Assembly (NCBI RefSeq): GCF_032401055.1
Contig: NZ_CP135529.1
Span: 4,090,501 to 4,154,500, forward strand
DNA from: Tardiphaga sp. 709
GTDB taxonomy: Bacteria; Pseudomonadota; Alphaproteobacteria; Rhizobiales; Xanthobacteraceae
Direction of reading: 5' to 3'
Length of the DNA stretch: 64,000 bases
Part shown: piece after piece, positions 1 to 64,000 of the stretch
Position numbering within the stretch: position 1 is the stretch's first letter
How the letters are laid out: every line of letters starts with the position of its first letter
Notes under the pieces: generated by a model
What the model was told of the DNA's origin: nothing
Databases searched by the model: none
Seen by the model: only the letters and a program-made list of their open reading frames with translations
Position numbers and translations under genes: made by a program

Positions 1-98
1 ATAGCGTATCCGATACGTACCATACTTCAGGAACGGCATTGCGCTGACCGGTTGGCGATTTGATCGCTGCGATACTCAACTCCCGAAAGTCGATTCCA

Positions 99-112
99 TT
101 GAGCTAGATCAA
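99..112 (+). promoter_or_regulatory. FNR/FixK box before the hydrolase genes
   Basis: TTGAGCTAGATCAA matches the FNR/FixK consensus TTGAN6TCAA with both half-sites complete. It lies 59 bases before the ATG at 171, compatible with a class II position if transcription starts some 40 bases downstream of its centre. It is one of seven such boxes in the first 28.3 kb. Confidence 0.75.
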
Positions 113-170
113 GCCTTTCCGGGAAGTCTCGCCGAACACTTTTACGAAACGCCATTGGGAGGATGCGGTC

Positions 171-1094
171 ATGACCGGGGCAGACGCCACGAAACGTTGT
201 GCTGTCAGTCTGATCATACTGCTCGTCGGCACAGCGATAGCGACCGCACAGCCCTTCACGCGTCGCTCGTCGCAAGTCCAGCATGATGGATTGAAGAAAT
301 ACTACGAGATATCAAACTTCCGGCTGGGCGGTAAGTATGACCTCAACGACCACGCCAAGTGGGAAGACGGCGGCGAGGGTGGAGTCACGCTGGAGTCGCT
401 CGGTGGTGGTAAGCTACGCACGGCCTATGTCGCAGTCGGAAACCCGCGCCGCAATGCCGCCGGTGAGATCACCAATGCGGTGGTCATAAATTCCTACTAT
501 TCCGGCGACTCTACCGACATGTATGAGCAATGGGTCAAGGGCGCCGCGCTATCAGGCGGCGTGCCTATCATTGGTCCCGGACGACCGATCGATACCGACC
601 GTTACTATGTCATTATGGTCGATCCGTTGGGCACTTGGGGCGCCAGCAAACCTTCGGACGGCCTTGGTATCAAATTTCCGCAGTACAGCTACTTTGACAT
701 GGTGCAGGCCAACTATCGGATGTTGCGCGATCATTTGAAGGTCGTGCGCGTGGCGCTGGTCGCCGGCGTCTCGATGGGGGGCACGCAGACTTATGTTTGG
801 GGCGTGCTGCATCCCGAATATATCGGTGCGCTGATGCCGATTGGCGGTACGACGCAGTCTGACGCCGGGGATCCAGTCGGCAACTGGACGTTCCAGCTCA
901 TGACGGCCGCTATCCAGTCCGACCCGGTCTGGCAATCGACCAAGGGCGATTACTATAAGCTACCGAAGGAGAAACACCCGCTGCCGGGCATGGCCTTCGG
1001 CTGGTCGGTTCTTGGTCTGACCGGCTATGATTTCGGCTACAGGACAAACCAGAGTTTCGCGTCGGGAAGTTTTCTACTGGGACCCGCCGAATGA
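171..1094 (+). CDS. Exported alpha/beta-hydrolase, MetX-like N-terminal part (frameshifted)
   Basis: This 307-residue frame has an N-terminal signal peptide (hydrophobic 11-26, ending near ATAQP) and a MetX/homoserine-acetyltransferase-like alpha/beta-hydrolase fold. The nucleophile elbow GVSMGG (Ser201) and the oxyanion-strand region (TNAVVINSYYSG) are present, but the frame ends before the catalytic Asp and His. Those occur at the start of the next, overlapping ORF in another frame (ITNDLW and AHYGVF). One surplus G in the GGG at 1064-1066 would explain the break, so this is probably the 5' part of a gene running to 2670. A good ribosome site (GGGAGG, 157-162) and an FNR/FixK box precede it. 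The substrate is unknown; the signal peptide argues for periplasmic action rather than methionine synthesis. Confidence 0.75.
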   Translation: MTGADATKRCAVSLIILLVGTAIATAQPFTRRSSQVQHDGLKKYYEISNFRLGGKYDLNDHAKWEDGGEGGVTLESLGGGKLRTAYVAVGNPRRNAAGEITNAVVINSYYSGDSTDMYEQWVKGAALSGGVPIIGPGRPIDTDRYYVIMVDPLGTWGASKPSDGLGIKFPQYSYFDMVQANYRMLRDHLKVVRVALVAGVSMGGTQTYVWGVLHPEYIGALMPIGGTTQSDAGDPVGNWTFQLMTAAIQSDPVWQSTKGDYYKLPKEKHPLPGMAFGWSVLGLTGYDFGYRTNQSFASGSFLLGPAE

Positions 1095-2670
1095 GAAAGC
1101 CGGTCTCAACGTGAATAACCGCTCTAAACTATATGATGCGGTGGATCTGGTCTGGCGCAACCGTATCGGCGAAACCTACAATATCAATGAGAACCTCGGG
1201 CGCATTCAGGCTCGCACGTTGGTGATGCATATCACCAACGACCTCTGGCTGAATTTCAAGCTTGCCCAGCGCGCCGTCGATCGCGTTCCGGGCGCAGACC
1301 TTATCTCCGAGGAGAGCCCGGTTGCTCACTACGGTGTGTTTCCGATCATCAACAATCGGAAGAACGATCCGAAATTCGTCGCGTTCATGGACGACGTGGC
1401 GAGCCTCGACCGGGCGCAGCAGTTCGTCGACAAGAATTATCGTATCCCTCGGGTTGCCGAAAATATCGACAAAACAAAATCGTTCTGGAAGGACTACGTG
1501 ATCTATCCCTATCCGGTCAAATATGCGACCGCGAAGGACAAGCGTGGGACGTCCTGGCAGATCGGCTACATGGACGAATATGCCGGTACGGACAGGGATC
1601 CGAAGGTCCTTGTCATCATTCACGGCAAGGGCGCTTTCGGCGGGCACTACGGCAATATCATGCAATATGCCTTGCGCAGTGGCGTGCGCGTGATCGTGCC
1701 CGATTTGCCTCATTATGGCATGTCCGGGCCCGGCAATCTCGACAAGAGCCCGGCGCGCAGCATGCAGGATATGCGCGAGGTGATCTATGATCTCGTCGTC
1801 AACCAGCTCAACGTCAAGAAGGCGCATTACCTTGGCCACTCTCTCGGCGGCCAGTTCGTGATGGGCTACGCCCTGACCTGGCCGGATGCGGTGCAAAGTC
1901 TTGCGCTCGAGGCGCCTTCCGGTCTTGAGGAATATCCGCGCGACATCACGGTCGCCAAGGACAAGAAGGCGCGTCTGTTCGACGAATCCTTCGGCCGTGA
2001 CTTCGCCAAGTGGAAGCAGGCATGGGATCAGACCGGGATCCTGGCCGCAGAGATCGCCCGGCCAGAGGAGGGCATCCGCGATTTCTTCTACTTCAAGAAG
2101 CGTGACCCGGAGACCGGGGCCGTATCAGCTGCGAAGAGCGGTTACTTCTTCAGCGACAGTGAATATGCCCGCTTGCATACCGAGCAGCGCGTCGGCTTGA
2201 CCAAGGGGAACCCGAAGGAGCTCGAACAATGGTGCAACGTCTTCATCTTCGATATCTACACGATAGGTGCGGAGCTGCAGCAGGATGACCCGAAGAACCT
2301 TTACGAACGGCTGACCGAGGTCAAGGCGCCGATCTTCCTTGCGTTCGGCGACAAGGAGCCGTTTATCCCGACACCTGCCTTTAACGGCTTGACCGACCTC
2401 GGCCGCGATGTGATCACGCCGTTCATGTCGCGGATGACGAACGCCGGCAACCGGCCGATGCTCAAGATCTATCCGGAGACCGGACATTTCATTCACACGG
2501 ACAATCCGGTTGAATATTCCGCCGACGTGGTGGACTTCGTGACGAAGGGAAAGGTCGATACCAGTTCGCCGCTCGGGACCGATCGCATGATCAGGGGCGC
2601 CGTTGCGTCGGTGCTCCCGGTGGCGCCGACACCGCCCGGTGCAGCCCCGACCGCTGGTCTGAACAAATAG
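1027..2670 (+). CDS. Alpha/beta-hydrolase: end of first domain plus complete second domain
   Basis: The 547-residue frame opens without a convincing ribosome site or signal peptide. Residues 20-125 resemble the C-terminal part of a MetX-like hydrolase, supplying the Asp (TNDLW, about 72) and His (AHYGVF, about 101) that the upstream ORF lacks. From about residue 160 a second full alpha/beta-hydrolase follows: HGKGAFGG oxyanion region, GHSLGG nucleophile (Ser272), FGDKEPF acid region and ETGHFIH histidine. The simplest reading is one exported protein of roughly 830 residues with two hydrolase domains, broken by a one-base shift near 1065. Alternatively the second half is translated alone from an internal start and only its second domain is active. 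Substrate not recognisable. Confidence 0.7.
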   Translation: MISATGQTRVSRREVFYWDPPNEKAGLNVNNRSKLYDAVDLVWRNRIGETYNINENLGRIQARTLVMHITNDLWLNFKLAQRAVDRVPGADLISEESPVAHYGVFPIINNRKNDPKFVAFMDDVASLDRAQQFVDKNYRIPRVAENIDKTKSFWKDYVIYPYPVKYATAKDKRGTSWQIGYMDEYAGTDRDPKVLVIIHGKGAFGGHYGNIMQYALRSGVRVIVPDLPHYGMSGPGNLDKSPARSMQDMREVIYDLVVNQLNVKKAHYLGHSLGGQFVMGYALTWPDAVQSLALEAPSGLEEYPRDITVAKDKKARLFDESFGRDFAKWKQAWDQTGILAAEIARPEEGIRDFFYFKKRDPETGAVSAAKSGYFFSDSEYARLHTEQRVGLTKGNPKELEQWCNVFIFDIYTIGAELQQDDPKNLYERLTEVKAPIFLAFGDKEPFIPTPAFNGLTDLGRDVITPFMSRMTNAGNRPMLKIYPETGHFIHTDNPVEYSADVVDFVTKGKVDTSSPLGTDRMIRGAVASVLPVAPTPPGAAPTAGLNK

Positions 2671-2679
2671 GTCCGCCCT

Positions 2680-3540
2680 ATGCCAAGGGTGCAGGCGGGC
2701 GAGGTTTCACTGGGCTGGCGCGAATGGGGAGCAGGCGACGTAACCGTGGTCTTTATCCACGGCAATCTCGCCAGCAAGGACTGGATTGAGCTCGCCGCGC
2801 CTTTGTTTCCGTGCGGACTGCGCGTGATTGGAATCGATTGGCGCGGTTGCGGCGACAGCGACCGGCCGGAGCCTGCGAGCGATTACAGGAACTACTCCAT
2901 GCAGCAGCACGCCGAGGATATGCTCGCCGCGCTCGATACGCTGCGCATCAAGTTCTGCCATCTTGCAACCCATTCGACTGGTGGCATCATTGCCGCGCGG
3001 ATGTTGTTGATGCAGCCGGAGCGCTTCGGGCGGATATTTGCTCTCGATCCGGTGACACCGATCGGCATGGCCTTCAACAGTGATCAGCTCAGCCTTTTCC
3101 GGGCAATGATGGCGAGCAAGCAACTCACACGCACGGTGATGGCCACCGCAGCGTCCTCGCTATTCCTGCCGGAGAGCATGGCACCCAACGCGATCCCACG
3201 GTTCCGCGAGGGGACCGGTGAAATCCAGGCGCTGTTCGACCGGATCGTCGAGCAGACATTTGGTGTGTCTGAAGGCATCTGGATCGGGACGCCTGTCAAT
3301 CTCAACCGGGAGAAGGAAAGCGGAGAGCTGGAGCGCCGGATGCCCGAAATCCGGCACGCGCATCTGGTGCTCTGGGGCGAACGCGACGGGTGGATTCCAT
3401 TGCCCGATCTACGGACCATGGCAGCGACAATGCCGGATTGCCGGCTCGTCGTCGTGCCAGGGATCGGACATTCGATGAATCTGGAGGTGCCGGCGCTATA
3501 TGCCGGTTACTTCGGCGCCTGGTTCGGTGCTCTCCAATAG
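2680..3540 (+). CDS. Alpha/beta-hydrolase
   Basis: A 286-residue single-domain alpha/beta-hydrolase with no signal peptide, so probably cytoplasmic. It shows the oxyanion motif HGNLAS (27-32), DWRGCGDSDRP after strand 4, the nucleophile elbow THSTGG (Ser99), the acid in WGERDGW and the histidine in GIGHSMN. The Thr after the nucleophile replaces the commoner Met, Leu or Gln. It starts nine bases after the preceding hydrolase ends and is followed by a channel gene in the same direction, so the three are probably cotranscribed from the box at 99. The family covers esterases, haloperoxidases and C-C hydrolases; the sequence does not decide which. Confidence 0.8.
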   Translation: MPRVQAGEVSLGWREWGAGDVTVVFIHGNLASKDWIELAAPLFPCGLRVIGIDWRGCGDSDRPEPASDYRNYSMQQHAEDMLAALDTLRIKFCHLATHSTGGIIAARMLLMQPERFGRIFALDPVTPIGMAFNSDQLSLFRAMMASKQLTRTVMATAASSLFLPESMAPNAIPRFREGTGEIQALFDRIVEQTFGVSEGIWIGTPVNLNREKESGELERRMPEIRHAHLVLWGERDGWIPLPDLRTMAATMPDCRLVVVPGIGHSMNLEVPALYAGYFGAWFGALQ

Positions 3541-3569
3541 CGGCGGGCTTATCGTAGATTGGTAGAGTT

Positions 3570-4028
3570 ATGGCGATTCAGTTTTTTGTCGGCTCGATCG
3601 TAACCGTGATCACGATCATGATCCACGCGCTGGTGACTGTTGGCGCCGTGGGCATCGCGCGCAAAGCCGGGTTGCGGCACACCGTGCGACCGAAATTTCA
3701 CCTGATGGCCGTGATGGTCGAGGTAGCAGCTGTGCTAATGATTGCGCACACGCTGGAAATGCTTGCCTGGGCGTTGGCCTACGCAATAGTGGGGGCAACC
3801 CCGGAAGGGAGCGATCTACTTTATTTCGCTTTTGTGAATTACACGACTCTTGGCTACGGCGACATTACACCGGTGCAGGCCTGGCGGCTGATCGGGCCGA
3901 TGACCGCCATGAACGGCATACTGATGTTTGGCTGGTCAGCGGCAGTCCTGTTCGAAGTGCTGCAAAAGACACTGGATCATCTCGCCAAAATCGGTGCCCG
4001 CGGTTTCAGTTTTGAAGATCGAGGCTAG
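3570..4028 (+). CDS. Small two-pore-type potassium channel
   Basis: The 152-residue membrane protein has hydrophobic segments at about 5-30, 45-75 and 105-130. Between the last two lies a pore loop with the selectivity filter YTTLGYGDI (91-99), the hallmark of K+-selective channels (Ion_trans_2 family); Leu replaces the usual Val in TVGYGD. No cytoplasmic RCK/TrkA_N or cyclic-nucleotide domain follows, so gating is unclear. It likely sets membrane potential or K+ efflux in the inner membrane. It is the last gene of the rightward hydrolase cluster, and its 3' end overlaps the convergent regulator gene by 23 bases. Confidence 0.8.
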   Translation: MAIQFFVGSIVTVITIMIHALVTVGAVGIARKAGLRHTVRPKFHLMAVMVEVAAVLMIAHTLEMLAWALAYAIVGATPEGSDLLYFAFVNYTTLGYGDITPVQAWRLIGPMTAMNGILMFGWSAAVLFEVLQKTLDHLAKIGARGFSFEDRG

Positions 4029-4689
4029 CGAGCCGACTTCGGTCCATGAGCACGATCTGCCGTTGGGTGTTGCCGACAAAGCCAAGGGTGCCGAGTTCAT
4101 GCAGCCGAGACAATACGCGTGAAACAGTTTCCAGCGTCAGGCCGAGATAATCGGCGATGTCGCGGCGCGACATCGGCAGTGCCATAATGCCAGCGGCCGT
4201 CAACCGCTTGTCCATTTCAAGCAGAAACGCGGCGACCCGTTCCAGCGAAGTCTTGCGGCCGAGCAGAAGCATGTGGTCTTCCGCATGTTGCAGGTTACTT
4301 GTGGTCATGTTGAGCAGATTGCGGGCGACCATGGTGTCGCTCTCGGCGACAATCTCCAAACTTTGTCGCTTGATGAGGCGAACGGTGGTGTCGACAATCG
4401 CTTCCGCTGTGAACCGGTGCTCACCACCGTTTTCCAACCCGAAAATATCGCCGGCGAGGTGAAATGCGCCGATCTGCCGACGCCCATCGGACAGAAGCTT
4501 GTAGCTTCGCACCGCGCCAGATTTTACTTGGTAGACGTATTCTGCAGGCTCCTTCTCGCCGTAGATTTCAGAGCGCTTCTTATACGTGAATTCGTTCAGA
4601 CTGACGATGGGATTAGATTCGCTATCCATGCCGAGTTCACGGAGAGAGTTTGGGCGAGGTGTTGAGCTCATTGTCGTGCGAGCAAACAT
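4006..4689 (-). CDS. Crp/Fnr-family regulator, FixK-like, without cysteines
   Basis: The protein has an N-terminal cyclic-nucleotide-binding-like beta-roll (about 30-120), a long dimer helix (TSNLQHAEDHMLLLGRK) and a C-terminal winged helix whose recognition helix contains ETVSRVLSRL, the E-SR signature of FNR/FixK proteins that read TTGAN6TCAA. I start it at 4689, where GGGGAG precedes the ATG; a longer frame reaches 4749. From this start it has no cysteine, so it cannot hold an FNR-type iron-sulfur cluster and also lacks the redox-sensitive Cys known in Bradyrhizobium FixK2. Its activity is therefore probably set by its synthesis (a FixLJ-like cascade). It is the best local candidate for the activator of the boxes in this island. 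Confidence 0.88.
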   Translation of the reverse strand: MFARTTMSSTPRPNSLRELGMDSESNPIVSLNEFTYKKRSEIYGEKEPAEYVYQVKSGAVRSYKLLSDGRRQIGAFHLAGDIFGLENGGEHRFTAEAIVDTTVRLIKRQSLEIVAESDTMVARNLLNMTTSNLQHAEDHMLLLGRKTSLERVAAFLLEMDKRLTAAGIMALPMSRRDIADYLGLTLETVSRVLSRLHELGTLGFVGNTQRQIVLMDRSRLASLDLQN

Positions 4690-5045
4690 GGTCCACTCCC
4701 CACTTTTACTAAATGACTTTCCCTCAATTCTGCACTGCGACAAAAGCACCCTGCTTTTGCCGCTCGCGCTGAAGTAGATTTAAGAATAAGCTGGAACCTG
4801 CGACCATTGTCTCAAGGTTCATTGCACCAAAGAGCAACATAACGGTGCGTAATATAGTGCCGAGGATGGAAGATGGCGCCTCATCACGACTGCATATTTC
4901 GATCTCGGAATGCGTTCGGTCCATCTTCGATATCGTATGAACAGTGACGCATCGATGAGAAGGTCTGGCGCGCTGCGTAAGACGTTCGGCCGGAACCAAT
5001 GCCTTAGCAGCGCTTTTCCGCCATATTGATCGGAGTTCGAGTAAA

Positions 5046-5657
5046 ATGCCGGGCCTCGTTCACGTCGTAGACGACGATGTTTCATATCGAACCGCGATCG
5101 AGCGGCGGCTGAAAGTAGCCGGGTATGAAGTAGCCACATACGCATCAGCGACAGAGTTGCTGGATCAATTGCCGTTCACCGTGAGGCCAGGGTGCATTCT
5201 GCTCGATATACAGATGCCCGGGTTGAGCGGTCCGGAGTTACAAAGCCAATTGATTGAGCGGGGGTTCAGCATGCCGATCGTGTTCGTCACCGCGCACGTC
5301 GATGCGGCAACGATTGTGCAGGCTATCAAGGCTGGTGCGGAAGATTTTTTGACGAAGCCAGTGACGTCGCAGCAGTTGATCGATGCGATCGAGCGGGCAC
5401 TGCAGCGTTTGGAGGTGGAAAGCGGGCAACGTAGTGAGCTCGCGTCATTTCGCAGCCTCTTGTTATCCCTCACGCCGCGGGAATGGCAGGTGTTCGACTT
5501 GATGGTACGGGGTAAAATCAACAAGCAGATCGCCTATGAGCTAGGAACAACCGAGCGCACGATAAAGGCGCACCGCCATCAGGTCATGGAGAAGATGCAA
5601 GTCGTTTCGTTTGCTGAGCTTGTTTCCGTCGCCGAAAGACTTGGTATGCGGGGATGA
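5046..5657 (+). CDS. FixJ/NarL-type response regulator
   Basis: The 203-residue protein has a receiver domain (1-120) with acidic pocket DDD (9-11), phosphoacceptor Asp54 in LLDIQMPG, Thr82 and Lys104 (TKP). A LuxR-type helix-turn-helix follows (about 138-200: LTPREWQVFDLMVRGKINKQIA...TERTIKAHR). This is the FixJ arrangement, and FixJ proteins classically activate fixK genes. It sits 356 bases from the divergent FixK-like gene, so it may control it. No kinase is adjacent; the nearest candidate is the FixL-like transmitter at 15,247, about 10 kb away, and the pairing is inference only. Confidence 0.88.
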   Translation: MPGLVHVVDDDVSYRTAIERRLKVAGYEVATYASATELLDQLPFTVRPGCILLDIQMPGLSGPELQSQLIERGFSMPIVFVTAHVDAATIVQAIKAGAEDFLTKPVTSQQLIDAIERALQRLEVESGQRSELASFRSLLLSLTPREWQVFDLMVRGKINKQIAYELGTTERTIKAHRHQVMEKMQVVSFAELVSVAERLGMRG

Positions 5658-5698
5658 AAGAAGTGCCGATCTCTGTCTAATTGCGGATTCCAGTGTGT

Positions 5699-6265
5699 TC
5701 ATTCGTCGATATCTTGTTCAAACGTTTGGGCCGGAGCGCCCTTGTAAACGGCAGAAAACGGGCTGAGCGGTACTGACGTGGTGAGTAGCAGGAGGCTCGA
5801 ATCCACGAATTGCAGCCGCAGGATCCGCCCCTGCTTCATCTCTTTGATCAGTGGGGAAGGGGCCTTGGCGCCAGCGATACAGGCGTTTGTCAGGCACCAG
5901 GTGTAGGGAAAACGGTAAGGCTTGCCTTGGTCGATTACGAGTTCGACCGGATTCGGCAGGTACATTCCGACTGGAGAGAATATCTGTATCCGCCTGGCGG
6001 TATCGCCTTCGCGCTCGGTGATGTCGAGCCGGACAGCCATTTGACCGGTAGAAAAGATTCCAGTGATCGATGTGCGGCAAAGCACCTTTGCCCCGCCTGG
6101 CTTGAAGCAGACTTTTTTCCAATCCCCAAAAGTAACGTCCTTCACGTCGCGCCGACCGCGGGGGCTTATTTCTGTCCCTGTAAGGGCGGGCAGCGGGCCC
6201 GGTTGAGACGCTACGGATTGACTGAATACAATGTTCGTCGATGCGGCAAGAAGCAGTGCTGCCAT
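5699..6265 (-). CDS. IalB-family (invasion-associated locus B) secreted protein
   Basis: About 188 residues, beginning with a signal peptide (MAALLLAASTNIVFSQ). I chose the start at 6265 because AAGGG precedes it; the frame extends to 6316. The body carries the IalB pattern: FGDWKKVCF, a cysteine a few residues on (KVLCRTS), and a second pair in TWCLTNACIAG, probably forming disulfides in the periplasm, ending in strands around LRLQFVDSS and PLSPFSAVY. IalB proteins are common envelope proteins in Rhizobiales and their biochemistry is poorly defined. The gene follows the leftward hydrolase gene at 6341 by 75 bases, so both probably use the FNR/FixK-box promoter near 7290. Confidence 0.8.
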   Translation of the reverse strand: MAALLLAASTNIVFSQSVASQPGPLPALTGTEISPRGRRDVKDVTFGDWKKVCFKPGGAKVLCRTSITGIFSTGQMAVRLDITEREGDTARRIQIFSPVGMYLPNPVELVIDQGKPYRFPYTWCLTNACIAGAKAPSPLIKEMKQGRILRLQFVDSSLLLLTTSVPLSPFSAVYKGAPAQTFEQDIDE

Positions 6266-6340
6266 TAGATACCCTTCATGGCTGCGGTGCCGCTCGTTGC
6301 GGTGCGATCCTGTCACATCTGTTCTCCGGCGTCGGCCGTC

Positions 6341-7225
6341 TTATTTCCGGCTATCCAAAAACGTCGCCACCAGCGGCGACCAGATCGGAATAGCTTCCGG
6401 TGAGCCTATGAAGAAATGTCCCTCGTTTCCGAACGGTGGCATCAGATGATATTCGGCTTGACCACCAGCTGCGGTGAAGGCCGCATGCATGCGCTTTGAT
6501 AGCGCAGGGCCGAAGAACGTATCGTTCTCGATATAGATCCACAGCATCGGGATCCGTGACGTGCGACCGAAATTTGCCGTAGCCTCGACGAGCCTGTCCG
6601 GTGCGCAGTTGTTGTTTGGCTTGCCGTCAACACGGCCACCGCGGCCGGCTGCAAAGGTGATAATCGCTTTGACTTGCGATGGATTGACACTCGATAGAGC
6701 GATAGAGGCCCAGCCGCCGGCGGATTGCCCAACGACGATGACATCATTCGGCACGATCTGTTTTTCGGTGGTCAGATAATCGATAATCCAGAGATCTACT
6801 TTGGCGACCGCAAGGCCGGCATCGCGGAAATTGGGATTCGTACATTTGCCGACCTTGGAGAAGAATGGACCGAAGATCCCATGCTCGGGAATATCGATGG
6901 CCGACGCGCCATATCCGCTTCCGACTGGTGCCACCACAAGGTAACCTCGCCTTGCAAACCATTTGGCCGCATCGCGAAATTCGACGAGTGGAAAAAAGCT
7001 GCGGTCAGTTGGGTTGAGAGCGACGCCGTGGTTCATGATCACGAGTGGAAACGGGCCGGTGCCTGCCGGGCGGACCAGGTAAGAAAACATCGGCATCGGC
7101 AGCGGCAGAACCCAGAGTTCCTCCTGAATGCGCGCAGCATCAGGTGTTTCCGCGGCTTGCGTCGACTCCGCGGAGGCGACGAACACAAGAACCGCCATCA
7201 CGATGATCCGGTGGATGATATGCAT
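6341..7225 (-). CDS. Exported dienelactone-hydrolase/chlorophyllase-like esterase
   Basis: The 294-residue precursor starts with a signal peptide (hydrophobic 6-20, cleavage near STQAAE). It has an alpha/beta-hydrolase core: VIMNHGVAL as oxyanion strand, the nucleophile elbow VVGQSAGGWA, IYIENDTFF as the acid region, and a late histidine in GNEGHFFIG. This order fits dienelactone-hydrolase/chlorophyllase-like esterases, the group that also contains polyester hydrolases. The natural substrate cannot be read from the sequence. Start at 7225 is the first Met before the signal peptide. It is divergent from the DUF1275 gene, with a palindromic FNR/FixK box in the 123-base gap. Confidence 0.78.
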   Translation of the reverse strand: MHIIHRIIVMAVLVFVASAESTQAAETPDAARIQEELWVLPLPMPMFSYLVRPAGTGPFPLVIMNHGVALNPTDRSFFPLVEFRDAAKWFARRGYLVVAPVGSGYGASAIDIPEHGIFGPFFSKVGKCTNPNFRDAGLAVAKVDLWIIDYLTTEKQIVPNDVIVVGQSAGGWASIALSSVNPSQVKAIITFAAGRGGRVDGKPNNNCAPDRLVEATANFGRTSRIPMLWIYIENDTFFGPALSKRMHAAFTAAGGQAEYHLMPPFGNEGHFFIGSPEAIPIWSPLVATFLDSRK

Positions 7226-7283
7226 GCGCGCCTTAGCCCTGCATTTTCGTGTTGCGAGCTGACCGCAGAAAATTCGAAAATAG

Positions 7284-7297
7284 TTGATTCAGATCAA
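7284..7297. promoter_or_regulatory. Shared FNR/FixK box between divergent operons
   Basis: TTGATTCAGATCAA, a full match to the FNR/FixK consensus. It lies 58 bases upstream of the leftward esterase start at 7225 and about 51-60 bases upstream of the rightward DUF1275 starts at 7349 or 7358. One site could therefore drive both directions. Confidence 0.8.
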
Positions 7298-7348
7298 CCT
7301 AAACCGGCGGGAAGCCGGCGTTTGTTGGCTCGATGTGGTTCAGTATGT

Positions 7349-8017
7349 ATGTGGCGCATGTCGGTGATCCGCCGCGAAGAGAGCCTGCTGGTCGCGCTGC
7401 TGCTGGGCTTCGCCGGTGGTTATCTCGATGCCTATACCTGGATCACCCACGGCGTTCTGGCGAATGCGCAAACCGCCAATCTGGTGTTCTTGTGGGTGAA
7501 CGCGATGGTCGGGAAGTGGAAGGAGGCGTTCCACTTCGTACCATCGCTTTTTGCATTCATGGTCGGTGTTGTGCTCGCCGCGTGGCTGCGCCGTGTTGCC
7601 GGTAATCGAGCTGGACCAATCAGCATCCTCGTCGAGATCGCAGTTCTTGTCCTTGTCGGTGTGCTGCACAATCGAGTGCCGGACGTTGCCGGCACGCTGG
7701 GCGTCTCTATGGTGGCCGCAATGCAGACGTCGGTTTTCACCAAGGTCGAAGGTGCAAACTACAGTTCGGTGATGATAACGGGAAATCTTCGCCAGGCGAT
7801 TGACGGCGCATTTACCTTGATGGCCGGGGATTCGCAGGTCGGTCTGTTACGGAAGTCCTGCATCTTCATCGCGGTTTGCGCCACATTCGGTACGGGTGCG
7901 GCTGTGGGTGCCTTCCTTACAGAGAGGACGCCAGCGCTCACATTGACCGTTCCTGTCGCCGCGTTGTTGCTTGTTCTTTTGCGTTGCGGCCGAATCCGCA
8001 CGGCTGAAGCAGGATAG
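7349..8017 (+). CDS. DUF1275 (YoaK-type) membrane protein
   Basis: About 222 residues with six hydrophobic segments. The first, LLLGFAGGYLDAYTWITHGVLANAQTAN, carries the GxxDA...G..N pattern typical of DUF1275, and MQTSVF...TGNLRQ in the middle is the second family signature. Function in the family is unknown; an inner-membrane transport role is usually assumed. The frame is open far upstream, but the esterase gene occupies that stretch on the other strand, so I start at the ATG at 7349 (or 7358). The SulP gene follows 23 bases later, and both are likely driven by the box at 7284. Confidence 0.8.
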   Translation: MWRMSVIRREESLLVALLLGFAGGYLDAYTWITHGVLANAQTANLVFLWVNAMVGKWKEAFHFVPSLFAFMVGVVLAAWLRRVAGNRAGPISILVEIAVLVLVGVLHNRVPDVAGTLGVSMVAAMQTSVFTKVEGANYSSVMITGNLRQAIDGAFTLMAGDSQVGLLRKSCIFIAVCATFGTGAAVGAFLTERTPALTLTVPVAALLLVLLRCGRIRTAEAG

Positions 8018-8040
8018 AGAGTTGACCGAGGGAGGCGGGC

Positions 8041-9705
8041 ATGAATTTCCGATCGATCTTCCCGCCGGCGCAGTGGCTTGTCGAATACCGGGCTGCCTGG
8101 CTTCGCCACGACACGATCGCGGGCGTTACGCTTGCCGCCTATGCGATCCCGGTATCGCTCGCTTATGCGGCGCTTGCCGGTCTGCCGCCACAGGTCGGCA
8201 TCTACGGCTACATGCTGGGCGGCGTTGGTTATGCGTTGCTGGGCTCTTCGCGGCAACTCGCCGTCGGCCCGACTTCGGCGATCTCTTTGATGGTCGCTGC
8301 CACGGTCGGAGCGCTCGCCGCAGGCGACGCGTTTCGCTATATGCAGATTGCGAGTATCGCGGCCCTGGCCGTTGCGTGCCTCTGCGTGATTGCCTGGGTT
8401 TTTCGGCTAAGCATGCTGGTGCGCCTGATCAGCGACAGCATTCTGGTGGGTTTCAAGGCTGGCGCCGGCCTGACCATCATCATGACGCAATTGCCAAGCC
8501 TGTTTGGCGTTGCTGGCGGCGGGCGAAATTTCTTTGATCGCGTTGCTACACTTGTTTGGCAACTCGGCGGCATACAGTGGATCGTGCTTGTGATCGGGCT
8601 TGTTGCGCTCCTGCTGCTTCAAGGCGAACGTCTATGGCCCGGCAGACCGGTGGGACTTGCGGTCGTGATCCTCTCGGTCATTGTCGCAACCGCGCTCGGC
8701 TTGCCGGCGCTCGGCATTCCCGTCACCGGCGAAATTCCCAAGGGCTTGCCGAGCATTGCTGTGCCGACCTTTGGGTTACTGGAGTTCGACGAACTGTTTC
8801 CTCTCGCTGCCGGCATTATGTTGCTTGCCTATGTCGAAGGCGTCGCAGCAGCACGCAGTTTCGCGGCGAAACACGGTTACGTCATTGATGTGCGACAGGA
8901 GTTTTTGGGGCTGGGCGCGGCAAATATGGCAGTCGCGTTTGGTCACGGCTATCCCGTTGCGGGAGGACTATCCCAATCCGCCGTCAATGATCAGGCCGGC
9001 GCGAAGACGCCACTCGCTCTCGTTATCTGTTCGGGCGCGTTGGCCATCTGCCTGCTTTTTCTCACGGATCTACTGACCAATTTACCCAAGGCGGTGCTCG
9101 CTGCGATCGTATGCACGGCAGTTTATAGATTGATTGATATAGCTGCCCTCATGCGAATGTGGCGCATCAGCCGGATCGATTTTTATGCGGCAGCGATTGC
9201 TCTCGTATCTGTGCTGATGTTAGGAATCCTTCAGGGTATCCTTCTGGCTGCGCTTGCCTCCATTTTCCTGTTACTGGCGCGCGCCTCACAGCCGAACGTA
9301 GCAATTCTCGGGCGCCTGCCAGGAACAGGTCGATATGCCGATAGCGCGCGGCACCCTGACGTGGAGTCGATTGCAGGTGTGCTCGCGTTCCGCCCGGAAG
9401 CCTCGTTACTCTATATCAATGCGGAAACGGTGATGGAGAACGTGCTGGCAAAGGTTCGGGCGTTGCCGGACACCAAGATTGTTGTCTGCGGCCTCTCATC
9501 GTCACCCTTCATGGATCTCGCGGGCGTAAAGATGCTTCACGACCTCCATGGCCAGCTTGTCTCTCACGGCATCGCCTTCCAGATCGTCGGCGCTCGTGGC
9601 CAGGTCCGCGATGTCTTGCAAGCCGATGGATTCGCGGAAAAGACCGACAGCGCCAACTGGACCCGAAGGATGGATAATGTGCTTGGCGATCTGAGGCGAG
9701 AGTGA
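8041..9705 (+). CDS. SulP-family anion permease with STAS domain
   Basis: The 554-residue protein has the SulP membrane core (about 20-420) with the early signature AYAIPVSLAYAALAGLPPQVGIYG and the segment GGLSQSAVNDQAGAKTPLA. A C-terminal STAS domain follows (about 440-545; AETVMENVLAKV, VVCGLSSSPFMDLAGVKMLHDL). SulP proteins move sulfate, bicarbonate or other anions across the inner membrane; the substrate is not predictable here. The usual STAS phospho-site position reads SSSPFMDLAG. A strong ribosome site (GGGAGG) precedes the ATG. Expression with the DUF1275 gene under an FNR/FixK box suggests use at low oxygen. Confidence 0.88.
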   Translation: MNFRSIFPPAQWLVEYRAAWLRHDTIAGVTLAAYAIPVSLAYAALAGLPPQVGIYGYMLGGVGYALLGSSRQLAVGPTSAISLMVAATVGALAAGDAFRYMQIASIAALAVACLCVIAWVFRLSMLVRLISDSILVGFKAGAGLTIIMTQLPSLFGVAGGGRNFFDRVATLVWQLGGIQWIVLVIGLVALLLLQGERLWPGRPVGLAVVILSVIVATALGLPALGIPVTGEIPKGLPSIAVPTFGLLEFDELFPLAAGIMLLAYVEGVAAARSFAAKHGYVIDVRQEFLGLGAANMAVAFGHGYPVAGGLSQSAVNDQAGAKTPLALVICSGALAICLLFLTDLLTNLPKAVLAAIVCTAVYRLIDIAALMRMWRISRIDFYAAAIALVSVLMLGILQGILLAALASIFLLLARASQPNVAILGRLPGTGRYADSARHPDVESIAGVLAFRPEASLLYINAETVMENVLAKVRALPDTKIVVCGLSSSPFMDLAGVKMLHDLHGQLVSHGIAFQIVGARGQVRDVLQADGFAEKTDSANWTRRMDNVLGDLRRE

Positions 9706-9752
9706 CCTTGTTGCGCTGCGACGCGGATTGTCGCTCATGAGGTTACGTTGCG

Positions 9753-9766
9753 TTGACTTGGATCAA
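9753..9766 (+). promoter_or_regulatory. FNR/FixK box before the small secreted protein gene
   Basis: TTGACTTGGATCAA has both TTGA and TCAA half-sites. It lies about 170 bases before the start at 9936, further than the other boxes, so a long leader or a more distal start point is implied. Confidence 0.65.
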
Positions 9767-9935
9767 CAGACGTTTGTCGGAATGGCGCGAGAACGAGCTG
9801 AATTCCTAGACTTCTCGGAAGTATGACGTCTCCACAAGTGACCGGATCAAACCGCCCATTATCGTCATGGCAATCGAATAGTTCACGATGATCTTGGCTC
9901 AATAGTTCAGTCTGACAACAGAGGAAATGAAAGTC

Positions 9936-10379
9936 ATGCGAAAATTCAGCGTCTATGCAATTGTGGCTACAGTGGTCACTGTGCTTGCTGCGATCACCGG
10001 ATTCAGTACGCCCTCGCGTGCGGACATGGGTCAGGTTGCCGTGATATTCACCAAGGGCGGCTTCATCGTCGGAATTGGTGGCGGTGAGGGCGTGCTGAGG
10101 TATCGCGGAAAACAATATCCATTCACGGTCTCAGGTATGAGCGTCGGTTTTACGATTGGCGCGTCTACCACCAAGCTTGTCGGCCGTGCTATCAATCTGA
10201 AGGGGCCGGCTTCGATCGAAGGCTCTTATGCAGTGGTCGGAGCGGGTGGCGCGGTGGCGGCCGGAGCCGGAAGTGTGCAATTGCAGAATGGCAATGGTGT
10301 GATCCTGCAGCTTAGCGGCCCCAAAGTTGGCGCCGAAGTATCCGCCGCTGTCGGCGGGGTTACGATACGGCTGAAGTAA
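9936..10379 (+). CDS. Small secreted glycine-rich protein, SYLF/EipA-like
   Basis: About 147 residues: a signal peptide (hydrophobic 7-22, cleavage near PSRADM), then a repetitive beta-rich domain with many glycines (GGFIVGIGGGEGVLRYRGKQYPF, GSYAVVGAGGAVAAGAGSVQL). A paralog lies at 19,793; both share the (V/L)xYRGxxYPFxVSG(M/L)S(V/L)GFTxGAS core. The pattern recalls the SYLF and DUF1134 (EipA) envelope folds, but I am not certain of membership. I start at 9936 rather than 9927 because GAGG is too close to the first ATG. A GC hairpin with a T-rich tail follows the stop. Confidence 0.65.
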   Translation: MRKFSVYAIVATVVTVLAAITGFSTPSRADMGQVAVIFTKGGFIVGIGGGEGVLRYRGKQYPFTVSGMSVGFTIGASTTKLVGRAINLKGPASIEGSYAVVGAGGAVAAGAGSVQLQNGNGVILQLSGPKVGAEVSAAVGGVTIRLK

Positions 10380-10394
10380 GCAAGATTCGAACGG

Positions 10395-10422
10395 GCCGCG
10401 CTGCGCGCGGCTTCGTTTGTTT
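10395..10422. terminator. Hairpin between convergent genes
   Basis: GCCGCG, loop CTGCG, CGCGGC, followed by TTCGTTTGTTT. It lies 16 bases after the stop at 10379 and at the 3' end of the leftward PPK2 gene, so it fits a rho-independent terminator for the rightward transcript. Confidence 0.6.
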
Positions 10423-11222
10423 CAGTACCGATTTTCGACGAATTTCATGCGGCGCAAGCCGGTCTGATCGTTGTAGCGCCCCTTATTGGATCGCTTTGCC
10501 AGCTTGATCTTCTTTCGCGCGATCTTCTTGTAAGGGATCGTCTTGAGGATATGCCAGATGATGTTGAGCCGAGCCCGCCGCTTGTCATCGGATCGGACCA
10601 GTCGCCATGGCGCATGTTTCGTATCGGTCGCGTTGAACATCATGTCGCGCGCTCGGGAATAGTCATACCAGCGATCGAACGACTCGGTGTCCATCGGGCT
10701 TAGCTTCCATTGCCGTAGAGGGTCATCGATGCGCGCCTTGAAGCGTTGTTCCTGCTCCTCCATCCCGACTTCAAGCCATAGCTTGATCAAGATGATGCCA
10801 GCATCTACTGCAAATTTCTCAACCAGTGGGCACAATTCCAGGAAGCGCTTGTGTTCGGCCGGGCTGCAGAAGCCCATGACGTATTCGACGCCGGCGCGAT
10901 TGTACCAGCTGCGGTCGAAGATCACGATCTCTCCGCCTGCTGGGAATTGCTCGATGTAGCGCTGAAGAAACAACTGGGATTTTTGCCGGTCAGACGGGGC
11001 TGGCAGGGCACAGACGCGGAAAACCCGCGGACTCACCTTTTCCGTGAGGGCCTTGATGGCGCCGCCCTTGCCAGCGGCATCGCGTCCCTCAAATATGACG
11101 ATGACCTTCAGATTTTTGGCCTTAACCCATTCCTGCAAATGGCAAAGTTCGACTTGGAGCTTTTCTAGCTCTTTCTCGTAATCCTTGCGCTTTAAGCGCT
11201 CCGTTGAGACATCAGCTGACAT
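10422..11222 (-). CDS. ppk2: Polyphosphate kinase 2 (PPK2)
   Basis: A 266-residue one-domain PPK2 with Walker A FEGRDAAGKGG (44-54), FDRSWYNR as Walker B/lid region (102-109), VMGFC and the downstream lid KLSPMDTESFDRWYDYSRARD. The enzyme transfers phosphate between polyphosphate and nucleoside phosphates in the cytoplasm; class I types favour making GTP or ATP from NDP plus polyphosphate. The conserved order and length fit a single-domain class I enzyme. TTGGAG precedes the ATG at 11,222. It follows an uncharacterised gene by 36 bases in the same direction, both downstream of the box at 11,784. This fits an anaerobic energy-reserve role (inference). Confidence 0.9.
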   Translation of the reverse strand: MSADVSTERLKRKDYEKELEKLQVELCHLQEWVKAKNLKVIVIFEGRDAAGKGGAIKALTEKVSPRVFRVCALPAPSDRQKSQLFLQRYIEQFPAGGEIVIFDRSWYNRAGVEYVMGFCSPAEHKRFLELCPLVEKFAVDAGIILIKLWLEVGMEEQEQRFKARIDDPLRQWKLSPMDTESFDRWYDYSRARDMMFNATDTKHAPWRLVRSDDKRRARLNIIWHILKTIPYKKIARKKIKLAKRSNKGRYNDQTGLRRMKFVENRY

Positions 11223-11258
11223 GTCATAACTCCAAGATCAGCTTGGCGCGAACTACAC

Positions 11259-11714
11259 TCAATCTCCCCAGGAGATTGTAATGGCAATGTCGCCGGGTAT
11301 ACCGCCGGGATAGTCGATGGTCTGGTAACCGATGCGGTAGCCGCGCGGTTGCAAATAGTCGCTCCAGAGCTGGAAGATTTCAGCAGGAATTCCCGTTAAA
11401 GTTTTCTCCCACCCCTTTTCTTGCTGATTGATGGCGCGACCCTTGTCGGTACATAGGGAGTTTGGAAAGCGGTAGACCTGGACTTCCGTCAAGCCGTTTC
11501 GCACCGCCCGCTGGATGACGGTTGAGGCAAGTTGGACTTTTTCGGCTTCGGTTTTGCCGGACGGTTGACTGAGCCGTTCGATCAGCGCGCGCTTTTCGGC
11601 CTCAGCAGCCGCGGTGATGCGGGCATGTTGGTCAGCCGCCTCGGCCTCTTTAAGCGCCGCCTCTTTGCGGATCTGCGTGGCGGTGGGGATGAGATCGTCG
11701 ATGCTGCGAGACAT
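11259..11714 (-). CDS. Uncharacterised 151-residue protein with coiled-coil N-terminus
   Basis: I do not recognise a family. Residues 10-75 are charged and alanine-rich and look helical (KEAALKEAEAADQHARITAAAEAEKRALIERL). The C-terminal part has more structured sequence (VQVYRFPNSLCTDKG, GYRIGYQTIDYPGG). There is no signal peptide or membrane segment, so it is probably cytoplasmic. CAGGAG lies seven bases before the ATG. It is the first gene of a leftward pair with PPK2, 70 bases from an FNR/FixK box. Confidence 0.7.
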   Translation of the reverse strand: MSRSIDDLIPTATQIRKEAALKEAEAADQHARITAAAEAEKRALIERLSQPSGKTEAEKVQLASTVIQRAVRNGLTEVQVYRFPNSLCTDKGRAINQQEKGWEKTLTGIPAEIFQLWSDYLQPRGYRIGYQTIDYPGGIPGDIAITISWGD

Positions 11715-11783
11715 GATTGAGGGCTCCTGGTGGCTATCGGTTTCAACGCTGCCACAAGGTTAAGTACGGCCGACCGCATTTTA

Positions 11784-11797
11784 TTGATCCAAATCAA
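11784..11797. promoter_or_regulatory. Shared FNR/FixK box between divergent transcripts
   Basis: TTGATCCAAATCAA, a full-consensus dyad, lies between the leftward pair starting at 11,714 (70 bases away) and the rightward membrane-protein/HlyD pair starting at 11,872 (75 bases away). Confidence 0.78.
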
Positions 11798-11871
11798 GCA
11801 GACCACACCGTGGGAGGGCACGATGCAGAGCGCGGCTGTGGAACGTTGGGCGCGCGGAAAGGAGAGTAGAT

Positions 11872-12318
11872 TTGAGCGGACAGATGCACCCGGCAGCTCC
11901 TCATCACGTGCCATTCTTCGTTCCCGGCGCTGACGGAGCGGATACCCTCATGGTGGTGATGGGTCTTTTTCTCGTCGCGACCCTGCTGTGGGTGGGCACG
12001 CTGTATTGGAAACTGCACAGCCTTCCCGAACGCATGGCGCACAAGTCGCACAAGATGCAGTTCGAGATTGTCGGCGTTCTTGGCCTGATCTCGCTATTCA
12101 CTCACATGCATATCTTCTGGATAGCGGGGTTACTTCTGGCGATGATCGATCTGCCAGACTTTGGCACGCCGATGCGCAGCATTGCCGAATCTGTCGAGCG
12201 TATCGCGAACGCCACGGCTGGTGCGCCTTTCGCTGAACCCGAGGTCGAGCCCGTGCTCCGCGGCAAAGCCGGTGATCAGCCTTCCTTGACGGAAGAAAAG
12301 GTGCGCGACCATGCTTGA
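11872..12318 (+). CDS. Two-TM inner-membrane protein paired with HlyD adaptor
   Basis: 148 residues with two hydrophobic segments (about 24-48 and 65-92), a His-rich N-terminus (MHPAAPHH) and a loose acidic C-terminal tail. The start is TTG, chosen because GGAGAG lies about six bases upstream and no in-frame ATG gives the full first membrane segment. The stop overlaps the start of the HlyD-like gene by eight bases, indicating translational coupling. Such small membrane proteins often accompany stand-alone HlyD/EmrA-like adaptors. Its own role is unknown. Confidence 0.7.
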   Translation: MSGQMHPAAPHHVPFFVPGADGADTLMVVMGLFLVATLLWVGTLYWKLHSLPERMAHKSHKMQFEIVGVLGLISLFTHMHIFWIAGLLLAMIDLPDFGTPMRSIAESVERIANATAGAPFAEPEVEPVLRGKAGDQPSLTEEKVRDHA

Positions 12319-13543
12319 ACTCATGATCTGTTCACTGGTGACAATCCTGCCCGATTACCTCTATCGCCGCTACCGACAGGGGAAGCGGTTCGGCAAGGAA
12401 ATCACGTTCTTCTCCGTCTGGTACGAACTGAGGTGGGGGATCACCGGTTGCCTAATGCTGACGATCGGGCTGATCACGATGATTTTCTATTTTCACCCTT
12501 CGACAACGTCGGCGGCCATCTATTTCCGGACGGTACCAATCCTTCCTGAAGCCTCCGGTCGTGTCGCTGAGGTAAATGTCGACTTTACTGCTGAAGTCAG
12601 GAAAGGCGACGTTCTGTTTAGATTGGACAGTTCGAAGCAGGACGCAGCTCTGGAGACCGCCAAGCGAAAGATTGTCGAAGTGGAGGCATCACTCATTTCG
12701 GCGCGAACCGACGTTGCCAAGGCGGATGCTCAGATCGGGGAAGCGAAAGCAGCCCACCAGCAAGCTAAGGACGAGCTCGACGTCAAGACCGAGCTGCAAC
12801 GTCGAAATCCGGGCATTGTGCCGCAGCGCGATATTGAAAAGCTGCAGGTCCTCGTGGATCAGCGGCAGGCTGGTATCGATGCAGCGACGGCGGCGAGGGA
12901 GTCTTCCCAGTTACGTGTTTCCACACTTCTGCCGGCCGAGAGGGCGAGCGCCGAGGCGGCGCAAGCGCAAGCACAGGTGGATGTCGATAAAACCTACGTG
13001 CGCGCGGGCGTCGATGGTCGCGTTGAACAATTTCTTCTTCGCGTCGGTGATGTTGTCAACCCGCTTATGCGACCGGCGGGAGTCCTGATTCCTGAAGGCG
13101 CGGGTCGGCGCAGCATACAAGCCGGATTTGGCCAGATCGAGGCCCAGGTCATGAGGACTGGTATGATCGCGGAAGCGACATGTATTTCAAAACCTTGGAC
13201 CGTCATTCCGTTGGTCGTCACAGGCGTGCAGGATTTCATCGCTGCCGGCCAGTTCCGGGGAGGCGAGCTTTTGATCGATCCGCAGAACTTGCAAAGGCCC
13301 GGCTCGATTCTCGTCTTCCTGGAGCCACTCTACAAAGGTGGTCTTGAGGGAGTTACTCCGGGTAGTGCCTGCGTCGTCAATGCCTACACCAGTAACCATG
13401 ACGAAATTGCCGACCCAAAGACCGGCGCGCTGAAGGGTTTTGCGCTGCATGCAGTCGATGCAACCGGACTGGTGCATGCGTTGCTGCTTCGGATCCAGGC
13501 GTTGTTGTTGCCAATCAAGACGCTTGTTCTGAGCGGTCACTGA
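12311..13543 (+). CDS. HlyD/EmrA-type membrane-fusion (periplasmic adaptor) protein
   Basis: 410 residues: a short cytoplasmic start, one membrane anchor (about 42-62), a lipoyl-like half (PEASGRVAEVNVDFTAEVRKGDVLFRLD), a long coiled-coil hairpin (about 105-220), then the returning lipoyl half (VDKTYVRAGVDGRVEQFLLRVGDVV) and a beta-barrel region. This is the architecture of adaptor proteins that bridge an inner-membrane transporter to an outer-membrane exit. No transporter ATPase, MFS or RND pump gene is nearby, so it either works with a distant partner or mainly with its two-TM neighbour. It belongs to the transcript from the box at 11,784. Confidence 0.82.
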   Translation: MLELMICSLVTILPDYLYRRYRQGKRFGKEITFFSVWYELRWGITGCLMLTIGLITMIFYFHPSTTSAAIYFRTVPILPEASGRVAEVNVDFTAEVRKGDVLFRLDSSKQDAALETAKRKIVEVEASLISARTDVAKADAQIGEAKAAHQQAKDELDVKTELQRRNPGIVPQRDIEKLQVLVDQRQAGIDAATAARESSQLRVSTLLPAERASAEAAQAQAQVDVDKTYVRAGVDGRVEQFLLRVGDVVNPLMRPAGVLIPEGAGRRSIQAGFGQIEAQVMRTGMIAEATCISKPWTVIPLVVTGVQDFIAAGQFRGGELLIDPQNLQRPGSILVFLEPLYKGGLEGVTPGSACVVNAYTSNHDEIADPKTGALKGFALHAVDATGLVHALLLRIQALLLPIKTLVLSGH

Positions 13544-13554
13544 GGGGAGATCAA

Positions 13555-13974
13555 ATGATTGCGCTTCAAAAAATGATCGTTGTTGCGACGGTTTTGTTTT
13601 CCGCAACGTTGCTTTCGTTGCCAAGTGCAAGGGCCATCGAGCTTGCTGGAGCTTGGGCGACAAGCGTGGATCAGTGCAACAAGGTGTTCACCCGTAAAGG
13701 GCGCGAGAAAAAGATAGGGTTTACAAATTTTTCCGGAGTGTATGGCGGCGGATTCATCGCCGAAGCAGATCGACTTCGGGGCAAGCACGAGATCTGCAAG
13801 ATCAGATCAAAGAAGGAAAGCGATAAGACCATCAACCTGGTCGCTGCTTGTGCCTCCAGCATCATGCTCTCTCACGTCCAATTCATCCTGAACGTGATTG
13901 ATGAAAACACGGTCTCTCGTGAGTTTCCGGGAATGGTGGATATGAAGGTGGAATACCACCGTTGTCAGATCTAG
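13555..13974 (+). CDS. Small secreted protein of unknown function
   Basis: 139 residues with a clear signal peptide (hydrophobic 10-24, cleavage near ARAIEL). The mature part begins with LAGAWATSVDQCNKVF and contains four cysteines, which could form disulfides in the periplasm (DQCNKVF, EICKIR, AACASS, HRCQI). It is otherwise short and without known motifs, although the LAGxWxxxxxxC start resembles small calycin-like envelope proteins. GGGGAG precedes the ATG. It lies 11 bases after the adaptor gene and is probably in the same transcript. Confidence 0.7.
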   Translation: MIALQKMIVVATVLFSATLLSLPSARAIELAGAWATSVDQCNKVFTRKGREKKIGFTNFSGVYGGGFIAEADRLRGKHEICKIRSKKESDKTINLVAACASSIMLSHVQFILNVIDENTVSREFPGMVDMKVEYHRCQI

Positions 13975-14068
13975 CGGAGTTAGCGCCTGTTCGATGAGCT
14001 TAAGGCGGGCCGGACCTAGATCAATAAATTCAGTGCCGAAGGATGGATTGGATCAGTGGAGAAATACC

Positions 14069-14872
14069 ATGAACAAGGGAAGACAAGCCAATAGTAATGC
14101 AAAGCACGTTGCCGGTATCACACTGGTCGCCGCCTTTATCGCATTCATGATGCAGCCGGCGAGAGCGGACGACCCGGCGAAATTGCTTAAGGCGATGTCG
14201 GACTACACAGCGGCCCAAAAGTCGATCTCCGCGACATTCGATAGTGATGTCGAGGTCGTGACGCCGGAGCTGGAGAAGATCCAGTTTACCAGCTCTGGAA
14301 AGATTCAGCTCTCGCGACCGGACAAGCTTCGCATCAGTCGAACGGGCGGCTATACCGACGTTGACTTCATCTACGACGGGAAGACGGCGTCGATCTATGG
14401 AAACAATGCCAAGGCATATGTGCAGGCCGATCTTGTAGGCACGGTCGACCAGCTCGTTGATCTGATTCAGGCAAAGTCAGGCGTGGCGATGCCGGGCACG
14501 GACTTGTTGCTGACAAACGCTTATGACGAGTTGATGTCCAATGTCGTCCTGGCGCAACATATCGGGCAAGGCATGATCGATGGCGTCGAATGCGAGCATC
14601 TGGCGTTCCGTGGCGTGGATACTGATTGGCAAATATGGATAGAGAGTGGAGCGCGGCCTCTGCCTCGAAAATACGTGATCACGAGCAAGGCGGTGACTGG
14701 AGCGCCGCAATACACGCTCCGGATCAGGGATTGGAAGACCGACGCCGTCGCTGACGCCGATGCTTTCGTCTTCAAGCCGCCTGCCGGCGTGACCAAAGTC
14801 GATTTGAATTCCGGCGCTATGGCGGAATTCGATGAGATTCCCCCAGGAACACCATCGGGAGCAAGGAAATGA
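14069..14872 (+). CDS. DUF2092-family periplasmic protein (LolA-like fold)
   Basis: 267 residues from the ATG at 14,069: a signal peptide (hydrophobic about 17-28, cleavage near ARADD), then DUF2092 sequence with LKAMSDYTAAQKSISATFDSDVEVV, RPDKLRISRTGGYTDVDFIYDGK and VECEHLAFRGVDTDWQIWIESG. The strand pattern matches LolA/LppX-like half-barrels, suggesting a lipid or hydrophobic ligand in the periplasm, which is inference. The open frame reaches 13,994 but has no ribosome site there. Only a right half-site (ATCAA near 14,020-14,024) of an FNR/FixK box precedes it. The stop overlaps the next gene as ATGA. Confidence 0.8.
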   Translation: MNKGRQANSNAKHVAGITLVAAFIAFMMQPARADDPAKLLKAMSDYTAAQKSISATFDSDVEVVTPELEKIQFTSSGKIQLSRPDKLRISRTGGYTDVDFIYDGKTASIYGNNAKAYVQADLVGTVDQLVDLIQAKSGVAMPGTDLLLTNAYDELMSNVVLAQHIGQGMIDGVECEHLAFRGVDTDWQIWIESGARPLPRKYVITSKAVTGAPQYTLRIRDWKTDAVADADAFVFKPPAGVTKVDLNSGAMAEFDEIPPGTPSGARK

Positions 14873-15150
14873 GACTTGTGCGAAGAGCGATCATGGTGGC
14901 AGCCGTACTTATGTCCTCTGCAGCGGGACTGTCGTGGAGCGGAGAAGCCGTCATAGAGCACGGATTATTCTCGGTAGCTGAAGCGAGAGTGGGGCGACCA
15001 CTAACGCCAATGAGCTATGCGGGGGTCGCGCGCCGGACCACGCGCCGGGCCGTCGCAGTGGGGGCTGCGGCCGGAGCGGCGGGCGCTTACTATGGGTCAT
15101 CATGCAGGCAAGTCGTGGACGCCTACGGGCGGGTTGCGACGGTTTGCTAG
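14869..15150 (+). CDS. Small exported glycine-zipper protein
   Basis: 93 residues coupled to the DUF2092 gene by an ATGA overlap. It has a basic N-terminus and a hydrophobic signal segment (8-24), then a short stretch of alternating small residues (AVAVGAAAGAAGAYYG) like a glycine zipper, and ends with two cysteines (SSCRQV and ATVC) that could pair. Similar tiny proteins are common and unexplained in this bacterial family. The tight coupling suggests function with the DUF2092 protein in the envelope. Confidence 0.65.
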   Translation: MRLVRRAIMVAAVLMSSAAGLSWSGEAVIEHGLFSVAEARVGRPLTPMSYAGVARRTTRRAVAVGAAAGAAGAYYGSSCRQVVDAYGRVATVC

Positions 15151-15246
15151 ACAGGCGCTGCCGAAGCCAGCTGTTGCAGAAATGTGCACACGCTGACACT
15201 GTGCGATCGTAGTCGTTCGCGGGTCTCAGACGGTTGGTGAAGAGGG

Positions 15247-17148
15247 ATGAGACGACGGATCTCTGTTGCTGTCGTAGATCTATCACGCCTTGCCGCGCGT
15301 CTCTGTGTCTGCATTCTGGTCTGGATGTCCGCCCCAACCGGATCTGCTGGCGCCGCCGAGCGCAGCGAAGTAAAACGCGTGCTGCTGCTGCATTCGTTTG
15401 GTCGGGAATTTCGTCCCTGGAGTGAATACGCCGCGAGTATCAAGGCCGAGCTTCAGCAGCAATCGCCATGGCCGCTGGACATCCAGGAACACGGGTTATT
15501 AACGGCGAGGTTCAACAGTCCAGGCCCGGAAGCTCCATTCGTCGATTATTTGAACTCGCTTTACCAGAGCCATCCCGCCGATATCGTGTTGAGCATCGGG
15601 GCGCCCGCGGCAAGGTTCGTTCAGAAGTATCGCGAGCGTCTCTTTCCCGAGACTCCGATGGTTCTGACTGTGGTGGAGCAGCGGCTTGTGAACCGCGTGA
15701 ACGTCACGGACAATGACACCGTCATTTCGGTTCGGAATGATTTTCTGGCCGCTTTCAGAAACATCCTTCAGGTCTTGCCGGAGACGCAGACCATCGCCGT
15801 TGTGATAGGCGCCTCTGCTTTGGAGAAATTCTGGCTCGAAGAGCTGAAGCGGGAATTGAAGCCCTTGGAAGATCGGGTCAACTTTGTCTACTACGCCGAT
15901 CTTTCGTTCGCGGAAATCCTCAAAAGAGCGTCTGTGCTTCCGCCGCATACCGTCCTGTTCTGGGGCCTCATGTCAGTCGACAGTGCTGGCGTTGTTCACG
16001 AAGGTGACCTGGCCTTGCGTAGCCTTCATGCCGTGGCCAATGCGCCGATCTTTTCCTACCAAGAGCCATTTTTTAATGGAGAAACCGTTGGTGGTCCGAT
16101 GCATTCGATCGCCGAGACCAGCAAGAAGACCGTCAATGCTGCGATCCGAATTCTTGGTGGTGAGAAGCCCGGGGACATCAAGTTCGAACCGATTGAATTT
16201 GCCGCACCAAAATACGACTGGCGGAAAATGCAGCGCTGGGGCATCAGCGAGAGCAATCTACCGCCGGGCAGTACGATCCTGTTCCGCGAGCCCGATATTT
16301 GGGTCCAGTATCGCTGGCAGATTTTGCTCACCGCATCCGTGATCTTGGTCCAGGCGGGGTTGATCAGCGCTTTGTTGCAGCAACGTCGTCGGCGGCGTCT
16401 TGCCGAGGTCGAAGTGCGGCAGCGACTGGCGGAACTTGCGCACGTCAACCGGTATTCGGCCGCCGGAGAGTTCACGACCTCTATTGCGCATGAGCTGAAC
16501 CAGCCACTCGGCTCTATTCTCACCAACACGGAGACGGCGGAGTTTCTGCTCAAGGAAACCTCGCCCAATCTTGCCGAGGTCAGGGAAATTCTGGCCGACA
16601 TCAGGCGTGACGATCAGCGGGCCAGCGAGGTGATCCGACGGCTTCGCAGCGTATTGAAGAAAACGCCGTTCGAGATCAGGGACATTGATCTGAACGACAC
16701 GGTGCGGGAGGCGATCGGGTTTGTGGCGGCGTTGGCCGATCGACGCGGCGTCGTACTGAAATTCGCTGCCGCCTCGGGAGAGTTGCGCATCAAGGGCGAT
16801 CCCGTTCAGCTACAACAAGTCATTCTCAACCTGATCATCAATGGAATGGATGCAGTCTCGGAGGCGGACGCGCGAGTTGGTGAAGTCAGCGTATCGACGG
16901 CTCGACTGGATCAGCACGCCGAAATCAGGATCGGCGATACTGGTCCTGGAATTGTAAATGGCGATATGCAGAAAGTTTTCGATCCTTTCTTCAGCACCAA
17001 ACCGCAAGGTTTGGGAATGGGGCTCGCCATCGCTCGCACCATTGTCGAGGCGCACAACGGACGGATCTCCGCAGTGAATCAAGAATCGGGCGGCGCGCTT
17101 TTTATCATCACGATCCCAATTGCTCGCGGGCGGCTCACGCCACTATAA
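15247..17148 (+). CDS. Sensor histidine kinase with ABC-substrate-binding-like periplasmic domain
   Basis: 633 residues. After an N-terminal signal/anchor (about 14-35), residues 42-345 resemble the ABC_sub_bind periplasmic-binding fold (VLLLHSFGREFRPWSEYAAS, VLSIGAPAARFV). One membrane segment (357-377) leads to a FixL-like transmitter: His415 in SIAHELNQPLGS, the N box (LNLIINGMDAV), G1 (GDTGPGI) and G2 (GLGMGLAIA). It would bind a small ligand outside and phosphorylate a regulator. No PAS or haem domain is present, so it is not an oxygen-sensing FixL. No response regulator is adjacent; the FixJ-like gene at 5,046 is the only local candidate. An FNR/FixK box is not seen upstream. Confidence 0.88.
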   Translation: MRRRISVAVVDLSRLAARLCVCILVWMSAPTGSAGAAERSEVKRVLLLHSFGREFRPWSEYAASIKAELQQQSPWPLDIQEHGLLTARFNSPGPEAPFVDYLNSLYQSHPADIVLSIGAPAARFVQKYRERLFPETPMVLTVVEQRLVNRVNVTDNDTVISVRNDFLAAFRNILQVLPETQTIAVVIGASALEKFWLEELKRELKPLEDRVNFVYYADLSFAEILKRASVLPPHTVLFWGLMSVDSAGVVHEGDLALRSLHAVANAPIFSYQEPFFNGETVGGPMHSIAETSKKTVNAAIRILGGEKPGDIKFEPIEFAAPKYDWRKMQRWGISESNLPPGSTILFREPDIWVQYRWQILLTASVILVQAGLISALLQQRRRRRLAEVEVRQRLAELAHVNRYSAAGEFTTSIAHELNQPLGSILTNTETAEFLLKETSPNLAEVREILADIRRDDQRASEVIRRLRSVLKKTPFEIRDIDLNDTVREAIGFVAALADRRGVVLKFAAASGELRIKGDPVQLQQVILNLIINGMDAVSEADARVGEVSVSTARLDQHAEIRIGDTGPGIVNGDMQKVFDPFFSTKPQGLGMGLAIARTIVEAHNGRISAVNQESGGALFIITIPIARGRLTPL

Positions 17149-17193
17149 AGCCCGAAATTCCCGCATCGCAGCACTGCGCAACGCTACCTTTCC

Positions 17194-17207
17194 TTGATCT
17201 TGATCAA
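17194..17207 (+). promoter_or_regulatory. FNR/FixK box before the DUF3300 operon
   Basis: TTGATCTTGATCAA, a perfect-consensus box 56 bases before the DUF3300 start at 17,264. The GGAGGAGGG ribosome site lies between box and gene. Confidence 0.82.
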
Positions 17208-17263
17208 AGGACCCACCTCGCTTCGACCGATGCTTTCCGGAGTGAAGCCCGGAGGAGGGTGAG

Positions 17264-18889
17264 ATGTTCTGCTGGCGCAAGATCCTGATCACGCTTGCAT
17301 TGATGATGACTATCCCTGTTGCTGTCTCGGCTCAAACGGCTGACAAGGCGCCGGCTTCAGGCGCTCCCGTGAGCCAATCTGCGCCCAGCGTAGAGCTGCT
17401 GAAGCCTGAGCAACTCGAAGCTTTGGTCGCACCCATTGCACTTTATCCCGATGAACTGCTCGCGAATGTACTGGCAGCATCGACCTACCCGCTGGAGGTG
17501 GTGCAGGCAGATCGTTGGGCGAAGGAACGCAAGTCGCTTAAGGGGGACGCGCTGAAGGAAGCGGTCGATAAGCAGGCGTGGGACGACAGCGTCAAGGCTC
17601 TGGTCAGCACTCCGGACGTCCTGGCGATGATGAGCGACAAGGTCGACTGGACAAAGAGCCTTGGCGATGCGTTGCTCGCTCAACAGCCGGATATCATGGA
17701 TGCGATCCAGCGGCTGCGGGCGAAAGCCTACGACAACAAAAAGCTCGTCACCACCAAGCAGCAAAAGGTGAGCGTCAAGACCCAGGAGAGCAAGCAGGTG
17801 GTCGTGATCGAACAGGCGGATCCTGCCGCGGTCTACGTGCCGTATTACGATCCGGCAACGGTGTACGGGTCTTGGCCTTATGCAGACTATCCACCGTATT
17901 ACTTCGGGTACCCGTCCTATATCGGTGCGGGGGTTGTCGCGGCGGGTGTCGCCTTCGGCACCGCATGGGCGATCGGTCGTTGGGGCAATTATTGGGGCGG
18001 TGGCGTCAACTGGGGTAACCGCAACGTTTACGTCAACCATCGCACGACCAACATTGGAAACGGTTGGCAGCACAATCCGGCGCATCGCCAGGGCGTGCGC
18101 TATAACAACGCCAATGTTCAGCAGCGCTTCAGCAACAACAATCTGAAGGCCGGCGCCTCCAACCGGATGGACTTCCGTGGTCGCGACGGGCAGCAGGTGC
18201 TGCGTCCGAACCAGGGCGCTGGCGATCGCGCGGGAGATCGAGGCGGCGCTGGCGCCGGCACGCGAGATCGGCCGGGAGGTGGAGATCGCGCCGGCGTTGC
18301 GGACCGAGCCAAAGGCGGCGCCGATCGCGCGAAGGCTGGCAATCGCGCCAAAGGTGGCGGTGATCGTGCGAAGGCGGCTAACCGTAGCGGAGCCGGGCGT
18401 AGCGCCGGCGGAGGAAATCGTGGCGGTGCAATGAATGTGTCGTCCGGCCGCGCAGCGGCGGCTGCGTCCGCGCGCGGGCGGGCGAGCATGGCGAGTATGC
18501 CGCGTGGCGGCGGCGGGGCAAGCTTCGCTGGCGCGCGCGGAGGCGGTGGCTTTCATGGCGGTGGCGGAGGTGGTTTTCGTGGTGGCGGCGGCGGTTTCCG
18601 AGGTGGCGGAGGCGGTGGGCGGCGGTCTGACATCGCCCTGAAGCATGACGTTGTCCTGCTCGGCCATCTCGCCAACGGACTCGGATATTATCGCTTTAGT
18701 TATCTTGGCGGCCAGAAGGCCTATGTCGGCGTGATCGCGCAGGAAGTCGAAAACGTGGTGCCAGATGCCGTGAGGCGGGGCAGCGATGGCTACCTGCGGG
18801 TGAACTATGAGACGCTCGGGCTGACGTTCCGCACCTACCGTGATTGGCTTGCAAACGGCGCAAAAATCCCTTCGGAGGTGTCGCCATGA
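17264..18889 (+). CDS. DUF3300 secreted protein with Gly/Arg-rich middle and S74-like tail
   Basis: 541 residues in four parts. A signal peptide (ends near SAQTAD) is followed by a DUF3300 domain (about 40-240: LEALVAPIALYPDELLANVLAASTYPLEV, then VYVPYYDPATVYG and a hydrophobic GAGVVAAGVAFGTAWAIG). A low-complexity stretch comes next (about 310-455: repeated DRA, GGGGF and RAK units). The last 85 residues (SDIALKHDVVLLG...GLGYYRFSYLGG...YVGVIAQEVENVVPDAV) match the peptidase S74 intramolecular-chaperone pattern known from phage tail fibres. This suggests a self-assembling or trimeric extracellular protein. The gene overlaps the DUF2950 gene by four bases. Confidence 0.83.
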   Translation: MFCWRKILITLALMMTIPVAVSAQTADKAPASGAPVSQSAPSVELLKPEQLEALVAPIALYPDELLANVLAASTYPLEVVQADRWAKERKSLKGDALKEAVDKQAWDDSVKALVSTPDVLAMMSDKVDWTKSLGDALLAQQPDIMDAIQRLRAKAYDNKKLVTTKQQKVSVKTQESKQVVVIEQADPAAVYVPYYDPATVYGSWPYADYPPYYFGYPSYIGAGVVAAGVAFGTAWAIGRWGNYWGGGVNWGNRNVYVNHRTTNIGNGWQHNPAHRQGVRYNNANVQQRFSNNNLKAGASNRMDFRGRDGQQVLRPNQGAGDRAGDRGGAGAGTRDRPGGGDRAGVADRAKGGADRAKAGNRAKGGGDRAKAANRSGAGRSAGGGNRGGAMNVSSGRAAAAASARGRASMASMPRGGGGASFAGARGGGGFHGGGGGGFRGGGGGFRGGGGGGRRSDIALKHDVVLLGHLANGLGYYRFSYLGGQKAYVGVIAQEVENVVPDAVRRGSDGYLRVNYETLGLTFRTYRDWLANGAKIPSEVSP

Positions 18890-19809
18890 CCGTTTGGACG
18901 TCAATCCATCGCGCTGCATCGACAACTGCGGTGGCTGTCGTGGCGCTGGCTCTCATGACTTTGGTGTCCGGGGCGCAGCAATCCTTTCCAACACCGGAGG
19001 CTGCTGCGGCGGCGCTCGCCGTCGCGGTCAAGAGCGGCGCGAGCGATATTCTAAAGGTCCTCGGCAAGGCGGCCGATGACATCGTCTCGTCGGGTGACGA
19101 GGTGGCCGACGCTGACACGCGTCTGCGCTTCACGTCCATGTATGACGCCAAGCATGCGATCAAGACGGAGGGCAACAAGAGAGCGACCTTGATGCTCGGC
19201 ACGGACGACTTTCCGTTCCCGATCCCGCTCATCAACACCAAGACGGGTTGGGAGTTCGATGCCGAAGAGGGCCGCATTGAGGTCCTGTATCGTCGGATCG
19301 GCCGTAACGAGCTCGATGCGATCCAGACCAGTCTCGCCTATGTCGACGCCCAGAACGAATATGCCGACAAGGACCGCGGCGAGGGCGCCGGCGTTTATGC
19401 GCAGCGGATTGTATCGACGCCGGGCAAGAAAGACGGGCTGTTCTGGCGTGATGATGGCGATCCGAGCCCGTTGGGTGCATTGGTCGCAGAAGCCTCAACC
19501 GAGGGCTACCAGGTCGATGAAAAGCCGCAGCCATATCACGGCTACTATTTCCGCATCCTGAAAGGACAAGGGTCCAACGCCCCCGGCGGTGCGCTCATCT
19601 ATTTGGTGAAAGGCAAGATGATTGGCGGCCATGGATTAATCGCTTGGCCTGCCGAATACGGGAATTCCGGCGTCAAGACGTTCATGGTCAATCATGCCGG
19701 GACCGTTTACGAAAAGGATCTCGGACCGCAGACAGACCGGATCGTGAGGCGCATGTCCCTGTTCGATCCCGACCAGACGTGGAAGAAAGTCAATGCAGAA
19801 AAGCCCTGA
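18886..19809 (+). CDS. DUF2950-family secreted protein
   Basis: 307 residues from the ATG at 18,886, which overlaps the preceding TGA as ATGA and has GGAGGTG six bases upstream. A signal peptide ends near SGAQQS. The mature part has FPTPEAAAAALAVAVKSGA, FPFPIPLINTKTGWEFDAEEG, LAYVDAQNEYADKDRGEG and FRILKGQGSNAPGGA, the order typical of DUF2950. Function is unknown; DUF3300 and DUF2950 genes are often neighbours, so the products probably act together outside the cytoplasm. The 3' end overlaps the next gene by 17 bases. Confidence 0.83.
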   Translation: MTVWTSIHRAASTTAVAVVALALMTLVSGAQQSFPTPEAAAAALAVAVKSGASDILKVLGKAADDIVSSGDEVADADTRLRFTSMYDAKHAIKTEGNKRATLMLGTDDFPFPIPLINTKTGWEFDAEEGRIEVLYRRIGRNELDAIQTSLAYVDAQNEYADKDRGEGAGVYAQRIVSTPGKKDGLFWRDDGDPSPLGALVAEASTEGYQVDEKPQPYHGYYFRILKGQGSNAPGGALIYLVKGKMIGGHGLIAWPAEYGNSGVKTFMVNHAGTVYEKDLGPQTDRIVRRMSLFDPDQTWKKVNAEKP

Positions 19810-20263
19810 GCACGGGATATCTGCGTTGCTTCTGCTCGTGATGCACCTGACGGCGGTTGCACTGCTCACATTGGCTGTTCCGGTGACGCCGTCCCGGGCT
19901 CAGGCGCCCGGCTATGTTCAGGTAAAGCTGTTGAAAGCGGGACTCGTCCTGGGCGCCGGCGGCGGTAGCGGCGTCGTGACATATCGCGGTCGCGACTATC
20001 CGTTCAGGGTGTCCGGCCTAAGCCTCGGATTTACAGCAGGAGCGTCCTTCATCCGGCTCAAGGGATGGGCCTGGGGGATAAGACAGATCAGCGACTTCGC
20101 CGGTACCTATAGCTCCGTTGGAAGCGGCGGCGCCCTCATCGGCGGGATCGGCGGTGTTCAGCTCACAAACGGGAAGGGTGTGAGGATTGCTTTGAGCGGA
20201 CCCCGAGCGGGAGTGGAGCTTGCCGGCAACCTCGGCCAGATCACAATTACCCTGAAGGAGTGA
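19793..20263 (+). CDS. Small secreted glycine-rich protein, paralog of the one at 9,936
   Basis: 156 residues with a signal peptide (hydrophobic 10-32, cleavage near SRAQAP) and the same glycine-rich core as the protein at 9,936: VTYRGRDYPFRVSGLSLGFTAGAS, GTYSSVGSGGALIGGIGGVQL, and a final strand GQITITLKE. Here GWAWGIRQISDFAGTY replaces the paralog's middle. It starts inside the end of the DUF2950 gene, so it is the third gene of a coupled DUF3300-DUF2950 operon. A SYLF/DUF1134-like envelope role is possible but unproven. Confidence 0.7.
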   Translation: MQKSPEHGISALLLLVMHLTAVALLTLAVPVTPSRAQAPGYVQVKLLKAGLVLGAGGGSGVVTYRGRDYPFRVSGLSLGFTAGASFIRLKGWAWGIRQISDFAGTYSSVGSGGALIGGIGGVQLTNGKGVRIALSGPRAGVELAGNLGQITITLKE

Positions 20264-20374
20264 GACGCGGATGGGTTGCGGTGATGCTCCCTGTCATTGC
20301 GCAGGAAGCGCTCAGGTCGGGGCGAAGTACTGGAAATTGCCGGGAGCGCACTGCACGACGATCTGGAGTTTCCC

Positions 20375-20716
20375 ATGAACACGGTTGCAGCGCAGGCGAT
20401 GCCAGATCAGTCTTCCGCCGTTTGCGGTAGTGCGACGTTCTCCCGACAGCGTCTTTGCGTGCGAGTGTTCCTGATAGTCATTACGTCCGCTGTCTCCCCG
20501 ACTGCCGTCACTGCTCAGCCACTCACTTCGTTTCGATATGAAACGCAAGCGCAAGCGCATTGTCCTGATGATGCTGTTGTTTGGCTCGATTTCCGCAAGG
20601 AGTTCTACTACCTCAAGCGACAGAAGAAGTATGGGCGAGGCGCGACGGGAAGTTTCGTTTGTCGGAAAGAAGCGAGCGATAGCGGCTTTCGGCATTCGCT
20701 ACTCGGGGTGAGATGA
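20375..20716 (+). CDS. Small secreted protein with C-x(n)-C and YETEAQA-like motif
   Basis: About 113 residues from the ATG at 20,375 (GGAG seven bases before). After a signal-like segment (about 31-48) comes RYETQAQAHCPDDAVVWLDFRKEFYYLKRQKKYGRG...FVCRKEA. This pattern, with two cysteines flanking a VVWLxxxxxxYY core, is that of a small widespread rhizobial secreted family without assigned function that I have seen only as hypothetical proteins. It sits downstream of the DUF3300 operon and convergent with the metallopeptidase-like gene. Confidence 0.55.
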   Translation: MNTVAAQAMPDQSSAVCGSATFSRQRLCVRVFLIVITSAVSPTAVTAQPLTSFRYETQAQAHCPDDAVVWLDFRKEFYYLKRQKKYGRGATGSFVCRKEASDSGFRHSLLGVR

Positions 20717-20763
20717 GGCGGGCTCTCCGTCTGTTAAGCTGGCGACAGCGCAAGAATCAAAGT

Positions 20764-21657
20764 CTACTGCTGTTCGCGATTCAAACGCGTACGTCGAGCG
20801 CTCACTGTTCTCGTCCATACCTCATGAAATTTCTTAGCTGCGGTCTTGTCGACATGCGGGCCGATCAATGTTGTCATGGCGAAAGTAACATCGTCGTAGT
20901 CTATCTCGCAGGTTTCGGCGCGCTGTTTGGGCAGGAGATCCTTTTCGACGATATCGGAAAACAGCTTCTTGTCTGCGCCGTAAGCGATGCATAAGACATT
21001 GAATGCTCGCTGGGCAGGCAGCGAATGTTCATCAGAGAATTTATCACGGGCAGATTCGGTCTCCAGGGGCGGAATGTCGGTTGCGCGATGGTAGGCCGCG
21101 CCGAGGATCATTCTGCGGGCCTCGTCTTTTCTCAGTCGAAGCATGATATATGCGGAGAACTGATCGGCTGCGTCTTCCTCCCGGCCAAGCACCGGGATTT
21201 GCAGCATGTCGAAAACCGCGTGTCCGGTTTCGTGCAGGAATACATCGAGCGCCGGACCCAGGATAGTATCGGCCTTGGAGACACCGGTAGGGAGATCTCG
21301 CGTCGTCGCACTCTTCAGAATCTCCGCCAGAAGTTCGTAGCACAGTGTCACGAATTTATTTTCGTACCATGCATCGGCTACGCCGTCACAACTCGCGACC
21401 TTGAGTGTGAGCGGATGGGGGAGGCGGAGTGGGCTTAGCAATTGCTGGAGGTGCTCCAGAGCTTGGCCCTGTTTCATTTGATCGTAGATCGCCTGGTGTG
21501 ACGGATCGTTTGGCTGAGCATATTCGTATTTGATCTGGTTGGGCCTGGATCGGGGCGCCGCATCCACATTGCTGGTGGTCGCCGCAGCTGCGATTAACAT
21601 CGCAGCCGCAATTGTGGTGCTTGCAGCGGGTTGGCGGTTGTCGATCTGGGGTGACAT
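20764..21657 (-). CDS. DUF4344 putative zinc metallopeptidase, exported
   Basis: About 297 residues. A signal peptide (AAAMLIAAAATTSNVDA) precedes a domain with HETGHAVFDML, an HExxH-like zinc motif in which Thr follows Glu, and a downstream acidic EEDAADQFSAYIMLR helix that could give the third ligand. This is the DUF4344 layout, predicted as a metallopeptidase and not biochemically established. The ATG at 21,657 is preferred over an upstream TTG at 21,666. It is the last gene in line behind focA, 36 bases away, and may be cotranscribed with the pfl genes. Confidence 0.78.
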   Translation of the reverse strand: MSPQIDNRQPAASTTIAAAMLIAAAATTSNVDAAPRSRPNQIKYEYAQPNDPSHQAIYDQMKQGQALEHLQQLLSPLRLPHPLTLKVASCDGVADAWYENKFVTLCYELLAEILKSATTRDLPTGVSKADTILGPALDVFLHETGHAVFDMLQIPVLGREEDAADQFSAYIMLRLRKDEARRMILGAAYHRATDIPPLETESARDKFSDEHSLPAQRAFNVLCIAYGADKKLFSDIVEKDLLPKQRAETCEIDYDDVTFAMTTLIGPHVDKTAAKKFHEVWTRTVSARRTRLNREQQ

Positions 21658-21693
21658 TCTGATCAACCAATCCAGGCGATGAAATTGAATCTG

Positions 21694-22545
21694 CTATTTC
21701 CGATCTCGATAGGATGCGCCGAACGCCGCACGGTAAATCGCCCAATAGACGATGCCGACAAAGCCGGCGCCTCCCACGATGTTGCCGAGCGTCACCGGTA
21801 CGAGGTTGTGGATGATACCAGCCATGGTGATCGACGATACATCGACATTCGCCGGAGCGTGGCTGGTCTGGGTCATCAGCCACGCCAATGGCAGGAAATA
21901 CATGTTTGCGACACAGTGCTCGAAGCCGGCCGCGATGAACGCGGAGACCGGCAACACAACGGCAACCATCTTGTCGGTGACCGATCTGCCCGCATAGGCA
22001 AGCCAGACGGCGGCGCATACGAGGACATTGCACAAAACGCCCTTGAAGAACAGCGTCACGAGATCGGGACGGATTTTGCCAACTGCTGTATTCAACACCG
22101 ATAGACCGATGCGGCCATCATTCATCTCGAGATGATGGGAGAAGAAGACCAGAACAATGAGGCCGAGCGCTCCAAAGAGATTTCCGAACCAGACGATGGT
22201 CCAGTTGCGCAGCATCGTTCGCGTGGACACCTTTCCACTGGCCCAGGCCATGACGATCAGGTTGTTGCCGGTAAACAGCTCGGCTCCTCCCACAAGGACG
22301 AGGGCCAGCCCCAGAGAGAAGACGAGTCCACCGACGACGCGTATGGTCGCGAAGCTGAGCGACGCATCGCTGGCGACGATCGTAAAGTAGAGCGCACCGA
22401 ATCCGATCCCGGCGCCTGCCACGATTGCCAGCATGAAAGACGCCAGAAGCGGCAGGTTGGCCTTTTTTACGCCGACCTTTTCGACAGCTTCCTTGATCTC
22501 GGCCGGACTGTAAGCCTGCAGATTGAAAATCGGTGGCTGCGGCAT
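21694..22545 (-). CDS. focA: Formate/nitrite channel, FocA family
   Basis: About 283 residues from the ATG at 22,545 (AAGGGTG upstream), with six hydrophobic segments. Family motifs include GAGIGFGALYF in the first membrane helix, GGAELFTGNNL in the third region, and the NLFGALG and cytoplasmic HCVANMYFLP stretches. FocA pentamers conduct formate across the inner membrane. Its position behind pflB-pflA makes formate the likely substrate rather than nitrite. The gene begins 53 bases after the exchanger gene ends. Confidence 0.9.
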   Translation of the reverse strand: MPQPPIFNLQAYSPAEIKEAVEKVGVKKANLPLLASFMLAIVAGAGIGFGALYFTIVASDASLSFATIRVVGGLVFSLGLALVLVGGAELFTGNNLIVMAWASGKVSTRTMLRNWTIVWFGNLFGALGLIVLVFFSHHLEMNDGRIGLSVLNTAVGKIRPDLVTLFFKGVLCNVLVCAAVWLAYAGRSVTDKMVAVVLPVSAFIAAGFEHCVANMYFLPLAWLMTQTSHAPANVDVSSITMAGIIHNLVPVTLGNIVGGAGFVGIVYWAIYRAAFGASYRDRK

Positions 22546-22597
22546 GGACGCACCCTTAGCCGTTCCAATGCCTTGCTCTTGATGTCTCTTTGCGGGG

Positions 22598-24199
22598 CTA
22601 TCCACCGGCGCCACTCGTCGCCAGAAGTCCGACGATCTGTGCCGCGATCACCTTCACGAGTGTCATGGACGGGAAGATCATCGCGTAGCCGATGTCCGGA
22701 CGCTCGGTCGGTGCCATCTTCGTCGAATAGACCAGAATGGCGGGATTTCCGGTTGCGCCGGATGCCACGCCGACCAGGTCGTCGTAGGGAATCTTCATCA
22801 CGTAGTGACCAACGAGCAGGACGATGAAGACCGTCGTCAGAAGCACGGCGACGCCGATAAACAGCATCGTGAACCCTGATTCGGACACCGTACGGACAAA
22901 AGGCTGTCCGGCATTCACGCCAACGGTGGCAAGAAATATGGCCAGGCCAAAGTTTCGAAGAACAATGTTAGCCGGCAACGGCATGGTCCAAAGCATGGGT
23001 CCGGTGCGACGGAGCTTGCCGAGAATGAGCGCAACGATCAGAGGTCCCCCGCCGATGCCGAGCGTCACAACACCCACGCCTGGGATCGGAATGGGGATTA
23101 AACCGAGAAGGACGCCCATGACCATGCCGAGACCGAGCGAAACATAACTGAACTCTGCAGCCGCCTTGACGCTATCGCCGAAGTGCTTTCGAATCTCTTC
23201 CTTTTTTTCGGGCGGCGTCAGGACGCCGATACGGTCGCCGAATTCCAGCATGAGGTCGGGAGAGGGGACGAGGTCGGCATCGTAGCGCCGGACGTGCAGG
23301 ATCTGCGCTGGGACGCCCGGCGGCATCGGCAGCTTCGAAAGCGGTACGCCGACAATGTTGCCCTTGCCTACGAACACGCGGATGTAATCCAGGTCGGCGC
23401 GGTCGCTCGCGAGCCGGCCCGGTTCGAGTCGGCCGATACGTTCAGCCGCCAATGCGATTTCCTCTTGCCGGTCAGCCACGACGAGTATGGCGTCTCCCGC
23501 ATTCAGGACGGTACCGTCTGTCGGCACGACGTTACGGCCGTTCTGTCGGATCATGGTAATCTGCAGCTCGGCGAGCGATTCAGCAGCAAGGTCCTTGAGC
23601 TTCGCACCGGCAAAGTTCTCTCCGATCGTGATCTCGCCCATGTGGAAATTCTTGGTCTTGGCCGGGAACTTGGGCTTCACGAGCTGGGTCATGAAGTAAA
23701 TGCAGAGAATCGGGCCGATGACCCCGAACGGATATGCGATCGAATAACCGATTGAGGGATCCTTGTTCTTCATGACGTCGAGCGCTGCCTGAAGCGTCGC
23801 GGTGCTCGTCATCGATCCCGCATAGAGGCCAAGCGTGTGTCCGATCTTGATGCCGAAGATGTGCCCCAGCACTAGCGCAACTGCGAGCCCTGCCAGGCAG
23901 GCGACCAGGGCCAGCAGATTGTACTTCTGCCCCACGCCAAACATGCCTTCGAAGAACTGGCGGCCGTAAAGGATGCCGATGCCGTACAGAAACATGATGA
24001 GGCCGGTGAGGCCGATGGGGCCGATGATCTGGGCCTTGGGTGCGAACGCGCCGATCGCAAGACCGACGAACAGGACCGCGCCGACCCCGAGCGAAAAGCC
24101 GAAGATGCTGATCTGCCCGACGAGGTAGCCCAGTCCAATCGCGAGAAATGCCGTCAAGATCGGCTGGCTTCCGATGATATCGCGCGCAAGATCCAACAT
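22598..24199 (-). CDS. AspT/YidE-type exchanger with two TrkA_C domains
   Basis: 533 residues: an N-terminal membrane half (1-170; GLGYLVGQISIFGFSLGVGAVLF, GLYAGSMTSTATLQAAL), two RCK/TrkA_C-like domains (about 195-355; GENFAGAKLKDLAAESLAELQI and GKGNIVGVPLSKLPMP), and a C-terminal membrane half (about 370-533) repeating the first (GIGGGPLIVALILG, GVASGATGNPAILVYS). This is the aspartate:alanine exchanger family. AspT swaps aspartate for alanine and can generate proton motive force; other members are uncharacterised. Lying between pflA and focA, it probably moves an organic acid or amino acid linked to fermentation, which is inference. Confidence 0.85.
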   Translation of the reverse strand: MLDLARDIIGSQPILTAFLAIGLGYLVGQISIFGFSLGVGAVLFVGLAIGAFAPKAQIIGPIGLTGLIMFLYGIGILYGRQFFEGMFGVGQKYNLLALVACLAGLAVALVLGHIFGIKIGHTLGLYAGSMTSTATLQAALDVMKNKDPSIGYSIAYPFGVIGPILCIYFMTQLVKPKFPAKTKNFHMGEITIGENFAGAKLKDLAAESLAELQITMIRQNGRNVVPTDGTVLNAGDAILVVADRQEEIALAAERIGRLEPGRLASDRADLDYIRVFVGKGNIVGVPLSKLPMPPGVPAQILHVRRYDADLVPSPDLMLEFGDRIGVLTPPEKKEEIRKHFGDSVKAAAEFSYVSLGLGMVMGVLLGLIPIPIPGVGVVTLGIGGGPLIVALILGKLRRTGPMLWTMPLPANIVLRNFGLAIFLATVGVNAGQPFVRTVSESGFTMLFIGVAVLLTTVFIVLLVGHYVMKIPYDDLVGVASGATGNPAILVYSTKMAPTERPDIGYAMIFPSMTLVKVIAAQIVGLLATSGAGG

Positions 24200-24237
24200 A
24201 CTTCAGAACTCCTCGAATCCGTCGAATAGTCGGTTGA

Positions 24238-25065
24238 TCAGCGTGCCTGACACCCCGCGGCCCGGAACTGTCCGAGCACCCGGTTCACCAGCTCCCGGCT
24301 GGGTGGCTGCGTATCAGCAAGCTTGTATTCAAGACCCATCGCCTTCCACTTGAACTCGCCCATCTGGTGGAAAGGCTGCACTTCCACCCACTCGACGTTC
24401 TTCATCGGTGCGACAAATTTTGCGATTCCGTCGACATTAGGCGGATCGTCAGTCTCGCCCGGGACAAGCGTGAACCGAACCCAGACCGGCTTCGACATCG
24501 AAGCGAGGCGCTCGGCGAAACGAAGCGTTGGCGTGATGTCGCGGCCAGTGACGCGGCGATAGATCTCGGGATCTGAACTCTTGATGTCGAGAAGAACGAG
24601 GTCGATCTCCGACAGATAGGCGTCGTCCACGCGATCACCCAGAAATCCTGAGGTCTGAATCGCGGTGTGCAGACCCATCTTCCTGGCGCCCGCGAATATT
24701 CGCTGGGTGAATGCACGCTGCACCATTGCCTCGCCCCCCGAAATGGTTAGCCCGCCACCGAGGGCCCGAAGAGAGGGCGCGAAATCGGCGAGACGGCGGA
24801 GCACCTGATCGGCCGAGACGTAGGTGCCGTCCTTGAGGTGCCAGGTATCCGGATTATGACAATAGGTGCACCGCAGAAGGCACCCCGAGACGAACAGCAC
24901 GACGCGCAAGCCGGGACCGTCATAACGGGAGGACGTCTCATAGGAATGGCAATATCCGAACGCGCCTTCCTGGTCCTTAATCTGGTCGTCGTCGGGCGCG
25001 TCGGGCGAAAGTCCGACCCGGAGGTCATGACGACTTCCGGGCTCCAGTGTCTGCACCGTCGACAT
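24238..25065 (-). CDS. pflA: Pyruvate formate-lyase activating enzyme
   Basis: 275 residues of the radical-SAM superfamily. The cluster motif CLLRCTYCHNPDTW (CxxxCxxC, around residue 60) binds the 4Fe-4S centre, and ALGGGLTISGGEAMVQ holds the SAM-binding GGE. It lacks the extra 8Fe ferredoxin insert of glycyl-radical activases for other enzymes, in agreement with the PFL type. It makes the glycyl radical on PflB in the cytoplasm and needs anoxic conditions. It starts 13 bases after pflB, with GAGAGGTG before its ATG. Confidence 0.95.
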   Translation of the reverse strand: MSTVQTLEPGSRHDLRVGLSPDAPDDDQIKDQEGAFGYCHSYETSSRYDGPGLRVVLFVSGCLLRCTYCHNPDTWHLKDGTYVSADQVLRRLADFAPSLRALGGGLTISGGEAMVQRAFTQRIFAGARKMGLHTAIQTSGFLGDRVDDAYLSEIDLVLLDIKSSDPEIYRRVTGRDITPTLRFAERLASMSKPVWVRFTLVPGETDDPPNVDGIAKFVAPMKNVEWVEVQPFHQMGEFKWKAMGLEYKLADTQPPSRELVNRVLGQFRAAGCQAR

Positions 25066-25077
25066 GGTGCACCTCTC

Positions 25078-27348
25078 TCAGATCTGGCCGTGGAAGGTAC
25101 GGCTGATCACATCACGCTGCTGCTCCGGCGTCAGCCGGACGAAATTCACGGCGTAACCCGAAACCCGGATCGTGAGTTGCGGATACTTGTCCGGGTTCTT
25201 CATCGCGTCCTCAAGCGTCTCCCTGTCGATCACGTTCAGGTTCATGTGGAAACCGCCGCGATCGAAATAGACATCGAAGGCCTTGACCGCTTCATCCACG
25301 AGTTGATCATCCGACAGATGAGCCTTCTGGGGAGCGACCGAAACCGTGTAGCTGATGCCGTCCTGCGCATCCTTGTAGGGAAGTTTTGCGACCGAGAGGC
25401 AGGAGGCGAGCCAGCCATGGCTATCGCGTCCGTGCATTGGATTGGCTCCAGGCCCGAACGGCTCTCCCTTTCGCCGCCCGTCAGGGGTGTTTCCCGTGGC
25501 CTTGCCGTAGACGACGTTGGAGGTGATCGTGAGCACGCTCTGGGTATGCGTTGCGTTCCGGTAGGTCGGATGCTTGCGGATCTTCTCCATAAAGCTGGTC
25601 ACGAGGGCTGATGCGATTTGATCGACCCGGTCGTCGTTATTGCCAAACTGTGGCGTCGACTTGTTGCCCTCGTTCTGGAAATCGACGATAAGTCCTGTTG
25701 CGTCCCGCGTAACGCGGATCTTTCCGTATTTGATAGCGCTGAGGCTATCGGCAACCACCGAAAGACCTGCGATCCCGAACGCCATCGTGCGCAGGATATC
25801 GCGGTCATGGAGCGCCATCTCCAGACGCTCATAGAAATACTTGTCGTGCATGTAGTGGATGCAATTCATCGCATGGACATAGATCTTGGCGAGCCACTCC
25901 ATCGTGGTATCGAACTTGGCCATGACGTCGTCGAAATCGAGGAATTCACCCGCAACCGGCTGAGAGAGAGGGGCAACCTGCTCGCCAGATACTTCGTCCC
26001 GGCCGCCGTTGATGGCGTAAAGCAGCGCCTTCGCCAGGTTGACGCGCGCGCCGAAGAACTGCATCTGCTTTCCAAGGCGCATCGCCGAAACACAACAGGC
26101 AATCCCGTAGTCATCTCCCCAGAAGGGCCGCATCAGATCGTCATTTTCGTACTGAAGCGAGGATGTGTCCTTGCTCACCTTCACGCAATATCGCTTGAAG
26201 GGCTTCGGCATTTTGGTCGACCAAAGCACTGTGATGTTTGGTTCGGGCGCCGGGCCGAGATTGTAAAGCGTATGCAGCATCCGATAGCTGCTTCGGGTCA
26301 CCAGTGCCCGGCCATCCAGATCCATTCCGCCAACACATTCGGTCGCCCAATAGGGGTCGCCGCTGAACAGTGCATCGTAATCAGGAGTGCGGAGGAAGCG
26401 CACGATGCGGAGTTTTTGGACAAGCTGGTCCCAAAGCTCTTGCGCGTGGGCTTCGTCCAGAATGCCGGCTTTCAGGTCCCGTTCGATATAAATATCAAGG
26501 AAGCTCGATATACGGCCAATCGACATCGCGGCGCCGTTGGCTTCCTTGATGGCACCCAGATAGGCAAAATAAGTCCACTGAAATGCTTCCTGGGCGGTTG
26601 CTGCGGGCTTGGATATATCGTGACCATAGAGCTTCGCCATGGATGCAAGATCGGTCAACGCGCGCATCTGCTCCGACAGTTCTTCACGCATCCGGATAAT
26701 TTCATCGGTGGGCCACATATCGTTGATCTGCGCGCGCTCGGCCCGCTTCGCCTCAAGGAGGCGGTCGGTTCCGTACAGGGCCACTCGGCGATAGTCACCG
26801 ATAATGCGGCCACGCCCGTAAGAGTCGGGCAGGCCGGTGACGATCCCCGATCGGCGGCAGTTCATGATCTCGGGTGTGTAGACGTCGAACACGCCGTCAT
26901 TGTGCGATTTGCGATATTTCGTGAATGCTTCGTGCACGCGCGCGTCAGGTCTAAAGCCCGCAGCTTCCAAGCCGTTCTCGACCATCCTGAGGCCGCCGAA
27001 CGGAAAGATCGCGCGCTTGAAGGGTTGATCTGTCTGCAGGCCGACGACAACTTCGTTGTCCTTGTCGATATAACCCGCACTATGTGCAAGCATGGTTGAA
27101 GGGGAGGCGGCATCGACCGCAAGCACGCCCTTCTTTCTCTCATCCGCGAAGTAGGGCTGCAACTTCGCCCAGACGGCCTTTGTGCGCTGTGAGGGTCCTG
27201 CGAGGAAGTCCTCGTTGCCGGTATAAGGCGTGACGTTCCGGGCAATGAAATCGCGGACGTTGATCGAGGTTTGCCAGTCTCCTGACCGAAACCCCTTCCA
27301 GCAATCCCCGGTGTCGGCTTCCTTTCTGAGAGCGGCACTTGCTTTCAT
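25078..27348 (-). CDS. pflB: Formate C-acetyltransferase (pyruvate formate-lyase)
   Basis: 756 residues from the ATG at 27,348 (GGAGAC upstream; the frame extends to 27,414 without a ribosome site). The two active-site cysteines fall at residues 418 and 419 in GIACCVS, the same numbers as in Escherichia coli PflB. The glycyl-radical motif RVSGYAVNF places the radical Gly at 731. It converts pyruvate and CoA to acetyl-CoA and formate. A perfect FNR/FixK box lies about 100 bases upstream. PFL is oxygen-labile and unusual among the mostly respiratory members of this family, which fits an acquired anaerobic module. Confidence 0.97.
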
Positions 27349-27450
27349 GATACGTCTCCGTCCGATGCATTCTCGATTGGTGGTGGGCCCGATGGAGCCA
27401 ATCCATACGAGCAACGGTGACGTATGTTGGTCTAGTCAAGGTGATGATGT

Positions 27451-27464
27451 TTGATCTGGATCAA
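27451..27464 (-). promoter_or_regulatory. FNR/FixK box before the pfl operon
   Basis: TTGATCTGGATCAA, a perfect consensus match, centred about 110 bases before the pflB start codon. It probably controls pflB-pflA-exchanger-focA and perhaps the DUF4344 gene. Confidence 0.82.
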
Positions 27465-27690
27465 GCTGATGCAGACTTCGCTGCATCGGCACACGTCGTG
27501 CCAGTCAACGCTGATCCCGATCCGATCTATCGTTTTTCTGACAACGCCCTTTGTTTGCCGCGCGCGGAGGCGGGACCTGTGATGCGGGCGGCGTTATTCT
27601 CGGGACGCGCGTTCGACCAACCCGTCATTCTCGCTTCGCAGCGAACATTGTGCGCTGCGTGTGCAGCCTAACGGGCGTCGCAGGTAAAGA

Positions 27691-28113
27691 TTACCATCCG
27701 TAATAACTGCGCCTGTAACGTGGATAATAGCCACCGTACCCGTAGGGCGCGCAGTAGTCAGAAGCATAGCCACCATATGCGTAGCTGCTGGCATAGGGGT
27801 ATCCACCGCCGTAATATGGATATGCGTTGCCGTAATAGGCTGACCGCGCGATTGCGCCGCCGACGGCTGCGCCGGCAGCAGCGGCACCCCAACCCCGGTA
27901 TCCTCGATAACCCCAGCCGCGATAGCCGCCCCAACCTCGGTACCCCCCGCCACCGTACCAGCGGCCATAGCGCACCTGTAGCACGGAGGTGTCCAGCCCG
28001 GTCTTCATCGCAGTAACATTGGTTGGCAGTGGTGCGGCTTCGGCAGTTGAGGCAGCGATACCGATGATGGTAGTGGCAGATGCGGCAACGATCGTTGCCT
28101 TGATGAAGTTCAT
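27691..28113 (-). CDS. Exported Gly/Tyr-rich protein
   Basis: 140 residues from the ATG at 28,113 (GAGGAAAA upstream; the open frame reaches 28,203). A signal peptide ends near AEAAPL. The mature part opens with a short non-repetitive stretch (TNVTAMKTGLDTSVLQVRYG), then is dominated by GGYRGWG repeats, a small hydrophobic glycine-zipper (GAAAAGAAVGGAIA) and YYGGGYPYASSYAYGGY, ending in YYPRYRRSYYGW. Such proteins are common in Rhizobiales as envelope or surface proteins; no function is known. An FNR/FixK box stands about 117 bases before the start. Confidence 0.72.
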   Translation of the reverse strand: MNFIKATIVAASATTIIGIAASTAEAAPLPTNVTAMKTGLDTSVLQVRYGRWYGGGGYRGWGGYRGWGYRGYRGWGAAAAGAAVGGAIARSAYYGNAYPYYGGGYPYASSYAYGGYASDYCAPYGYGGYYPRYRRSYYGW

Positions 28114-28521
28114 GACGTTTTCCTCATGGTTGAGACGGAACGAATCGAGCGGAGCGATGCTGCATCTTTCGTTGCAAGGCAGCTCAAGGGCATAGCGATG
28201 CAATGGTTCCTGCGCTCAAGAGCAGGACCTTGACCTAGATCAACGTAGCCACTTCTGACCGGTCACTATTGGGCTGAGGAGGCGCGAGCGGGTAGACTTC
28301 AACTGGATCGTTGTAGTTGCTATCTCGCCAGCGCAGATCTGTACGGATCTCTCGGTCGCGAGCCAATTGGCGGTTGGCTGGCGTGTACTGCCGTTCGAAT
28401 GTAACGGTCGTTACAACGACTGTTTGCGCTGCGTGCCGACCATTGCGCGTCCGTCTAGCCCGACGGACTTGTCGGATGGCATAGACCATTCGCAGCTGTG
28501 TGAACTGAGAAAGGGTTCAAG
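28114..28521. other. 408-base gap holding an FNR/FixK box
   Basis: Apart from the FNR/FixK box at 28,230 and the leader of the leftward Gly/Tyr-rich gene, I see nothing firm. An 84-codon leftward frame (28,235-28,489) lacks a ribosome site and runs over the box, so I do not call it a gene. Confidence 0.5.
28230..28243 (-). promoter_or_regulatory. FNR/FixK box before the Gly/Tyr-rich protein gene
   Basis: TTGACCTAGATCAA, full half-sites, 117 bases before the leftward start at 28,113. It could also serve the rightward small gene at 28,522, nearly 280 bases away, but that is less likely. Confidence 0.72.
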
Positions 28522-28695
28522 ATGGCTGAAACAGGTAAGCTCTCCGTAGAAAAAGCCTTGAAGAAATTGCGTGAAAGCGACGCGAAAGCGGACAGCATAT
28601 CGCGCGACGAGAAGATCGATGCGCTGAACGAAGAAATAAAACGCATGAGAGCTCAGCGTCTGCGACTGGATAGGAATCCCCCCAAGCGCGACTAG
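28522..28695 (+). CDS. 57-residue charged coiled-coil protein
   Basis: A short frame (MAETGKLSVEKALKKLRE to NPPKRD) that is almost half Lys, Arg, Glu and Asp with leucines at heptad-like spacing (KALKKLRE, IDALNEEIKRMRAQRLRL), so it should form one long helix or coiled coil. AAGGG lies eight bases before the ATG. Its composition and clean ends look like a real small protein of a type common in Bradyrhizobium relatives; function unknown. It lies 46 bases before a membrane-protein gene in the same direction. Confidence 0.6.
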   Translation: MAETGKLSVEKALKKLRESDAKADSISRDEKIDALNEEIKRMRAQRLRLDRNPPKRD

Positions 28696-28741
28696 GAGCC
28701 TCAGATAAGGCGTCCAGAATCTTCAGCGCGGGAGTTTCGCA

Positions 28742-29386
28742 ATGGTTTCGAGCGACGCGAGTTTGACGGACGCCTATCTGCGAACACCTCGGGCCGCGGC
28801 TCTTGCCGGCATAGTTTTCTCCATTCTCCTGTTCGCTGTTTTCGGCCTCATGCGGCTCTCGGTCCCTCCCGATCCCTTTGAACGGGGGGCTTGGCTCGCG
28901 GGGGATACGAAGTATGTCACGCTTGCCATGCATCTCGTGCCGTTCGCCGGGGTCGCCTTTCTCTGGTTCGTGGGAGTGCTTCGCGATCGACTTGGGGCGC
29001 GGGAGGATCGGTTTTTTGCGACGGTGTTCTTGGGAAGTGGCTTTCTGATGCTGGCCATGCTCTTCGCCGCCGCCGCCGTCGTTGGCGCGATCATTGTTGC
29101 GTTTCATGCGGCGCCCGAATTGCTGATCCACTCCGGCACTTTTCACTTCGGCCGCGGCTTGGCCTACGGAATGGTCAACATCTACCTGGCGAAGACGGCG
29201 GCCGTCTTCATGATCACGACATCGACGATTGCCGTCTATACCCGGTTGACGCCCCGTTGGCTTGCATTCGGCGGATATGTCATCGCGGCCGTCCTTCTAT
29301 TCGGGAGCGGCTATTTCGATGGGAGTTTACTTGCATTTCCGCTGTGGGTCTTGGTAGTCAGCGCATCCATCCTACGGGAGGGGTAG
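28742..29386 (+). CDS. Multi-spanning membrane protein of unknown function
   Basis: 214 residues with about five membrane segments: 20-40 (AGIVFSILLFAVFGLM), 60-80 (LAMHLVPFAGVAFLWFVG), 95-122 (FLGSGFLMLAMLFAAAAVVGAIIVAF), 145-165 and 175-205. It includes the polar loop FHFGRGLAYGMVNIYLAKTAAVFMI. I do not recognise a named family. No cytoplasmic domain of size is present. It follows the 57-residue gene and may share its transcript. Confidence 0.72.
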   Translation: MVSSDASLTDAYLRTPRAAALAGIVFSILLFAVFGLMRLSVPPDPFERGAWLAGDTKYVTLAMHLVPFAGVAFLWFVGVLRDRLGAREDRFFATVFLGSGFLMLAMLFAAAAVVGAIIVAFHAAPELLIHSGTFHFGRGLAYGMVNIYLAKTAAVFMITTSTIAVYTRLTPRWLAFGGYVIAAVLLFGSGYFDGSLLAFPLWVLVVSASILREG

Positions 29387-29662
29387 GTTGTTTCGACGTC
29401 GGCTTGCCGTGGGCAGAGCTAGGGTAGCGCAGGTACCAAATTCTCGCCGTGTCTACTCTTCTTGAGCAATTCTGGAGACGATGGGCGGGAAGCCATCACG
29501 ACTATTTTTCTGATCAATGTGATCCGCGATGAGGTGGAGGACTGATTGGGAGGACACCGAAGGTAATACAAGCTACGAGGCCTCACCCTCCCTCCTTTCT
29601 TGCCAGTTAGCGCGCCAGCGTCCTGGGCCGTCACTGATATCAATCTAAAGCGGAGCATATCG

Positions 29663-29926
29663 ATGTGGATCCTGATGTACGTCTTCTCCTATTCGGTCAG
29701 TCCGGCGGCTACGAATGACAGAGCGGAATGGAGGATTCTCCCAACGGTCGTGTTTCAGGAGTTCTCGAATGAGGAGCGATGCAAGGCGGCAAAAATCTCA
29801 CTTGAGGCCAGCCTGAAAGAGGCGGGAGCAAAATTAAAAAGCGGCCTCGAGGATTTGAGGAGTATCGGTAAGGCTGACCCTTCGCAGATCATCATTGCCT
29901 TTAACGTGGAATGCCTTCCGAAATAA
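29663..29926 (+). CDS. Small exported protein, 87 residues
   Basis: The ATG at 29,663 has GGAG seven bases upstream and gives a short hydrophobic start (MWILMYVFSYSVSPAATN) that may act as a signal peptide. The rest is a single helix-rich stretch with two cysteines (EERCKAAKISLEASLKEAGAKLK, NVECLPK). The longer open frame from 29,600 has no ribosome site. Only a half FNR/FixK site (ATATCAA near 29,637-29,643) lies before it. Function unknown. Confidence 0.5.
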   Translation: MWILMYVFSYSVSPAATNDRAEWRILPTVVFQEFSNEERCKAAKISLEASLKEAGAKLKSGLEDLRSIGKADPSQIIIAFNVECLPK

Positions 29927-30567
29927 ACGTGGCGGTCACAGCTCGGTTGCGGCTTTACTCCGGTATGCTCGGTCATTTAGGGCGGGTTGACGTGGACTGG
30001 CCGCTCCTGGCGCAAACGTGTGGATCGGCTGCAAGTGAGATATGCTTAGATGACGGAAGGTGCTGATACCCCGCCCAAGCAGGACCCGTTCCCTGGGCGG
30101 TCGGCATATTCCATGCCGAAGAAGAGCTTGCCAGGTTGCTGTTGCAGATATTCGTGCGTGTACACGCGTGTCGCGTGTACCGCCTTTCAATGGATTTACT
30201 AGAGAAATTCCAGGGGCAGCGACCCCGTGTAACACAAAAACCGCGGGATACGGTCCCTACATGGGGGGAGCAAGCCGCTCACCGAAAGTGCCCCGGCTGC
30301 CACGCCCAGCATTGCCACGTGACACTTGTGTCGTCTCCAACGGTTACTTCGGGAACACACGGGAGATCTCATGGGTAATGCGATTAGCGATCCACGCGCT
30401 GCCCTTCTTGAAAGGTCTCAGCAGTCTCGGCTTGTCGCCCTCATGATTGAGCGTGCGCATTATGACAGCGCGGGCGAGGCCACCGCCGAGGGCGCCGAGA
30501 AGATTGCCGAAGCGCCGTAGAACCTGACCTCGAACTTCGCTTCTTGTATCGAACATCATCGTTCCCG
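29927..30567. other. 640-base mostly non-coding stretch near the island's right end
   Basis: No convincing long gene. It holds a perfect 21-bp dyad (30,160-30,180). It also has a possible 49-codon rightward frame at 30,371-30,520 (GGGAG five bases before ATG, product starting MGNAISDPRAALLERSQQSRL), opposed by a 71-codon leftward frame at 30,344-30,559. Neither has recognisable homology and at most one is real. The composition fits decayed mobile-element DNA. Confidence 0.45.
30160..30180. repeat. Perfect 9-bp inverted repeat, operator-like
   Basis: GTACACGCG, spacer TGT, CGCGTGTAC. The arms are exact reverse complements and no T-run follows, so it looks like a protein-binding dyad rather than a terminator. 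Confidence 0.55.
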
Positions 30568-31348
30568 TTAGTTGCTAGAGGCAGCAGTACGTTCGTCCTG
30601 CGGACGAGGGAGGTTCGCGATCGCGGTTACGCGATGAATCTCCGGATCGAGCGTCTGCCAAGCCTGAACAAGGTCAACGTCGTAGTTTGAGTTGATGCGA
30701 TCGGACCTGAACTTGGTCCCGGCAGATAGGGTGACCTTGCCGCTGTCACTGGCGATCACGACGACATCACTGAACCATGCCGCATACCGATCATTGCCAA
30801 GCTTCCTGCGGAGGCACGATACGACGGCGTCCGGTATCGGACAGGCGTGCTGCGCCATTTTCTCGCGCCGCTGAGCTTCGGCCGTGCCTTTGACCGGAAT
30901 TTTCACTGAAGGTTCTATTGATGATTCAAATGAAGATTCTAGGCCGCTCTGTGCGAGGTAGTGAAGCCGGTTTGTGCGGCCTACTCTGCTTTAGAGGTAC
31001 GCCGCTCACAGCGGCCTTCTGAGCTTGTTTTTGCTCAGCGATTTTAGGTAGGCCGCTTTGTGTGGCCTTCTCGCCTACAACATGGGGCATCATCAGCTGA
31101 TAAACATATCCTTTTCGCCCCCGCGTCTTAAGCGATCAGCTTCGACGGATGAACCCGTCCGCCTCCAGACGCTTCAGGCTACGCTGCACTGTATCGGCCG
31201 ACATCTCGCCTTCGTCCGCCAGACGTGCTTGTGACGGCCAGCAAACGCCATCTTGATCGGCACGATTACGGAGCATCAGCAAGCACAACTTGTCTATCGG
31301 CGACCTGACGCGCAGTTGGGTAGCCCAATTGGTCGCTTGCCAGCTCAT
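30568..31348 (-). pseudogene. Decayed HTH-DnaA_N replication-type gene
   Basis: The 5' part (31,348-31,136) encodes MSWQATNWATQLRVRSPIDKLCLLMLRNRADQDG... followed by a winged-helix (SADTVQRSLKRLEADGFIRRS) and then TGA. Past that stop the same frame continues sensibly (TRGRKGYVYQLMMP) through a repetitive linker. A frame change then leads into a 112-codon ORF (30,906-30,568) resembling the DnaA N-terminal domain (RYAAWFSDVVVI, VTLSAGTKFRSDRINSNYDVDL). Intact proteins with this HTH-linker-DnaA_N order are known in Bradyrhizobium mobile regions. A nonsense codon plus a frameshift therefore best explains the pieces. It starts as ATGA on the end of the upstream gene. Two separate short genes remain possible. 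Confidence 0.6.
30935..31070. repeat. Four imperfect RGGCCGCTTTGTGYGGCCT-like repeats
   Basis: Copies of about 20 bases resembling AGGCCGCTTTGTGTGGCCT recur four times in this stretch (near 30,941, 30,969, 31,001 and 31,049). They could be iterons of a replication origin, but on the minus strand they encode repeated short motifs (TQSGLP, AVSGVP) in the linker of the decayed gene, which is the simpler explanation. Confidence 0.5.
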
Positions 31349-31668
31349 GTGACGACCTCGCCGTCCGTATCTATCGCGAGAGCCGGCGCGGAACAGACGG
31401 GCAAAATCAGATCGGACAAAAATCGCCGACGCGTGGCGGAAGACACGGCTTGCCATGCCGCCCTCAAGGTCTGCAGTTCGCCGGCCTGCCGCGCAGCGTT
31501 GCGCATACCGTCCTTGATGCGCTGTCGCACCGCCGGGGCGGCCATTCGGGCTTTGGTCGCCACGCTGACTTCCGCTCGTTTAGCAGGGTCAGTCCAGCGA
31601 GCGCGGTTGGAGGCCGCGATTTTGGCGCGTGCTTCCGAGGTGTGATGCCGCCCACCCGCGTCCTTCAT
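31345..31668 (-). CDS. Small basic NUMOD3-like helical protein
   Basis: 107 residues. The N-terminal half repeats short helical units (SEARAKIAASNRARWTDPAKRAEV, ATKARMAAPAVRQRIKDGM) like NUMOD3 DNA-binding repeats of homing-type nucleases. No nuclease catalytic motif is present. The C-terminal half is not recognisable. Its stop overlaps the start of the decayed HTH gene as ATGA, so they were coupled. This type of small basic gene is typical of mobile islands. Confidence 0.55.
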   Translation of the reverse strand: MKDAGGRHHTSEARAKIAASNRARWTDPAKRAEVSVATKARMAAPAVRQRIKDGMRNAARQAGELQTLRAAWQAVSSATRRRFLSDLILPVCSAPALAIDTDGEVVT

Positions 31669-31794
31669 ACCGGCACTCCCGGTGCAACAGGAGGGGTCGC
31701 GAAGTTTTGCTTTTGGCTTCTAACGCATTGATCTCGTTTGAGAGGTAAAGTACATGTTTTGCAGTTAAGTCCTTGACGTTCTTTAAAAACGTTG

Positions 31795-31841
31795 AGCTTC
31801 CCAAGCTGCATACGAGGGTTCGATTCCCTCCGTCCGCTCCA
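31795..31841 (+). tRNA. 3' fragment of tRNA-Gly(CCC), probable attachment site
   Basis: The sequence reads from AGCTTCCCAAGCT (anticodon loop TTCCCAA, anticodon CCC) through the T arm GAGGG-TTCGATT-CCCTC and acceptor strand CGTCCGC to T-CCA at 31,841. It closely parallels the 3' half of the Escherichia coli tRNA-Gly(CCC) gene. The matching 5' acceptor strand GCGGACG, D arm and full anticodon stem are absent upstream, so this is not a working tRNA. Such 3' copies mark the distal end of elements integrated in tRNA genes. Confidence 0.8.
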
Positions 31842-31951
31842 GCCCCTTCATTCATTCCAGATGATCGGTGCCGCATGGCGATTGAACGGTTTGGCATTCC
31901 CGCCGTTCTTCAAAGGCGCCCGTTGCTGTTCGCACAACACAAGGTTCTTGA

Positions 31952-32959
31952 ATGACGTTTCCCCTCTCAGCTGCAACCGCGGGCAATGTCCCCGGCGTTG
32001 TCGCTTCCAGCGTCTATGCCAGCGGCCGCCGTGTTGCCGATATCCCCGTCGAGGAGGCGGGCGTCTGGGCGCAGAAGCCGGGCCATGTCGTCTGGATCGG
32101 ACTGTTTGAACCGTCCCTCGAACTGCTCGAAAAACTGCGCGCGCAATTCGATCTGCATCCGCTCGCCATCGAGGACGCGCTGAAGTCGCATCAGCATCCC
32201 AAGGTCGAGCAATTTGGCGAGGCGCTGTTCATCGTGGCGCGCACCGCCCAACTGGTCGATCGGGCTGTTGCCTTCGGTGAGACGCATATCTTTCTGGGCA
32301 AGGGTTACGTCGTGTCCGTGCGCCATGGCGCCTCGACATCCTATGCCGCGGTCCGCGAGCGGTGTGAGGCCTGTCCGGCCAACCTGACGGGCGGCGAAGA
32401 CTACATCCTCTACGCAATTCTCGATTTTATCGTCGATAACTATCGTCCTGTCATCGAATCCATCCTGTCCGAGATCGACGAGCTCGAGGATGGTGTTCTG
32501 CACCGCATGCTGACGCGGGCCGAATTCGAGCGGCTCTACAAACTGCGCCGTGAGCTGCTGCGGCTGCGTCGCGCGGTCGGGCCGCTGGTCGATGTCTGTC
32601 ATCGACTCGAACATATCGATATTTTGTTCATCGACGACGAAATGAAGCCGCTGTTTCGCGATGTGCTGGATCACGTCAAACGCGCGGAAGAAGATATCGA
32701 CTCGCTGCGCGAAGTGTTGGCCTTTGCTTTTGAAGCCAGCTTGATGTCAGGGCAGTCGCAGCAGACCGAAATTACCCGCAGGCTTGCGGCCTGGGCGGCG
32801 ATCCTGGCGGTGCCGACGGCTATTGCCGGAATCTACGGCATGAATTTCGAACATATGCCGGAGCTGAAATGGGCTTACGGCTATTACATTGTGCTGGGTG
32901 GCATCGCCGCGATTTGCGGTTACCTGTATACCCGCTTCAAGCGCAACGGATGGCTGTGA
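31952..32959 (+). CDS. corA: CorA-family magnesium/cobalt channel
   Basis: 335 residues. The large N-terminal cytoplasmic domain (1-270) ends in two membrane helices with the family signature YGMNFEHMPE (GMN, about residues 292-294) between them. The protein ends with a basic tail (YTRFKRNGWL) as in CorA. It forms pentameric Mg2+ (also Co2+/Ni2+) channels in the inner membrane. It is the first clearly core-type gene to the right of the tRNA fragment, 110 bases away. Confidence 0.92.
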   Translation: MTFPLSAATAGNVPGVVASSVYASGRRVADIPVEEAGVWAQKPGHVVWIGLFEPSLELLEKLRAQFDLHPLAIEDALKSHQHPKVEQFGEALFIVARTAQLVDRAVAFGETHIFLGKGYVVSVRHGASTSYAAVRERCEACPANLTGGEDYILYAILDFIVDNYRPVIESILSEIDELEDGVLHRMLTRAEFERLYKLRRELLRLRRAVGPLVDVCHRLEHIDILFIDDEMKPLFRDVLDHVKRAEEDIDSLREVLAFAFEASLMSGQSQQTEITRRLAAWAAILAVPTAIAGIYGMNFEHMPELKWAYGYYIVLGGIAAICGYLYTRFKRNGWL

Positions 32960-32971
32960 TCGACGAGACGA

Positions 32972-34630
32972 TCACCCCACCGCCTTCGTCGCTGCGCGGC
33001 CCGCGGTGCGCCCCGTGAACAGGCACCCGCCGAGAAACGTGCCTTCCAGCGAGCGGTAGCCGTGCATGCCGCCGCCGCCGAAGCCTGCGGCTTCGCCGAC
33101 AGCATAGAGCCCTGGCATGATCTGCCCGTTGCTGCCGAATACGCGCGAGTCCAGGTCAGTCTCGAAGCCGCCCAGTGTCTTGCGCGTCAGGATGTTGAGC
33201 CGCACGGCGATCAGCGGGCCCTGTGCGGGATCGAGAATGCGATGCGGCTTCGCGGTGCGGATCAGGCGGTCGCCGATATATTTGCGCGCATTGTGGATGT
33301 TCATCACCTGCGCATCCTTGACGTAGGGATTGGCCATGGTGCGGTCACGCGCCTCGATCTGCGTGCGGATCTCATCGAGCTTCAGCAGATTGTCGCCGGT
33401 CAGCGCATTCATGGCGCTGACGAGGTCGTCGAGATTGTCGCGCACCACAAAGTCGATGCCGTGATCCTTGAAGGCTTCGACCGGCGCCGGCGCGCCCTTG
33501 TTGGTGGCGCGGCGCGCGGTCATCAGCCAGCTCTTGCCGGTGAGGTCGGGATTTTGCTCGGAGCCCGAGAGCGCAAACTCTTTCTTGATGATCGCCTGCG
33601 TCAGCACGAACCATGAATAATCATAGCCGGTGGACTGGATGTATTGCAGTTGGCCGAGCGTATCGGAGCCGGGAAACAGCGGCGCCGGCAGCCGTTTGCC
33701 GGTGGCGTCGAACCACATCGACGACGGGCCCGGCAGAATGCGGATGCCGTGTTTCGGCCAGATCGGATTCCAGTTCTCGATGCCCTCGACATAGTGCCAC
33801 ATGCGATCGCGATTGATCAGCCGCGCACCGGCGGCTTCCGTGATACCCATCATGCGACCGTCCACATGGGCGGGCACGCCGGAGATCATGCGCCTCGGCG
33901 GTTCGCCGAGGCGCTCCGGCCAGTTCTGCCGCACCAGATCATGATTGCCTCCGATGCCGCCGGAGGCAACGATTACGGCTTGCGCGCGCAGTGAGAAGTC
34001 GCCGATCACGTTGCGCGAACTGCTTTCGCCGCGCTCGGTGTTGGATGGTTCGAGGATCGCGCCGCTGACGCCGTCGACAGTTCCGTTGGTGACGCTGAGC
34101 GTATCGACGCGGTGGCGGAACCTGAAACTCAGCAGGCCCTTCTTCTGCGCCTCGCGCGCACGCCGCTCGAACGGCTCCACGATGCCCGGTCCGGTGCCCC
34201 AGGTCACATGAAAGCGCGGAACCGAATTGCCGTGGCCCATCGCGTCGTAGCCGCCACGCTCGGCCCAGCCGACCACGGGAAACACGCGGTGACCCATGGC
34301 GCGCAGCCAGTCGCGTTTCTCGCTGGCGGCGAAAGCGACATAGGCTTCGGCCCAGCGCCGTGGCCACAGGTCCTCATCGCGATCGAAGCCGGCAGTGCCA
34401 TGCCAGTCCTGCATCGCCAAGTTATAAGAGTCTTTGATGCCAAGTCGTCGTTGTTCCGGCGAGTCGACGAAGAACAAACCGCCGAACGACCAGAACGCCT
34501 GCCCGCCGAGATTCTGCTCGCCTTCCTGATCGACCACGACAACGCGCTTGCCGGCGTCGGCAATTTCCGTGGCCGCAACGAGGCCCGCGAGTCCGCCGCC
34601 GACGACGATGACATCCGCATCAACGGCCAT
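32972..34630 (-). CDS. FAD-binding dehydrogenase of the KstD/fumarate-reductase type
   Basis: 552 residues. The N-terminal Rossmann motif VIVVGGGLAGLVAATEIADAGKRVVVVDQE binds FAD, and a C-terminal GLYAVGEAAGFGGGGMHGYRSLEGTFLGGCLFTGRTAG forms the second FAD contact. Between them is a catalytic cap domain (about 270-440). This is the layout of flavoproteins near 3-ketosteroid dehydrogenases and flavocytochrome-type fumarate reductases; annotation as a generic FAD-binding dehydrogenase is the safe level. No steroid genes are nearby and the substrate is unknown. Confidence 0.87.
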   Translation of the reverse strand: MAVDADVIVVGGGLAGLVAATEIADAGKRVVVVDQEGEQNLGGQAFWSFGGLFFVDSPEQRRLGIKDSYNLAMQDWHGTAGFDRDEDLWPRRWAEAYVAFAASEKRDWLRAMGHRVFPVVGWAERGGYDAMGHGNSVPRFHVTWGTGPGIVEPFERRAREAQKKGLLSFRFRHRVDTLSVTNGTVDGVSGAILEPSNTERGESSSRNVIGDFSLRAQAVIVASGGIGGNHDLVRQNWPERLGEPPRRMISGVPAHVDGRMMGITEAAGARLINRDRMWHYVEGIENWNPIWPKHGIRILPGPSSMWFDATGKRLPAPLFPGSDTLGQLQYIQSTGYDYSWFVLTQAIIKKEFALSGSEQNPDLTGKSWLMTARRATNKGAPAPVEAFKDHGIDFVVRDNLDDLVSAMNALTGDNLLKLDEIRTQIEARDRTMANPYVKDAQVMNIHNARKYIGDRLIRTAKPHRILDPAQGPLIAVRLNILTRKTLGGFETDLDSRVFGSNGQIMPGLYAVGEAAGFGGGGMHGYRSLEGTFLGGCLFTGRTAGRAATKAVG

Positions 34631-34886
34631 ACTGTTTCCCCCATCTTGTTAACGGAGATTGAAGTCGGCGCGGGAACTTTGGTCAACGGAAATTGCGCGC
34701 GAAGGGCGGCACTGTTTCAGATTGATACCGCAAGGGAACGAGGTGCATCCCGCGCGCAACACTCGATTTGAATCGCATTGGAAGCCTCATGCTCGTCTGG
34801 ACAAAGCCACGATCTGGCAACACGCTGACCATGCCCTGCATCACCAGGGCGCTCAGATTCGGGATCGACAGGTTTTGGGGCTGGAC

Positions 34887-35345
34887 ATGAAGTTCGTTAC
34901 GGGTTTGCTGGCGGCGGTCTTGCTGTTCGCGGGCGTCGGGGCAAGTCACGCGGTGGTTCGGATCGCGGATGATCGTGGCGGACGGATCGGAACCTATGTC
35001 GACAGGTATCAGGGATTGCGCACTTCCGGCGAAACCGTGATCATCGATGGCCTGTGCGCCTCAGCCTGCACGATCGTGCTCGGCGCGGTTCCGCGTGACC
35101 GGATCTGCGTCACCTCCAATGCCAATCTCGGCTTTCATGCGGCCTGGGACATGGGTGCCAATGGTCGCGCGGTGACCAATCCGGAAGCCACCCAGATGCT
35201 GTATTCGATGTATCCGACGCAGATTCGGCGCTGGATCTCCAAACGCGGCGGGCTGAAAACGCAGATGATCTTCCTGCGCGGTCGCCAGCTGATGGGCATG
35301 TACAAGCCCTGTTACATGGACGCCCACGCCTCCAGCGCGCGCTAG
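34887..35345 (+). CDS. COG3904-like periplasmic protein
   Basis: 152 residues from the ATG at 34,887. A signal peptide (hydrophobic 5-20, cleavage near SHAVVR) precedes a ClpP/crotonase-like strip: DRYQGLRTSGETVIIDGLCASACTIVLGAVPRDRICVTSNANLGFHAAWD. The SACT motif sits where the ClpP serine would lie, followed by GFHAA, as in predicted periplasmic COG3904 proteins. A protease function has not been shown. The open frame extends to 34,659 without a ribosome site. Confidence 0.72.
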   Translation: MKFVTGLLAAVLLFAGVGASHAVVRIADDRGGRIGTYVDRYQGLRTSGETVIIDGLCASACTIVLGAVPRDRICVTSNANLGFHAAWDMGANGRAVTNPEATQMLYSMYPTQIRRWISKRGGLKTQMIFLRGRQLMGMYKPCYMDAHASSAR

Positions 35346-35488
35346 GTAGATCTGGTTTTATTCCATCAGCATGACGTGATGCCCTGCGGCGCCGGGAGCG
35401 CTTGCCCGCGCCGTCATCTCAGCCTATCTGGAACCAGGATGGCGGGCTCTTGAATGATCTCGGGCCTTGGCCGTTCCGAGATCGTCTG

Positions 35489-35683
35489 ATGGTGCAGCCT
35501 TTATTGACGCCTAAGAGCACGATGCCCGCGTCCGAGCGGCCGTCACGGCTCGCGTCGGTTATTGTCGCATCGGCCGCGGCGTTCGCAGCGCTCCTTCTGG
35601 TGGGTGCAATCGGGCTCTGGGCACATTACGGCACGGCCGTGTTTTTCGAGATGATCAAGACCGGCATCGCCGCCTGCATGTGA
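35489..35683 (+). CDS. Small one-span membrane protein upstream of sco
   Basis: 64 residues with one membrane segment (LASVIVASAAAFAALLLVGAIGLWAHYG) followed by TAVFFEMIKTGIAACM. A later start at 35,522 (MPASERPSR) is also possible. Small proteins with this WAHYGTxVF tail recur upstream of SCO genes in Bradyrhizobium relatives; function unknown. It lies 33 bases before the SCO gene and is probably cotranscribed. Confidence 0.6.
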   Translation: MVQPLLTPKSTMPASERPSRLASVIVASAAAFAALLLVGAIGLWAHYGTAVFFEMIKTGIAACM

Positions 35684-35716
35684 TCGGCTGCCAAAGGGCA
35701 ATTCAGGGGACATTCC

Positions 35717-36310
35717 ATGACTGATCGAACCACCCGGCCGCTGGTCATTATTGCTGCCTTCGCTGGCAGCCTCGCGGCGGGATTGCTGGTCGTGCTGTGG
35801 CTGACGGGCGGTTTCCGCAATGTCGCTGCGCCGGCCTCGATCGGCGGTCCGTTCCAGCTCACTGATCAGTCCGGCCAGGCCGTCACCGAGCAGAGCCTGA
35901 AGGGCAAGCCGACGCTGGTCTTCTTCGGCTTCACCCATTGCCCCGACATCTGCCCGACCTCGCTGTTCGAAATGTCGGAAGTGCTGCGCGCAATGGGCAA
36001 GGATGCCGATCGCATCAATACCTATTTCGTCTCGGTCGATCCCGAGCGCGATACGGCGGCGATCATGAAGGACTACCTGACGAGCTTCGATCCGCATCTG
36101 AAGGGATTGACCGGCACGCCCGATGCCGTGGCGAAGGTGATTTCCGGCTACCGCGTCTATGCCAAAAAGGTGCCGACCAAGGATGGCGACTATACGATGG
36201 ATCACACCGCGCTGATCTATCTGATGGACAAGGACGGCAATTTCGTCGCGCCGTTCAATATCAAACGCAAGCCGGAAGAAGCGGCCACGGATCTCAAGCG
36301 CTATCTCTGA
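35717..36310 (+). CDS. SCO1/SenC copper-delivery protein
   Basis: 197 residues: an N-terminal membrane anchor (10-30) and a thioredoxin-like domain with GFTHCPDICPTS (CxxxC, about 74-78) and a distal histidine in DYTMDHTALIYLMD, the three copper ligands of SCO proteins. It delivers copper to the CuA site of cytochrome oxidase or acts as a thiol/copper protein in the periplasm. Its 3' end overlaps the convergent glycosyltransferase gene by ten bases. Confidence 0.92.
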   Translation: MTDRTTRPLVIIAAFAGSLAAGLLVVLWLTGGFRNVAAPASIGGPFQLTDQSGQAVTEQSLKGKPTLVFFGFTHCPDICPTSLFEMSEVLRAMGKDADRINTYFVSVDPERDTAAIMKDYLTSFDPHLKGLTGTPDAVAKVISGYRVYAKKVPTKDGDYTMDHTALIYLMDKDGNFVAPFNIKRKPEEAATDLKRYL

Positions 36311-38181
36311 GTTCGCCCGCGGCTCGCTGCCATCGTCCCGGCCCGGTGCACGAGGCCGTGCTCGGTCTTTTCCCAGTGATGGCGCCGGGTCCAGAATTGC
36401 CACAGGGCGCGCCAGGTCGCAATCGAGAGACAGCCCCAATAAATCGGCGTTAGGGCCAGGATCCAGCCATCGCGTAGGCGGCCACGGCGCATCAGGCCGG
36501 TGAGGCCCAGGACGCAGGTCGCGATGAAGCCGCAGGCGATGGCCAGCACGTGCAGGGACGACAACCGGTCGCCAAACAGCAGGGTGCTATCGGTAAGCAG
36601 CAGGCAGGCGATAAGTTTGACGACCAGCACCGCAAAGGCCAGCGACGTCAGGATATTGCCGCCAAGGATGATGTTGAGTGCGAAGAATCCCCGCGCGCCG
36701 GCTTCGTCCCACAGTTTTCGGGGATCGCGCATATGCACGGCCCAGGTCTGCATCCAGCCCTTCATCCAGCGTGAGCGTTGTCGCAGCCACGCGCCGAACA
36801 CGATCGGTGCTTCCTCAAGCGTGACCGATGGAATGGCCACCGAGCGATAGCCCAGTCGCGCCAGGCGGATCCCGAGGTCGGCATCTTCCGTGACGTTATA
36901 GGCATCCCAGCCGCCAATGCGGCGCAAGGTGTCCGTGCGGAAATGGTTGGAGGTGCCGCCAAGCGGCAGCGGCATGCCCAATGCGACAAGCCCAGGCAGG
37001 AAGACTGCAAACAGCCCGGCATATTCGACTGCCGCCATGCGCGACAGCAGGCTATGCGTCAGATTGTCGAAATGCAGCCCCGCCTGAACGCAGGCGACGT
37101 CGTCGTTGTGCTGACGAAACATGCCGAGCGCGGCGCGCAATTGGCCGGGGTCGGGATCGTCTTCGGCGTCGAACACCGTCAGAAAGCTGCCGCGCACGAA
37201 GGGAAGCGCAACATTCAGTGCCTTCGGCTTGGTCTTCGGACCCCTGGCCTGTGCGATCAGGACCTGAACCTGCGGTCCCGGCCGGGCTCTGGCGACGGCT
37301 GCGCGGGTCCGCAGATCGTCGGGCTCAAGCACCAGAATGATATCGAGTTTTTCAGAGGGATAGTCGAGCCTTTGCAGGGATCGCAACAGACCCGGAACGG
37401 ACGCTTCCTCGCGATAGAGCGCGACGACCACCGAGTAGATTGGCAATTGGTCGTCGCGCAAAGGTGGAAACTGTTGCTCCGGCTGCGGCGGCACCAGCAC
37501 GCAAGTCAGCCTGAGAAGTGAAAAGGCGAGAAACCAGATCGCCGCCAGGCCGCCGATCAGATCCATAGTCAGTGTCGGGTGCAGAAGCGCGAGAACCGCG
37601 CATATCAGCAGCAGAATCGCCGGCTGCAATCCTTTGCGCCAACCGATGATCGACTTGGCCGACATGGTAGGTTGCTTCTGCAGCAGGCCTTCGGCGGCGA
37701 TATGCGAAAGCGCGTCGCCGGTTTGCTCGGTCAGATATTGATGCAGGTGACGCCGCGTCGTCAGCCGAATGCGCGCGATCAGTGATGGATATGTGGTGGA
37801 GAAACGCGTCAGGCGCCGTGCTGTAAAAGCACGCGGCGCGACGACCCAGTTGAGTGTGTCATCCTCCTGGAGGGGCAGGATGCCGAACTCCGCGATCCCC
37901 GGAAGGTCAGCATCCGCCAGGGAGCAGTGAGCGCGCCCGACTGTCGAGAGATCGTCGAAGCCGATGCCAAGGTGGCGGGCCAGATGCGCGACATACTTTT
38001 CCTCGCTGATAACGCCCCATCGGATCAGGATCTGATCGGCGCCCAGATTGAGCTCGCGGCTCCGTCGCTCCGCGGCGTGCAGAAGCGGGACCGGGAGTAT
38101 GCCGCGCAGGCAGTCGAGTTCGCTGGCTGGTTCCGCGCGCCGGTCCGACCCGTCTCGCTCCGGCATGGGGAAGGAGGTCAT
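36301..38181 (-). CDS. Membrane GT2 glycosyltransferase with N-terminal T2SSE-like domain
   Basis: About 626 residues from the Met at 38,181. Residues about 30-150 (LLHAAERRSRELNLGADQILIRWGVISEEKYVAHLARHLGI) resemble the N-terminal domain of type II secretion GspE/MshE proteins, which bind cyclic di-GMP in some relatives. Two membrane helices follow, then a GT2 catalytic domain: substrate Asp after IILVLEPDD, FDAEDDPDPGQ, DADLG and the QRSRWMKGW (QxxRW) product-gating motif. More membrane helices come last. This is a processive synthase pattern for a beta-glycan or similar polymer. Its regulation by cyclic di-GMP is inference. Confidence 0.82.
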   Translation of the reverse strand: MTSFPMPERDGSDRRAEPASELDCLRGILPVPLLHAAERRSRELNLGADQILIRWGVISEEKYVAHLARHLGIGFDDLSTVGRAHCSLADADLPGIAEFGILPLQEDDTLNWVVAPRAFTARRLTRFSTTYPSLIARIRLTTRRHLHQYLTEQTGDALSHIAAEGLLQKQPTMSAKSIIGWRKGLQPAILLLICAVLALLHPTLTMDLIGGLAAIWFLAFSLLRLTCVLVPPQPEQQFPPLRDDQLPIYSVVVALYREEASVPGLLRSLQRLDYPSEKLDIILVLEPDDLRTRAAVARARPGPQVQVLIAQARGPKTKPKALNVALPFVRGSFLTVFDAEDDPDPGQLRAALGMFRQHNDDVACVQAGLHFDNLTHSLLSRMAAVEYAGLFAVFLPGLVALGMPLPLGGTSNHFRTDTLRRIGGWDAYNVTEDADLGIRLARLGYRSVAIPSVTLEEAPIVFGAWLRQRSRWMKGWMQTWAVHMRDPRKLWDEAGARGFFALNIILGGNILTSLAFAVLVVKLIACLLLTDSTLLFGDRLSSLHVLAIACGFIATCVLGLTGLMRRGRLRDGWILALTPIYWGCLSIATWRALWQFWTRRHHWEKTEHGLVHRAGTMAASRGRTQR

Positions 38182-38392
38182 CCTGCCGATCGGCAGAGGA
38201 GGAGAGCGTAGCGCGGCGGCCGGCTGGCGCGAAACGCGCGGCCGATGACCCCGGGAAGATTGCTGCACCCCCATGCAACGCCCTCACACCACAAACGCTA
38301 CTCGCGTCTCGCGCCGGATGGTCTATAAGACCGCGATCCGGAAACACCCTATGCAACCACAGATGGTTAATTCCCGCAACCAAATACCGCTG

Positions 38393-39274
38393 ATGAAGTG
38401 TCGCGCAACTGCGCTGACCCTTGGCGCTTTGCTGGCCGCATGGATGTCGCTGTTTTCGGCCGCACCGGCTTCGGCGCAGACGTCGGCTCCGGCTGTGAGC
38501 CAGCCCGGTCCGCAGGCCGTGCCGGGCTTCTGGGATCCGCGTCGCCGTCCGGATCGGCCGGACCTGTCGCGCATCACCGTGATCCGCTTCCTGACCGAGA
38601 CCGACTATCCGCCGTTCAACTTCACCGGCCCTGACGGCAATCCGGCGGGCTTCAATGTCGATCTCGCGCGGCTTCTTTGTGAGGAGATCAAGGTCACCTG
38701 CACGGTGCAGATGCGCCGCTTCGAGACGCTGCTCGATGCCATCTCCAGCAACCGTGGCGATGCCATCATTGCTTCCATGGCTGTGACACCGCAGATCCGC
38801 GCCCGTGTCGATTTCACCGATCCCTATTACCGTGCACCGGCGCGCTTCGTGGCCCGCAAGAATGCCGTGATGCCGGAGATCCGCCCGGAATATCTCGAAG
38901 GCAAGAAGGTCGGCGTGATCGCGGGCTCGACCCACGAGGCCTATCTGAAGGCGATGTTCACCGACGCCGTGCTGGTGCCTTTTCCAAGCGACGATGCGCT
39001 ACGCCAGGCGCTGAAACGCAGCGAGGTCGATTTCATCTTCGGTGATGCGATCTCGTTTGCCTTCTGGATCAACGGCAGCGATTCCGCCGATTGTTGCGCC
39101 TTCAGCGGCGGGCCCTTCATAGAAAGCCGCTTTTTCGGTGAGGGTATCGGCATCGCCGTCCGCAAAGGCAACGACACGCTGCGCCAGGCGCTGAACTGGG
39201 CCCTGTTCCGGGTCTGGGAGAAAGGCCGCTACACCGATTTGTGGCTGCGTTATTTCTCGGTCAGCCCGTTCTGA
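38393..39274 (+). CDS. Amino-acid-type solute-binding protein
   Basis: About 293 residues from the ATG at 38,393 (the frame extends to 38,273). A signal peptide (hydrophobic 7-24, cleavage near ASAQTS) precedes a family 3 solute-binding domain: RFLTETDYPPFNFTGPDGNPAGFNVDLARLL, RGDAIIASMAVTPQIRARVDFTDPYYRAPARFVAR and GKKVGVIAGSTHEAYL. Such proteins feed polar amino acids or similar ligands to an ABC importer. No permease or ATPase lies next to it, so its partner is elsewhere or it serves another role. Confidence 0.87.
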   Translation: MKCRATALTLGALLAAWMSLFSAAPASAQTSAPAVSQPGPQAVPGFWDPRRRPDRPDLSRITVIRFLTETDYPPFNFTGPDGNPAGFNVDLARLLCEEIKVTCTVQMRRFETLLDAISSNRGDAIIASMAVTPQIRARVDFTDPYYRAPARFVARKNAVMPEIRPEYLEGKKVGVIAGSTHEAYLKAMFTDAVLVPFPSDDALRQALKRSEVDFIFGDAISFAFWINGSDSADCCAFSGGPFIESRFFGEGIGIAVRKGNDTLRQALNWALFRVWEKGRYTDLWLRYFSVSPF

Positions 39275-39346
39275 ATTTTCTGATCCCGCGGTTTGGCATT
39301 TCGGTGCGGAGCCGCTAGGTTCCGCCGCCCGGAGGCCCAAAACACG

Positions 39347-40990
39347 ATGTCCACGCCAGACCCCACCATGAGCCCGAGCGAGCTGCGCGCGCTCGCCGAG
39401 ACTTCCAACGCCTGGCCGTTCGAGCAGGCGAAGGCGCTGGTGGCGCGTCTGAAGAAAACACCGAAAGAGGAAGTGCTGTTCGAGACCGGCTACGGTCCGT
39501 CGGGCCTGCCGCATATCGGCACCTTCGGGGAGGTCGCGCGCACGACCATGGTGCGCCATGCCTTCCGCGTGCTCACCGAGGACAAGATCAAGACCCGACT
39601 CATTGCCTTCTCCGACGACATGGACGGCCTGCGCAAGGTCCCGGACAACGTGCCGAACAAGGACATGCTGGCCGCGCATCTCGGCAAGCCACTGACGCGG
39701 GTGCCGGATCCGTTCTCGAACGAATATCCGTCCTTCGGCGCGGCCAACAATGCACGGCTGCGCGTCTTCCTGGATCAGTTCGGCTTCGATTACGAGTTCG
39801 CCTCGTCGACCGACTACTACACATCCGGCCGGTTCGACGCGACGCTGCTGAAGATGCTCGCGGTCTATGACAAGGTCATGGACATCATCCTGCCGACCCT
39901 GGGCCCGGATCGCCGCGCGACCTATTCGCCGTTCCTGCCGATCAGCAGGACAACGGGTGTGGTGCTGCAGGTACCGATGATTCGGCGCGACGTGGCTGCC
40001 GGCACCGTCACCTATGTCGATCCTGACACTAACGAAGAAGTCACGACGCCGGTCACCGGCGGCAATGTGAAGTGCCAGTGGAAGGCCGACTGGGCGATGC
40101 GCTGGGCGGCGCTCGGCATCGACTACGAAATGGCCGGCAAGGATCTCATCGACTCCGTGAAGCTGTCCGGCAAGATCTGCGCGGCACTCGGCGGCACGCC
40201 GCCGGAAGGCTTCAACTATGAGCTCTTCCTCGACGACAAGGGCGGCAAGATTTCGAAGTCGAAGGGCAACGGCCTGACCATCGACGAATGGCTGCGCTAT
40301 GCCTCGCCGGAGTCATTGTCGCTGTTCATGTATCGCGAGCCGAAGGCGGCCAAGCGGCTGTTCTTCGACGTCATCCCGCGCAATGTCGACGAGTACCAGC
40401 AATTCGTCGAAGGCTATGCGAAGCAGGATCCCAAGCAGCGCCTGTCCAATCCGGCCTGGCACATCCATGCCGGCGATCCGCCGGTGGCGGACATGCCGGT
40501 CACGTTCCAGCTGCTGCTGACGCTGGTGTCGTCGTCGAATGCCGAGAATGCCGAAACCCTGTGGGGCTTCATCCGGCGTTATCGGCCGGGTGTCTCCGCA
40601 GCGACGCATTCGCGGCTCGACGCGATGGTCGGCTATGCCATCAACTACTATCGGGACTTCGTGGCGCCGACCAAGACGTTCCGCGAGCCCACTGATGTCG
40701 AACGCGTGGCGCTGCAGGATTTGCGGGATGCGCTGTCGCAACTGCCGACGGATGCCACGCCGGAAGACATCCAGAACGCGGTCTACGAGATCGGCCGCCG
40801 CGAGCCGTTCCTCGATCACAAGAAGCTCGCCAAGGACGGCCGGCCCGGCGTCTCGCTCGACTGGTTCAATATGCTGTACCAGGTGCTGCTCGGCCAGGAG
40901 AAGGGCCCGCGCTTCGGGTCCTTCGTCGCGGTCTATGGCGTGCAGAATGCGATCAATATGATCGACGGCGCGCTGGCGCGCTCGGCCTGA
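39347..40990 (+). CDS. lysS: Lysyl-tRNA synthetase, class I
   Basis: 547 residues from the ATG at 39,347 (GGAGG upstream). The class I Rossmann signatures are present: [15 protein letters not shown] (HIGH motif, HIG then T) and KISKSKGNG (KMSKS). The C-terminal all-helical part fits archaeal-type LysK, which is the form many alphaproteobacteria use instead of class II LysS. It charges tRNA-Lys in the cytoplasm. A strong rho-independent terminator follows the stop. Confidence 0.96.
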
Positions 40991-41012
40991 GGCTTACGCC
41001 CTGCGAAACGTC

Positions 41013-41047
41013 AAAGGCGCGCTTCCCGATGGAGCGCGCCTTTTTTT
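41013..41047 (+). terminator. Rho-independent terminator after lysS
   Basis: An 11-bp stem (AAAGGCGCGCT / AGCGCGCCTTT) with loop TCCCGATGG, followed by a run of T. It also abuts the 3' end of the convergent gene at 41,053. Confidence 0.85.
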
Positions 41048-41052
41048 GATGC

Positions 41053-41562
41053 CTATTTCGGCGCTGCCGTCGCAGCCGCCGGCATGACAGGCTCCGGCAT
41101 TGCCGACGAGTGGTGGTGCGCGATCAGCCATTTCTTGTCGCGGTAGACATAGACATAGCTGTAGCGGGCCTTGACGATTTGCGTATCGCTGGGGGACTTG
41201 CCGGACAGCGTAAAGGTGTAGGTGCCGACGTCGGATGCCATGTTGCAGCCGATCTTGACGGTGCGCGTGTCGATCTTGCCTTGCGGGTGTTTCTTCAGGA
41301 AATCCACGAAGTAGCTCTGGATCGACGCGCTGTCGGTGCGCGGCGTGTTGGACACCGTCGGCAGCAGCACCGCGTCGGAAGCGTAGTTGGCGGTGACTTT
41401 GGCGGGGTCGAGCGTCGCGAGCGAGGCATTCCAGCGGTCGAACAGCGCTTCGATCTGCTTCGTCGTGACGACCGCGCAGGTCATGGGCTTCGCATGTGCG
41501 AGAGAACCTGCGCTGACGAGGGCCAGTGCGATCGTGCCGGCAACGATTGTTTTGGTTTTCAT
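41053..41562 (-). CDS. Secreted SnoaL/SgcJ-EcaC-like protein
   Basis: 169 residues from the ATG at 41,562. A signal peptide (hydrophobic 5-20, cleavage near AHAKP) is followed by a cone-shaped NTF2-like domain: LFDRWNASLATLDPAKVTANYASDAVLLP and TGTYTFTLSGKSPSDTQIVKARYSYVYVYRDKKWLIAHHHSSAMP in variant form. This is the SgcJ/EcaC or CaMKII-association type often seen in small periplasmic proteins. No enzymatic activity can be read. It is convergent with lysS. Confidence 0.78.
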   Translation of the reverse strand: MKTKTIVAGTIALALVSAGSLAHAKPMTCAVVTTKQIEALFDRWNASLATLDPAKVTANYASDAVLLPTVSNTPRTDSASIQSYFVDFLKKHPQGKIDTRTVKIGCNMASDVGTYTFTLSGKSPSDTQIVKARYSYVYVYRDKKWLIAHHHSSAMPEPVMPAAATAAPK

Positions 41563-41645
41563 GGCTCCACCGAAGGTTGCGAGTTCCGGATGAGAAACTC
41601 GCATAGATCATTCGGTGGCCGGACGCCAGTCCAGAGTGTGTTCGG

Positions 41646-42278
41646 TTACTGGCTCGCCCAGACGATGCGCGCGATCCAGGCGATGTCGGAGGCCGGAAAG
41701 CTGCGGTCGACATGGTTGGGATTGAGCGATTGCAATTCGATGATCTTGGTGGTTCGGCGCTTCAATTCCTTCGCCATCACCTCGCCGTCCTTGGTCTTGA
41801 CCACGACGCGGTCGCCTTTGCGGATCTGCGCTTCCGGCGAGACGACGATGATGTCGCCGTCGCGATAAGCGGGCTTCATCGAGTCGCCAGAGATCTTCAG
41901 CGCATAGGCGTGCTCGTCGTTCACCGAAGGCAGGCCGACTTCATCCCAGCCCTTGCTACCGGCGGGAAAACCCGCGTCGTCGAAGTAACCGCCATGGCCG
42001 GCCTGTGCGAAGCCGAGTAGCGGTACCGACTGTACGATGCGCTTGGTGCCTTCGATCAGCGTGACGAAGCTGTCGATGGTCACGCCGGTCGCAGTCAGCG
42101 CCTTCGAGACCGATTCGGTCGACGGCCAGCGTTCGCGGCCGTCGTTGGTGATGCGCTTGGATTTGTTGAAAGTCGTGGCGTCGAGCCCCGCTTTCTTCGC
42201 AAGGCCGGAGGGTGACATGCCGTTGCGCTCTGCGAGGCGGTCGAGGGCGTTCCAGATCTGGGCGTGCGAGAGCATCAT
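41646..42278 (-). CDS. S24/LexA-type XRE repressor
   Basis: 210 residues: an N-terminal helix-turn-helix (about 5-80; SPSGLAKKAGLDATTFNKSKRITNDGRERWPS) and a C-terminal S24 domain with the self-cleavage site AQAGHGG, catalytic Ser in SGDSMKPAYRDGD and Lys in VVVKTKDGEVMAKEL. It is a cytoplasmic repressor inactivated by self-cleavage, the CI/LexA-like pattern. It is not the LexA of the SOS regulon by architecture, and no prophage genes lie around it. Bradyrhizobiaceae often carry such stand-alone copies. Confidence 0.88.
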   Translation of the reverse strand: MMLSHAQIWNALDRLAERNGMSPSGLAKKAGLDATTFNKSKRITNDGRERWPSTESVSKALTATGVTIDSFVTLIEGTKRIVQSVPLLGFAQAGHGGYFDDAGFPAGSKGWDEVGLPSVNDEHAYALKISGDSMKPAYRDGDIIVVSPEAQIRKGDRVVVKTKDGEVMAKELKRRTTKIIELQSLNPNHVDRSFPASDIAWIARIVWASQ

Positions 42279-42497
42279 CGGTTTCGGTCCCTTGGCCCGG
42301 ATTTCTGCGGGGCGGTGAATCGTGGCGAAATCTAGGAATTATTGCCGTGAATGCACGGATTTCGCAACAGGCATTTGAAAAAAATGTGCAGCCTTGAAGT
42401 GGAGGGGGGCGCCGATACGGTCGACTGTCGGCTCCAGCCATCGAATCCCGCGACTGGGCGTCCACACCATACGAAAACAACCAGGAAGTCTGGGCGG

Positions 42498-42842
42498 TTG
42501 CGCACCATCTATAAAATCTGTCCGGCCTCGAGCTGGCGCGAGGCCGAGCGCCAGGGCACCTATCGCGGCAGTGCCGACGATGCCCGGGACGGCTTCATCC
42601 ACTTCTCGACCGCGGCGCAGCTCCCCGAGACGCTCCGGAAGTATTATTTCGGCCAGACCGGCCTGTTTCTGATCGCTGTGGACGCAGACGCACTCGGTGA
42701 CGACCTGCGCTGGGAGCCGTCCCGCGGCGGCGATCTGTTCCCGCATCTCTACGGCGAACTCGATCTAGGCGCCGTCACGGCCGTCATGGATCTGCGTGCG
42801 CGCTCCGACGGCAACCACGACATTCCGGAGCTCAAATCGTGA
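42498..42842 (+). CDS. DUF952 protein upstream of pyrD
   Basis: 114 residues beginning at a TTG (42,498) with AGGAAG upstream. The longer frame from 42,351 carries sequence with no family resemblance. The DUF952 pattern follows at once: IYKICPASSWREAERQGTYRGSADDARDGFIHFSTAAQLPETL and FPHLYGELDLGAV. Family members resemble glutathione-S-transferase-like or ribosyl-binding folds and have no set function. The stop overlaps pyrD as GTGA, so they are coupled. Confidence 0.8.
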   Translation: MRTIYKICPASSWREAERQGTYRGSADDARDGFIHFSTAAQLPETLRKYYFGQTGLFLIAVDADALGDDLRWEPSRGGDLFPHLYGELDLGAVTAVMDLRARSDGNHDIPELKS

Positions 42843-43935
42843 TCCGCGCTTTCGATGCCTTTTCCCTGCCGATGCTGCGCATGCTCGATGCCGAAGACGC
42901 GCACCGCCTCGCGATCCGCGGGTTGCGCATGCTGCCTTACGCCCGCCCGCGGCCGGATGATCCGAAACTCGCGGTCCGTGCCTTCGGTCTGAACTTCCCC
43001 AATCCGGTCGGGATCGCGGCCGGCTTCGACAAGAATGCCGAAGTGCCGGACGCGCTGCTCCGTCTCGGCTTCGGCTTTGCCGAGATCGGCTCGGTGACGC
43101 CGAAGCCGCAATCCGGCAATCCACGCCCGCGCATCTTTCGGCTGGAGCGTGACGAAGCGGTCATCAACCGGCTCGGCTTCAACAATGATGGTGCGGAGGT
43201 CGTGCTGCGTCGGCTGGCTGCACGGGCGCAGAATGGCGGTATCGTCGGCGTCAATGTCGGCGCCAACAAGGATTCGTCTGATCGCACGCAGGACTATGTG
43301 CGGCTGATCGAGACCTTTGCGCCAGTGGCGAGCTATTTCACCGTCAACGTGTCATCGCCGAACACGCCGGGCCTGCGCAATCTGCAGCAGGCCGCCGAGC
43401 TCGACGATCTCTTGGCGCGGGTGATCGATGCGCGCGAGCGCGTCCGGAAGAATGCGGGAGATTCTCCGGTGCTGCTGAAGATTGCGCCCGATCTCAGCCT
43501 CGCCGATCTCGACGATGTCGTCCATGTCGCGCGCTCGCGCGGCGTTGATGGCATGATCGTCGCGAACACCACCATCGGCCGTCCCTCGACCTTGCGCGAA
43601 CAGGCACGCGCGAAAGAGCAGGGCGGATTGTCAGGGCGGCCCTTGTTCCGGCTGTCCACCCGCATGGTGGCGGAGACCTTCGTGCGTGTCGAAGGTGCAT
43701 TTCCGCTGATCGGCGCCGGCGGCATCGACGGCGGCGGTGCGGCGCTGACCAAGATCTCGCGCGGGCGCGAGCCTGATCCAGCTCTATTCGTCGCTGGTCT
43801 ATAAAGGCGTCGGCCTCGTCGACAGCATCAAGGCCGACCTGTCCTCGACGCTGCTGCGCACCGGCCGCGAATCGCTGTCGGAAATCGTCGGCGCAGACGC
43901 AGCGACCATCACTGCGGAAGATTGGCCGGGGTAAG
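42839..43935 (+). pseudogene. pyrD: Dihydroorotate dehydrogenase (quinone), frameshifted near its end
   Basis: From the GTG at 42,839 the frame encodes class 2 PyrD: FPNPVGIAAGFDKNAEV, GEIGSVTP-like EIGSVTPKPQSGNPRPRIFRL, the FMN-binding YFTVNVSSPNTPGLRNLQ with its catalytic Ser region, and NTTIGR. Then it runs off into REPDPALFVAGL and stops at 43,804. In a neighbouring frame the true family ending continues (ISAGASLIQLYSSLVYKGVG...) to a TAA at 43,933. One surplus base near 43,757-43,760 restores the reading. As the enzyme is needed for pyrimidine synthesis, sequencing or assembly error is as likely as a real mutation. Confidence 0.85.
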
Positions 43936-45261
43936 CCAAGCCTGCTGCGGAAATGACTGTCGCAGCAAAGCTGGATGACGCAGCGCCTGCAAAGCGCCGC
44001 GCGACAGCATGAACACCAGAAACGCGAGCCATAGTCCGGTATTGCCGAGGCTGGCCAGTGCGAACCATGCGGCGATGTAAATCGCCAGCGCCAGTAGCAT
44101 CAGGTTGCGCATGTCGCGCGCCCACGATGCGCCGATATAGATGCCGTCATAGGCATAGGCGAGGACGCCACAGGCGGGCGCCAGCGCCGCCAGTAGCATG
44201 TAATTCCGCGCAGCGAGCCGAACATCGGGGCTGGTGGTGATGAAATCGATCAGCGCGCCGCCGAACAGCACGAATAGCAACGTGACAGCGATGCCAAATG
44301 CCGTGCTCCAGATCAGGACGAGCTTTACGGCCCGGGAAAACTGCTTGCGGTCGCGAGCGCCGGTGCCTTGACCGCAGAGCTGCTCGGCGGCGGTGGCGAT
44401 GCCGTCGAGGAAGAACGAGCCGATCATGACGAAGTTGTTGAGCACCGCATTGGCAGCCAGGGTCAGGTCACCTGCGCGGGCGCCCTGCGCCGTGAAGAAG
44501 AGAAATGCAGCAATCAATGCTGCCGTGCGGATCATGATATCGCGATTGACTGCGAACAACCGTAGTAGCCGGATGCGATCGAACAGGACCGCGCGCGGCA
44601 CATCGATGCGGCCGCCCAGGATTTTCCACATGGCGATGAGGCCGGCGAGAAAGCCCGCGATTTCTGCAGCTACCGTTGCCAGTGCTGCGCCACTGACGCC
44701 AAAGTCGAATTGCAGAACCAGCAGGGCGGTGAGCGCCATGTTGGTGAGATTGATGCCGACCTGCAGTGCCAGAGCGATGCCGGTGCGCGCCTGGCCGACC
44801 AGCCAGCCGAGAATGACATAGTTGCCGAGCATCAGCGGCGCGGACCAGAGTCGGATGAAGAAATACTGGCGTGCGGCGGATGTGACGGCGTCGCTGCCGC
44901 CCATGATGTTGAACACCAGCCCCGCCAGCGGTGTCCGCAAGATGATCAGCGTCAGCCCGATCGCCGCTCCGAGCATCAACGCGCGCAGCAGGATGGCGCG
45001 CACCTCGATCCGGTCACCGGCGCCAAGCGCCTGTGCGGTGAAGGCAACCGTCGCCATGCGCAGAAATCCGAACAGCCAGAAAATACAGTCGAATGCGACG
45101 GAGGCCAAAGCCACACCGCCGAGCAGATGCGGGTCGCCAAGCCGGCCGATTGCCGCCGTCGAGACGATGCCGATCAGAGGCGTCGTCAGATTGGCCAGCA
45201 TGGCCGGGCCGGCAATGGCAAAGACGCGCCTGTTGGTGACGGACAATTCCGACGACATCAA
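43909..45261 (-). CDS. MATE-family efflux transporter (DinF-like)
   Basis: 450 residues with twelve hydrophobic segments and the MATE start IAGPAMLANLTTPLIGIVSTAAIGRLGDPHLLGGVALAS. The internal half-repeat resumes with GARAGDLTLAANAVLNNFVMIGSFFLDGIATAAEQLCGQ. The acidic residue pattern is that of the DinF/NorM group. It exports cationic compounds against Na+ or H+; the substrate is not predictable. Its 3' end overlaps the restored pyrD ending by 27 bases. Confidence 0.9.
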   Translation of the reverse strand: MMSSELSVTNRRVFAIAGPAMLANLTTPLIGIVSTAAIGRLGDPHLLGGVALASVAFDCIFWLFGFLRMATVAFTAQALGAGDRIEVRAILLRALMLGAAIGLTLIILRTPLAGLVFNIMGGSDAVTSAARQYFFIRLWSAPLMLGNYVILGWLVGQARTGIALALQVGINLTNMALTALLVLQFDFGVSGAALATVAAEIAGFLAGLIAMWKILGGRIDVPRAVLFDRIRLLRLFAVNRDIMIRTAALIAAFLFFTAQGARAGDLTLAANAVLNNFVMIGSFFLDGIATAAEQLCGQGTGARDRKQFSRAVKLVLIWSTAFGIAVTLLFVLFGGALIDFITTSPDVRLAARNYMLLAALAPACGVLAYAYDGIYIGASWARDMRNLMLLALAIYIAAWFALASLGNTGLWLAFLVFMLSRGALQALRHPALLRQSFPQQAWLTPANLPQ

Positions 45262-45288
45262 TGCAGCCTGAAGCGGATGATGCGCGTC

Positions 45289-45594
45289 TCAGCGGCCGCG
45301 GGGGGCGCTGAACAGCCGCATGATCAGCCAGATCGGCACCACGATCACGGCGCCGAGCAGGAAGTAGCGCCAGAGGCCATTGATGGCGTCGAAGCCGAGG
45401 TCATAGACCCACTGGAACAGGCGGCGGATGCTGGTGACGATGTTCCACGGATCGAAGCCGATGGCCGCGAGCACGACGCCGACCAGGATCGACAGCAGGA
45501 TCAGCCGGCCGAGTACAGCCAGCGGCGATCCGCCGAGGAAGCGCGCCAAGCCGTCATTGTTGGCCGGCAAGTCCCGGGTCTCATTTGGCTGCAT
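45289..45594 (-). CDS. Small DUF6460-type membrane protein
   Basis: 101 residues with two membrane segments (LAVLGRLILLSILVGVVLAAIGF and YFLLGAVIVVPIWLIMRLF) separated by WNIVTSIRRLFQWVYDLGFDAINGLWR. The pattern matches the DUF6460 family, conserved in Rhizobiales and uncharacterised. It ends 27 bases before the MATE gene start in the same direction. Confidence 0.72.
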   Translation of the reverse strand: MQPNETRDLPANNDGLARFLGGSPLAVLGRLILLSILVGVVLAAIGFDPWNIVTSIRRLFQWVYDLGFDAINGLWRYFLLGAVIVVPIWLIMRLFSAPRGR

Positions 45595-45679
45595 CGTGGT
45601 CTCCTGCGCGCAAATCGCGCGCGATCATAGGTGGTCCCACGCAAATGGGGAACCCGGCTTGTTCGTCAAGTATCGGCTG

Positions 45680-47356
45680 TCAAGGCGTCGCAGGCTCGGG
45701 CGGCGCAATTGTGGTCTCCGCCTTCAGCATGCGTTCCAGGGTCTCCAGCCGGTCGGCCTCACGTGGCGGCTTGTCCCAGCGCAGCCGGCTGATGCGGGGA
45801 AACCGCATTGCGACCCCCGACTTGTGCCGTGGCGAGCGCGCCAGCCCTTCAAAGGCGACTTCCAGCACCAGCCCCTTGTCCGGCTCATGGGTGACGTGAC
45901 GCACCGGGCCGAACTTCTCGGTGGTGTTGCGGCGGACGAAGCGGTCGATTTGCAGCAGCTCCTCGTCGGTGAAGCCGAAATAGGCTTTGCCGACCGGCAC
46001 CAGTTGGTCGCCGCTCTCGCCTGCGGTCCAGACACCGAAGGTGTAATCTGAATAATAGGACGAGCGCTTGCCGTGGCCGCGCTGCGCATACATCAGCACC
46101 GCGTCGATCATGTGCGGGTCGCGCTTCCATTTCCACCATTGGCCCTTCGGACGGCCGGGCAGATAGGCAGAATCGCGCCGCTTCAGCATCACGCCTTCGA
46201 CGGCGTCGGCATCTTCGCCGGCTTCGGCACTAACAGGATCGGCACGTGCTGCGGTGAGGGCATCCCATGTTGCGAACGGGATCTGGTCGGACAGATCGAT
46301 CCTGTCGTCGTCGAGTTCTGCGATGAATCTTTCCAGTTTGGTTCGTCGCTGTTCGAATGGCAGTTCGCGCAAATCCGTCTCGCCATCGCTGAGCAGGTCA
46401 TAGGCGCGCAGATGAATGGGATAGTCCTTCATCAGCTTCGGCGTCACGCTTTTCCGGTTCAGGCGTTGTTGCAGCACGTTGAATGACTGCACGCGTCCCT
46501 CGCGCAGGACCAGCAACTCGCCATCGATCGCGCCGGGCAATCGCAGCGACGGCGTGAGGTCGGGGAAGCTTCCTGTGATGTCCTCGCCGGTGCGCGAATA
46601 GAGCCGCGTGACGATCCTGTCGTCATCGCCTTTGCCGCTGACCGCCTGAATCCGGATGCCATCCCATTTCCACTCCGCGACAAAATCCGCAGCATCGAGA
46701 TTGGCGAAGTCGGATTCCTCAATGGCATGCGCCAGCATGACTGGCCGGAACGGCGCGGGATCGCGATTGACCGGCTTCTCGGCGCGGCCTTCAAGCCAAG
46801 CGAACAATTCGCCATAGGGCGACGCGAGGCCGGGCCAGATCAGCTCGACGTCATGCGGATCTTTGTCGCCGAGCGCTGCCGCGGCGGTCTTGGCCAGCCG
46901 CGCCGAAACACCGATGCGCATCGCGCCGGTGACAAGCTTCAACAGTGCCCAGCGCCCGGTCTCGTCGAGTTCATCGAGCCAGCGGGTGAGTTGTGCGGGT
47001 AGCTCGGATTTGCCGAGCGTGCGCAGTGTGGTGACGACTTCGGTCAGTGTCGGCGGTGGTGGGTTGTTGTGTGCGATCTCCTCGGCCTTCGGCCACATCA
47101 GCGCCACCGTCTCCGAGAGATCGCCGACATAGTCATAGGAGAGCTCAAATAGCACCGGATCCGTCCGCGATGCGATCAGATCGCGGATCAATCCAGCTTT
47201 CGCATGTTTGAACGACAGCGCACCTGTCAGTGCCGCCAGCGCGTAGCCACGGTCGGGATCTGGCACTTCGCGAAAATAGCCCGTGATCAGCCGCAGCTTG
47301 TTGTTGCGGCCGGGTTCATAGGCCAGGCGATCGAGCAGTTCGGCGAAGCGGTTCAT
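45680..47356 (-). CDS. ATP-dependent DNA ligase of the ligase-associated repair module
   Basis: 558 residues from the ATG at 47,356. An N-terminal helical DNA-binding domain (MNRFAELLDRLAYEPGRNNK) is followed by the nucleotidyltransferase domain with motif I VAEWKWDGIRIQ (KWDG, adenylated Lys), GELLVLREG, and motif V VEGVMLKRRDSAYLPGRPKGQWWKWKRDP. The OB-fold and tail end at PATP. It seals nicks using ATP. Its start overlaps the stop of the MBL-exonuclease gene as ATGA, the standard partner in this module. Confidence 0.92.
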   Translation of the reverse strand: MNRFAELLDRLAYEPGRNNKLRLITGYFREVPDPDRGYALAALTGALSFKHAKAGLIRDLIASRTDPVLFELSYDYVGDLSETVALMWPKAEEIAHNNPPPPTLTEVVTTLRTLGKSELPAQLTRWLDELDETGRWALLKLVTGAMRIGVSARLAKTAAAALGDKDPHDVELIWPGLASPYGELFAWLEGRAEKPVNRDPAPFRPVMLAHAIEESDFANLDAADFVAEWKWDGIRIQAVSGKGDDDRIVTRLYSRTGEDITGSFPDLTPSLRLPGAIDGELLVLREGRVQSFNVLQQRLNRKSVTPKLMKDYPIHLRAYDLLSDGETDLRELPFEQRRTKLERFIAELDDDRIDLSDQIPFATWDALTAARADPVSAEAGEDADAVEGVMLKRRDSAYLPGRPKGQWWKWKRDPHMIDAVLMYAQRGHGKRSSYYSDYTFGVWTAGESGDQLVPVGKAYFGFTDEELLQIDRFVRRNTTEKFGPVRHVTHEPDKGLVLEVAFEGLARSPRHKSGVAMRFPRISRLRWDKPPREADRLETLERMLKAETTIAPPEPATP

Positions 47357-48432
47357 GCCTCGGCGCTTTCGCCGGGCGGAAGTGTCTCTTCCTCCTCCTC
47401 GTCGCCATAGCCGACCAGCGCAAGAGGCCGCGCGGTCAGGCCTTGACTCTGGCACCAATGCACCAGCGCGTCTTCCTGGCCATGGGTGACCCAGATTTCG
47501 CCGGCCCCGGTCGCGCGGATGGTGGCGCATAATCCATCCCAGTCGGCGTGATCCGAAATCACCAGCGGCAGCTCGACGCCGCGCTGCCGCGCACGGGCAC
47601 GCACGCGCATCCAGCCGGACGCAAAGGCCGTGACGGGATCAGGAAAACGCCGCGTCCACACATCCGATGTGGCCGATGGCGGCGCCAGCGTGATGGTGCC
47701 CGCGAGATCGGCTTTCCTGACGCCTTTCACCGGGCGTAATTCGCCAAGATCGATGCCGCGGCTCTGATAGTAGTGTGTGATCTTCTCCATCGCGCCATGC
47801 AGATAGATCGGTGCATCGTAGCCGGCCTGACGGATCAGCTTGATGACCCGCTGCGCCTTTCCCAGCGAATAGGCGCCGACCAGATGCGCGCGCTCCGGAA
47901 ACAGCGCGACCGAGGCCAGCAGCTTCTTCACCTCGTCGGCGGCATCGCCGTGACGAAACACCGGAAGTCCGAATGTTGCTTCGGTGATGAACAAGTCGCA
48001 GGGCACCACCTCGAACGGCGTGCAGGTCGGATCATGGGCGTCCTTGTAGTCGCCGGAGGCGACGATGCAGATATCCTTGCAGGTCACCGCCATCTGTGCG
48101 GAGCCGAGTACATGGCCGGCGGGATGGCAGGACACCGTGACGTCGCCGAGTTTGATTGTCTCGCCATAGGCAATGGCCTGCGTGCTGCCGGCGAAATTGT
48201 CGCCATAGCGCAGCCGCATCATGTCGAGGGTCTCTTGCGTAGCCAGCACCGCGTTATGGCCGGGGCGGGCATGGTCGGAATGGCCGTGGGTGATCACGGC
48301 GCGCTCGACCGGTCTGACCGGGTCGATATGGAAGCCGCCCGGTTTGCAGCAAAGGCCGGCGGGAACCGGGATAAGGATGTCTTGCGGACGCATCTCGGTT
48401 ATATAGGTCCGCCTTGGGTTGGTTCGAGTCAT
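47353..48432 (-). CDS. Ligase-associated MBL-fold exonuclease
   Basis: 359 residues (a start at 48,393, MRPQDILIPV, is also possible). The metallo-beta-lactamase motif THGHSDHARPGH (HxHxDH) and later HPAGHVLGSAQM and ISDHADWDGLC supply the metal ligands; a beta-CASP region runs between. The family processes DNA or RNA ends and in this context is called the ligase-associated DNA-damage-response exonuclease. It is coupled to the ligase gene and divergent from the methyltransferase gene. Confidence 0.9.
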   Translation of the reverse strand: MTRTNPRRTYITEMRPQDILIPVPAGLCCKPGGFHIDPVRPVERAVITHGHSDHARPGHNAVLATQETLDMMRLRYGDNFAGSTQAIAYGETIKLGDVTVSCHPAGHVLGSAQMAVTCKDICIVASGDYKDAHDPTCTPFEVVPCDLFITEATFGLPVFRHGDAADEVKKLLASVALFPERAHLVGAYSLGKAQRVIKLIRQAGYDAPIYLHGAMEKITHYYQSRGIDLGELRPVKGVRKADLAGTITLAPPSATSDVWTRRFPDPVTAFASGWMRVRARARQRGVELPLVISDHADWDGLCATIRATGAGEIWVTHGQEDALVHWCQSQGLTARPLALVGYGDEEEEETLPPGESAEA

Positions 48433-48467
48433 CCTGCGAACGCCCCGCCCTCCGATCGGTTCCCATC

Positions 48468-49400
48468 ATGCCCGCGCGCTTGTTCATGTCATCCGGCGAT
48501 ATGAACGCCGACCGGCGTTTCGACTATGCGCGCGACCTGCAGGTGCAGGGCGATCTGGTGGCGGCGGCCGATCTGTTTGAGCAGGCCACTGATCTGGCGC
48601 CGGGCTTTGCCACCGCATGGTTCGTGCTCGGGGAGGTCCGGGAGCAACTGGGTGACACCGCAGCTGCCATCGCCGCGTTTCGCCGCGCGCAGGCCAGCGA
48701 TCCCGATGATCGTAACGGTGCTGGTCTGCGGTTGATGCGGCTCGGCGCTGACGATCTCTCGGCCATGCCGGCGACCTATGTGACGGCGCTGTTCGATCAA
48801 TACGCGCCCAAGTTCGACGCCGCTCTGGTCGATACGCTCGGTTATCGCGGACCGGCGGTTCTGTTGGGCGCCGTGCGTGCCGCATGCGCTGCGACGGATA
48901 GGGCGATGCTCTTTCCCCGCGCCATCGATCTCGGTTGCGGCACCGGGCTGGCGGCCGCCGCTTTTGCCGCCTGCACCGGCGCCATCATCGGCATCGACCT
49001 GTCGCCGCGCATGATCGAGCGCGCTTATGCCACCGGACTTTACGCCGAGCTTGAAGTGGCCGAGATCGTCGAGGGTTTGTGCCGCCGGTCAGATAGCAGT
49101 GTCGAACTGGTCATCGCAGCAGACGTGCTGATCTATCTGCACGACCTTGCGCCGGTTTTGCGAGAAGCTACGCGCGTGCTGGCCCCAGACGGGCTGCTCG
49201 CCTTCACGGCCGAGACCCATGAGGGCGACGGTGTCGCTCTTGGCGCGGGCTTGCGTTATGCGCAGAGCGAAGATCATTTGCGCGGCCTGATCGCAGCTGC
49301 CGGCCTGGCGCTCATTCATCTTGAACACGTTTCGTCTCGTACGGAACGCGGCGTTGCCGCACCGGGACTGGTGGCCGTCGCGATCAAGCGTCAGCTTTAA
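48468..49400 (+). CDS. TPR-linked class I methyltransferase
   Basis: About 310 residues from the ATG at 48,468. A short TPR-like helix pair (about 12-75; YARDLQVQGDLVAAADLFEQATDLAPGFATAWFVLGEVREQLGD) leads into an SAM-binding Rossmann domain: AIDLGCGTGLAAAAFAA (motif I), GIDLSPRMIERAYA (motif II) and ELVIAADVLIYLHDLAPVLREATRVLAPDG. The TPR suggests a protein partner or substrate. The acceptor is unknown. Confidence 0.83.
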   Translation: MPARLFMSSGDMNADRRFDYARDLQVQGDLVAAADLFEQATDLAPGFATAWFVLGEVREQLGDTAAAIAAFRRAQASDPDDRNGAGLRLMRLGADDLSAMPATYVTALFDQYAPKFDAALVDTLGYRGPAVLLGAVRAACAATDRAMLFPRAIDLGCGTGLAAAAFAACTGAIIGIDLSPRMIERAYATGLYAELEVAEIVEGLCRRSDSSVELVIAADVLIYLHDLAPVLREATRVLAPDGLLAFTAETHEGDGVALGAGLRYAQSEDHLRGLIAAAGLALIHLEHVSSRTERGVAAPGLVAVAIKRQL

Positions 49401-49401
49401 C

Positions 49402-49505
49402 GCCGTCGGGGTCAGCCAGCGCAAGTTTGCTGGCGCAATCCAGAAATCGAAACGAAAAGACGGTCGCTTCGTTGTAAGGGCTCCTTGCAACGCCGCCGGG
49501 CAATA
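49402..49505. repeat. Degenerate Nitrobacteraceae-type palindromic repeat
   Basis: Contains GCGCAATCCAGAAATCG and TCGCTTCGTTGTAAGGGCTCCTTGCAA, a worn copy of the repeat seen intact at 63,778. It lies between the methyltransferase gene and the terminator of the porin gene. Confidence 0.5.
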
Positions 49506-49536
49506 ACGTCTGTGAGTGCCAAGCGTCATACCAATA

Positions 49537-49564
49537 AAAACCCCGGCCGCGAGGCCGGGGTTTT
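49537..49564. terminator. Bidirectional terminator after first porin gene
   Basis: AAAACCCCGGCC, loop GCGA, GGCCGGGGTTTT: a 12-bp stem with T-runs on both sides, at the 3' end of the leftward porin gene. The same hairpin sequence recurs after the paralog at 51,139. Confidence 0.85.
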
Positions 49565-49587
49565 CGATTGAGCATATGTCGCTGTGA

Positions 49588-50994
49588 TCAGTACTTCGCA
49601 ACGACCGGGCTGTTGAAATGATAGTTCAGACCGGTACGGAAGATATGCTCGGTGACGCTGGTCGTGACGGTCGTGGTGTTGACCAGATTCGAGGTCGAGC
49701 CGAGATCGACATAGAGATATTCCGTCTTCGAGGTCCAGCTCGGGCCGAACAGGCCGAGCAGGGTGAACGGCGTCTCGATGCCGGCGCCCGCGGTCCAGCC
49801 GCTCAGGGTTGTCGAAGCATTGAGTACCTGGGCGCCGTCTTCGCGGATCTTGGTCTTCACGCCACCGTAAGCGTAACCGCCCGTGGCATAAAACAGCGTT
49901 GAGCCGATCGAATAACCGAGGCGGCCACGAACGGTGCCGAACCAGGGCAGCTTAGCATCGAACGGGACGTCGCCGAGGCCAATGGCCGTCTTGTTGTCGC
50001 GCTGGCTGGAGGCCTGGATGTCGGTTTCCAGACCGTAGACCCAGTTCGCCATCTGCCAGTTGTAACCGAGCTGTACGCCGCCGTTGATGCCATCGGGAGC
50101 GAGGTTGAAGGCGTCATATGAGGGAAAGTCGCCAAGGCCGTCGCCGGCTTTAGAGACCGTGGTGCGGTCGCGTCCGATGCCGGAGCCGATATTGCCGCCG
50201 AGATACCAACCGGTCCAGTTCGCTGCGGGCGCCGGCACATAGGCGCTGTTGTTGCCACCGATGCGATAGTTCAGGCCGACGCGAAACAGATTCTCGCGCA
50301 CTTCTGTGGTGGTGGTCTGAGGGAAGGTGCCGAGCACCATCACCTGGTCGGTCTTGTTGCCGAGGTTGAGATAGAGGTATTCGATCTTGCCGGTCCAGTT
50401 GCCGCCGAGAGATGCCTCGACGCCGCTGCCGACGGTCCAGCCGCTTTGGACGCGGCTCGTAGCCAAGGCAGGAAAGCCCAGGGAGGTGGAGGTGGTGGTG
50501 ACGTTGCCATAGGCATAGCCGCCGGTCACATAGCTGAGCACCGGACCCGTTGCGAGACCAACGCGGCCGCGCACCGTGCCAAACCAATCGATTTTCTGGC
50601 TGTAGGTGTCCTGCGGCGCCAGCGGAAAGGCGCCGTTGTTCAGCAACGGATAGCTGTCCTTCAACTCGCCGCCCTGAATATCGGCTTCGACGCCGTAGAC
50701 TAGCGGGCCGAACATCGAACCGGTTTGCCAGTTGTAGCCGATCTGGCCGCCGCCGAGTCCACCGGCGGGCTGCAGATAGGTCGAGGTGGCTGAGCCCGGA
50801 GTGATGGGGTCGTTGTTTTGCAGCCGATCCCGGCCGACGCCGTAGCCCGCATTCACGCCCATGTAGAAGCCAGTCCAGTCGTAAACCGTTGTTACCGGAA
50901 CCTTGTAGTAGGGCGCCTTCGCGGCCATGTCGGCGGCTTGCGCACCGGCGGTCAGAGTGAGCAGCGCCGCGGCGGAGAGGCGAAGGGTTTTCAT
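49588..50994 (-). CDS. Double-barrel Omp25/RopB-like outer-membrane porin
   Basis: 468 residues with a signal peptide (cleavage near AQAAD). Two copies of the same eight-stranded barrel motif follow: YDWTGFYMGVNAGYGVGRDR... (about 38-235) and NWTGWYLGGNIGSGIGRDR... (about 245-468). Each holds GYNWQ and a WFGTVRGRLGY-type strand, and the protein ends in FHFNSPVVAKY. Tandem-barrel proteins of this type are common in Bradyrhizobium. The paralog downstream (in transcription, upstream) is nearly the same length and shares the last ten residues. Confidence 0.88.
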   Translation of the reverse strand: MKTLRLSAAALLTLTAGAQAADMAAKAPYYKVPVTTVYDWTGFYMGVNAGYGVGRDRLQNNDPITPGSATSTYLQPAGGLGGGQIGYNWQTGSMFGPLVYGVEADIQGGELKDSYPLLNNGAFPLAPQDTYSQKIDWFGTVRGRVGLATGPVLSYVTGGYAYGNVTTTSTSLGFPALATSRVQSGWTVGSGVEASLGGNWTGKIEYLYLNLGNKTDQVMVLGTFPQTTTTEVRENLFRVGLNYRIGGNNSAYVPAPAANWTGWYLGGNIGSGIGRDRTTVSKAGDGLGDFPSYDAFNLAPDGINGGVQLGYNWQMANWVYGLETDIQASSQRDNKTAIGLGDVPFDAKLPWFGTVRGRLGYSIGSTLFYATGGYAYGGVKTKIREDGAQVLNASTTLSGWTAGAGIETPFTLLGLFGPSWTSKTEYLYVDLGSTSNLVNTTTVTTSVTEHIFRTGLNYHFNSPVVAKY

Positions 50995-51138
50995 AATGGG
51001 TTCCAGTTCAGGTTTCTGGTCGAACTATGAAGGGGTAACAGAGTGCTGTCAGCAGCCGTGCGATCAGAAATTGCGGTATTTGGATATTGGGTTCCTTGTG
51101 GTTAATTTTCTCGGAACAGCGTTGGTCAGGACGCAAAC

Positions 51139-51167
51139 AAAAACCCCGGCCGCGAGGCCGGGGTTTT
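51139..51167. terminator. Bidirectional terminator after second porin gene
   Basis: The same GC stem (CCCCGGCC GCGA GGCCGGGG) flanked by A and T runs as at 49,537, ending the upstream paralog. The copied hairpin shows that the duplication unit included the terminator. Confidence 0.85.
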
Positions 51168-51191
51168 CGATTTTAGCGGATGTCGCTGGGA

Positions 51192-52544
51192 TCAGTACTT
51201 CGCAACGACCGGGCTGTTGAAGTGGTAGTTCAGGCCGGTGCGGAAGATGTGCTCGGTGACCTTGCTCTCGTTGGTCACGCCGGGAGCGACCAGATCCGTG
51301 GATTTGCCAAGATCGACATAGAGATATTCGGTCTTGCTGGTCCACTGCGGTCCAAACAGGCCGAGCAGCTTGAACGGGGTTTCGAGGCCAGCGCCGGCGG
51401 TCCAGCCGGTCTTGGTGCTGGACAGGTCAGCAACCTGAATGCCGTTGTTGAAGATCTTGTTCTTCACGCCGCCATAAGCGAAGCCGCCGGTTGCGTAGAA
51501 CAGGCTGGAGCCGACCGAGTAACCGACGCGACCGCGAACGGTGCCGAACCAGGGCAGCTTGGACTCGTAGCCAATGGTTCCGAGGCCAACGACGGTCTTG
51601 TTGTCGCGCTGGCTGGACGCCTGGATATCGGTTTCAAGACCGTAAACCCAGTTCGAAGCCTGCCAGTTGTAACCGATCTGACCGCCACCATTGATGCCGT
51701 CCGGATTCAGGCTGAACTGCTCCAGGGGAGCAATGGGAGCTCCCGTCAGAGTCGTGCGGTTGCGGCCGGTGCCGGAACCGAGGTTGCCGCCGAGATACCA
51801 GCCGGTCCAGTTGGCCGCAGCCACCGGGGTGTAAGCGCTGTTGCCACCGATGCGGTAGTTCAGGCCGACACGGAAAAGGTTTTCACGGATTTCGTTGTTG
51901 GTGAACTGGCCAGCGAACGGCGCGCCGAAGGCGTTCGTCTTGTTGCCGAGGTTCACATAGAGATACTCAATCTTGCCGGTCCAGTTGCCGCCTAGCGCTG
52001 CTTCGACACCGCTGCCGATGGTCCAGCCCGTCGCAGTGCGGTTCTCCGAGAACGCCGTCACGCCGCCTTCGGTGATCGTGCTCTTGATGTTGCCGTAAGC
52101 GAAACCGCCGGTGAAGTAGCTGAGAACCGGGCCAGTCGCGAGACCAACACGGCCACGAACGGTACCGAACCAATCCGACTTCTGGCTGTAGATGGTTGCC
52201 GGAGCGACCGAGGCGCCACCGCCCGTGAGGCCCGAGCCCTGGATGTCAGCTTCGAGGCCGTAAACGATCGGGCCGAGCAGCGAGTCGCCCTGCCAGTTGT
52301 AGCCAATCTGGCCGCCGCCGAAGCCGCCCTGCGGCGAGACGTACAGCGAGTCGTTGTTGAGGCTGTGGGTGGTGCGGTCGCGGCCAATGCCGACGCCGGC
52401 GTTCACGCCGATGTAGAAGCCGGTCCAGTTGTAGACGGCGACGATCGGCGCCTTGTAATAAGGGGCCTTGACGGCCAGATCGGCAGCCTGCGCGCTCACA
52501 GCGGTTCCGAGCAGCGCGGCGCTCGCAAGAAGAATACGTTTCAT
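51192..52544 (-). CDS. Double-barrel Omp25/RopB-like porin, tandem paralog
   Basis: 450 residues from the ATG at 52,544 (GGGGTC upstream; the frame extends to 52,556). A signal peptide ends near VSAQAAD. It has the same two-barrel build as its neighbour (YNWTGFYIGVNAGVGIGRDR and NWTGWYLGGNLGSGTGRNR; two WFGTVRGRVG strands) and the same FHFNSPVVAKY end. The two genes are collinear with separate terminators, so a gene duplication followed an older domain duplication. Loop regions differ most, as expected for surface loops. Confidence 0.88.
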   Translation of the reverse strand: MKRILLASAALLGTAVSAQAADLAVKAPYYKAPIVAVYNWTGFYIGVNAGVGIGRDRTTHSLNNDSLYVSPQGGFGGGQIGYNWQGDSLLGPIVYGLEADIQGSGLTGGGASVAPATIYSQKSDWFGTVRGRVGLATGPVLSYFTGGFAYGNIKSTITEGGVTAFSENRTATGWTIGSGVEAALGGNWTGKIEYLYVNLGNKTNAFGAPFAGQFTNNEIRENLFRVGLNYRIGGNSAYTPVAAANWTGWYLGGNLGSGTGRNRTTLTGAPIAPLEQFSLNPDGINGGGQIGYNWQASNWVYGLETDIQASSQRDNKTVVGLGTIGYESKLPWFGTVRGRVGYSVGSSLFYATGGFAYGGVKNKIFNNGIQVADLSSTKTGWTAGAGLETPFKLLGLFGPQWTSKTEYLYVDLGKSTDLVAPGVTNESKVTEHIFRTGLNYHFNSPVVAKY

Positions 52545-52556
52545 GGTCGACCCCAA

Positions 52557-52889
52557 TTCAGATTTGAACCGTTAGAATAGGGGAGTCGGGCCATATTGGC
52601 TGTATCCGGACGGCCACACTGTCCGACATTGCAACCGCAGGGGCGCCGGCCAAAAAAAGCCGGTTAAATAAGCGTTTAGACACCCGTGGCGCGATGCGTA
52701 TTTCGTCACGTTTGGGTGCGCTGAGGCCCTATCGATAGCCAACCCACGGAAAACATGAGGCAACCTGTGAGGGATTGCCAAGCCTCTCGCGCCCGCAGAG
52801 GATAAGGCAAGCCCGTACAGCCGCGATCAACGCCGCGACGGGTCACAAAAACACGCCCGCACAAGTGGGTCTCAGGGAGAAAACACCAG
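52557..52889. other. Promoter region between porin and binding-protein genes
   Basis: No gene. It contains the leader of the leftward porin gene and, near 52,652-52,672, an AT-rich stretch (AAAAAAAGCCGGTTAAATAAG) that could be a strong promoter region. The GGGAGAAAAC site before the rightward gene closes the gap. Confidence 0.5.
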
Positions 52890-54107
52890 ATGCCTTCGCG
52901 CCACAGGTCCGTCTTCAGGACCGCGACACTCGCTGCAGTTGTCTCCGTACTGGCCCATTCGGCCTCTGCGGCGGATAAGAAATACGATCCGGGTGCCAGC
53001 GATACCGAGATCAAGCTCGGCCAGACCATTCCCTATAGCGGCGCCGGTTCCCTGTATGGCGTGATCGGCCGGACCCAGGCCGCCTATTTACAGATGCTGA
53101 ACGAGAAGGGCGGCATCAACGGGCGCAAGATCAATTTCATGTCGCTGGACGATGCCTACAGCGCGCCGAAGGCGGTCGAGGCCACCCGCCGGCTGGCGGA
53201 GCAGGACGAGGTGCTGGCGCTGTTCGGCTCGCTGGGCACCGCGCCCCAATCGGCCGTGCAGAAGTTTCTCAACAGCAAGAAGATCCCGCAGCTGCTGCTC
53301 AACACCGGCGCCTCGCGCTGGAACAACCCGAAAGAGTTCAAGTGGACCACGCCGGGTCTGCCGATCTATTCGACCGAGGGCCGCATCATCGCGCGCTACC
53401 TGATGCAGGCCAGGCCGAACGCCAAGGTCGCGATCCTTTACCAGAACGACGAGTTCGGAAAGGATTTCATGAATTCGTTCAAGGAGATTCTGACTGAGGC
53501 CGGCACCGCGAAGATAGTTGCCGAGGCGTCCTATGACCTCACCGATCCGACCATCGATTCACAGCTGATCAATCTGGCGAAATCGGGCGCAGATACGTTC
53601 TTCAACATTTCCACCGGCAAGGCGACGTCGCAATCGATCCGCAAGGTCGCGGAGCTCGGCTGGAAGCCGCTGCATCTCCTGGTATCGACCTCGAGCGGTC
53701 GCTCGATCATCAACGCTGCCGGCGCCGAGAATGCCAAGGGCATCGTGGCGATGACCTACACCAAGGAAGTCGGCAGCGAGAAGTGGAAGGACGATCCGGA
53801 CGTGATCGCCTTCCAGGAGCTGCGCAAGAAGTATCTGCCCAATGTCGACCCCGACAACACCATCGCATTCCAGGGCTACTCGCAGGGCGTAACCATGGCG
53901 GAGATTTTGCGCCGTTGCGGCGACGATCTCACCCGCGAGAATGTGCTCAAGCACGCCACCAATCTGGAAGGCTATCGCGCGCCGGTATTCCTGCCGGGGA
54001 TCACCTACGGCTTCACGCCGACCGACTACACCACCATCAAGGCGCTCTATGTCGGCACCTTCAACGGTGCCGATTGGGATCTGTCGGATAAGCCGGTGAG
54101 CCAGTAA
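52890..54107 (+). CDS. Branched-chain-amino-acid-type ABC binding protein
   Basis: 405 residues: a signal peptide (cleavage near ASAADK) followed by Periplasmic_binding_6 sequence (TEIKLGQTIPYSGAGSLYGVIGRTQAAYLQMLNEKGGINGRKINFMSLDDAYSAPKAVEATRRL, ILYQNDEFGKDF, DLTDPTIDSQLINLAKSGADTF). It would capture an amino acid, amide or aromatic acid for a LivFGHM-like importer. No permease or ATPase is adjacent. GGGAGAAAAC lies before the ATG. The next gene encodes a close paralog with the same leader. Confidence 0.9.
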   Translation: MPSRHRSVFRTATLAAVVSVLAHSASAADKKYDPGASDTEIKLGQTIPYSGAGSLYGVIGRTQAAYLQMLNEKGGINGRKINFMSLDDAYSAPKAVEATRRLAEQDEVLALFGSLGTAPQSAVQKFLNSKKIPQLLLNTGASRWNNPKEFKWTTPGLPIYSTEGRIIARYLMQARPNAKVAILYQNDEFGKDFMNSFKEILTEAGTAKIVAEASYDLTDPTIDSQLINLAKSGADTFFNISTGKATSQSIRKVAELGWKPLHLLVSTSSGRSIINAAGAENAKGIVAMTYTKEVGSEKWKDDPDVIAFQELRKKYLPNVDPDNTIAFQGYSQGVTMAEILRRCGDDLTRENVLKHATNLEGYRAPVFLPGITYGFTPTDYTTIKALYVGTFNGADWDLSDKPVSQ

Positions 54108-54212
54108 GCGCGTATTTTAAAGTAACGACCATCCCCGGTGAGATGCCGGGGATGGAGACGGCCAATCGGACTCGCAAAGAGCCGGATCAAAAATCATCAG
54201 GGAGAAAACGCC

Positions 54213-55430
54213 ATGAACAAGGGACTATTTGCGTCTGCGGCGCGGGTCGCCGTCGTCGTGTTGCCACTGACTGTGACGGCCGCTATCGCCGCCGACAAGA
54301 AATACGATCCGGGCGCCAGCGATACTGAAATCAAGATTGGACAAACCATTCCCCATAGCGGACCCGGCTCGCTCTATGGCGTGCTCGGCCGCGTCGGCGA
54401 AGCTTATTTTCAGAGCTTGAACGAGAAGGGCGGCATCAATGGCCGCAAGGTCAAGTTTCTGACGATGGACGATTCCTACAGCGCACCGAAGGCTGTTGAG
54501 GCGACGCGCCGCCTCGTCGAGCAGGATGAAGTGCTCGCACTCTATGGCTCGCTCGGCACAGCGCCGCAGACCGCCGTGCACAAATATCTCAATTCCAAGG
54601 GCGTGCCGCAGCTGCTGCTCAACACCGGCGCATCGAAGTGGAACGATCCGAAGAACAACAAATGGACCATGGCCGGTCTGCCGCTCTATCCGACCGAGGC
54701 GCGCATTCTCGCCAAGTATGTCGTCAGCATGAATCCGAATGCGAAAGTCGGTATCCTCTACCAGAACGATGATTTCGGCCGGGATTTCCTGGGGCCGTTC
54801 AAGGACGAACTCGCGAAAGCTGGCGGCACCGCGAAGGTGATCGCCGAGGTGACATACGATCTCACCGATCCCACGATCGATTCGCAGCTGATCAATCTCG
54901 CCAAGTCCGGTGCCGATGTTTTCTATAACATCACCACCGGCAAGGCGACGTCGCAGTCGATCCGTAAGGTGGTCGAACTCGGCTGGAAGCCGCTGCAGTT
55001 GTTGTCGGCGGGTTCCACCGGCCGATCGATCCTGGAGGCGGCAGGGTTGGAGAATGCCAAGGGCATCGTCTCGATTGCCTATGGCAAGGATATCGGTTCG
55101 CCGCTCTATGCCAAGGATCCCGACATCTTGGCGTTCGAAGCGCTGCGCGCGAAATATCTGCCCACGGTGTCTGCCGATAACTCGATCGCCTTCTTCGGCT
55201 ATGGTCAGGCCGTATCCATGGCGGAGATCCTGCGCCGCTGCGGCGACGAGCTCACCCATGAGAACGTGCTGAAACAGGCCATCGGCCTGAACGGCTTCCG
55301 CGCTCCGCAAATGCTGCCGGGTGTGAGTTACAGCTATACCAATGACGCCTATGTTCCGATGGCGACGCTGTACACCCAGCGGTTCGACGGCAAGGACTGG
55401 ATCATCTCCGACAAGTCGGTGACGCAATAA
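54213..55430 (+). CDS. Branched-chain-amino-acid-type ABC binding protein, tandem paralog
   Basis: 405 residues from the ATG at 54,213 (GGGAGAAAACGCC before it, matching the upstream gene; the frame extends to 54,138). It shares long identical blocks with its neighbour (KKYDPGASDTEIK, NEKGGINGRK, DLTDPTIDSQLINLAKSGAD, GKATSQSIRKV), so the pair arose by tandem duplication. Ligand specificity probably differs in the cleft (HSGPG versus YSGAG). Partner transporter genes are elsewhere. Confidence 0.9.
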   Translation: MNKGLFASAARVAVVVLPLTVTAAIAADKKYDPGASDTEIKIGQTIPHSGPGSLYGVLGRVGEAYFQSLNEKGGINGRKVKFLTMDDSYSAPKAVEATRRLVEQDEVLALYGSLGTAPQTAVHKYLNSKGVPQLLLNTGASKWNDPKNNKWTMAGLPLYPTEARILAKYVVSMNPNAKVGILYQNDDFGRDFLGPFKDELAKAGGTAKVIAEVTYDLTDPTIDSQLINLAKSGADVFYNITTGKATSQSIRKVVELGWKPLQLLSAGSTGRSILEAAGLENAKGIVSIAYGKDIGSPLYAKDPDILAFEALRAKYLPTVSADNSIAFFGYGQAVSMAEILRRCGDELTHENVLKQAIGLNGFRAPQMLPGVSYSYTNDAYVPMATLYTQRFDGKDWIISDKSVTQ

Positions 55431-55447
55431 GACCACAGGTCTCTCCA

Positions 55448-55592
55448 CGTCATTGCGGGTCTCGGCGAAATTGGCGCAGCCAATTTCGTTTGGGCGAAGC
55501 AATCCAGTCTTCTCTTGCTGTTTTCTGGATTGCTTCCTCGCAAGGGCTTAGAGGAAAGTTGCACGGCAACTTTCCTTGACCTCGCAATGACG
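55448..55592. repeat. Palindromic repeat with terminal CGTCATTGCG/CGCAATGACG
   Basis: The ends CGTCATTGCG and CGCAATGACG are exact reverse complements. The inside has CAATCCAG/CTGGATTG and GGAAAGTTGC/GCAACTTTCC pairs, so the whole can fold into a long branched hairpin. It is a longer version of the repeat at 63,778. Confidence 0.7.
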
Positions 55593-55616
55593 GCTGAGAG
55601 TGCCTAGTTCTAACGC

Positions 55617-58351
55617 GTGCCGCCCCGTAAATCCGTCGCCAAACCCGACCTGCTGCCCGATCATTTCCTGCGCTGGTTCGCCATGCGCGGCTGGTCGCCG
55701 CGCGAACATCAATTGGCGCTGCTGCAGAAGGCGCGGGACGATCGCTCGGCGCTACTGATCGCACCGACAGGCGCGGGCAAGACGCTGGCTGGGTTTCTTC
55801 CGACGCTGGTGGAATTGAGCGGCAACAAAAACGCCGCGGGGCCTGCTCCCTCCCCCTTGCGGGGGAGGGCCGGGGAGGGGGGTCCACAAGTGACGTCGTA
55901 CCAGCGATACCCCCCTCCCGGCAGCCTGCGGCTGCCGACCTCCCCCGCAAGGGGGGAGGTAAGAAAGCAGCACCTGCGCTTGCCGGAAGCGCGCCGAGCA
56001 AGGTGGTCTCCACCGGCCGCACCGTTCAGCGCACCGGTGGCCTGCACACGCTCTACATTTCCCCGCTGAAAGCCCTCGCCGTCGACATCGCGCGCAATCT
56101 GGAAACGCCGATCGCGGAGATGCAGCTGCCGATCAAGGTCGAGACGCGCACAGGCGACACGCCGGTGTCGCGCCGGGCGCGGCAGCGGCGCTATCCGCCT
56201 GATATCCTGCTGACCACGCCGGAACAGCTGGCGCTGCTGTTGTCGTCCGACGACGCGCCGTTTCTGTTCTCGTCACTCAAGCGCGTTGTGCTCGACGAAT
56301 TGCATGCGCTGGTGACGTCGAAGCGCGGGGATCTGCTGTCGCTCGGCCTTGCGCGGCTGTGGAAGCTTGCGCCTGAGATGCGGGCCATCGGCCTGTCGGC
56401 GACGGTCGCCGAGCCGGAATCGCTGGCGCGTTTCCTCGTGCCGCAGCCCGTTGGTGAAAGCGTTTCCGCCGATATCGTCATCGCCGGCGGCGCGGCCGAG
56501 CCGGTCGTCGAAATGCTCGACACCAAGGAACGGTTGCCCTGGGCCGGCCATTCCGCGCGCCATGCACTCGGCGAGATCTACGATCTCATCAAGGCCAACA
56601 AGACGACGCTGGTCTTCGTCAATACGCGCAGCCAGGCCGAGATGCTGTTCCAGGATCTCTGGCGCATGAATGACGACGGTCTTGCTATCGCGCTGCATCA
56701 CGGCTCCCTCGACGTCGCGCAGCGCCGCAAGGTCGAGGACGCGATGTCCGCCGGTAAGTTACGCGGCGTGGTCTGTACCTCGTCGCTCGATCTCGGCGTC
56801 GACTGGGGCGATGTCGATCTCGTCATCAACGTCGGCGCGCCCAAGGGCGCATCGCGGCTGATGCAGCGGATCGGCCGCGCCAATCACCGGATCGACGAAG
56901 CTTCACGCGCAGTGCTGGTGCCGGCCAATCGTTTCGAGGTGCTCGAATGTCGCGTCGCCATCGATGCCGTTGCCGAGAATGCACAGGACACGCCGCCGCT
57001 GCGGACTGGCTCGCTCGATGTGCTGGCGCAGCACGTACTCGGCTGTGCCTGCGGCGCACCGTTTCGCGCCGACGATCTCTATGACGAAGTGCGCTCGGCG
57101 GCGCCTTACGCCGAACTGTCGCGTGTCGATTTCGACGACACAGTAGAGTTCGTGGCGTCCGGCGGCTATGCGCTGAAAATCTATGAGCGCTTCGCCCGTA
57201 TCAAGCAGGACGCTTCGGGCAAATGGCGCGTCACCAATCCCAAGGTACGCCAGATGTATCGCATGAATGTCGGCACCATCGTCGAGGATACGATGCTGAA
57301 GGTGCGGCTGGTGCGCGGAGGCAGCGGAAAAGGCAAAAAGGGTGTCACTGGTGTACTGGCGCGCGGGGGACGCATGCTCGGCCAGATCGAGGAATATTTC
57401 ATCGAAGGCCTTGTCGTCGGCGACACATTCGTGTTCGGCGGCGAGGTCGTTCGCTACGAATCCCTGGTCGAGGATCAGGTCTATGTTTCGCGCGCCCATG
57501 ACAAGGACGCGAAAGTGCCGTCCTATATGGGCGGCAAGTTTCCGCTCTCGACCTACCTCGCCGAACGCGTGCGAAAGCTGCTGGACGATGAGCGTGCCTG
57601 GAAAGGCCTGCCCGACCAGGTCCGTGAATGGTTGTTGCTGCAGGCCCATGTCTCGCATGTGCCGGGCACGCGCGAGCTGATGGTCGAGACCTTTCCGCGC
57701 GCCGACAAGCATTACCTCGTTTGCTATCCGTTCGAAGGCCGCCTCGCGCATCAGACGCTGGGCATGCTGCTGACGCGCCGGCTTGAACGCGCCCGCGCGC
57801 GGCCGCTGGGCTTCGTTGCCAATGAATATGCGCTGGCGATATGGGGCCTTGGCGACACGTCGCACATGATCAGGCAGGGCAGGCTCGATCTCGCCGCTTT
57901 GTTCGATCCCGACATGCTCGGCGACGATCTTGAAGCCTGGCTCGCGGAATCGGCGCTGATGAAGCGGACGTTCCGCACCTGCGCGGTTATCTCGGGGCTG
58001 ATTCATATGCGTTTCACCGGCGAGGAGAAATCGCGCCGCCAGGTGCTGTTCTCCACGGATCTGATCTATGACGTACTGCGCAAGCATCAGCCCGATCATG
58101 TGCTGCTGCGCGCCGCGCGTGCCGATGCGGCGACGGGATTGCTGGACATTCGGCGATTGAGCGACATGCTGACGCGGATTCAGGGCCGCATCATTCACCG
58201 GGAACTCGACCGCGTGTCGCCGCTGGCGGTCCCGGTGATGCTGGAAATCGGCCGTGAAGCGGTATACGGCGAGGCGTCCGACGAGCTCCTGGCAGAAGCC
58301 GCCGAGGAACTCGTGAAAGAGGCGGCAGGATTCGAAGAGATGGGATCGTAA
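55617..58351 (+). pseudogene. Ligase-associated DEXH helicase (Lhr-like), split by a repeat
   Basis: The first frame (GTG at 55,617) encodes LPDHFLRWFAMRGWSPREHQL and Walker A APTGAGKTLAGFLPTLVEL, then runs into repeat-derived sequence and ends at 56,069. The second frame (from 56,003, GTG) resumes with HTLYISPLKALAVDIARNLE (motif Ia), TTPEQLALL, VVLDELHAL (DExH), SATVAEPE, FVNTRSQAE and the Lhr C-terminal domains to 58,351. A palindromic element of about 120 bases (near 55,843-55,962) shifted the frame between motifs I and Ia. The downstream piece alone lacks the ATP-binding loop. The intact protein unwinds DNA with the ligase and exonuclease; pdeM follows 39 bases later. Confidence 0.85.
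55843..55962. repeat. GC-rich palindromic element inside the helicase gene
   Basis: Three hairpins: CCCTCCCCC-TTGC-GGGGGAGGG (55,848-55,869), GGCAGC-CTGCG-GCTGCC (55,920-55,936) and CCTCCCCC-GCAA-GGGGGGAGG near 55,939-55,959. The outer two are similar and inverted. It is out of frame with the helicase and resembles CTCCCCCTTGCGGGGGAGG repeats common between genes in Bradyrhizobium relatives. Confidence 0.75.
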
Positions 58352-58390
58352 GGGTTTTGCGAGATCTCGCATTCGTCCTAAAAGAGCACC

Positions 58391-59083
58391 ATGCACGCTG
58401 AGACCATCACCGTCGATATGAGCACCGTCAGCATCGCCGGCGTCACGCTGGCTGCGGATCTGTCGGGCGCCTTGTATTGGGAAGAGCAGAAACTTCTCGT
58501 GGTGTCCGACCTGCATCTCGAAAAGGGCTCGAGCTATGCCAATCGCGGCGTGCTGCTGCCGCCCTACGATACGATAGCAACACTCGGTCGCCTCGGTGCG
58601 GTGATCGCGCGTCACGATCCGCGCATCGTGATTGCGCTCGGCGACAGTTTCCACGATCGCGATGCCCATGAGCGGTTGTCGCCGGCCAATCGCGACCTGC
58701 TGTCCGCCTTGCAGATGCGCCGTGACTGGATCTGGATATCAGGCAATCACGATCCCGCGCTGCCGCCTGATCTCGGCGGCACCGGCGCAGACGAGGTCGC
58801 CATCGGCCCGGTCACCTTCCGTCATGAACCCACCGGTGCTGCAGGCGAGATTGCCGGTCACCTGCATCCAAAGGCGCGTGTCAGCACCCGCGGTCGCGCG
58901 GTCGAACGTCGTTGCTTTGCCAGCGACGGCACCCGCGCGGTGATGCCGGCCTTCGGCGCCTATACTGGCGGGCTCAACATCCGCGACGCGGCCTTCGCGA
59001 AAATCTTCCAGACCCTCGGCTTCGTTGCCCATGTGCTCGGCGACCGACGTATGCACGCGATCGCGGCCTCGCGCTGTTGCTAG
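58391..59083 (+). CDS. pdeM: Ligase-associated DNA-damage-response endonuclease PdeM
   Basis: 230 residues of the calcineurin-like metallophosphoesterase type: VVSDLHLEKGSSYANRG (D-x-H), VIALGDSFHDRD (GDxxHD), WISGNHDPALPP (GNHD) and AGHLHPKARVST (GHxH) give the two-metal site. It completes the four-gene repair module together with the helicase before it and the ligase/exonuclease pair about 8 kb to the left. PdeM acts in the cytoplasm. Confidence 0.9.
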   Translation: MHAETITVDMSTVSIAGVTLAADLSGALYWEEQKLLVVSDLHLEKGSSYANRGVLLPPYDTIATLGRLGAVIARHDPRIVIALGDSFHDRDAHERLSPANRDLLSALQMRRDWIWISGNHDPALPPDLGGTGADEVAIGPVTFRHEPTGAAGEIAGHLHPKARVSTRGRAVERRCFASDGTRAVMPAFGAYTGGLNIRDAAFAKIFQTLGFVAHVLGDRRMHAIAASRCC

Positions 59084-59113
59084 CGAGCACGCGATGCGTA
59101 TCGATGCAGTCGT

Positions 59114-59647
59114 CTAACCGTCTGTGTTGAGGCGAACGGGTGTGATCTCCGAGATGGTGGACTCCTTCGCCGGCCGATCATTGACGAGATGGTCGATAAG
59201 ATCCTCAGTCGTCGAGCCTCGGGTCAGCATCAGGCAGGTCGCATTGTCGGCGCGCGTTGCGTGCCAAACGCCGGGACGCATGCAGATTCCGACGCCAGGA
59301 GACAAGCGATACGCTCGGAGGGTCGACAGGTCAGGCGTCTGGTTTGCGCCACTCAAACAAAGGACTTGAACGATCTCGTTCGTGAGCGGCACGACCGCCT
59401 GTTGGGTCAGGTGATGGACTTCAAGCTTTGAGACAAGCGGATTGTTGTCACGATACTCGACCCACAAGACCTCGGTGTTGCCTCCCGTGCCGGGATCAAA
59501 GAAGTGTTCGTGCCAGAAATCGCTGGCTGGGCTGTAAAAGCCGACCGGGTTTGTCCTCAGCGGATCAGGTTTGCCGAGCACCCACCCGAATGGCTCGAAC
59601 GATGTGGGACTCAGAGCCTCAACAGTAACAGCGTTGGATGTCGGCAT
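59114..59647 (-). CDS. AllA-like (ureidoglycolate lyase family) protein
   Basis: 177 residues from the ATG at 59,647, with AGGAG six to nine bases before it (the frame reaches 59,686). It is a cupin-like fold with VEALSPTSFEPFGWVLGKP, EVLWVEYRDNNPLVSKLEVHHLTQQAVVPL and GVGICMRPGVWHATRADNATCLMLTR. The early LEVH and late GVWHA histidines fit the AllA/ureidoglycolate lyase family, which releases urea from ureidoglycolate. No other purine-degradation genes are nearby, so the real substrate may differ. Confidence 0.8.
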   Translation of the reverse strand: MPTSNAVTVEALSPTSFEPFGWVLGKPDPLRTNPVGFYSPASDFWHEHFFDPGTGGNTEVLWVEYRDNNPLVSKLEVHHLTQQAVVPLTNEIVQVLCLSGANQTPDLSTLRAYRLSPGVGICMRPGVWHATRADNATCLMLTRGSTTEDLIDHLVNDRPAKESTISEITPVRLNTDG

Positions 59648-59725
59648 GGAGGGCTCCTGAGGCTCGTGTCCGAAGCATGGCTTCACGGCCCTGCAAACCG
59701 ACGAGTATTAAAAGAAGGAGCGGCC

Positions 59726-60589
59726 TTACGCCGCCTTCGCCTGCACCGTATCGCAGAACTCGGCGAGGTGGTCGGCAAGCCGCAGCGTTGCCGGGCTCGC
59801 GTCGGGGGCGGCCATCAGCGTCACTTCAGTCTGGTCGATCGGCGCGAAGCCTTCTTTCGCCGTCAAGATGCGATGGTCGGCCTGGATAGCCATGTCGGAC
59901 AGGATACTGAGGCCAAGTCCGGCGGCGACCGCAGCCTGGATGCCGGCGAGGCCGGAGCTCGTATAGGCCATGTGCCAGCTACGGCCTGCCGCCTCGATGG
60001 CATGAATCGCGCGGGTTCGGTAAAGGCAGCCGGCGGGAAAGCCGATCAGCGGCACCGACCGGATGGCGGGATCGATCGGATGCGCCTTGCTCGTGACCCA
60101 ATGGATCCGCTCGGGCCACACCGCGATGCCACCTTTCTCGCCGGCGGCGCGCTTGAACAGTGCCAGGTCGAGTTCGCCGCGTTCGAGATCGCGGCGCAAA
60201 TACGTGCTCTGGTCGGCGCGCACGTCGAGCCGCAAGCCGGGCCGCGACCGCGAAAAATTCGCCAGCAATTCGGTCAGGCGATAGGCCGCGAAATCCTCGG
60301 GGATGCCGAGCCTGACAGCGCCTTCATTGGTCGGCCGGGCCAGCACGTCCCGGGCTTCCTCCGCCAGCGCCAGCAGCCGTCGCGCATAGGACAAGAGCCG
60401 CTCGCCGGCTTCGGTCGGGGTCACGTCCTTGCCGGTGCGGTTCAGCAGCGGCTGGCCGATATCCTCTTCCAGTCGCTTGATCTGCTGGCTGACGGTGGAT
60501 TGGGTGCGGTGAACGCGCTCGCCGGCGCGGGTAAAGCCGCGGGCATCGACCACCGAGACGAAGCTGCGCAGGAGTTCGAGATCCAGCAT
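59726..60589 (-). CDS. LysR-family transcription regulator
   Basis: 287 residues. The N-terminal winged helix (MLDLELLRSFVSVVDARGFTRAGERVHRTQSTVSQQIKRLEEDIGQPLL) is a standard LysR DNA-binding domain, followed by the substrate-binding fold (about 90-285). It is divergent from the EamA transporter gene (95 bases between starts), the classic arrangement for LysR control of the neighbour. The inducer is unknown. Confidence 0.93.
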   Translation of the reverse strand: MLDLELLRSFVSVVDARGFTRAGERVHRTQSTVSQQIKRLEEDIGQPLLNRTGKDVTPTEAGERLLSYARRLLALAEEARDVLARPTNEGAVRLGIPEDFAAYRLTELLANFSRSRPGLRLDVRADQSTYLRRDLERGELDLALFKRAAGEKGGIAVWPERIHWVTSKAHPIDPAIRSVPLIGFPAGCLYRTRAIHAIEAAGRSWHMAYTSSGLAGIQAAVAAGLGLSILSDMAIQADHRILTAKEGFAPIDQTEVTLMAAPDASPATLRLADHLAEFCDTVQAKAA

Positions 60590-60684
60590 CGGCTTTCCAT
60601 TCGTTTTTCAACTGATAACAAGTATATCATTTAATTTCCAAATAGGAAGGCGGGCGCATAGACCAGCGGCAAAGGAGATTTCCA

Positions 60685-61611
60685 ATGTCCCTCGCGCCGT
60701 CAGTCGCGGTTCCCCGTGCCGCCTTCAATCCGCTGCCGATCTATATCAGCATCTTCTGTCTGCTCTGGAGTTTCTCCTTTGTCGCGGGGAAGATCGCCGT
60801 CACCGATTGCCCGCCGCTCATTTTGCTCGCCGCGCGGTTCTCGCTCGCTGGTGTTCTGATCCTTGGCATTTCCGCCCTGCGCCGCGGTGCCTGGTCGCTC
60901 TCTTGGCGCGATGTCGCGGCTTACGCCGTCATCGGCCTGGCCAATAACGCGCTGTATCTCGGCCTCGGCTATACCGGCCTGCAAACCATCTCCGCCGGTC
61001 TCGGGGGCCTGGTCGTCAGCGCAAACCCGGTGTTTACGGCTGTGTTCGCAGCGCTGTTGCTGAAGGAGCCGCTCACCGGACGCAAGGTCGCCGGGCTCTT
61101 GCTTGGCATCGCCGGCGTCACCTCGATCGTCTGGCACCGCATATCGGTGGGCACCGACAGCGCACAGGGCATCGTATTCACGCTGGCATCGCTCGCGTCC
61201 ATCGTGACCGGGACGATCCTGTTCAAGCTGCTGGCACCGAAGGGCAGCTTGTGGCTCGGCAACGGCGTGCAGAATCTTGTGGCCGGCGTGGTGCTGATCC
61301 CGGTGGCGCTCACGTTTTCCGATATTGGCGCGATCGTGCCGAGCGCGCGATTGATCGGTTCGTTTGCATTCCTGACATTGGGCGGTTCTATCCTCGGTCA
61401 TCTGCTGTGGTTTCATCTCCTGAAGACCTGCGGCGCCACCGCTGCCAGCGCCTATCACTTCCTGATGCCGCCCCTCGGCATGCTGTTCGCCTGGATGGTG
61501 CTCGGCGAGCATGTCGAAAGTCGTGATCTCCTGGGGATCGTGCCGGTCGCCCTCGGTATCTATCTCGTCACCAGACCGGCCGCTTCACCCGCACCCTTGC
61601 GACAGGAGTAG
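60685..61611 (+). CDS. EamA/DMT-family exporter
   Basis: 308 residues with ten membrane segments in two EamA repeats: PIYISIFCLLWSFSFVAGKIAVTDCPPLILLAARF and later GSLWLGNGVQNLVAGVVLIP... LGMLFAWMVLGEHVESRDLLGIVPVALGIYLVTRP. DMT members export amino acids and other metabolites. AAAGGAG lies six bases before the ATG. Probably regulated by the divergent LysR protein. Confidence 0.9.
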   Translation: MSLAPSVAVPRAAFNPLPIYISIFCLLWSFSFVAGKIAVTDCPPLILLAARFSLAGVLILGISALRRGAWSLSWRDVAAYAVIGLANNALYLGLGYTGLQTISAGLGGLVVSANPVFTAVFAALLLKEPLTGRKVAGLLLGIAGVTSIVWHRISVGTDSAQGIVFTLASLASIVTGTILFKLLAPKGSLWLGNGVQNLVAGVVLIPVALTFSDIGAIVPSARLIGSFAFLTLGGSILGHLLWFHLLKTCGATAASAYHFLMPPLGMLFAWMVLGEHVESRDLLGIVPVALGIYLVTRPAASPAPLRQE

Positions 61612-61614
61612 TTC

Positions 61615-62379
61615 ATGTCTCTCACCATCACTCTGATTGGCGGCCCCACCGCACTGATTGAATTCGACGGCTTCCGGCTGCTCACCGATCCGACTTTCGA
61701 TCATCCGGGCGCTTACAAGCTGCCGCATGTCACGCTGGAAAAACTCGTCGGTCCCGCCATCTCCGCCGCGCAAGTCGGCGCGGTTGATGCGGTGCTGCTC
61801 AGTCACGATCAGCACTCCGATAATCTTGATAATTCCGGGCGCGATTTCCTGCGCCACGCGCCGCGCGCGCTGACAACCATTGCGGGCGCCAAGCGCCTCG
61901 GTGGGGATGTTGAAGGTCTCGCGCCATGGGACAGCACGGAGCTTACAGGCAAGGATGGTCACTCGCTGACGATCACCGCGACGCCCGCGCGTCATGGCCC
62001 GGCCGGCATCGAGCCGCTGTCGGGCGATGTCATCGGATTCGTGCTGAGCTCGAACGCGCCAGGGAGCAGGCCGATCTACATTACAGGCGACACCGTCTGG
62101 TTCGATGGTGTCGCCGAGGTTGCGCGGCGTTTTCCGGCCGGCGTGGTACTGCCCTTCGCCGGCGCGGCGCAAACCCGCGGGCCATTCCACCTCACCATGG
62201 ACACCAACGACACGATCGAGACGGCGCGCGCGTTTCCCGATGCGACGATTGTGCCGGTGCACACCGACGGATGGGCGCATTTCAAACAGACCGCCGGCGA
62301 CTTGCGCGCATCTTTCGATACGCTCGGCTTCGGCGCCCGTCTGCGTATCCTCGAACCGGGTGTGCGGACCTTGATCTAA
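61615..62379 (+). CDS. MBL-fold metal-dependent hydrolase, UlaG-like
   Basis: 254 residues. An early strand ITLIGGPTALIEFDGFRLLTDPTF leads to SHDQHSDNLDNSGR, a variant of the HxHxDH metal motif in which the first H is followed by D and the last ligand position is Asn. Later ligand regions are PARHGPAGI and ITGDTVWFDG, then VPVHTDGWAHF. It is in the UlaG/L-ascorbate-6-phosphate-lactonase-like group of MBL proteins; activity unknown. It starts three bases after the exporter gene, so they are coexpressed. Confidence 0.83.
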   Translation: MSLTITLIGGPTALIEFDGFRLLTDPTFDHPGAYKLPHVTLEKLVGPAISAAQVGAVDAVLLSHDQHSDNLDNSGRDFLRHAPRALTTIAGAKRLGGDVEGLAPWDSTELTGKDGHSLTITATPARHGPAGIEPLSGDVIGFVLSSNAPGSRPIYITGDTVWFDGVAEVARRFPAGVVLPFAGAAQTRGPFHLTMDTNDTIETARAFPDATIVPVHTDGWAHFKQTAGDLRASFDTLGFGARLRILEPGVRTLI

Positions 62380-62452
62380 CCCATTGCCAGTCCCTGCTTC
62401 GGAACGTTAGCTGTGGCGGCACGTTGCCGAGCGGTGAGATGGCAGGGATCAG

Positions 62453-63760
62453 ATGTCGGACCAGTCCAGCGAGAAGAAGCCTGATGATCAGGAGGAAGAA
62501 GCTGCTGGTCCGAAAGGCTTTCTGAAACGGCTTGGTCCTGGTCTGATCACCGGCGCTTCCGACGACGATCCTTCCGGCATCGGCACCTATAGTCAGGCCG
62601 GGGCACAACTTGGTTACGGCATCGGCTGGACCATGCTGCTGACCTTCCCGCTGATGGTCGCGATCCAGGAAATTTCCGGTCGTGTCGGTAGCGTGACCGG
62701 TCGTGGTATTTCCGGAAATGTCTGCCGGCACTATCCGGCGTCGCTGCTGCATCTCATCGTGTCGCTGCTGTTCATCGCCAACACGATCAACATCGCGGCC
62801 GATCTCGGCGCCATGGCCGATGCCACCAAGCTGCTCGTTGGAGGTCACGGCATCATCTATGTCGTTCTGTTCGGCGCGCTCTCGGTCGGCGCGCAAATCT
62901 TCTTTGACTACAAGCGCTATGTTTCGGTGCTGAAATGGCTGACGCTCTGCCTGTTCTCCTATGTCGCCGCGCTTGCGGTAGTGAAGGTCGACTGGAGCGC
63001 GGCTCTCACAGGCATCCTGCTGCCGCAAATCACCTGGAGTGGCTCGTATCTCACCACCATAGTCGCCATTCTCGGGACGACGATTTCGCCATATCTGTTC
63101 TTCTGGCAGGCCTCGCAGGAGGCGGAGGACGAACGTATCGATCCCCACAAGGCTCCGTTGATCGAGAGGCCGATTGGTGCCGCGATGGAGTTTTCGCGCA
63201 TTCGGGCCGACACGATCGTCGGCATGGCATTTTCGAACCTGATCGCGCTGTCGATCATCATCACGGCTGCGGCCACACTCAATGCTTCCGGCAAGACGGA
63301 TATCGAGACCTCGGCGCAGGCGGCTGAAGCCTTGCGTCCGATCGCTGGAGTATTCGCGGAGTGGATATTTGCGCTGGGCATCGTCGGCACCGGTCTGCTG
63401 GCGATCCCGGTGCTTGCGGGCTCCACTGCCTATGCCGTGGGCGAGGGCCAACGTTGGCTGGTCGGTCTTGATCGTAAACCGCGCGAAGCCGTGGCGTTCT
63501 ACTCGGTGCTGGCACTGTCCGCCGTGATCGGGATCGCGCTGAATTTCACCTCGATCAACCCGATCTCGGCGCTGTACTGGAGCGCGGTCATCAACGGTGT
63601 GCTCGCCGTACCGGTGATGGTGCTGCTGATGGTGATGTCGCGCCGCAAGGATGTGATGGGCGATTTTGTGATCAAGGGGCCGCTGCACTGGCTCGGTTGG
63701 CTGTCGACGGCAGCAATGGCCGTCAGTGTGGTGGCGATGGTGGTGGGGATATTTTTGTAG
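62453..63760 (+). CDS. Nramp-family divalent-metal transporter, variant
   Basis: 435 residues with eleven membrane segments. The first unwound helix reads LGPGLITGASDDDPSGIGTYSQAG, where canonical Nramp/MntH has DPGN, and the sixth-helix region reads TISPYLFFWQASQEAEDE, where canonical proteins have MPH. The Nramp fold is clear but these metal-site changes make Mn2+ transport by this copy uncertain; relatives with altered sites carry Mg2+. An upstream coupling signal is weak and it begins 73 bases after the hydrolase gene. Confidence 0.85.
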   Translation: MSDQSSEKKPDDQEEEAAGPKGFLKRLGPGLITGASDDDPSGIGTYSQAGAQLGYGIGWTMLLTFPLMVAIQEISGRVGSVTGRGISGNVCRHYPASLLHLIVSLLFIANTINIAADLGAMADATKLLVGGHGIIYVVLFGALSVGAQIFFDYKRYVSVLKWLTLCLFSYVAALAVVKVDWSAALTGILLPQITWSGSYLTTIVAILGTTISPYLFFWQASQEAEDERIDPHKAPLIERPIGAAMEFSRIRADTIVGMAFSNLIALSIIITAAATLNASGKTDIETSAQAAEALRPIAGVFAEWIFALGIVGTGLLAIPVLAGSTAYAVGEGQRWLVGLDRKPREAVAFYSVLALSAVIGIALNFTSINPISALYWSAVINGVLAVPVMVLLMVMSRRKDVMGDFVIKGPLHWLGWLSTAAMAVSVVAMVVGIFL

Positions 63761-63777
63761 CGCGCAGAATCCTCAAC

Positions 63778-63871
63778 CGTCATTGCGAGGAGCGAAGCGA
63801 CGCGGCAATCCAGAATGCCACAAGCGAAGGAAGACTGGATTGCTTCGTCGCAAGGGCTCCTCGCAATGACG
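63778..63871. repeat. Intact palindromic repeat with 16-bp terminal inverted repeats
   Basis: CGTCATTGCGAGGAGC at the left end and GCTCCTCGCAATGACG at the right end are exact reverse complements. Inside, GGCAATCCAG and CTGGATTGC form a second stem. The sequence of 94 bases lies between the Nramp gene and the convergent partial gene. It is the cleanest of the repeats of this family here. Confidence 0.78.
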
Positions 63872-63887
63872 GCGGTCAGAGTAGAGT

Positions 63888-64000
63888 TTAATCCCGCCTG
63901 AACACGATCGACGCGGCCCAGCCGGACATCAGCGCCATCGCGGCGGTGAGCAGCCCGTAGATGAAACCGTGATTGCGCGCGGCATTGGCGACGAACTGCT
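63888..64000 (-). CDS. 3' end of a membrane protein, TIGR02186-like
   Basis: Only the last 37 or so residues are in the window, read leftward to the TAA at 63,890-63,888: QFVANAARNHGFIYGLL then TAAMALMSGWAASIVFRRD. The single hydrophobic span followed by an arginine-rich end resembles the C-terminus of TIGR02186 proteins, which accompany TauE/SafE exporters. The call is tentative because the rest lies outside. Confidence 0.55.
   Translation of the reverse strand, partial: QFVANAARNHGFIYGLLTAAMALMSGWAASIVFRRD

Follow-up and report, generated by a model that had tools for sequence, protein, structure and literature searches.

A genomic island in tRNA-Gly(CCC) of Tardiphaga sp. 709 carries a putative FixK-type regulon and its likely activator

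The window (the whole 64-kb stretch of DNA analysed here) contains seven FNR/FixK-type boxes, exact matches to TTGAN6TCAA at 99, 7284, 9753, 11784, 17194, 27451 and 28230, and the unit to which they belong extends leftward beyond it. Boxed operons of this unit encode pyruvate formate-lyase (PFL), Pta-AckA, a CoA-transferase, PPK2, transporters and a DUF3300-DUF2950 pair. The features are as follows, with L002 coordinates lying left of the window.

L002:1069-1142: tRNA-Gly(CCC), island left end, outside the window
L002:13492: CoA-transferase box
L002:14113-15039: hydrolase gene to the left of the box at 99
99..112, unstranded: FNR/FixK-type box TTGAGCTAGATCAA between divergent hydrolase genes, the right one starting at 171 (exact match; kept 1/1 and 1/1 in relatives)
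171..4028, plus: three alpha/beta hydrolases and an ion channel, probable operon (Pfam)
4006..4689, minus: FixK-family regulator, 227 aa, without cysteine (profile, structure, family comparison); start set at the ATG common to relatives, longest ORF from 4749
4805..4824, plus: CATTGN10CATTG repeat between fixK and the response regulator gene, candidate regulator site (kept in G309, G341 and G305)
5046..5657, plus: FixJ-like response regulator, LuxR type (179 bits, cut-off 255)
5699..7225, minus: dienelactone-hydrolase-like (DLH) and IalB-family genes, probable operon (Pfam)
7284..7297, unstranded: FNR/FixK-type box, divergent promoter (relatives: 2/2 before DLH, 1/1 before DUF1275)
7364..9705, plus: DUF1275 and SulP transporter (profile matches)
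9753..9766, unstranded: FNR/FixK-type box (exact match; 18/78 in relatives)
9927..10379, plus: small exported-looking protein, weak EipA match (E 0.0027)
10422..11714, minus: 151-aa conserved protein and PPK2, probable operon (profile matches)
11784..11797, unstranded: FNR/FixK-type box, divergent promoter (76/76 leftward, 72/72 rightward)
11872..17148, plus: DUF3302-like, HlyD-like, hypothetical, DUF2092, hypothetical and histidine kinase genes, probable operon
15247-17148, plus: the histidine kinase, last gene of that operon
17194..17207, unstranded: FNR/FixK-type box (75/76 in relatives)
17264..19809, plus: DUF3300-DUF2950 pair (profile matches)
22598..27414, minus: PFL, its activase and an AspT/YidE-type antiporter, probable operon
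27451..27464, unstranded: FNR/FixK-type box before pfl (4/4 in relatives)
27691..28112, minus: Gly/Tyr-rich protein, probably exported (sequence; no Pfam match; longest ORF from 28203)
28230..28243, unstranded: FNR/FixK-type box (exact match; 1/1 in relatives)
30568..31456, minus: two short ORFs (profile matches to DnaA_N and replication initiator HTH_36)
31795..31843, plus: 49-bp copy of the tRNA-Gly 3' half, island right end (repeat search)

The PFL-to-acetate gene set is complete, with TIGR01255, TIGR02493 and NF008852 above cut-off and an Acetate_kinase match. Judged by their families, PFL, Pta-AckA and PPK2 would make sense behind such boxes at low oxygen. The first-pass annotation proposed that boxes tie together unrelated-looking genes; fixK, the response regulator gene and about a quarter of the DNA (by coordinate sum) are not behind a box.

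All seven boxes lie in intergenic gaps and face genes, at exactly the positions that annotation had listed, and they are the only matches in the 64 kb, with no exact box beyond 28243. Comparison with shuffled sequence, as it had proposed, gave a mean of 0.84 boxes and a maximum of 3 (100 dinucleotide-preserving shuffles), compared with the 7 observed. When the TTGA/TCAA spacing was varied from N2 to N12, the window contained seven sites at N6, one each at N4 and N12, and none at any other spacing. Seven is not the full set: five further boxes lie left of the window edge and bring the island to 12. Genome-wide there are 92 N6 sites, close to the chance number, and the 45.7-kb island holds these 12 where the density elsewhere in the genome predicts 0.58 (Poisson P ~2e-12). 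The stricter form TTGATN4ATCAA occurs 15 times in the genome, 6 of them inside the island. No box was found in the flanks (48 kb; 16.1 kb left and 32.2 kb right). As a positive control, a box stands some 0.3 kb before the model match at each of the two ccoN copies.

The AT-richer composition of the island slightly raises the number of boxes to be expected, but it is scarcely conceivable that chance or composition produced this enrichment. First-order Markov copies of the island averaged 0.62 boxes and never exceeded 4 (n = 400), against the 12 present, and the excess is confined to N6 in the window, in the island (where other half-site spacings showed no enrichment) and at the loci of relatives. 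There, across 80 relatives, N6 was counted 281 times against 2-23 for every other spacing from N2 to N12; these counts are not independent trials because the relatives are mostly Bradyrhizobium. Shuffles, Markov copies, the spacing scan and this footprint in relatives together exclude an origin of the boxes in chance or base composition.

Retention at orthologous promoters is strongest at 11784, where the exact box was found in 76/76 relatives on the leftward side and 72/72 on the rightward side (two sides of one promoter), and before DUF3300 orthologues (75/76). Spacings other than N6 averaged at most 0.5 genes at these promoters. Operon-internal genes were nearly free of boxes in relatives (HlyD 0/71, kinase 0/61, DUF2950 0/79, PPK2 1/73). 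The box at 9753 is weakly kept, preceding the orthologue of 9927 in 18 of 78, and no box lay within 300 bp of GNAT (0/6) or Na/Ca exchanger (0/1) orthologues. From this pattern the boxes look selected, and look like functional FNR/FixK sites. Class II promoter spacing was set aside: 74 distinct DUF3300 promoters conserve A, T and T at -10-like places 21 bases past the box, but agreement with TATAAT at the 16 gene-facing promoters of the island reaches only 2-4 of 6 places (six offsets tried), and -10 spacing is therefore not relied on.

By its ends and composition, the box-bearing unit is a 45.7-kb genomic island in tRNA-Gly(CCC). Its left end is at the tRNA gene, 13.9 kb to the left of the window, and its right end is at 31843, 3.6 kb past the last box; 49-bp direct repeats of the tRNA 3' end bound it on both sides. 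Its GC content is 0.58, compared with 0.62 in each flank. Both congeners examined have an empty site with an intact tRNA alongside, where the left flank up to L002:1144 joins the sequence from 31795 onward with a 49-bp overlap. The first-pass annotation had read the left part of the window as one anaerobic regulon; its interpretation is partly supported, in that a FixK-type regulon is indicated, and its extent is corrected, in that the unit is the tRNA island; oxygen control and a role in anaerobic survival are putative. No integrase or transfer genes were recognised among the scanned ORFs, which were part of the island's total. The ORFs at 30568..31456 are probably the remains of a mobile element.

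The same empty sites would arise if the island were ancestral to the genus and had been lost from the two congeners on which this comparison rests, since precise excision would yield an identical single-copy site, and the cluster core is widespread in Bradyrhizobium and present in some Nitrobacter. We regard such loss as unlikely: the lower GC relative to both flanks, the replication-initiator fragments at one end, and the lack of a tRNA near the cluster in the sequence read from four other genomes all fit gain better.

The regulator at 4006 is by domains, structure match and family comparison of the FixK type. It has a cNMP-binding-like domain, a Crp helix-turn-helix and E..SR, which we take to be the FNR-type recognition-helix motif, and no Fe-S cysteines; the conserved cysteines that would mark FnrN number zero from its likely start. 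Its closest solved structure is FixK2, and it scores 218 bits under the NCBIfam Caulobacter FixK model (cut-off 300). In the column of redox Cys183 of FixK2 it has Ser. Cys occupies this column in seven FixKs, grouping together, from six genomes with a FixL of 845-949 bits, and Ser also occurs in FixK-like proteins beside weaker FixL-like kinases in G320 and G298. Of ten other genomes, those six reached this score range, five of them above the cut-off. FixL was ruled out as the sensor of the present genome, in which the best match reached 193.5 bits of 850 over the kinase part only. The island histidine kinase, 10 kb from fixK, is FixL-like, far under the FixL cut-off and without a PAS match, and the response regulator scores below the FixJ cut-off of NCBIfam. 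Island-free congeners showed no FixK-like match above 44% identity.

Of 10 DUF2950-bearing genomes in the family sample, 5 (the window's own among them) have a FixK at a distance of 10-21 kb from DUF2950. A general link between the DUF3300-DUF2950 pair and the box was dismissed. Five same-family genomes carry the pair outside the cluster, and none of the four readable DUF3300 genes (G321, G315, G297, G339) has a preceding box; the contig of G333 ends too early to be read. In other alphaproteobacterial families (six stretches from four genomes), one of six has a box before DUF3300 (L135), in another (L139) an N6 site falls between the DUF3300 match and DUF2950, and the remaining four have none. 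An N6 site was also observed within the DUF3300 match itself in G297.

Sequence comparison establishes the island and its ends, the boxes, their conservation, and the regulator and gene families. We consider it likely that the island, inserted in tRNA-Gly(CCC) with most operons behind a TTGAN6TCAA box, brings a ready-made low-oxygen programme of boxed operons with their own FixK activator. Low oxygen would be the signal: when oxygen is scarce, FixK, with or without a host FnrN-like protein, would bind the boxes, placing island genes under oxygen control and switching on fermentative and energy-reserve functions. PFL and Pta-AckA would then provide ATP from pyruvate, and further targets may be the CoA-transferase, PPK2, ion/anion transporters and envelope proteins including DUF3300-DUF2950. 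Rather more tentatively, the regulon may be self-contained and horizontally moving, its own three-step cascade reading the 12 boxes of the same island so that a FixL-less host responds. The kinase, with a possibly periplasmic-binding-protein-like sensor, and the FixJ-like regulator, acting at the CATTGN10CATTG repeat, would do the work of the absent FixL in driving fixK, and the cysteine-free, presumably oxidation-resistant FixK would read the boxes; a fermentation and energy-reserve response would be gained in one acquisition.

Somewhat doubtful, in our view, is that the boxes are real and oxygen-controlled but read by the host FnrN-like protein (L105, C1:2640941; six cysteines), with the island plugging into an existing host oxygen circuit and its FixK assisting or doing otherwise. 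That protein could read the same boxes: its own gene is closely preceded by two (C1:2641733 and C1:2641758), and fixK has none upstream, even at one mismatch. FnrN- and FixK-type DNA contacts are described as indistinguishable (PMC4999443), so either protein may read the boxes. Against host reading stand the unboxed same-family DUF3300 genes outside the cluster and the linkage of FixK to the cluster, which recurs in four other genomes; G000, G309, G341, G305 and G323 are all boxed. Counting against the island cascade, G323 retains boxes although it lacks the response regulator and kinase and its FixK belongs to another clade.

The usual picture of a regulon is one of stepwise assembly, promoter by promoter. 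In this genome, the many operons of a FixK-type regulon share one tRNA island with their likely activator. A single step could thus give a strain a low-oxygen response or take it away, and the empty-site sister strains make this directly testable. tRNA-integrated islands generally show tRNA 3'-end duplication, a GC shift and empty sites in sister genomes, all found here; this island differs in having no recognisable integrase or transfer genes among the ORFs scanned and in its cargo, a regulon with its own activator. A literature search, with most subscription journals outside its coverage, found no FixK regulon on a tRNA island. The comparative genomics of alphaproteobacterial FnrN/FixK regulons (PMC4999443) matches in motif, regulator families and targets such as cco, and in the abstract and sections consulted it mentions no such gene set and no mobile regulon.

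In B. diazoefficiens, FixK2 is described as a CRP/FNR-type protein without Fe-S cysteines, with a 14-bp box (TTGA/C-N6-T/GCAA) and mixed microoxia-induced gene groups (PMC9104804, PMC6515984, PMC10454721), and its C183S form as oxidation-resistant and active (PMC9104804). The island resembles FixLJ-FixK2 in its cysteine-free FixK, 14-bp box type and mixed gene groups. It differs in that fixK lies in a tRNA island beside many likely targets, full-length FixL is absent from the genome, a PAS match is lacking in the island kinase, and Ser replaces Cys183. DUF2950 and DUF3300 were reported to form an adjacent pair that carries signal peptides and was induced in two symbiosis RNA-seq studies; its gene neighbourhood gave no hint (PMC4653623). 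The same adjacent pair occurs here, but behind a FixK-type box in 75/76 relatives; given that box, nodule induction of the pair in this family could be a low-oxygen response, and an unexplained plant-interaction candidate gains a concrete regulatory setting.

Seven exact FNR/FixK-type boxes (TTGAN6TCAA) lie in the 64-kb window, at 99, 7284, 9753, 11784, 17194, 27451 and 28230, just where the first-pass annotation had placed them, and there is no other exact match. Their number exceeded that in shuffled sequence (7 found; mean 0.84, maximum 3 in 100 shuffles), and varying the TTGA/TCAA spacing from N2 to N12 gave 7 matches at N6 and two in total at other spacings. The whole genome has 92 N6 sites, 12 of which fall within 40 kb, five of them left of the window edge. 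All 12 lie inside a 45.7-kb stretch, with none in 16.1 kb of left flank or 32.2 kb of right flank. The absence of boxes from the right half of the window, also claimed earlier, held, because the stretch ends at 31843.

This stretch begins at a tRNA-Gly(CCC) gene 13.9 kb left of the window (C1:4076569-4076642 on the contig; L002:1069-1142 in the sequence overlapping the left edge), and the 49-bp 3' half of the tRNA is repeated exactly at 31795-31843. In two congeneric genomes, G311 and G343, sequence running through an intact tRNA joins directly to that from window position 31795 on, the two overlapping by 49 bp, and neither genome had a match to DUF2950 or pfl. The repeat and the empty site in both congeners argue that the 45.7 kb is an insertion at tRNA-Gly. 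Its G+C content is 0.58, vs 0.62 in the flanks. No integrase was recognised among the island ORFs scanned; short ORFs inside its right end are likely remains of a mobile element.

Features of the island (window positions where given)
4006-4689, minus strand: FixK-like regulator
5046-5657, plus strand: FixJ-like response regulator
30568-31456, inside the island next to its right repeat: short ORFs similar to DnaA_N and a replication initiator
Window, behind boxes: alpha/beta hydrolases and ion channel
Window, behind boxes: dienelactone-hydrolase-like and IalB genes
Window, behind boxes: DUF1275-SulP
Window, behind boxes: PPK2
Window, behind boxes: DUF3302-like, HlyD-like, DUF2092 and kinase
Window, behind boxes: DUF3300-DUF2950
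Window, behind boxes: pfl-pflA and AspT/YidE-type antiporter
Window, behind boxes: Gly/Tyr-rich protein
Left of window, behind boxes: Na/Ca exchanger; GNAT; AI-2E family transporter
Left of window, behind boxes: DUF3141-Pta-AckA and enoyl-reductase-like gene
Left of window, behind boxes: CoA-transferase pair and MaoC-domain gene; alpha/beta hydrolase

By coordinates, probable operons headed by a box account for roughly three quarters of the island; outside them lie fixK and the response-regulator gene as well as 19.8-22.6 kb and 28.3-31.8 kb. PFL, PFL activase and Pta all scored above NCBIfam cut-offs, and with AckA they make up the well-known pathway that turns pyruvate into formate and acetate and yields ATP; PPK2 can draw on polyphosphate to restore nucleotide phosphate. 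The DUF3300 protein (17264-18889) had an unexpected C-terminal Peptidase_S74 (chaperone of endosialidase) match.

Box conservation was examined in the best 80 of 112 loci around DUF2950 relatives, mostly from Bradyrhizobium with some Nitrobacter, where N6 boxes numbered 281, the other spacings between N2 and N12 giving 2-23 apiece. Among orthologues (identity of 40% or more, coverage of half the query or more, 300 bp of upstream sequence), an exact box preceded 72/72 on the DUF3302/HlyD side of the divergent promoter at 11784, 76/76 on its 151-aa gene and PPK2 side, 75/76 for DUF3300, 4/4 for pfl and 5/5 for DUF3141-pta-ackA. The gene at 9927 had a box in only 18/78, and no exact box was found within 300 bp upstream of GNAT (0/6) or the Na/Ca exchanger (0/1). 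Operon-internal genes scored 0/71 (HlyD), 0/61 (kinase), 0/79 (DUF2950) and 1/73 (PPK2). Half-sites were invariant and spacer bases variable across 72-74 distinct promoters, rows that had been pre-selected for a relaxed box, the unbiased count being the exact-box tallies. As the sampled species are related and box counts are not independent trials, the conservation argument is carried by the spacing and operon-internal controls.

The regulator encoded at 4006 is FixK-like, its closest solved structure being FixK2 (4i2o, E 6.6e-84). It has no Fe-S cysteines, and no cysteine at all counted from the ATG at 4687-4689. HTH_Crp_2 matched 23 proteins in the genome; among the 12 read, those most similar to the island FixK were 39% and 31% identical, the former (L105) being an FnrN-like protein that contains six cysteines; two boxes stand directly before its gene (C1:2641733 and C1:2641758). 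For each of the two copies of ccoN, a classical target of FNR/FixK-type regulation, the model match is preceded at about 0.3 kb by a box. Core-genome boxes outside the window, at C1:3196694, 3197527 and 3455474, lie beside a ccoN, a CRP-type gene (L107) and the second ccoN.

DUF2950 was present in 10/61 same-family genomes, five of which (G000, the window's own, with G309, G341, G305 and G323) carry a FixK 10-21 kb away, though some of these genomes may be represented among the 80 loci, so that the samples may not be fully separate. The linked FixKs are 77-84% identical to the window's in G309, G341 and G305 and 62% in G323. A FixJ-like regulator and kinase accompany four of the five; neither was found in the stretch of G323 that was read, and the FixK there belongs to a different clade. 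The other four FixKs group together with support of 92/91, short of the level that the tree tool stars. G309 has a permuted gene order, the cluster's two halves being swapped relative to the island, as a circular intermediate or rearrangement would give. In another alphaproteobacterial family (L135 of G066, 2491-4541), DUF3300-DUF2950 is immediately preceded by a CRP-type gene 37% identical to the island FixK, and N6 boxes stand before both the CRP gene and DUF3300, possibly an independent recurrence.

A full-length FixL was not found in the window's genome (the best match to the rhizobial FixL model reached 193.5 bits of 850 and covered just the kinase part), and the congeners G311 and G343 had no match at E 1e-70. 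Across ten other genomes, these two congeners included, the model scored 845-949 bits in six, five of these over the cut-off; G320 and G298 gave weaker matches (595-611 bits). Seven FixKs from the six high-scoring genomes group together and have a Cys that aligns with B. diazoefficiens Cys183; for six of them the FixL match is no more than 1.5 kb away. Ser occupies this position in the island FixK, in its linked relatives and in several other FixKs, including the ones next to the weaker FixL-like kinases in G320 and G298; the C183S form of B. diazoefficiens FixK2 is described as resistant to oxidation and active (PMC9104804). The island histidine kinase (15247-17148) has a kinase half closest to FixL among NCBIfam models and an N-terminal half with only a weak ABC substrate-binding match (E 0.08). 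A CATTGN10CATTG direct repeat at 4805-4824, between the divergent fixK and response regulator, is kept in the four clusters having regulator and kinase and was not found in G323. The conserved repeat and the linkage of FixK with the regulator and kinase hint at, but do not prove, a kinase-regulator-FixK cascade that would replace FixLJ.

The first-pass annotation had proposed one anaerobic regulon across the left region, which is supported in part: a probable box-led FixK-type regulon stands, and its unit becomes the tRNA-Gly island, extending 13.9 kb beyond the window. The best reading is that this tRNA-Gly genomic island carries a putative low-oxygen regulon of FixK type together with its own likely activator. 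No FixK regulon on a tRNA island was found in the open-licence literature searched. DUF3300-DUF2950 has been described as a co-located, symbiosis-induced pair without a clue to function (PMC4653623); three papers in that literature name either domain. B. diazoefficiens and other Alphaproteobacteria are already known to have the box motif, this family of regulators and groups of low-oxygen genes (PMC4999443, PMC6515984; see also PMC9104804, PMC10454721 and PMC5017801).
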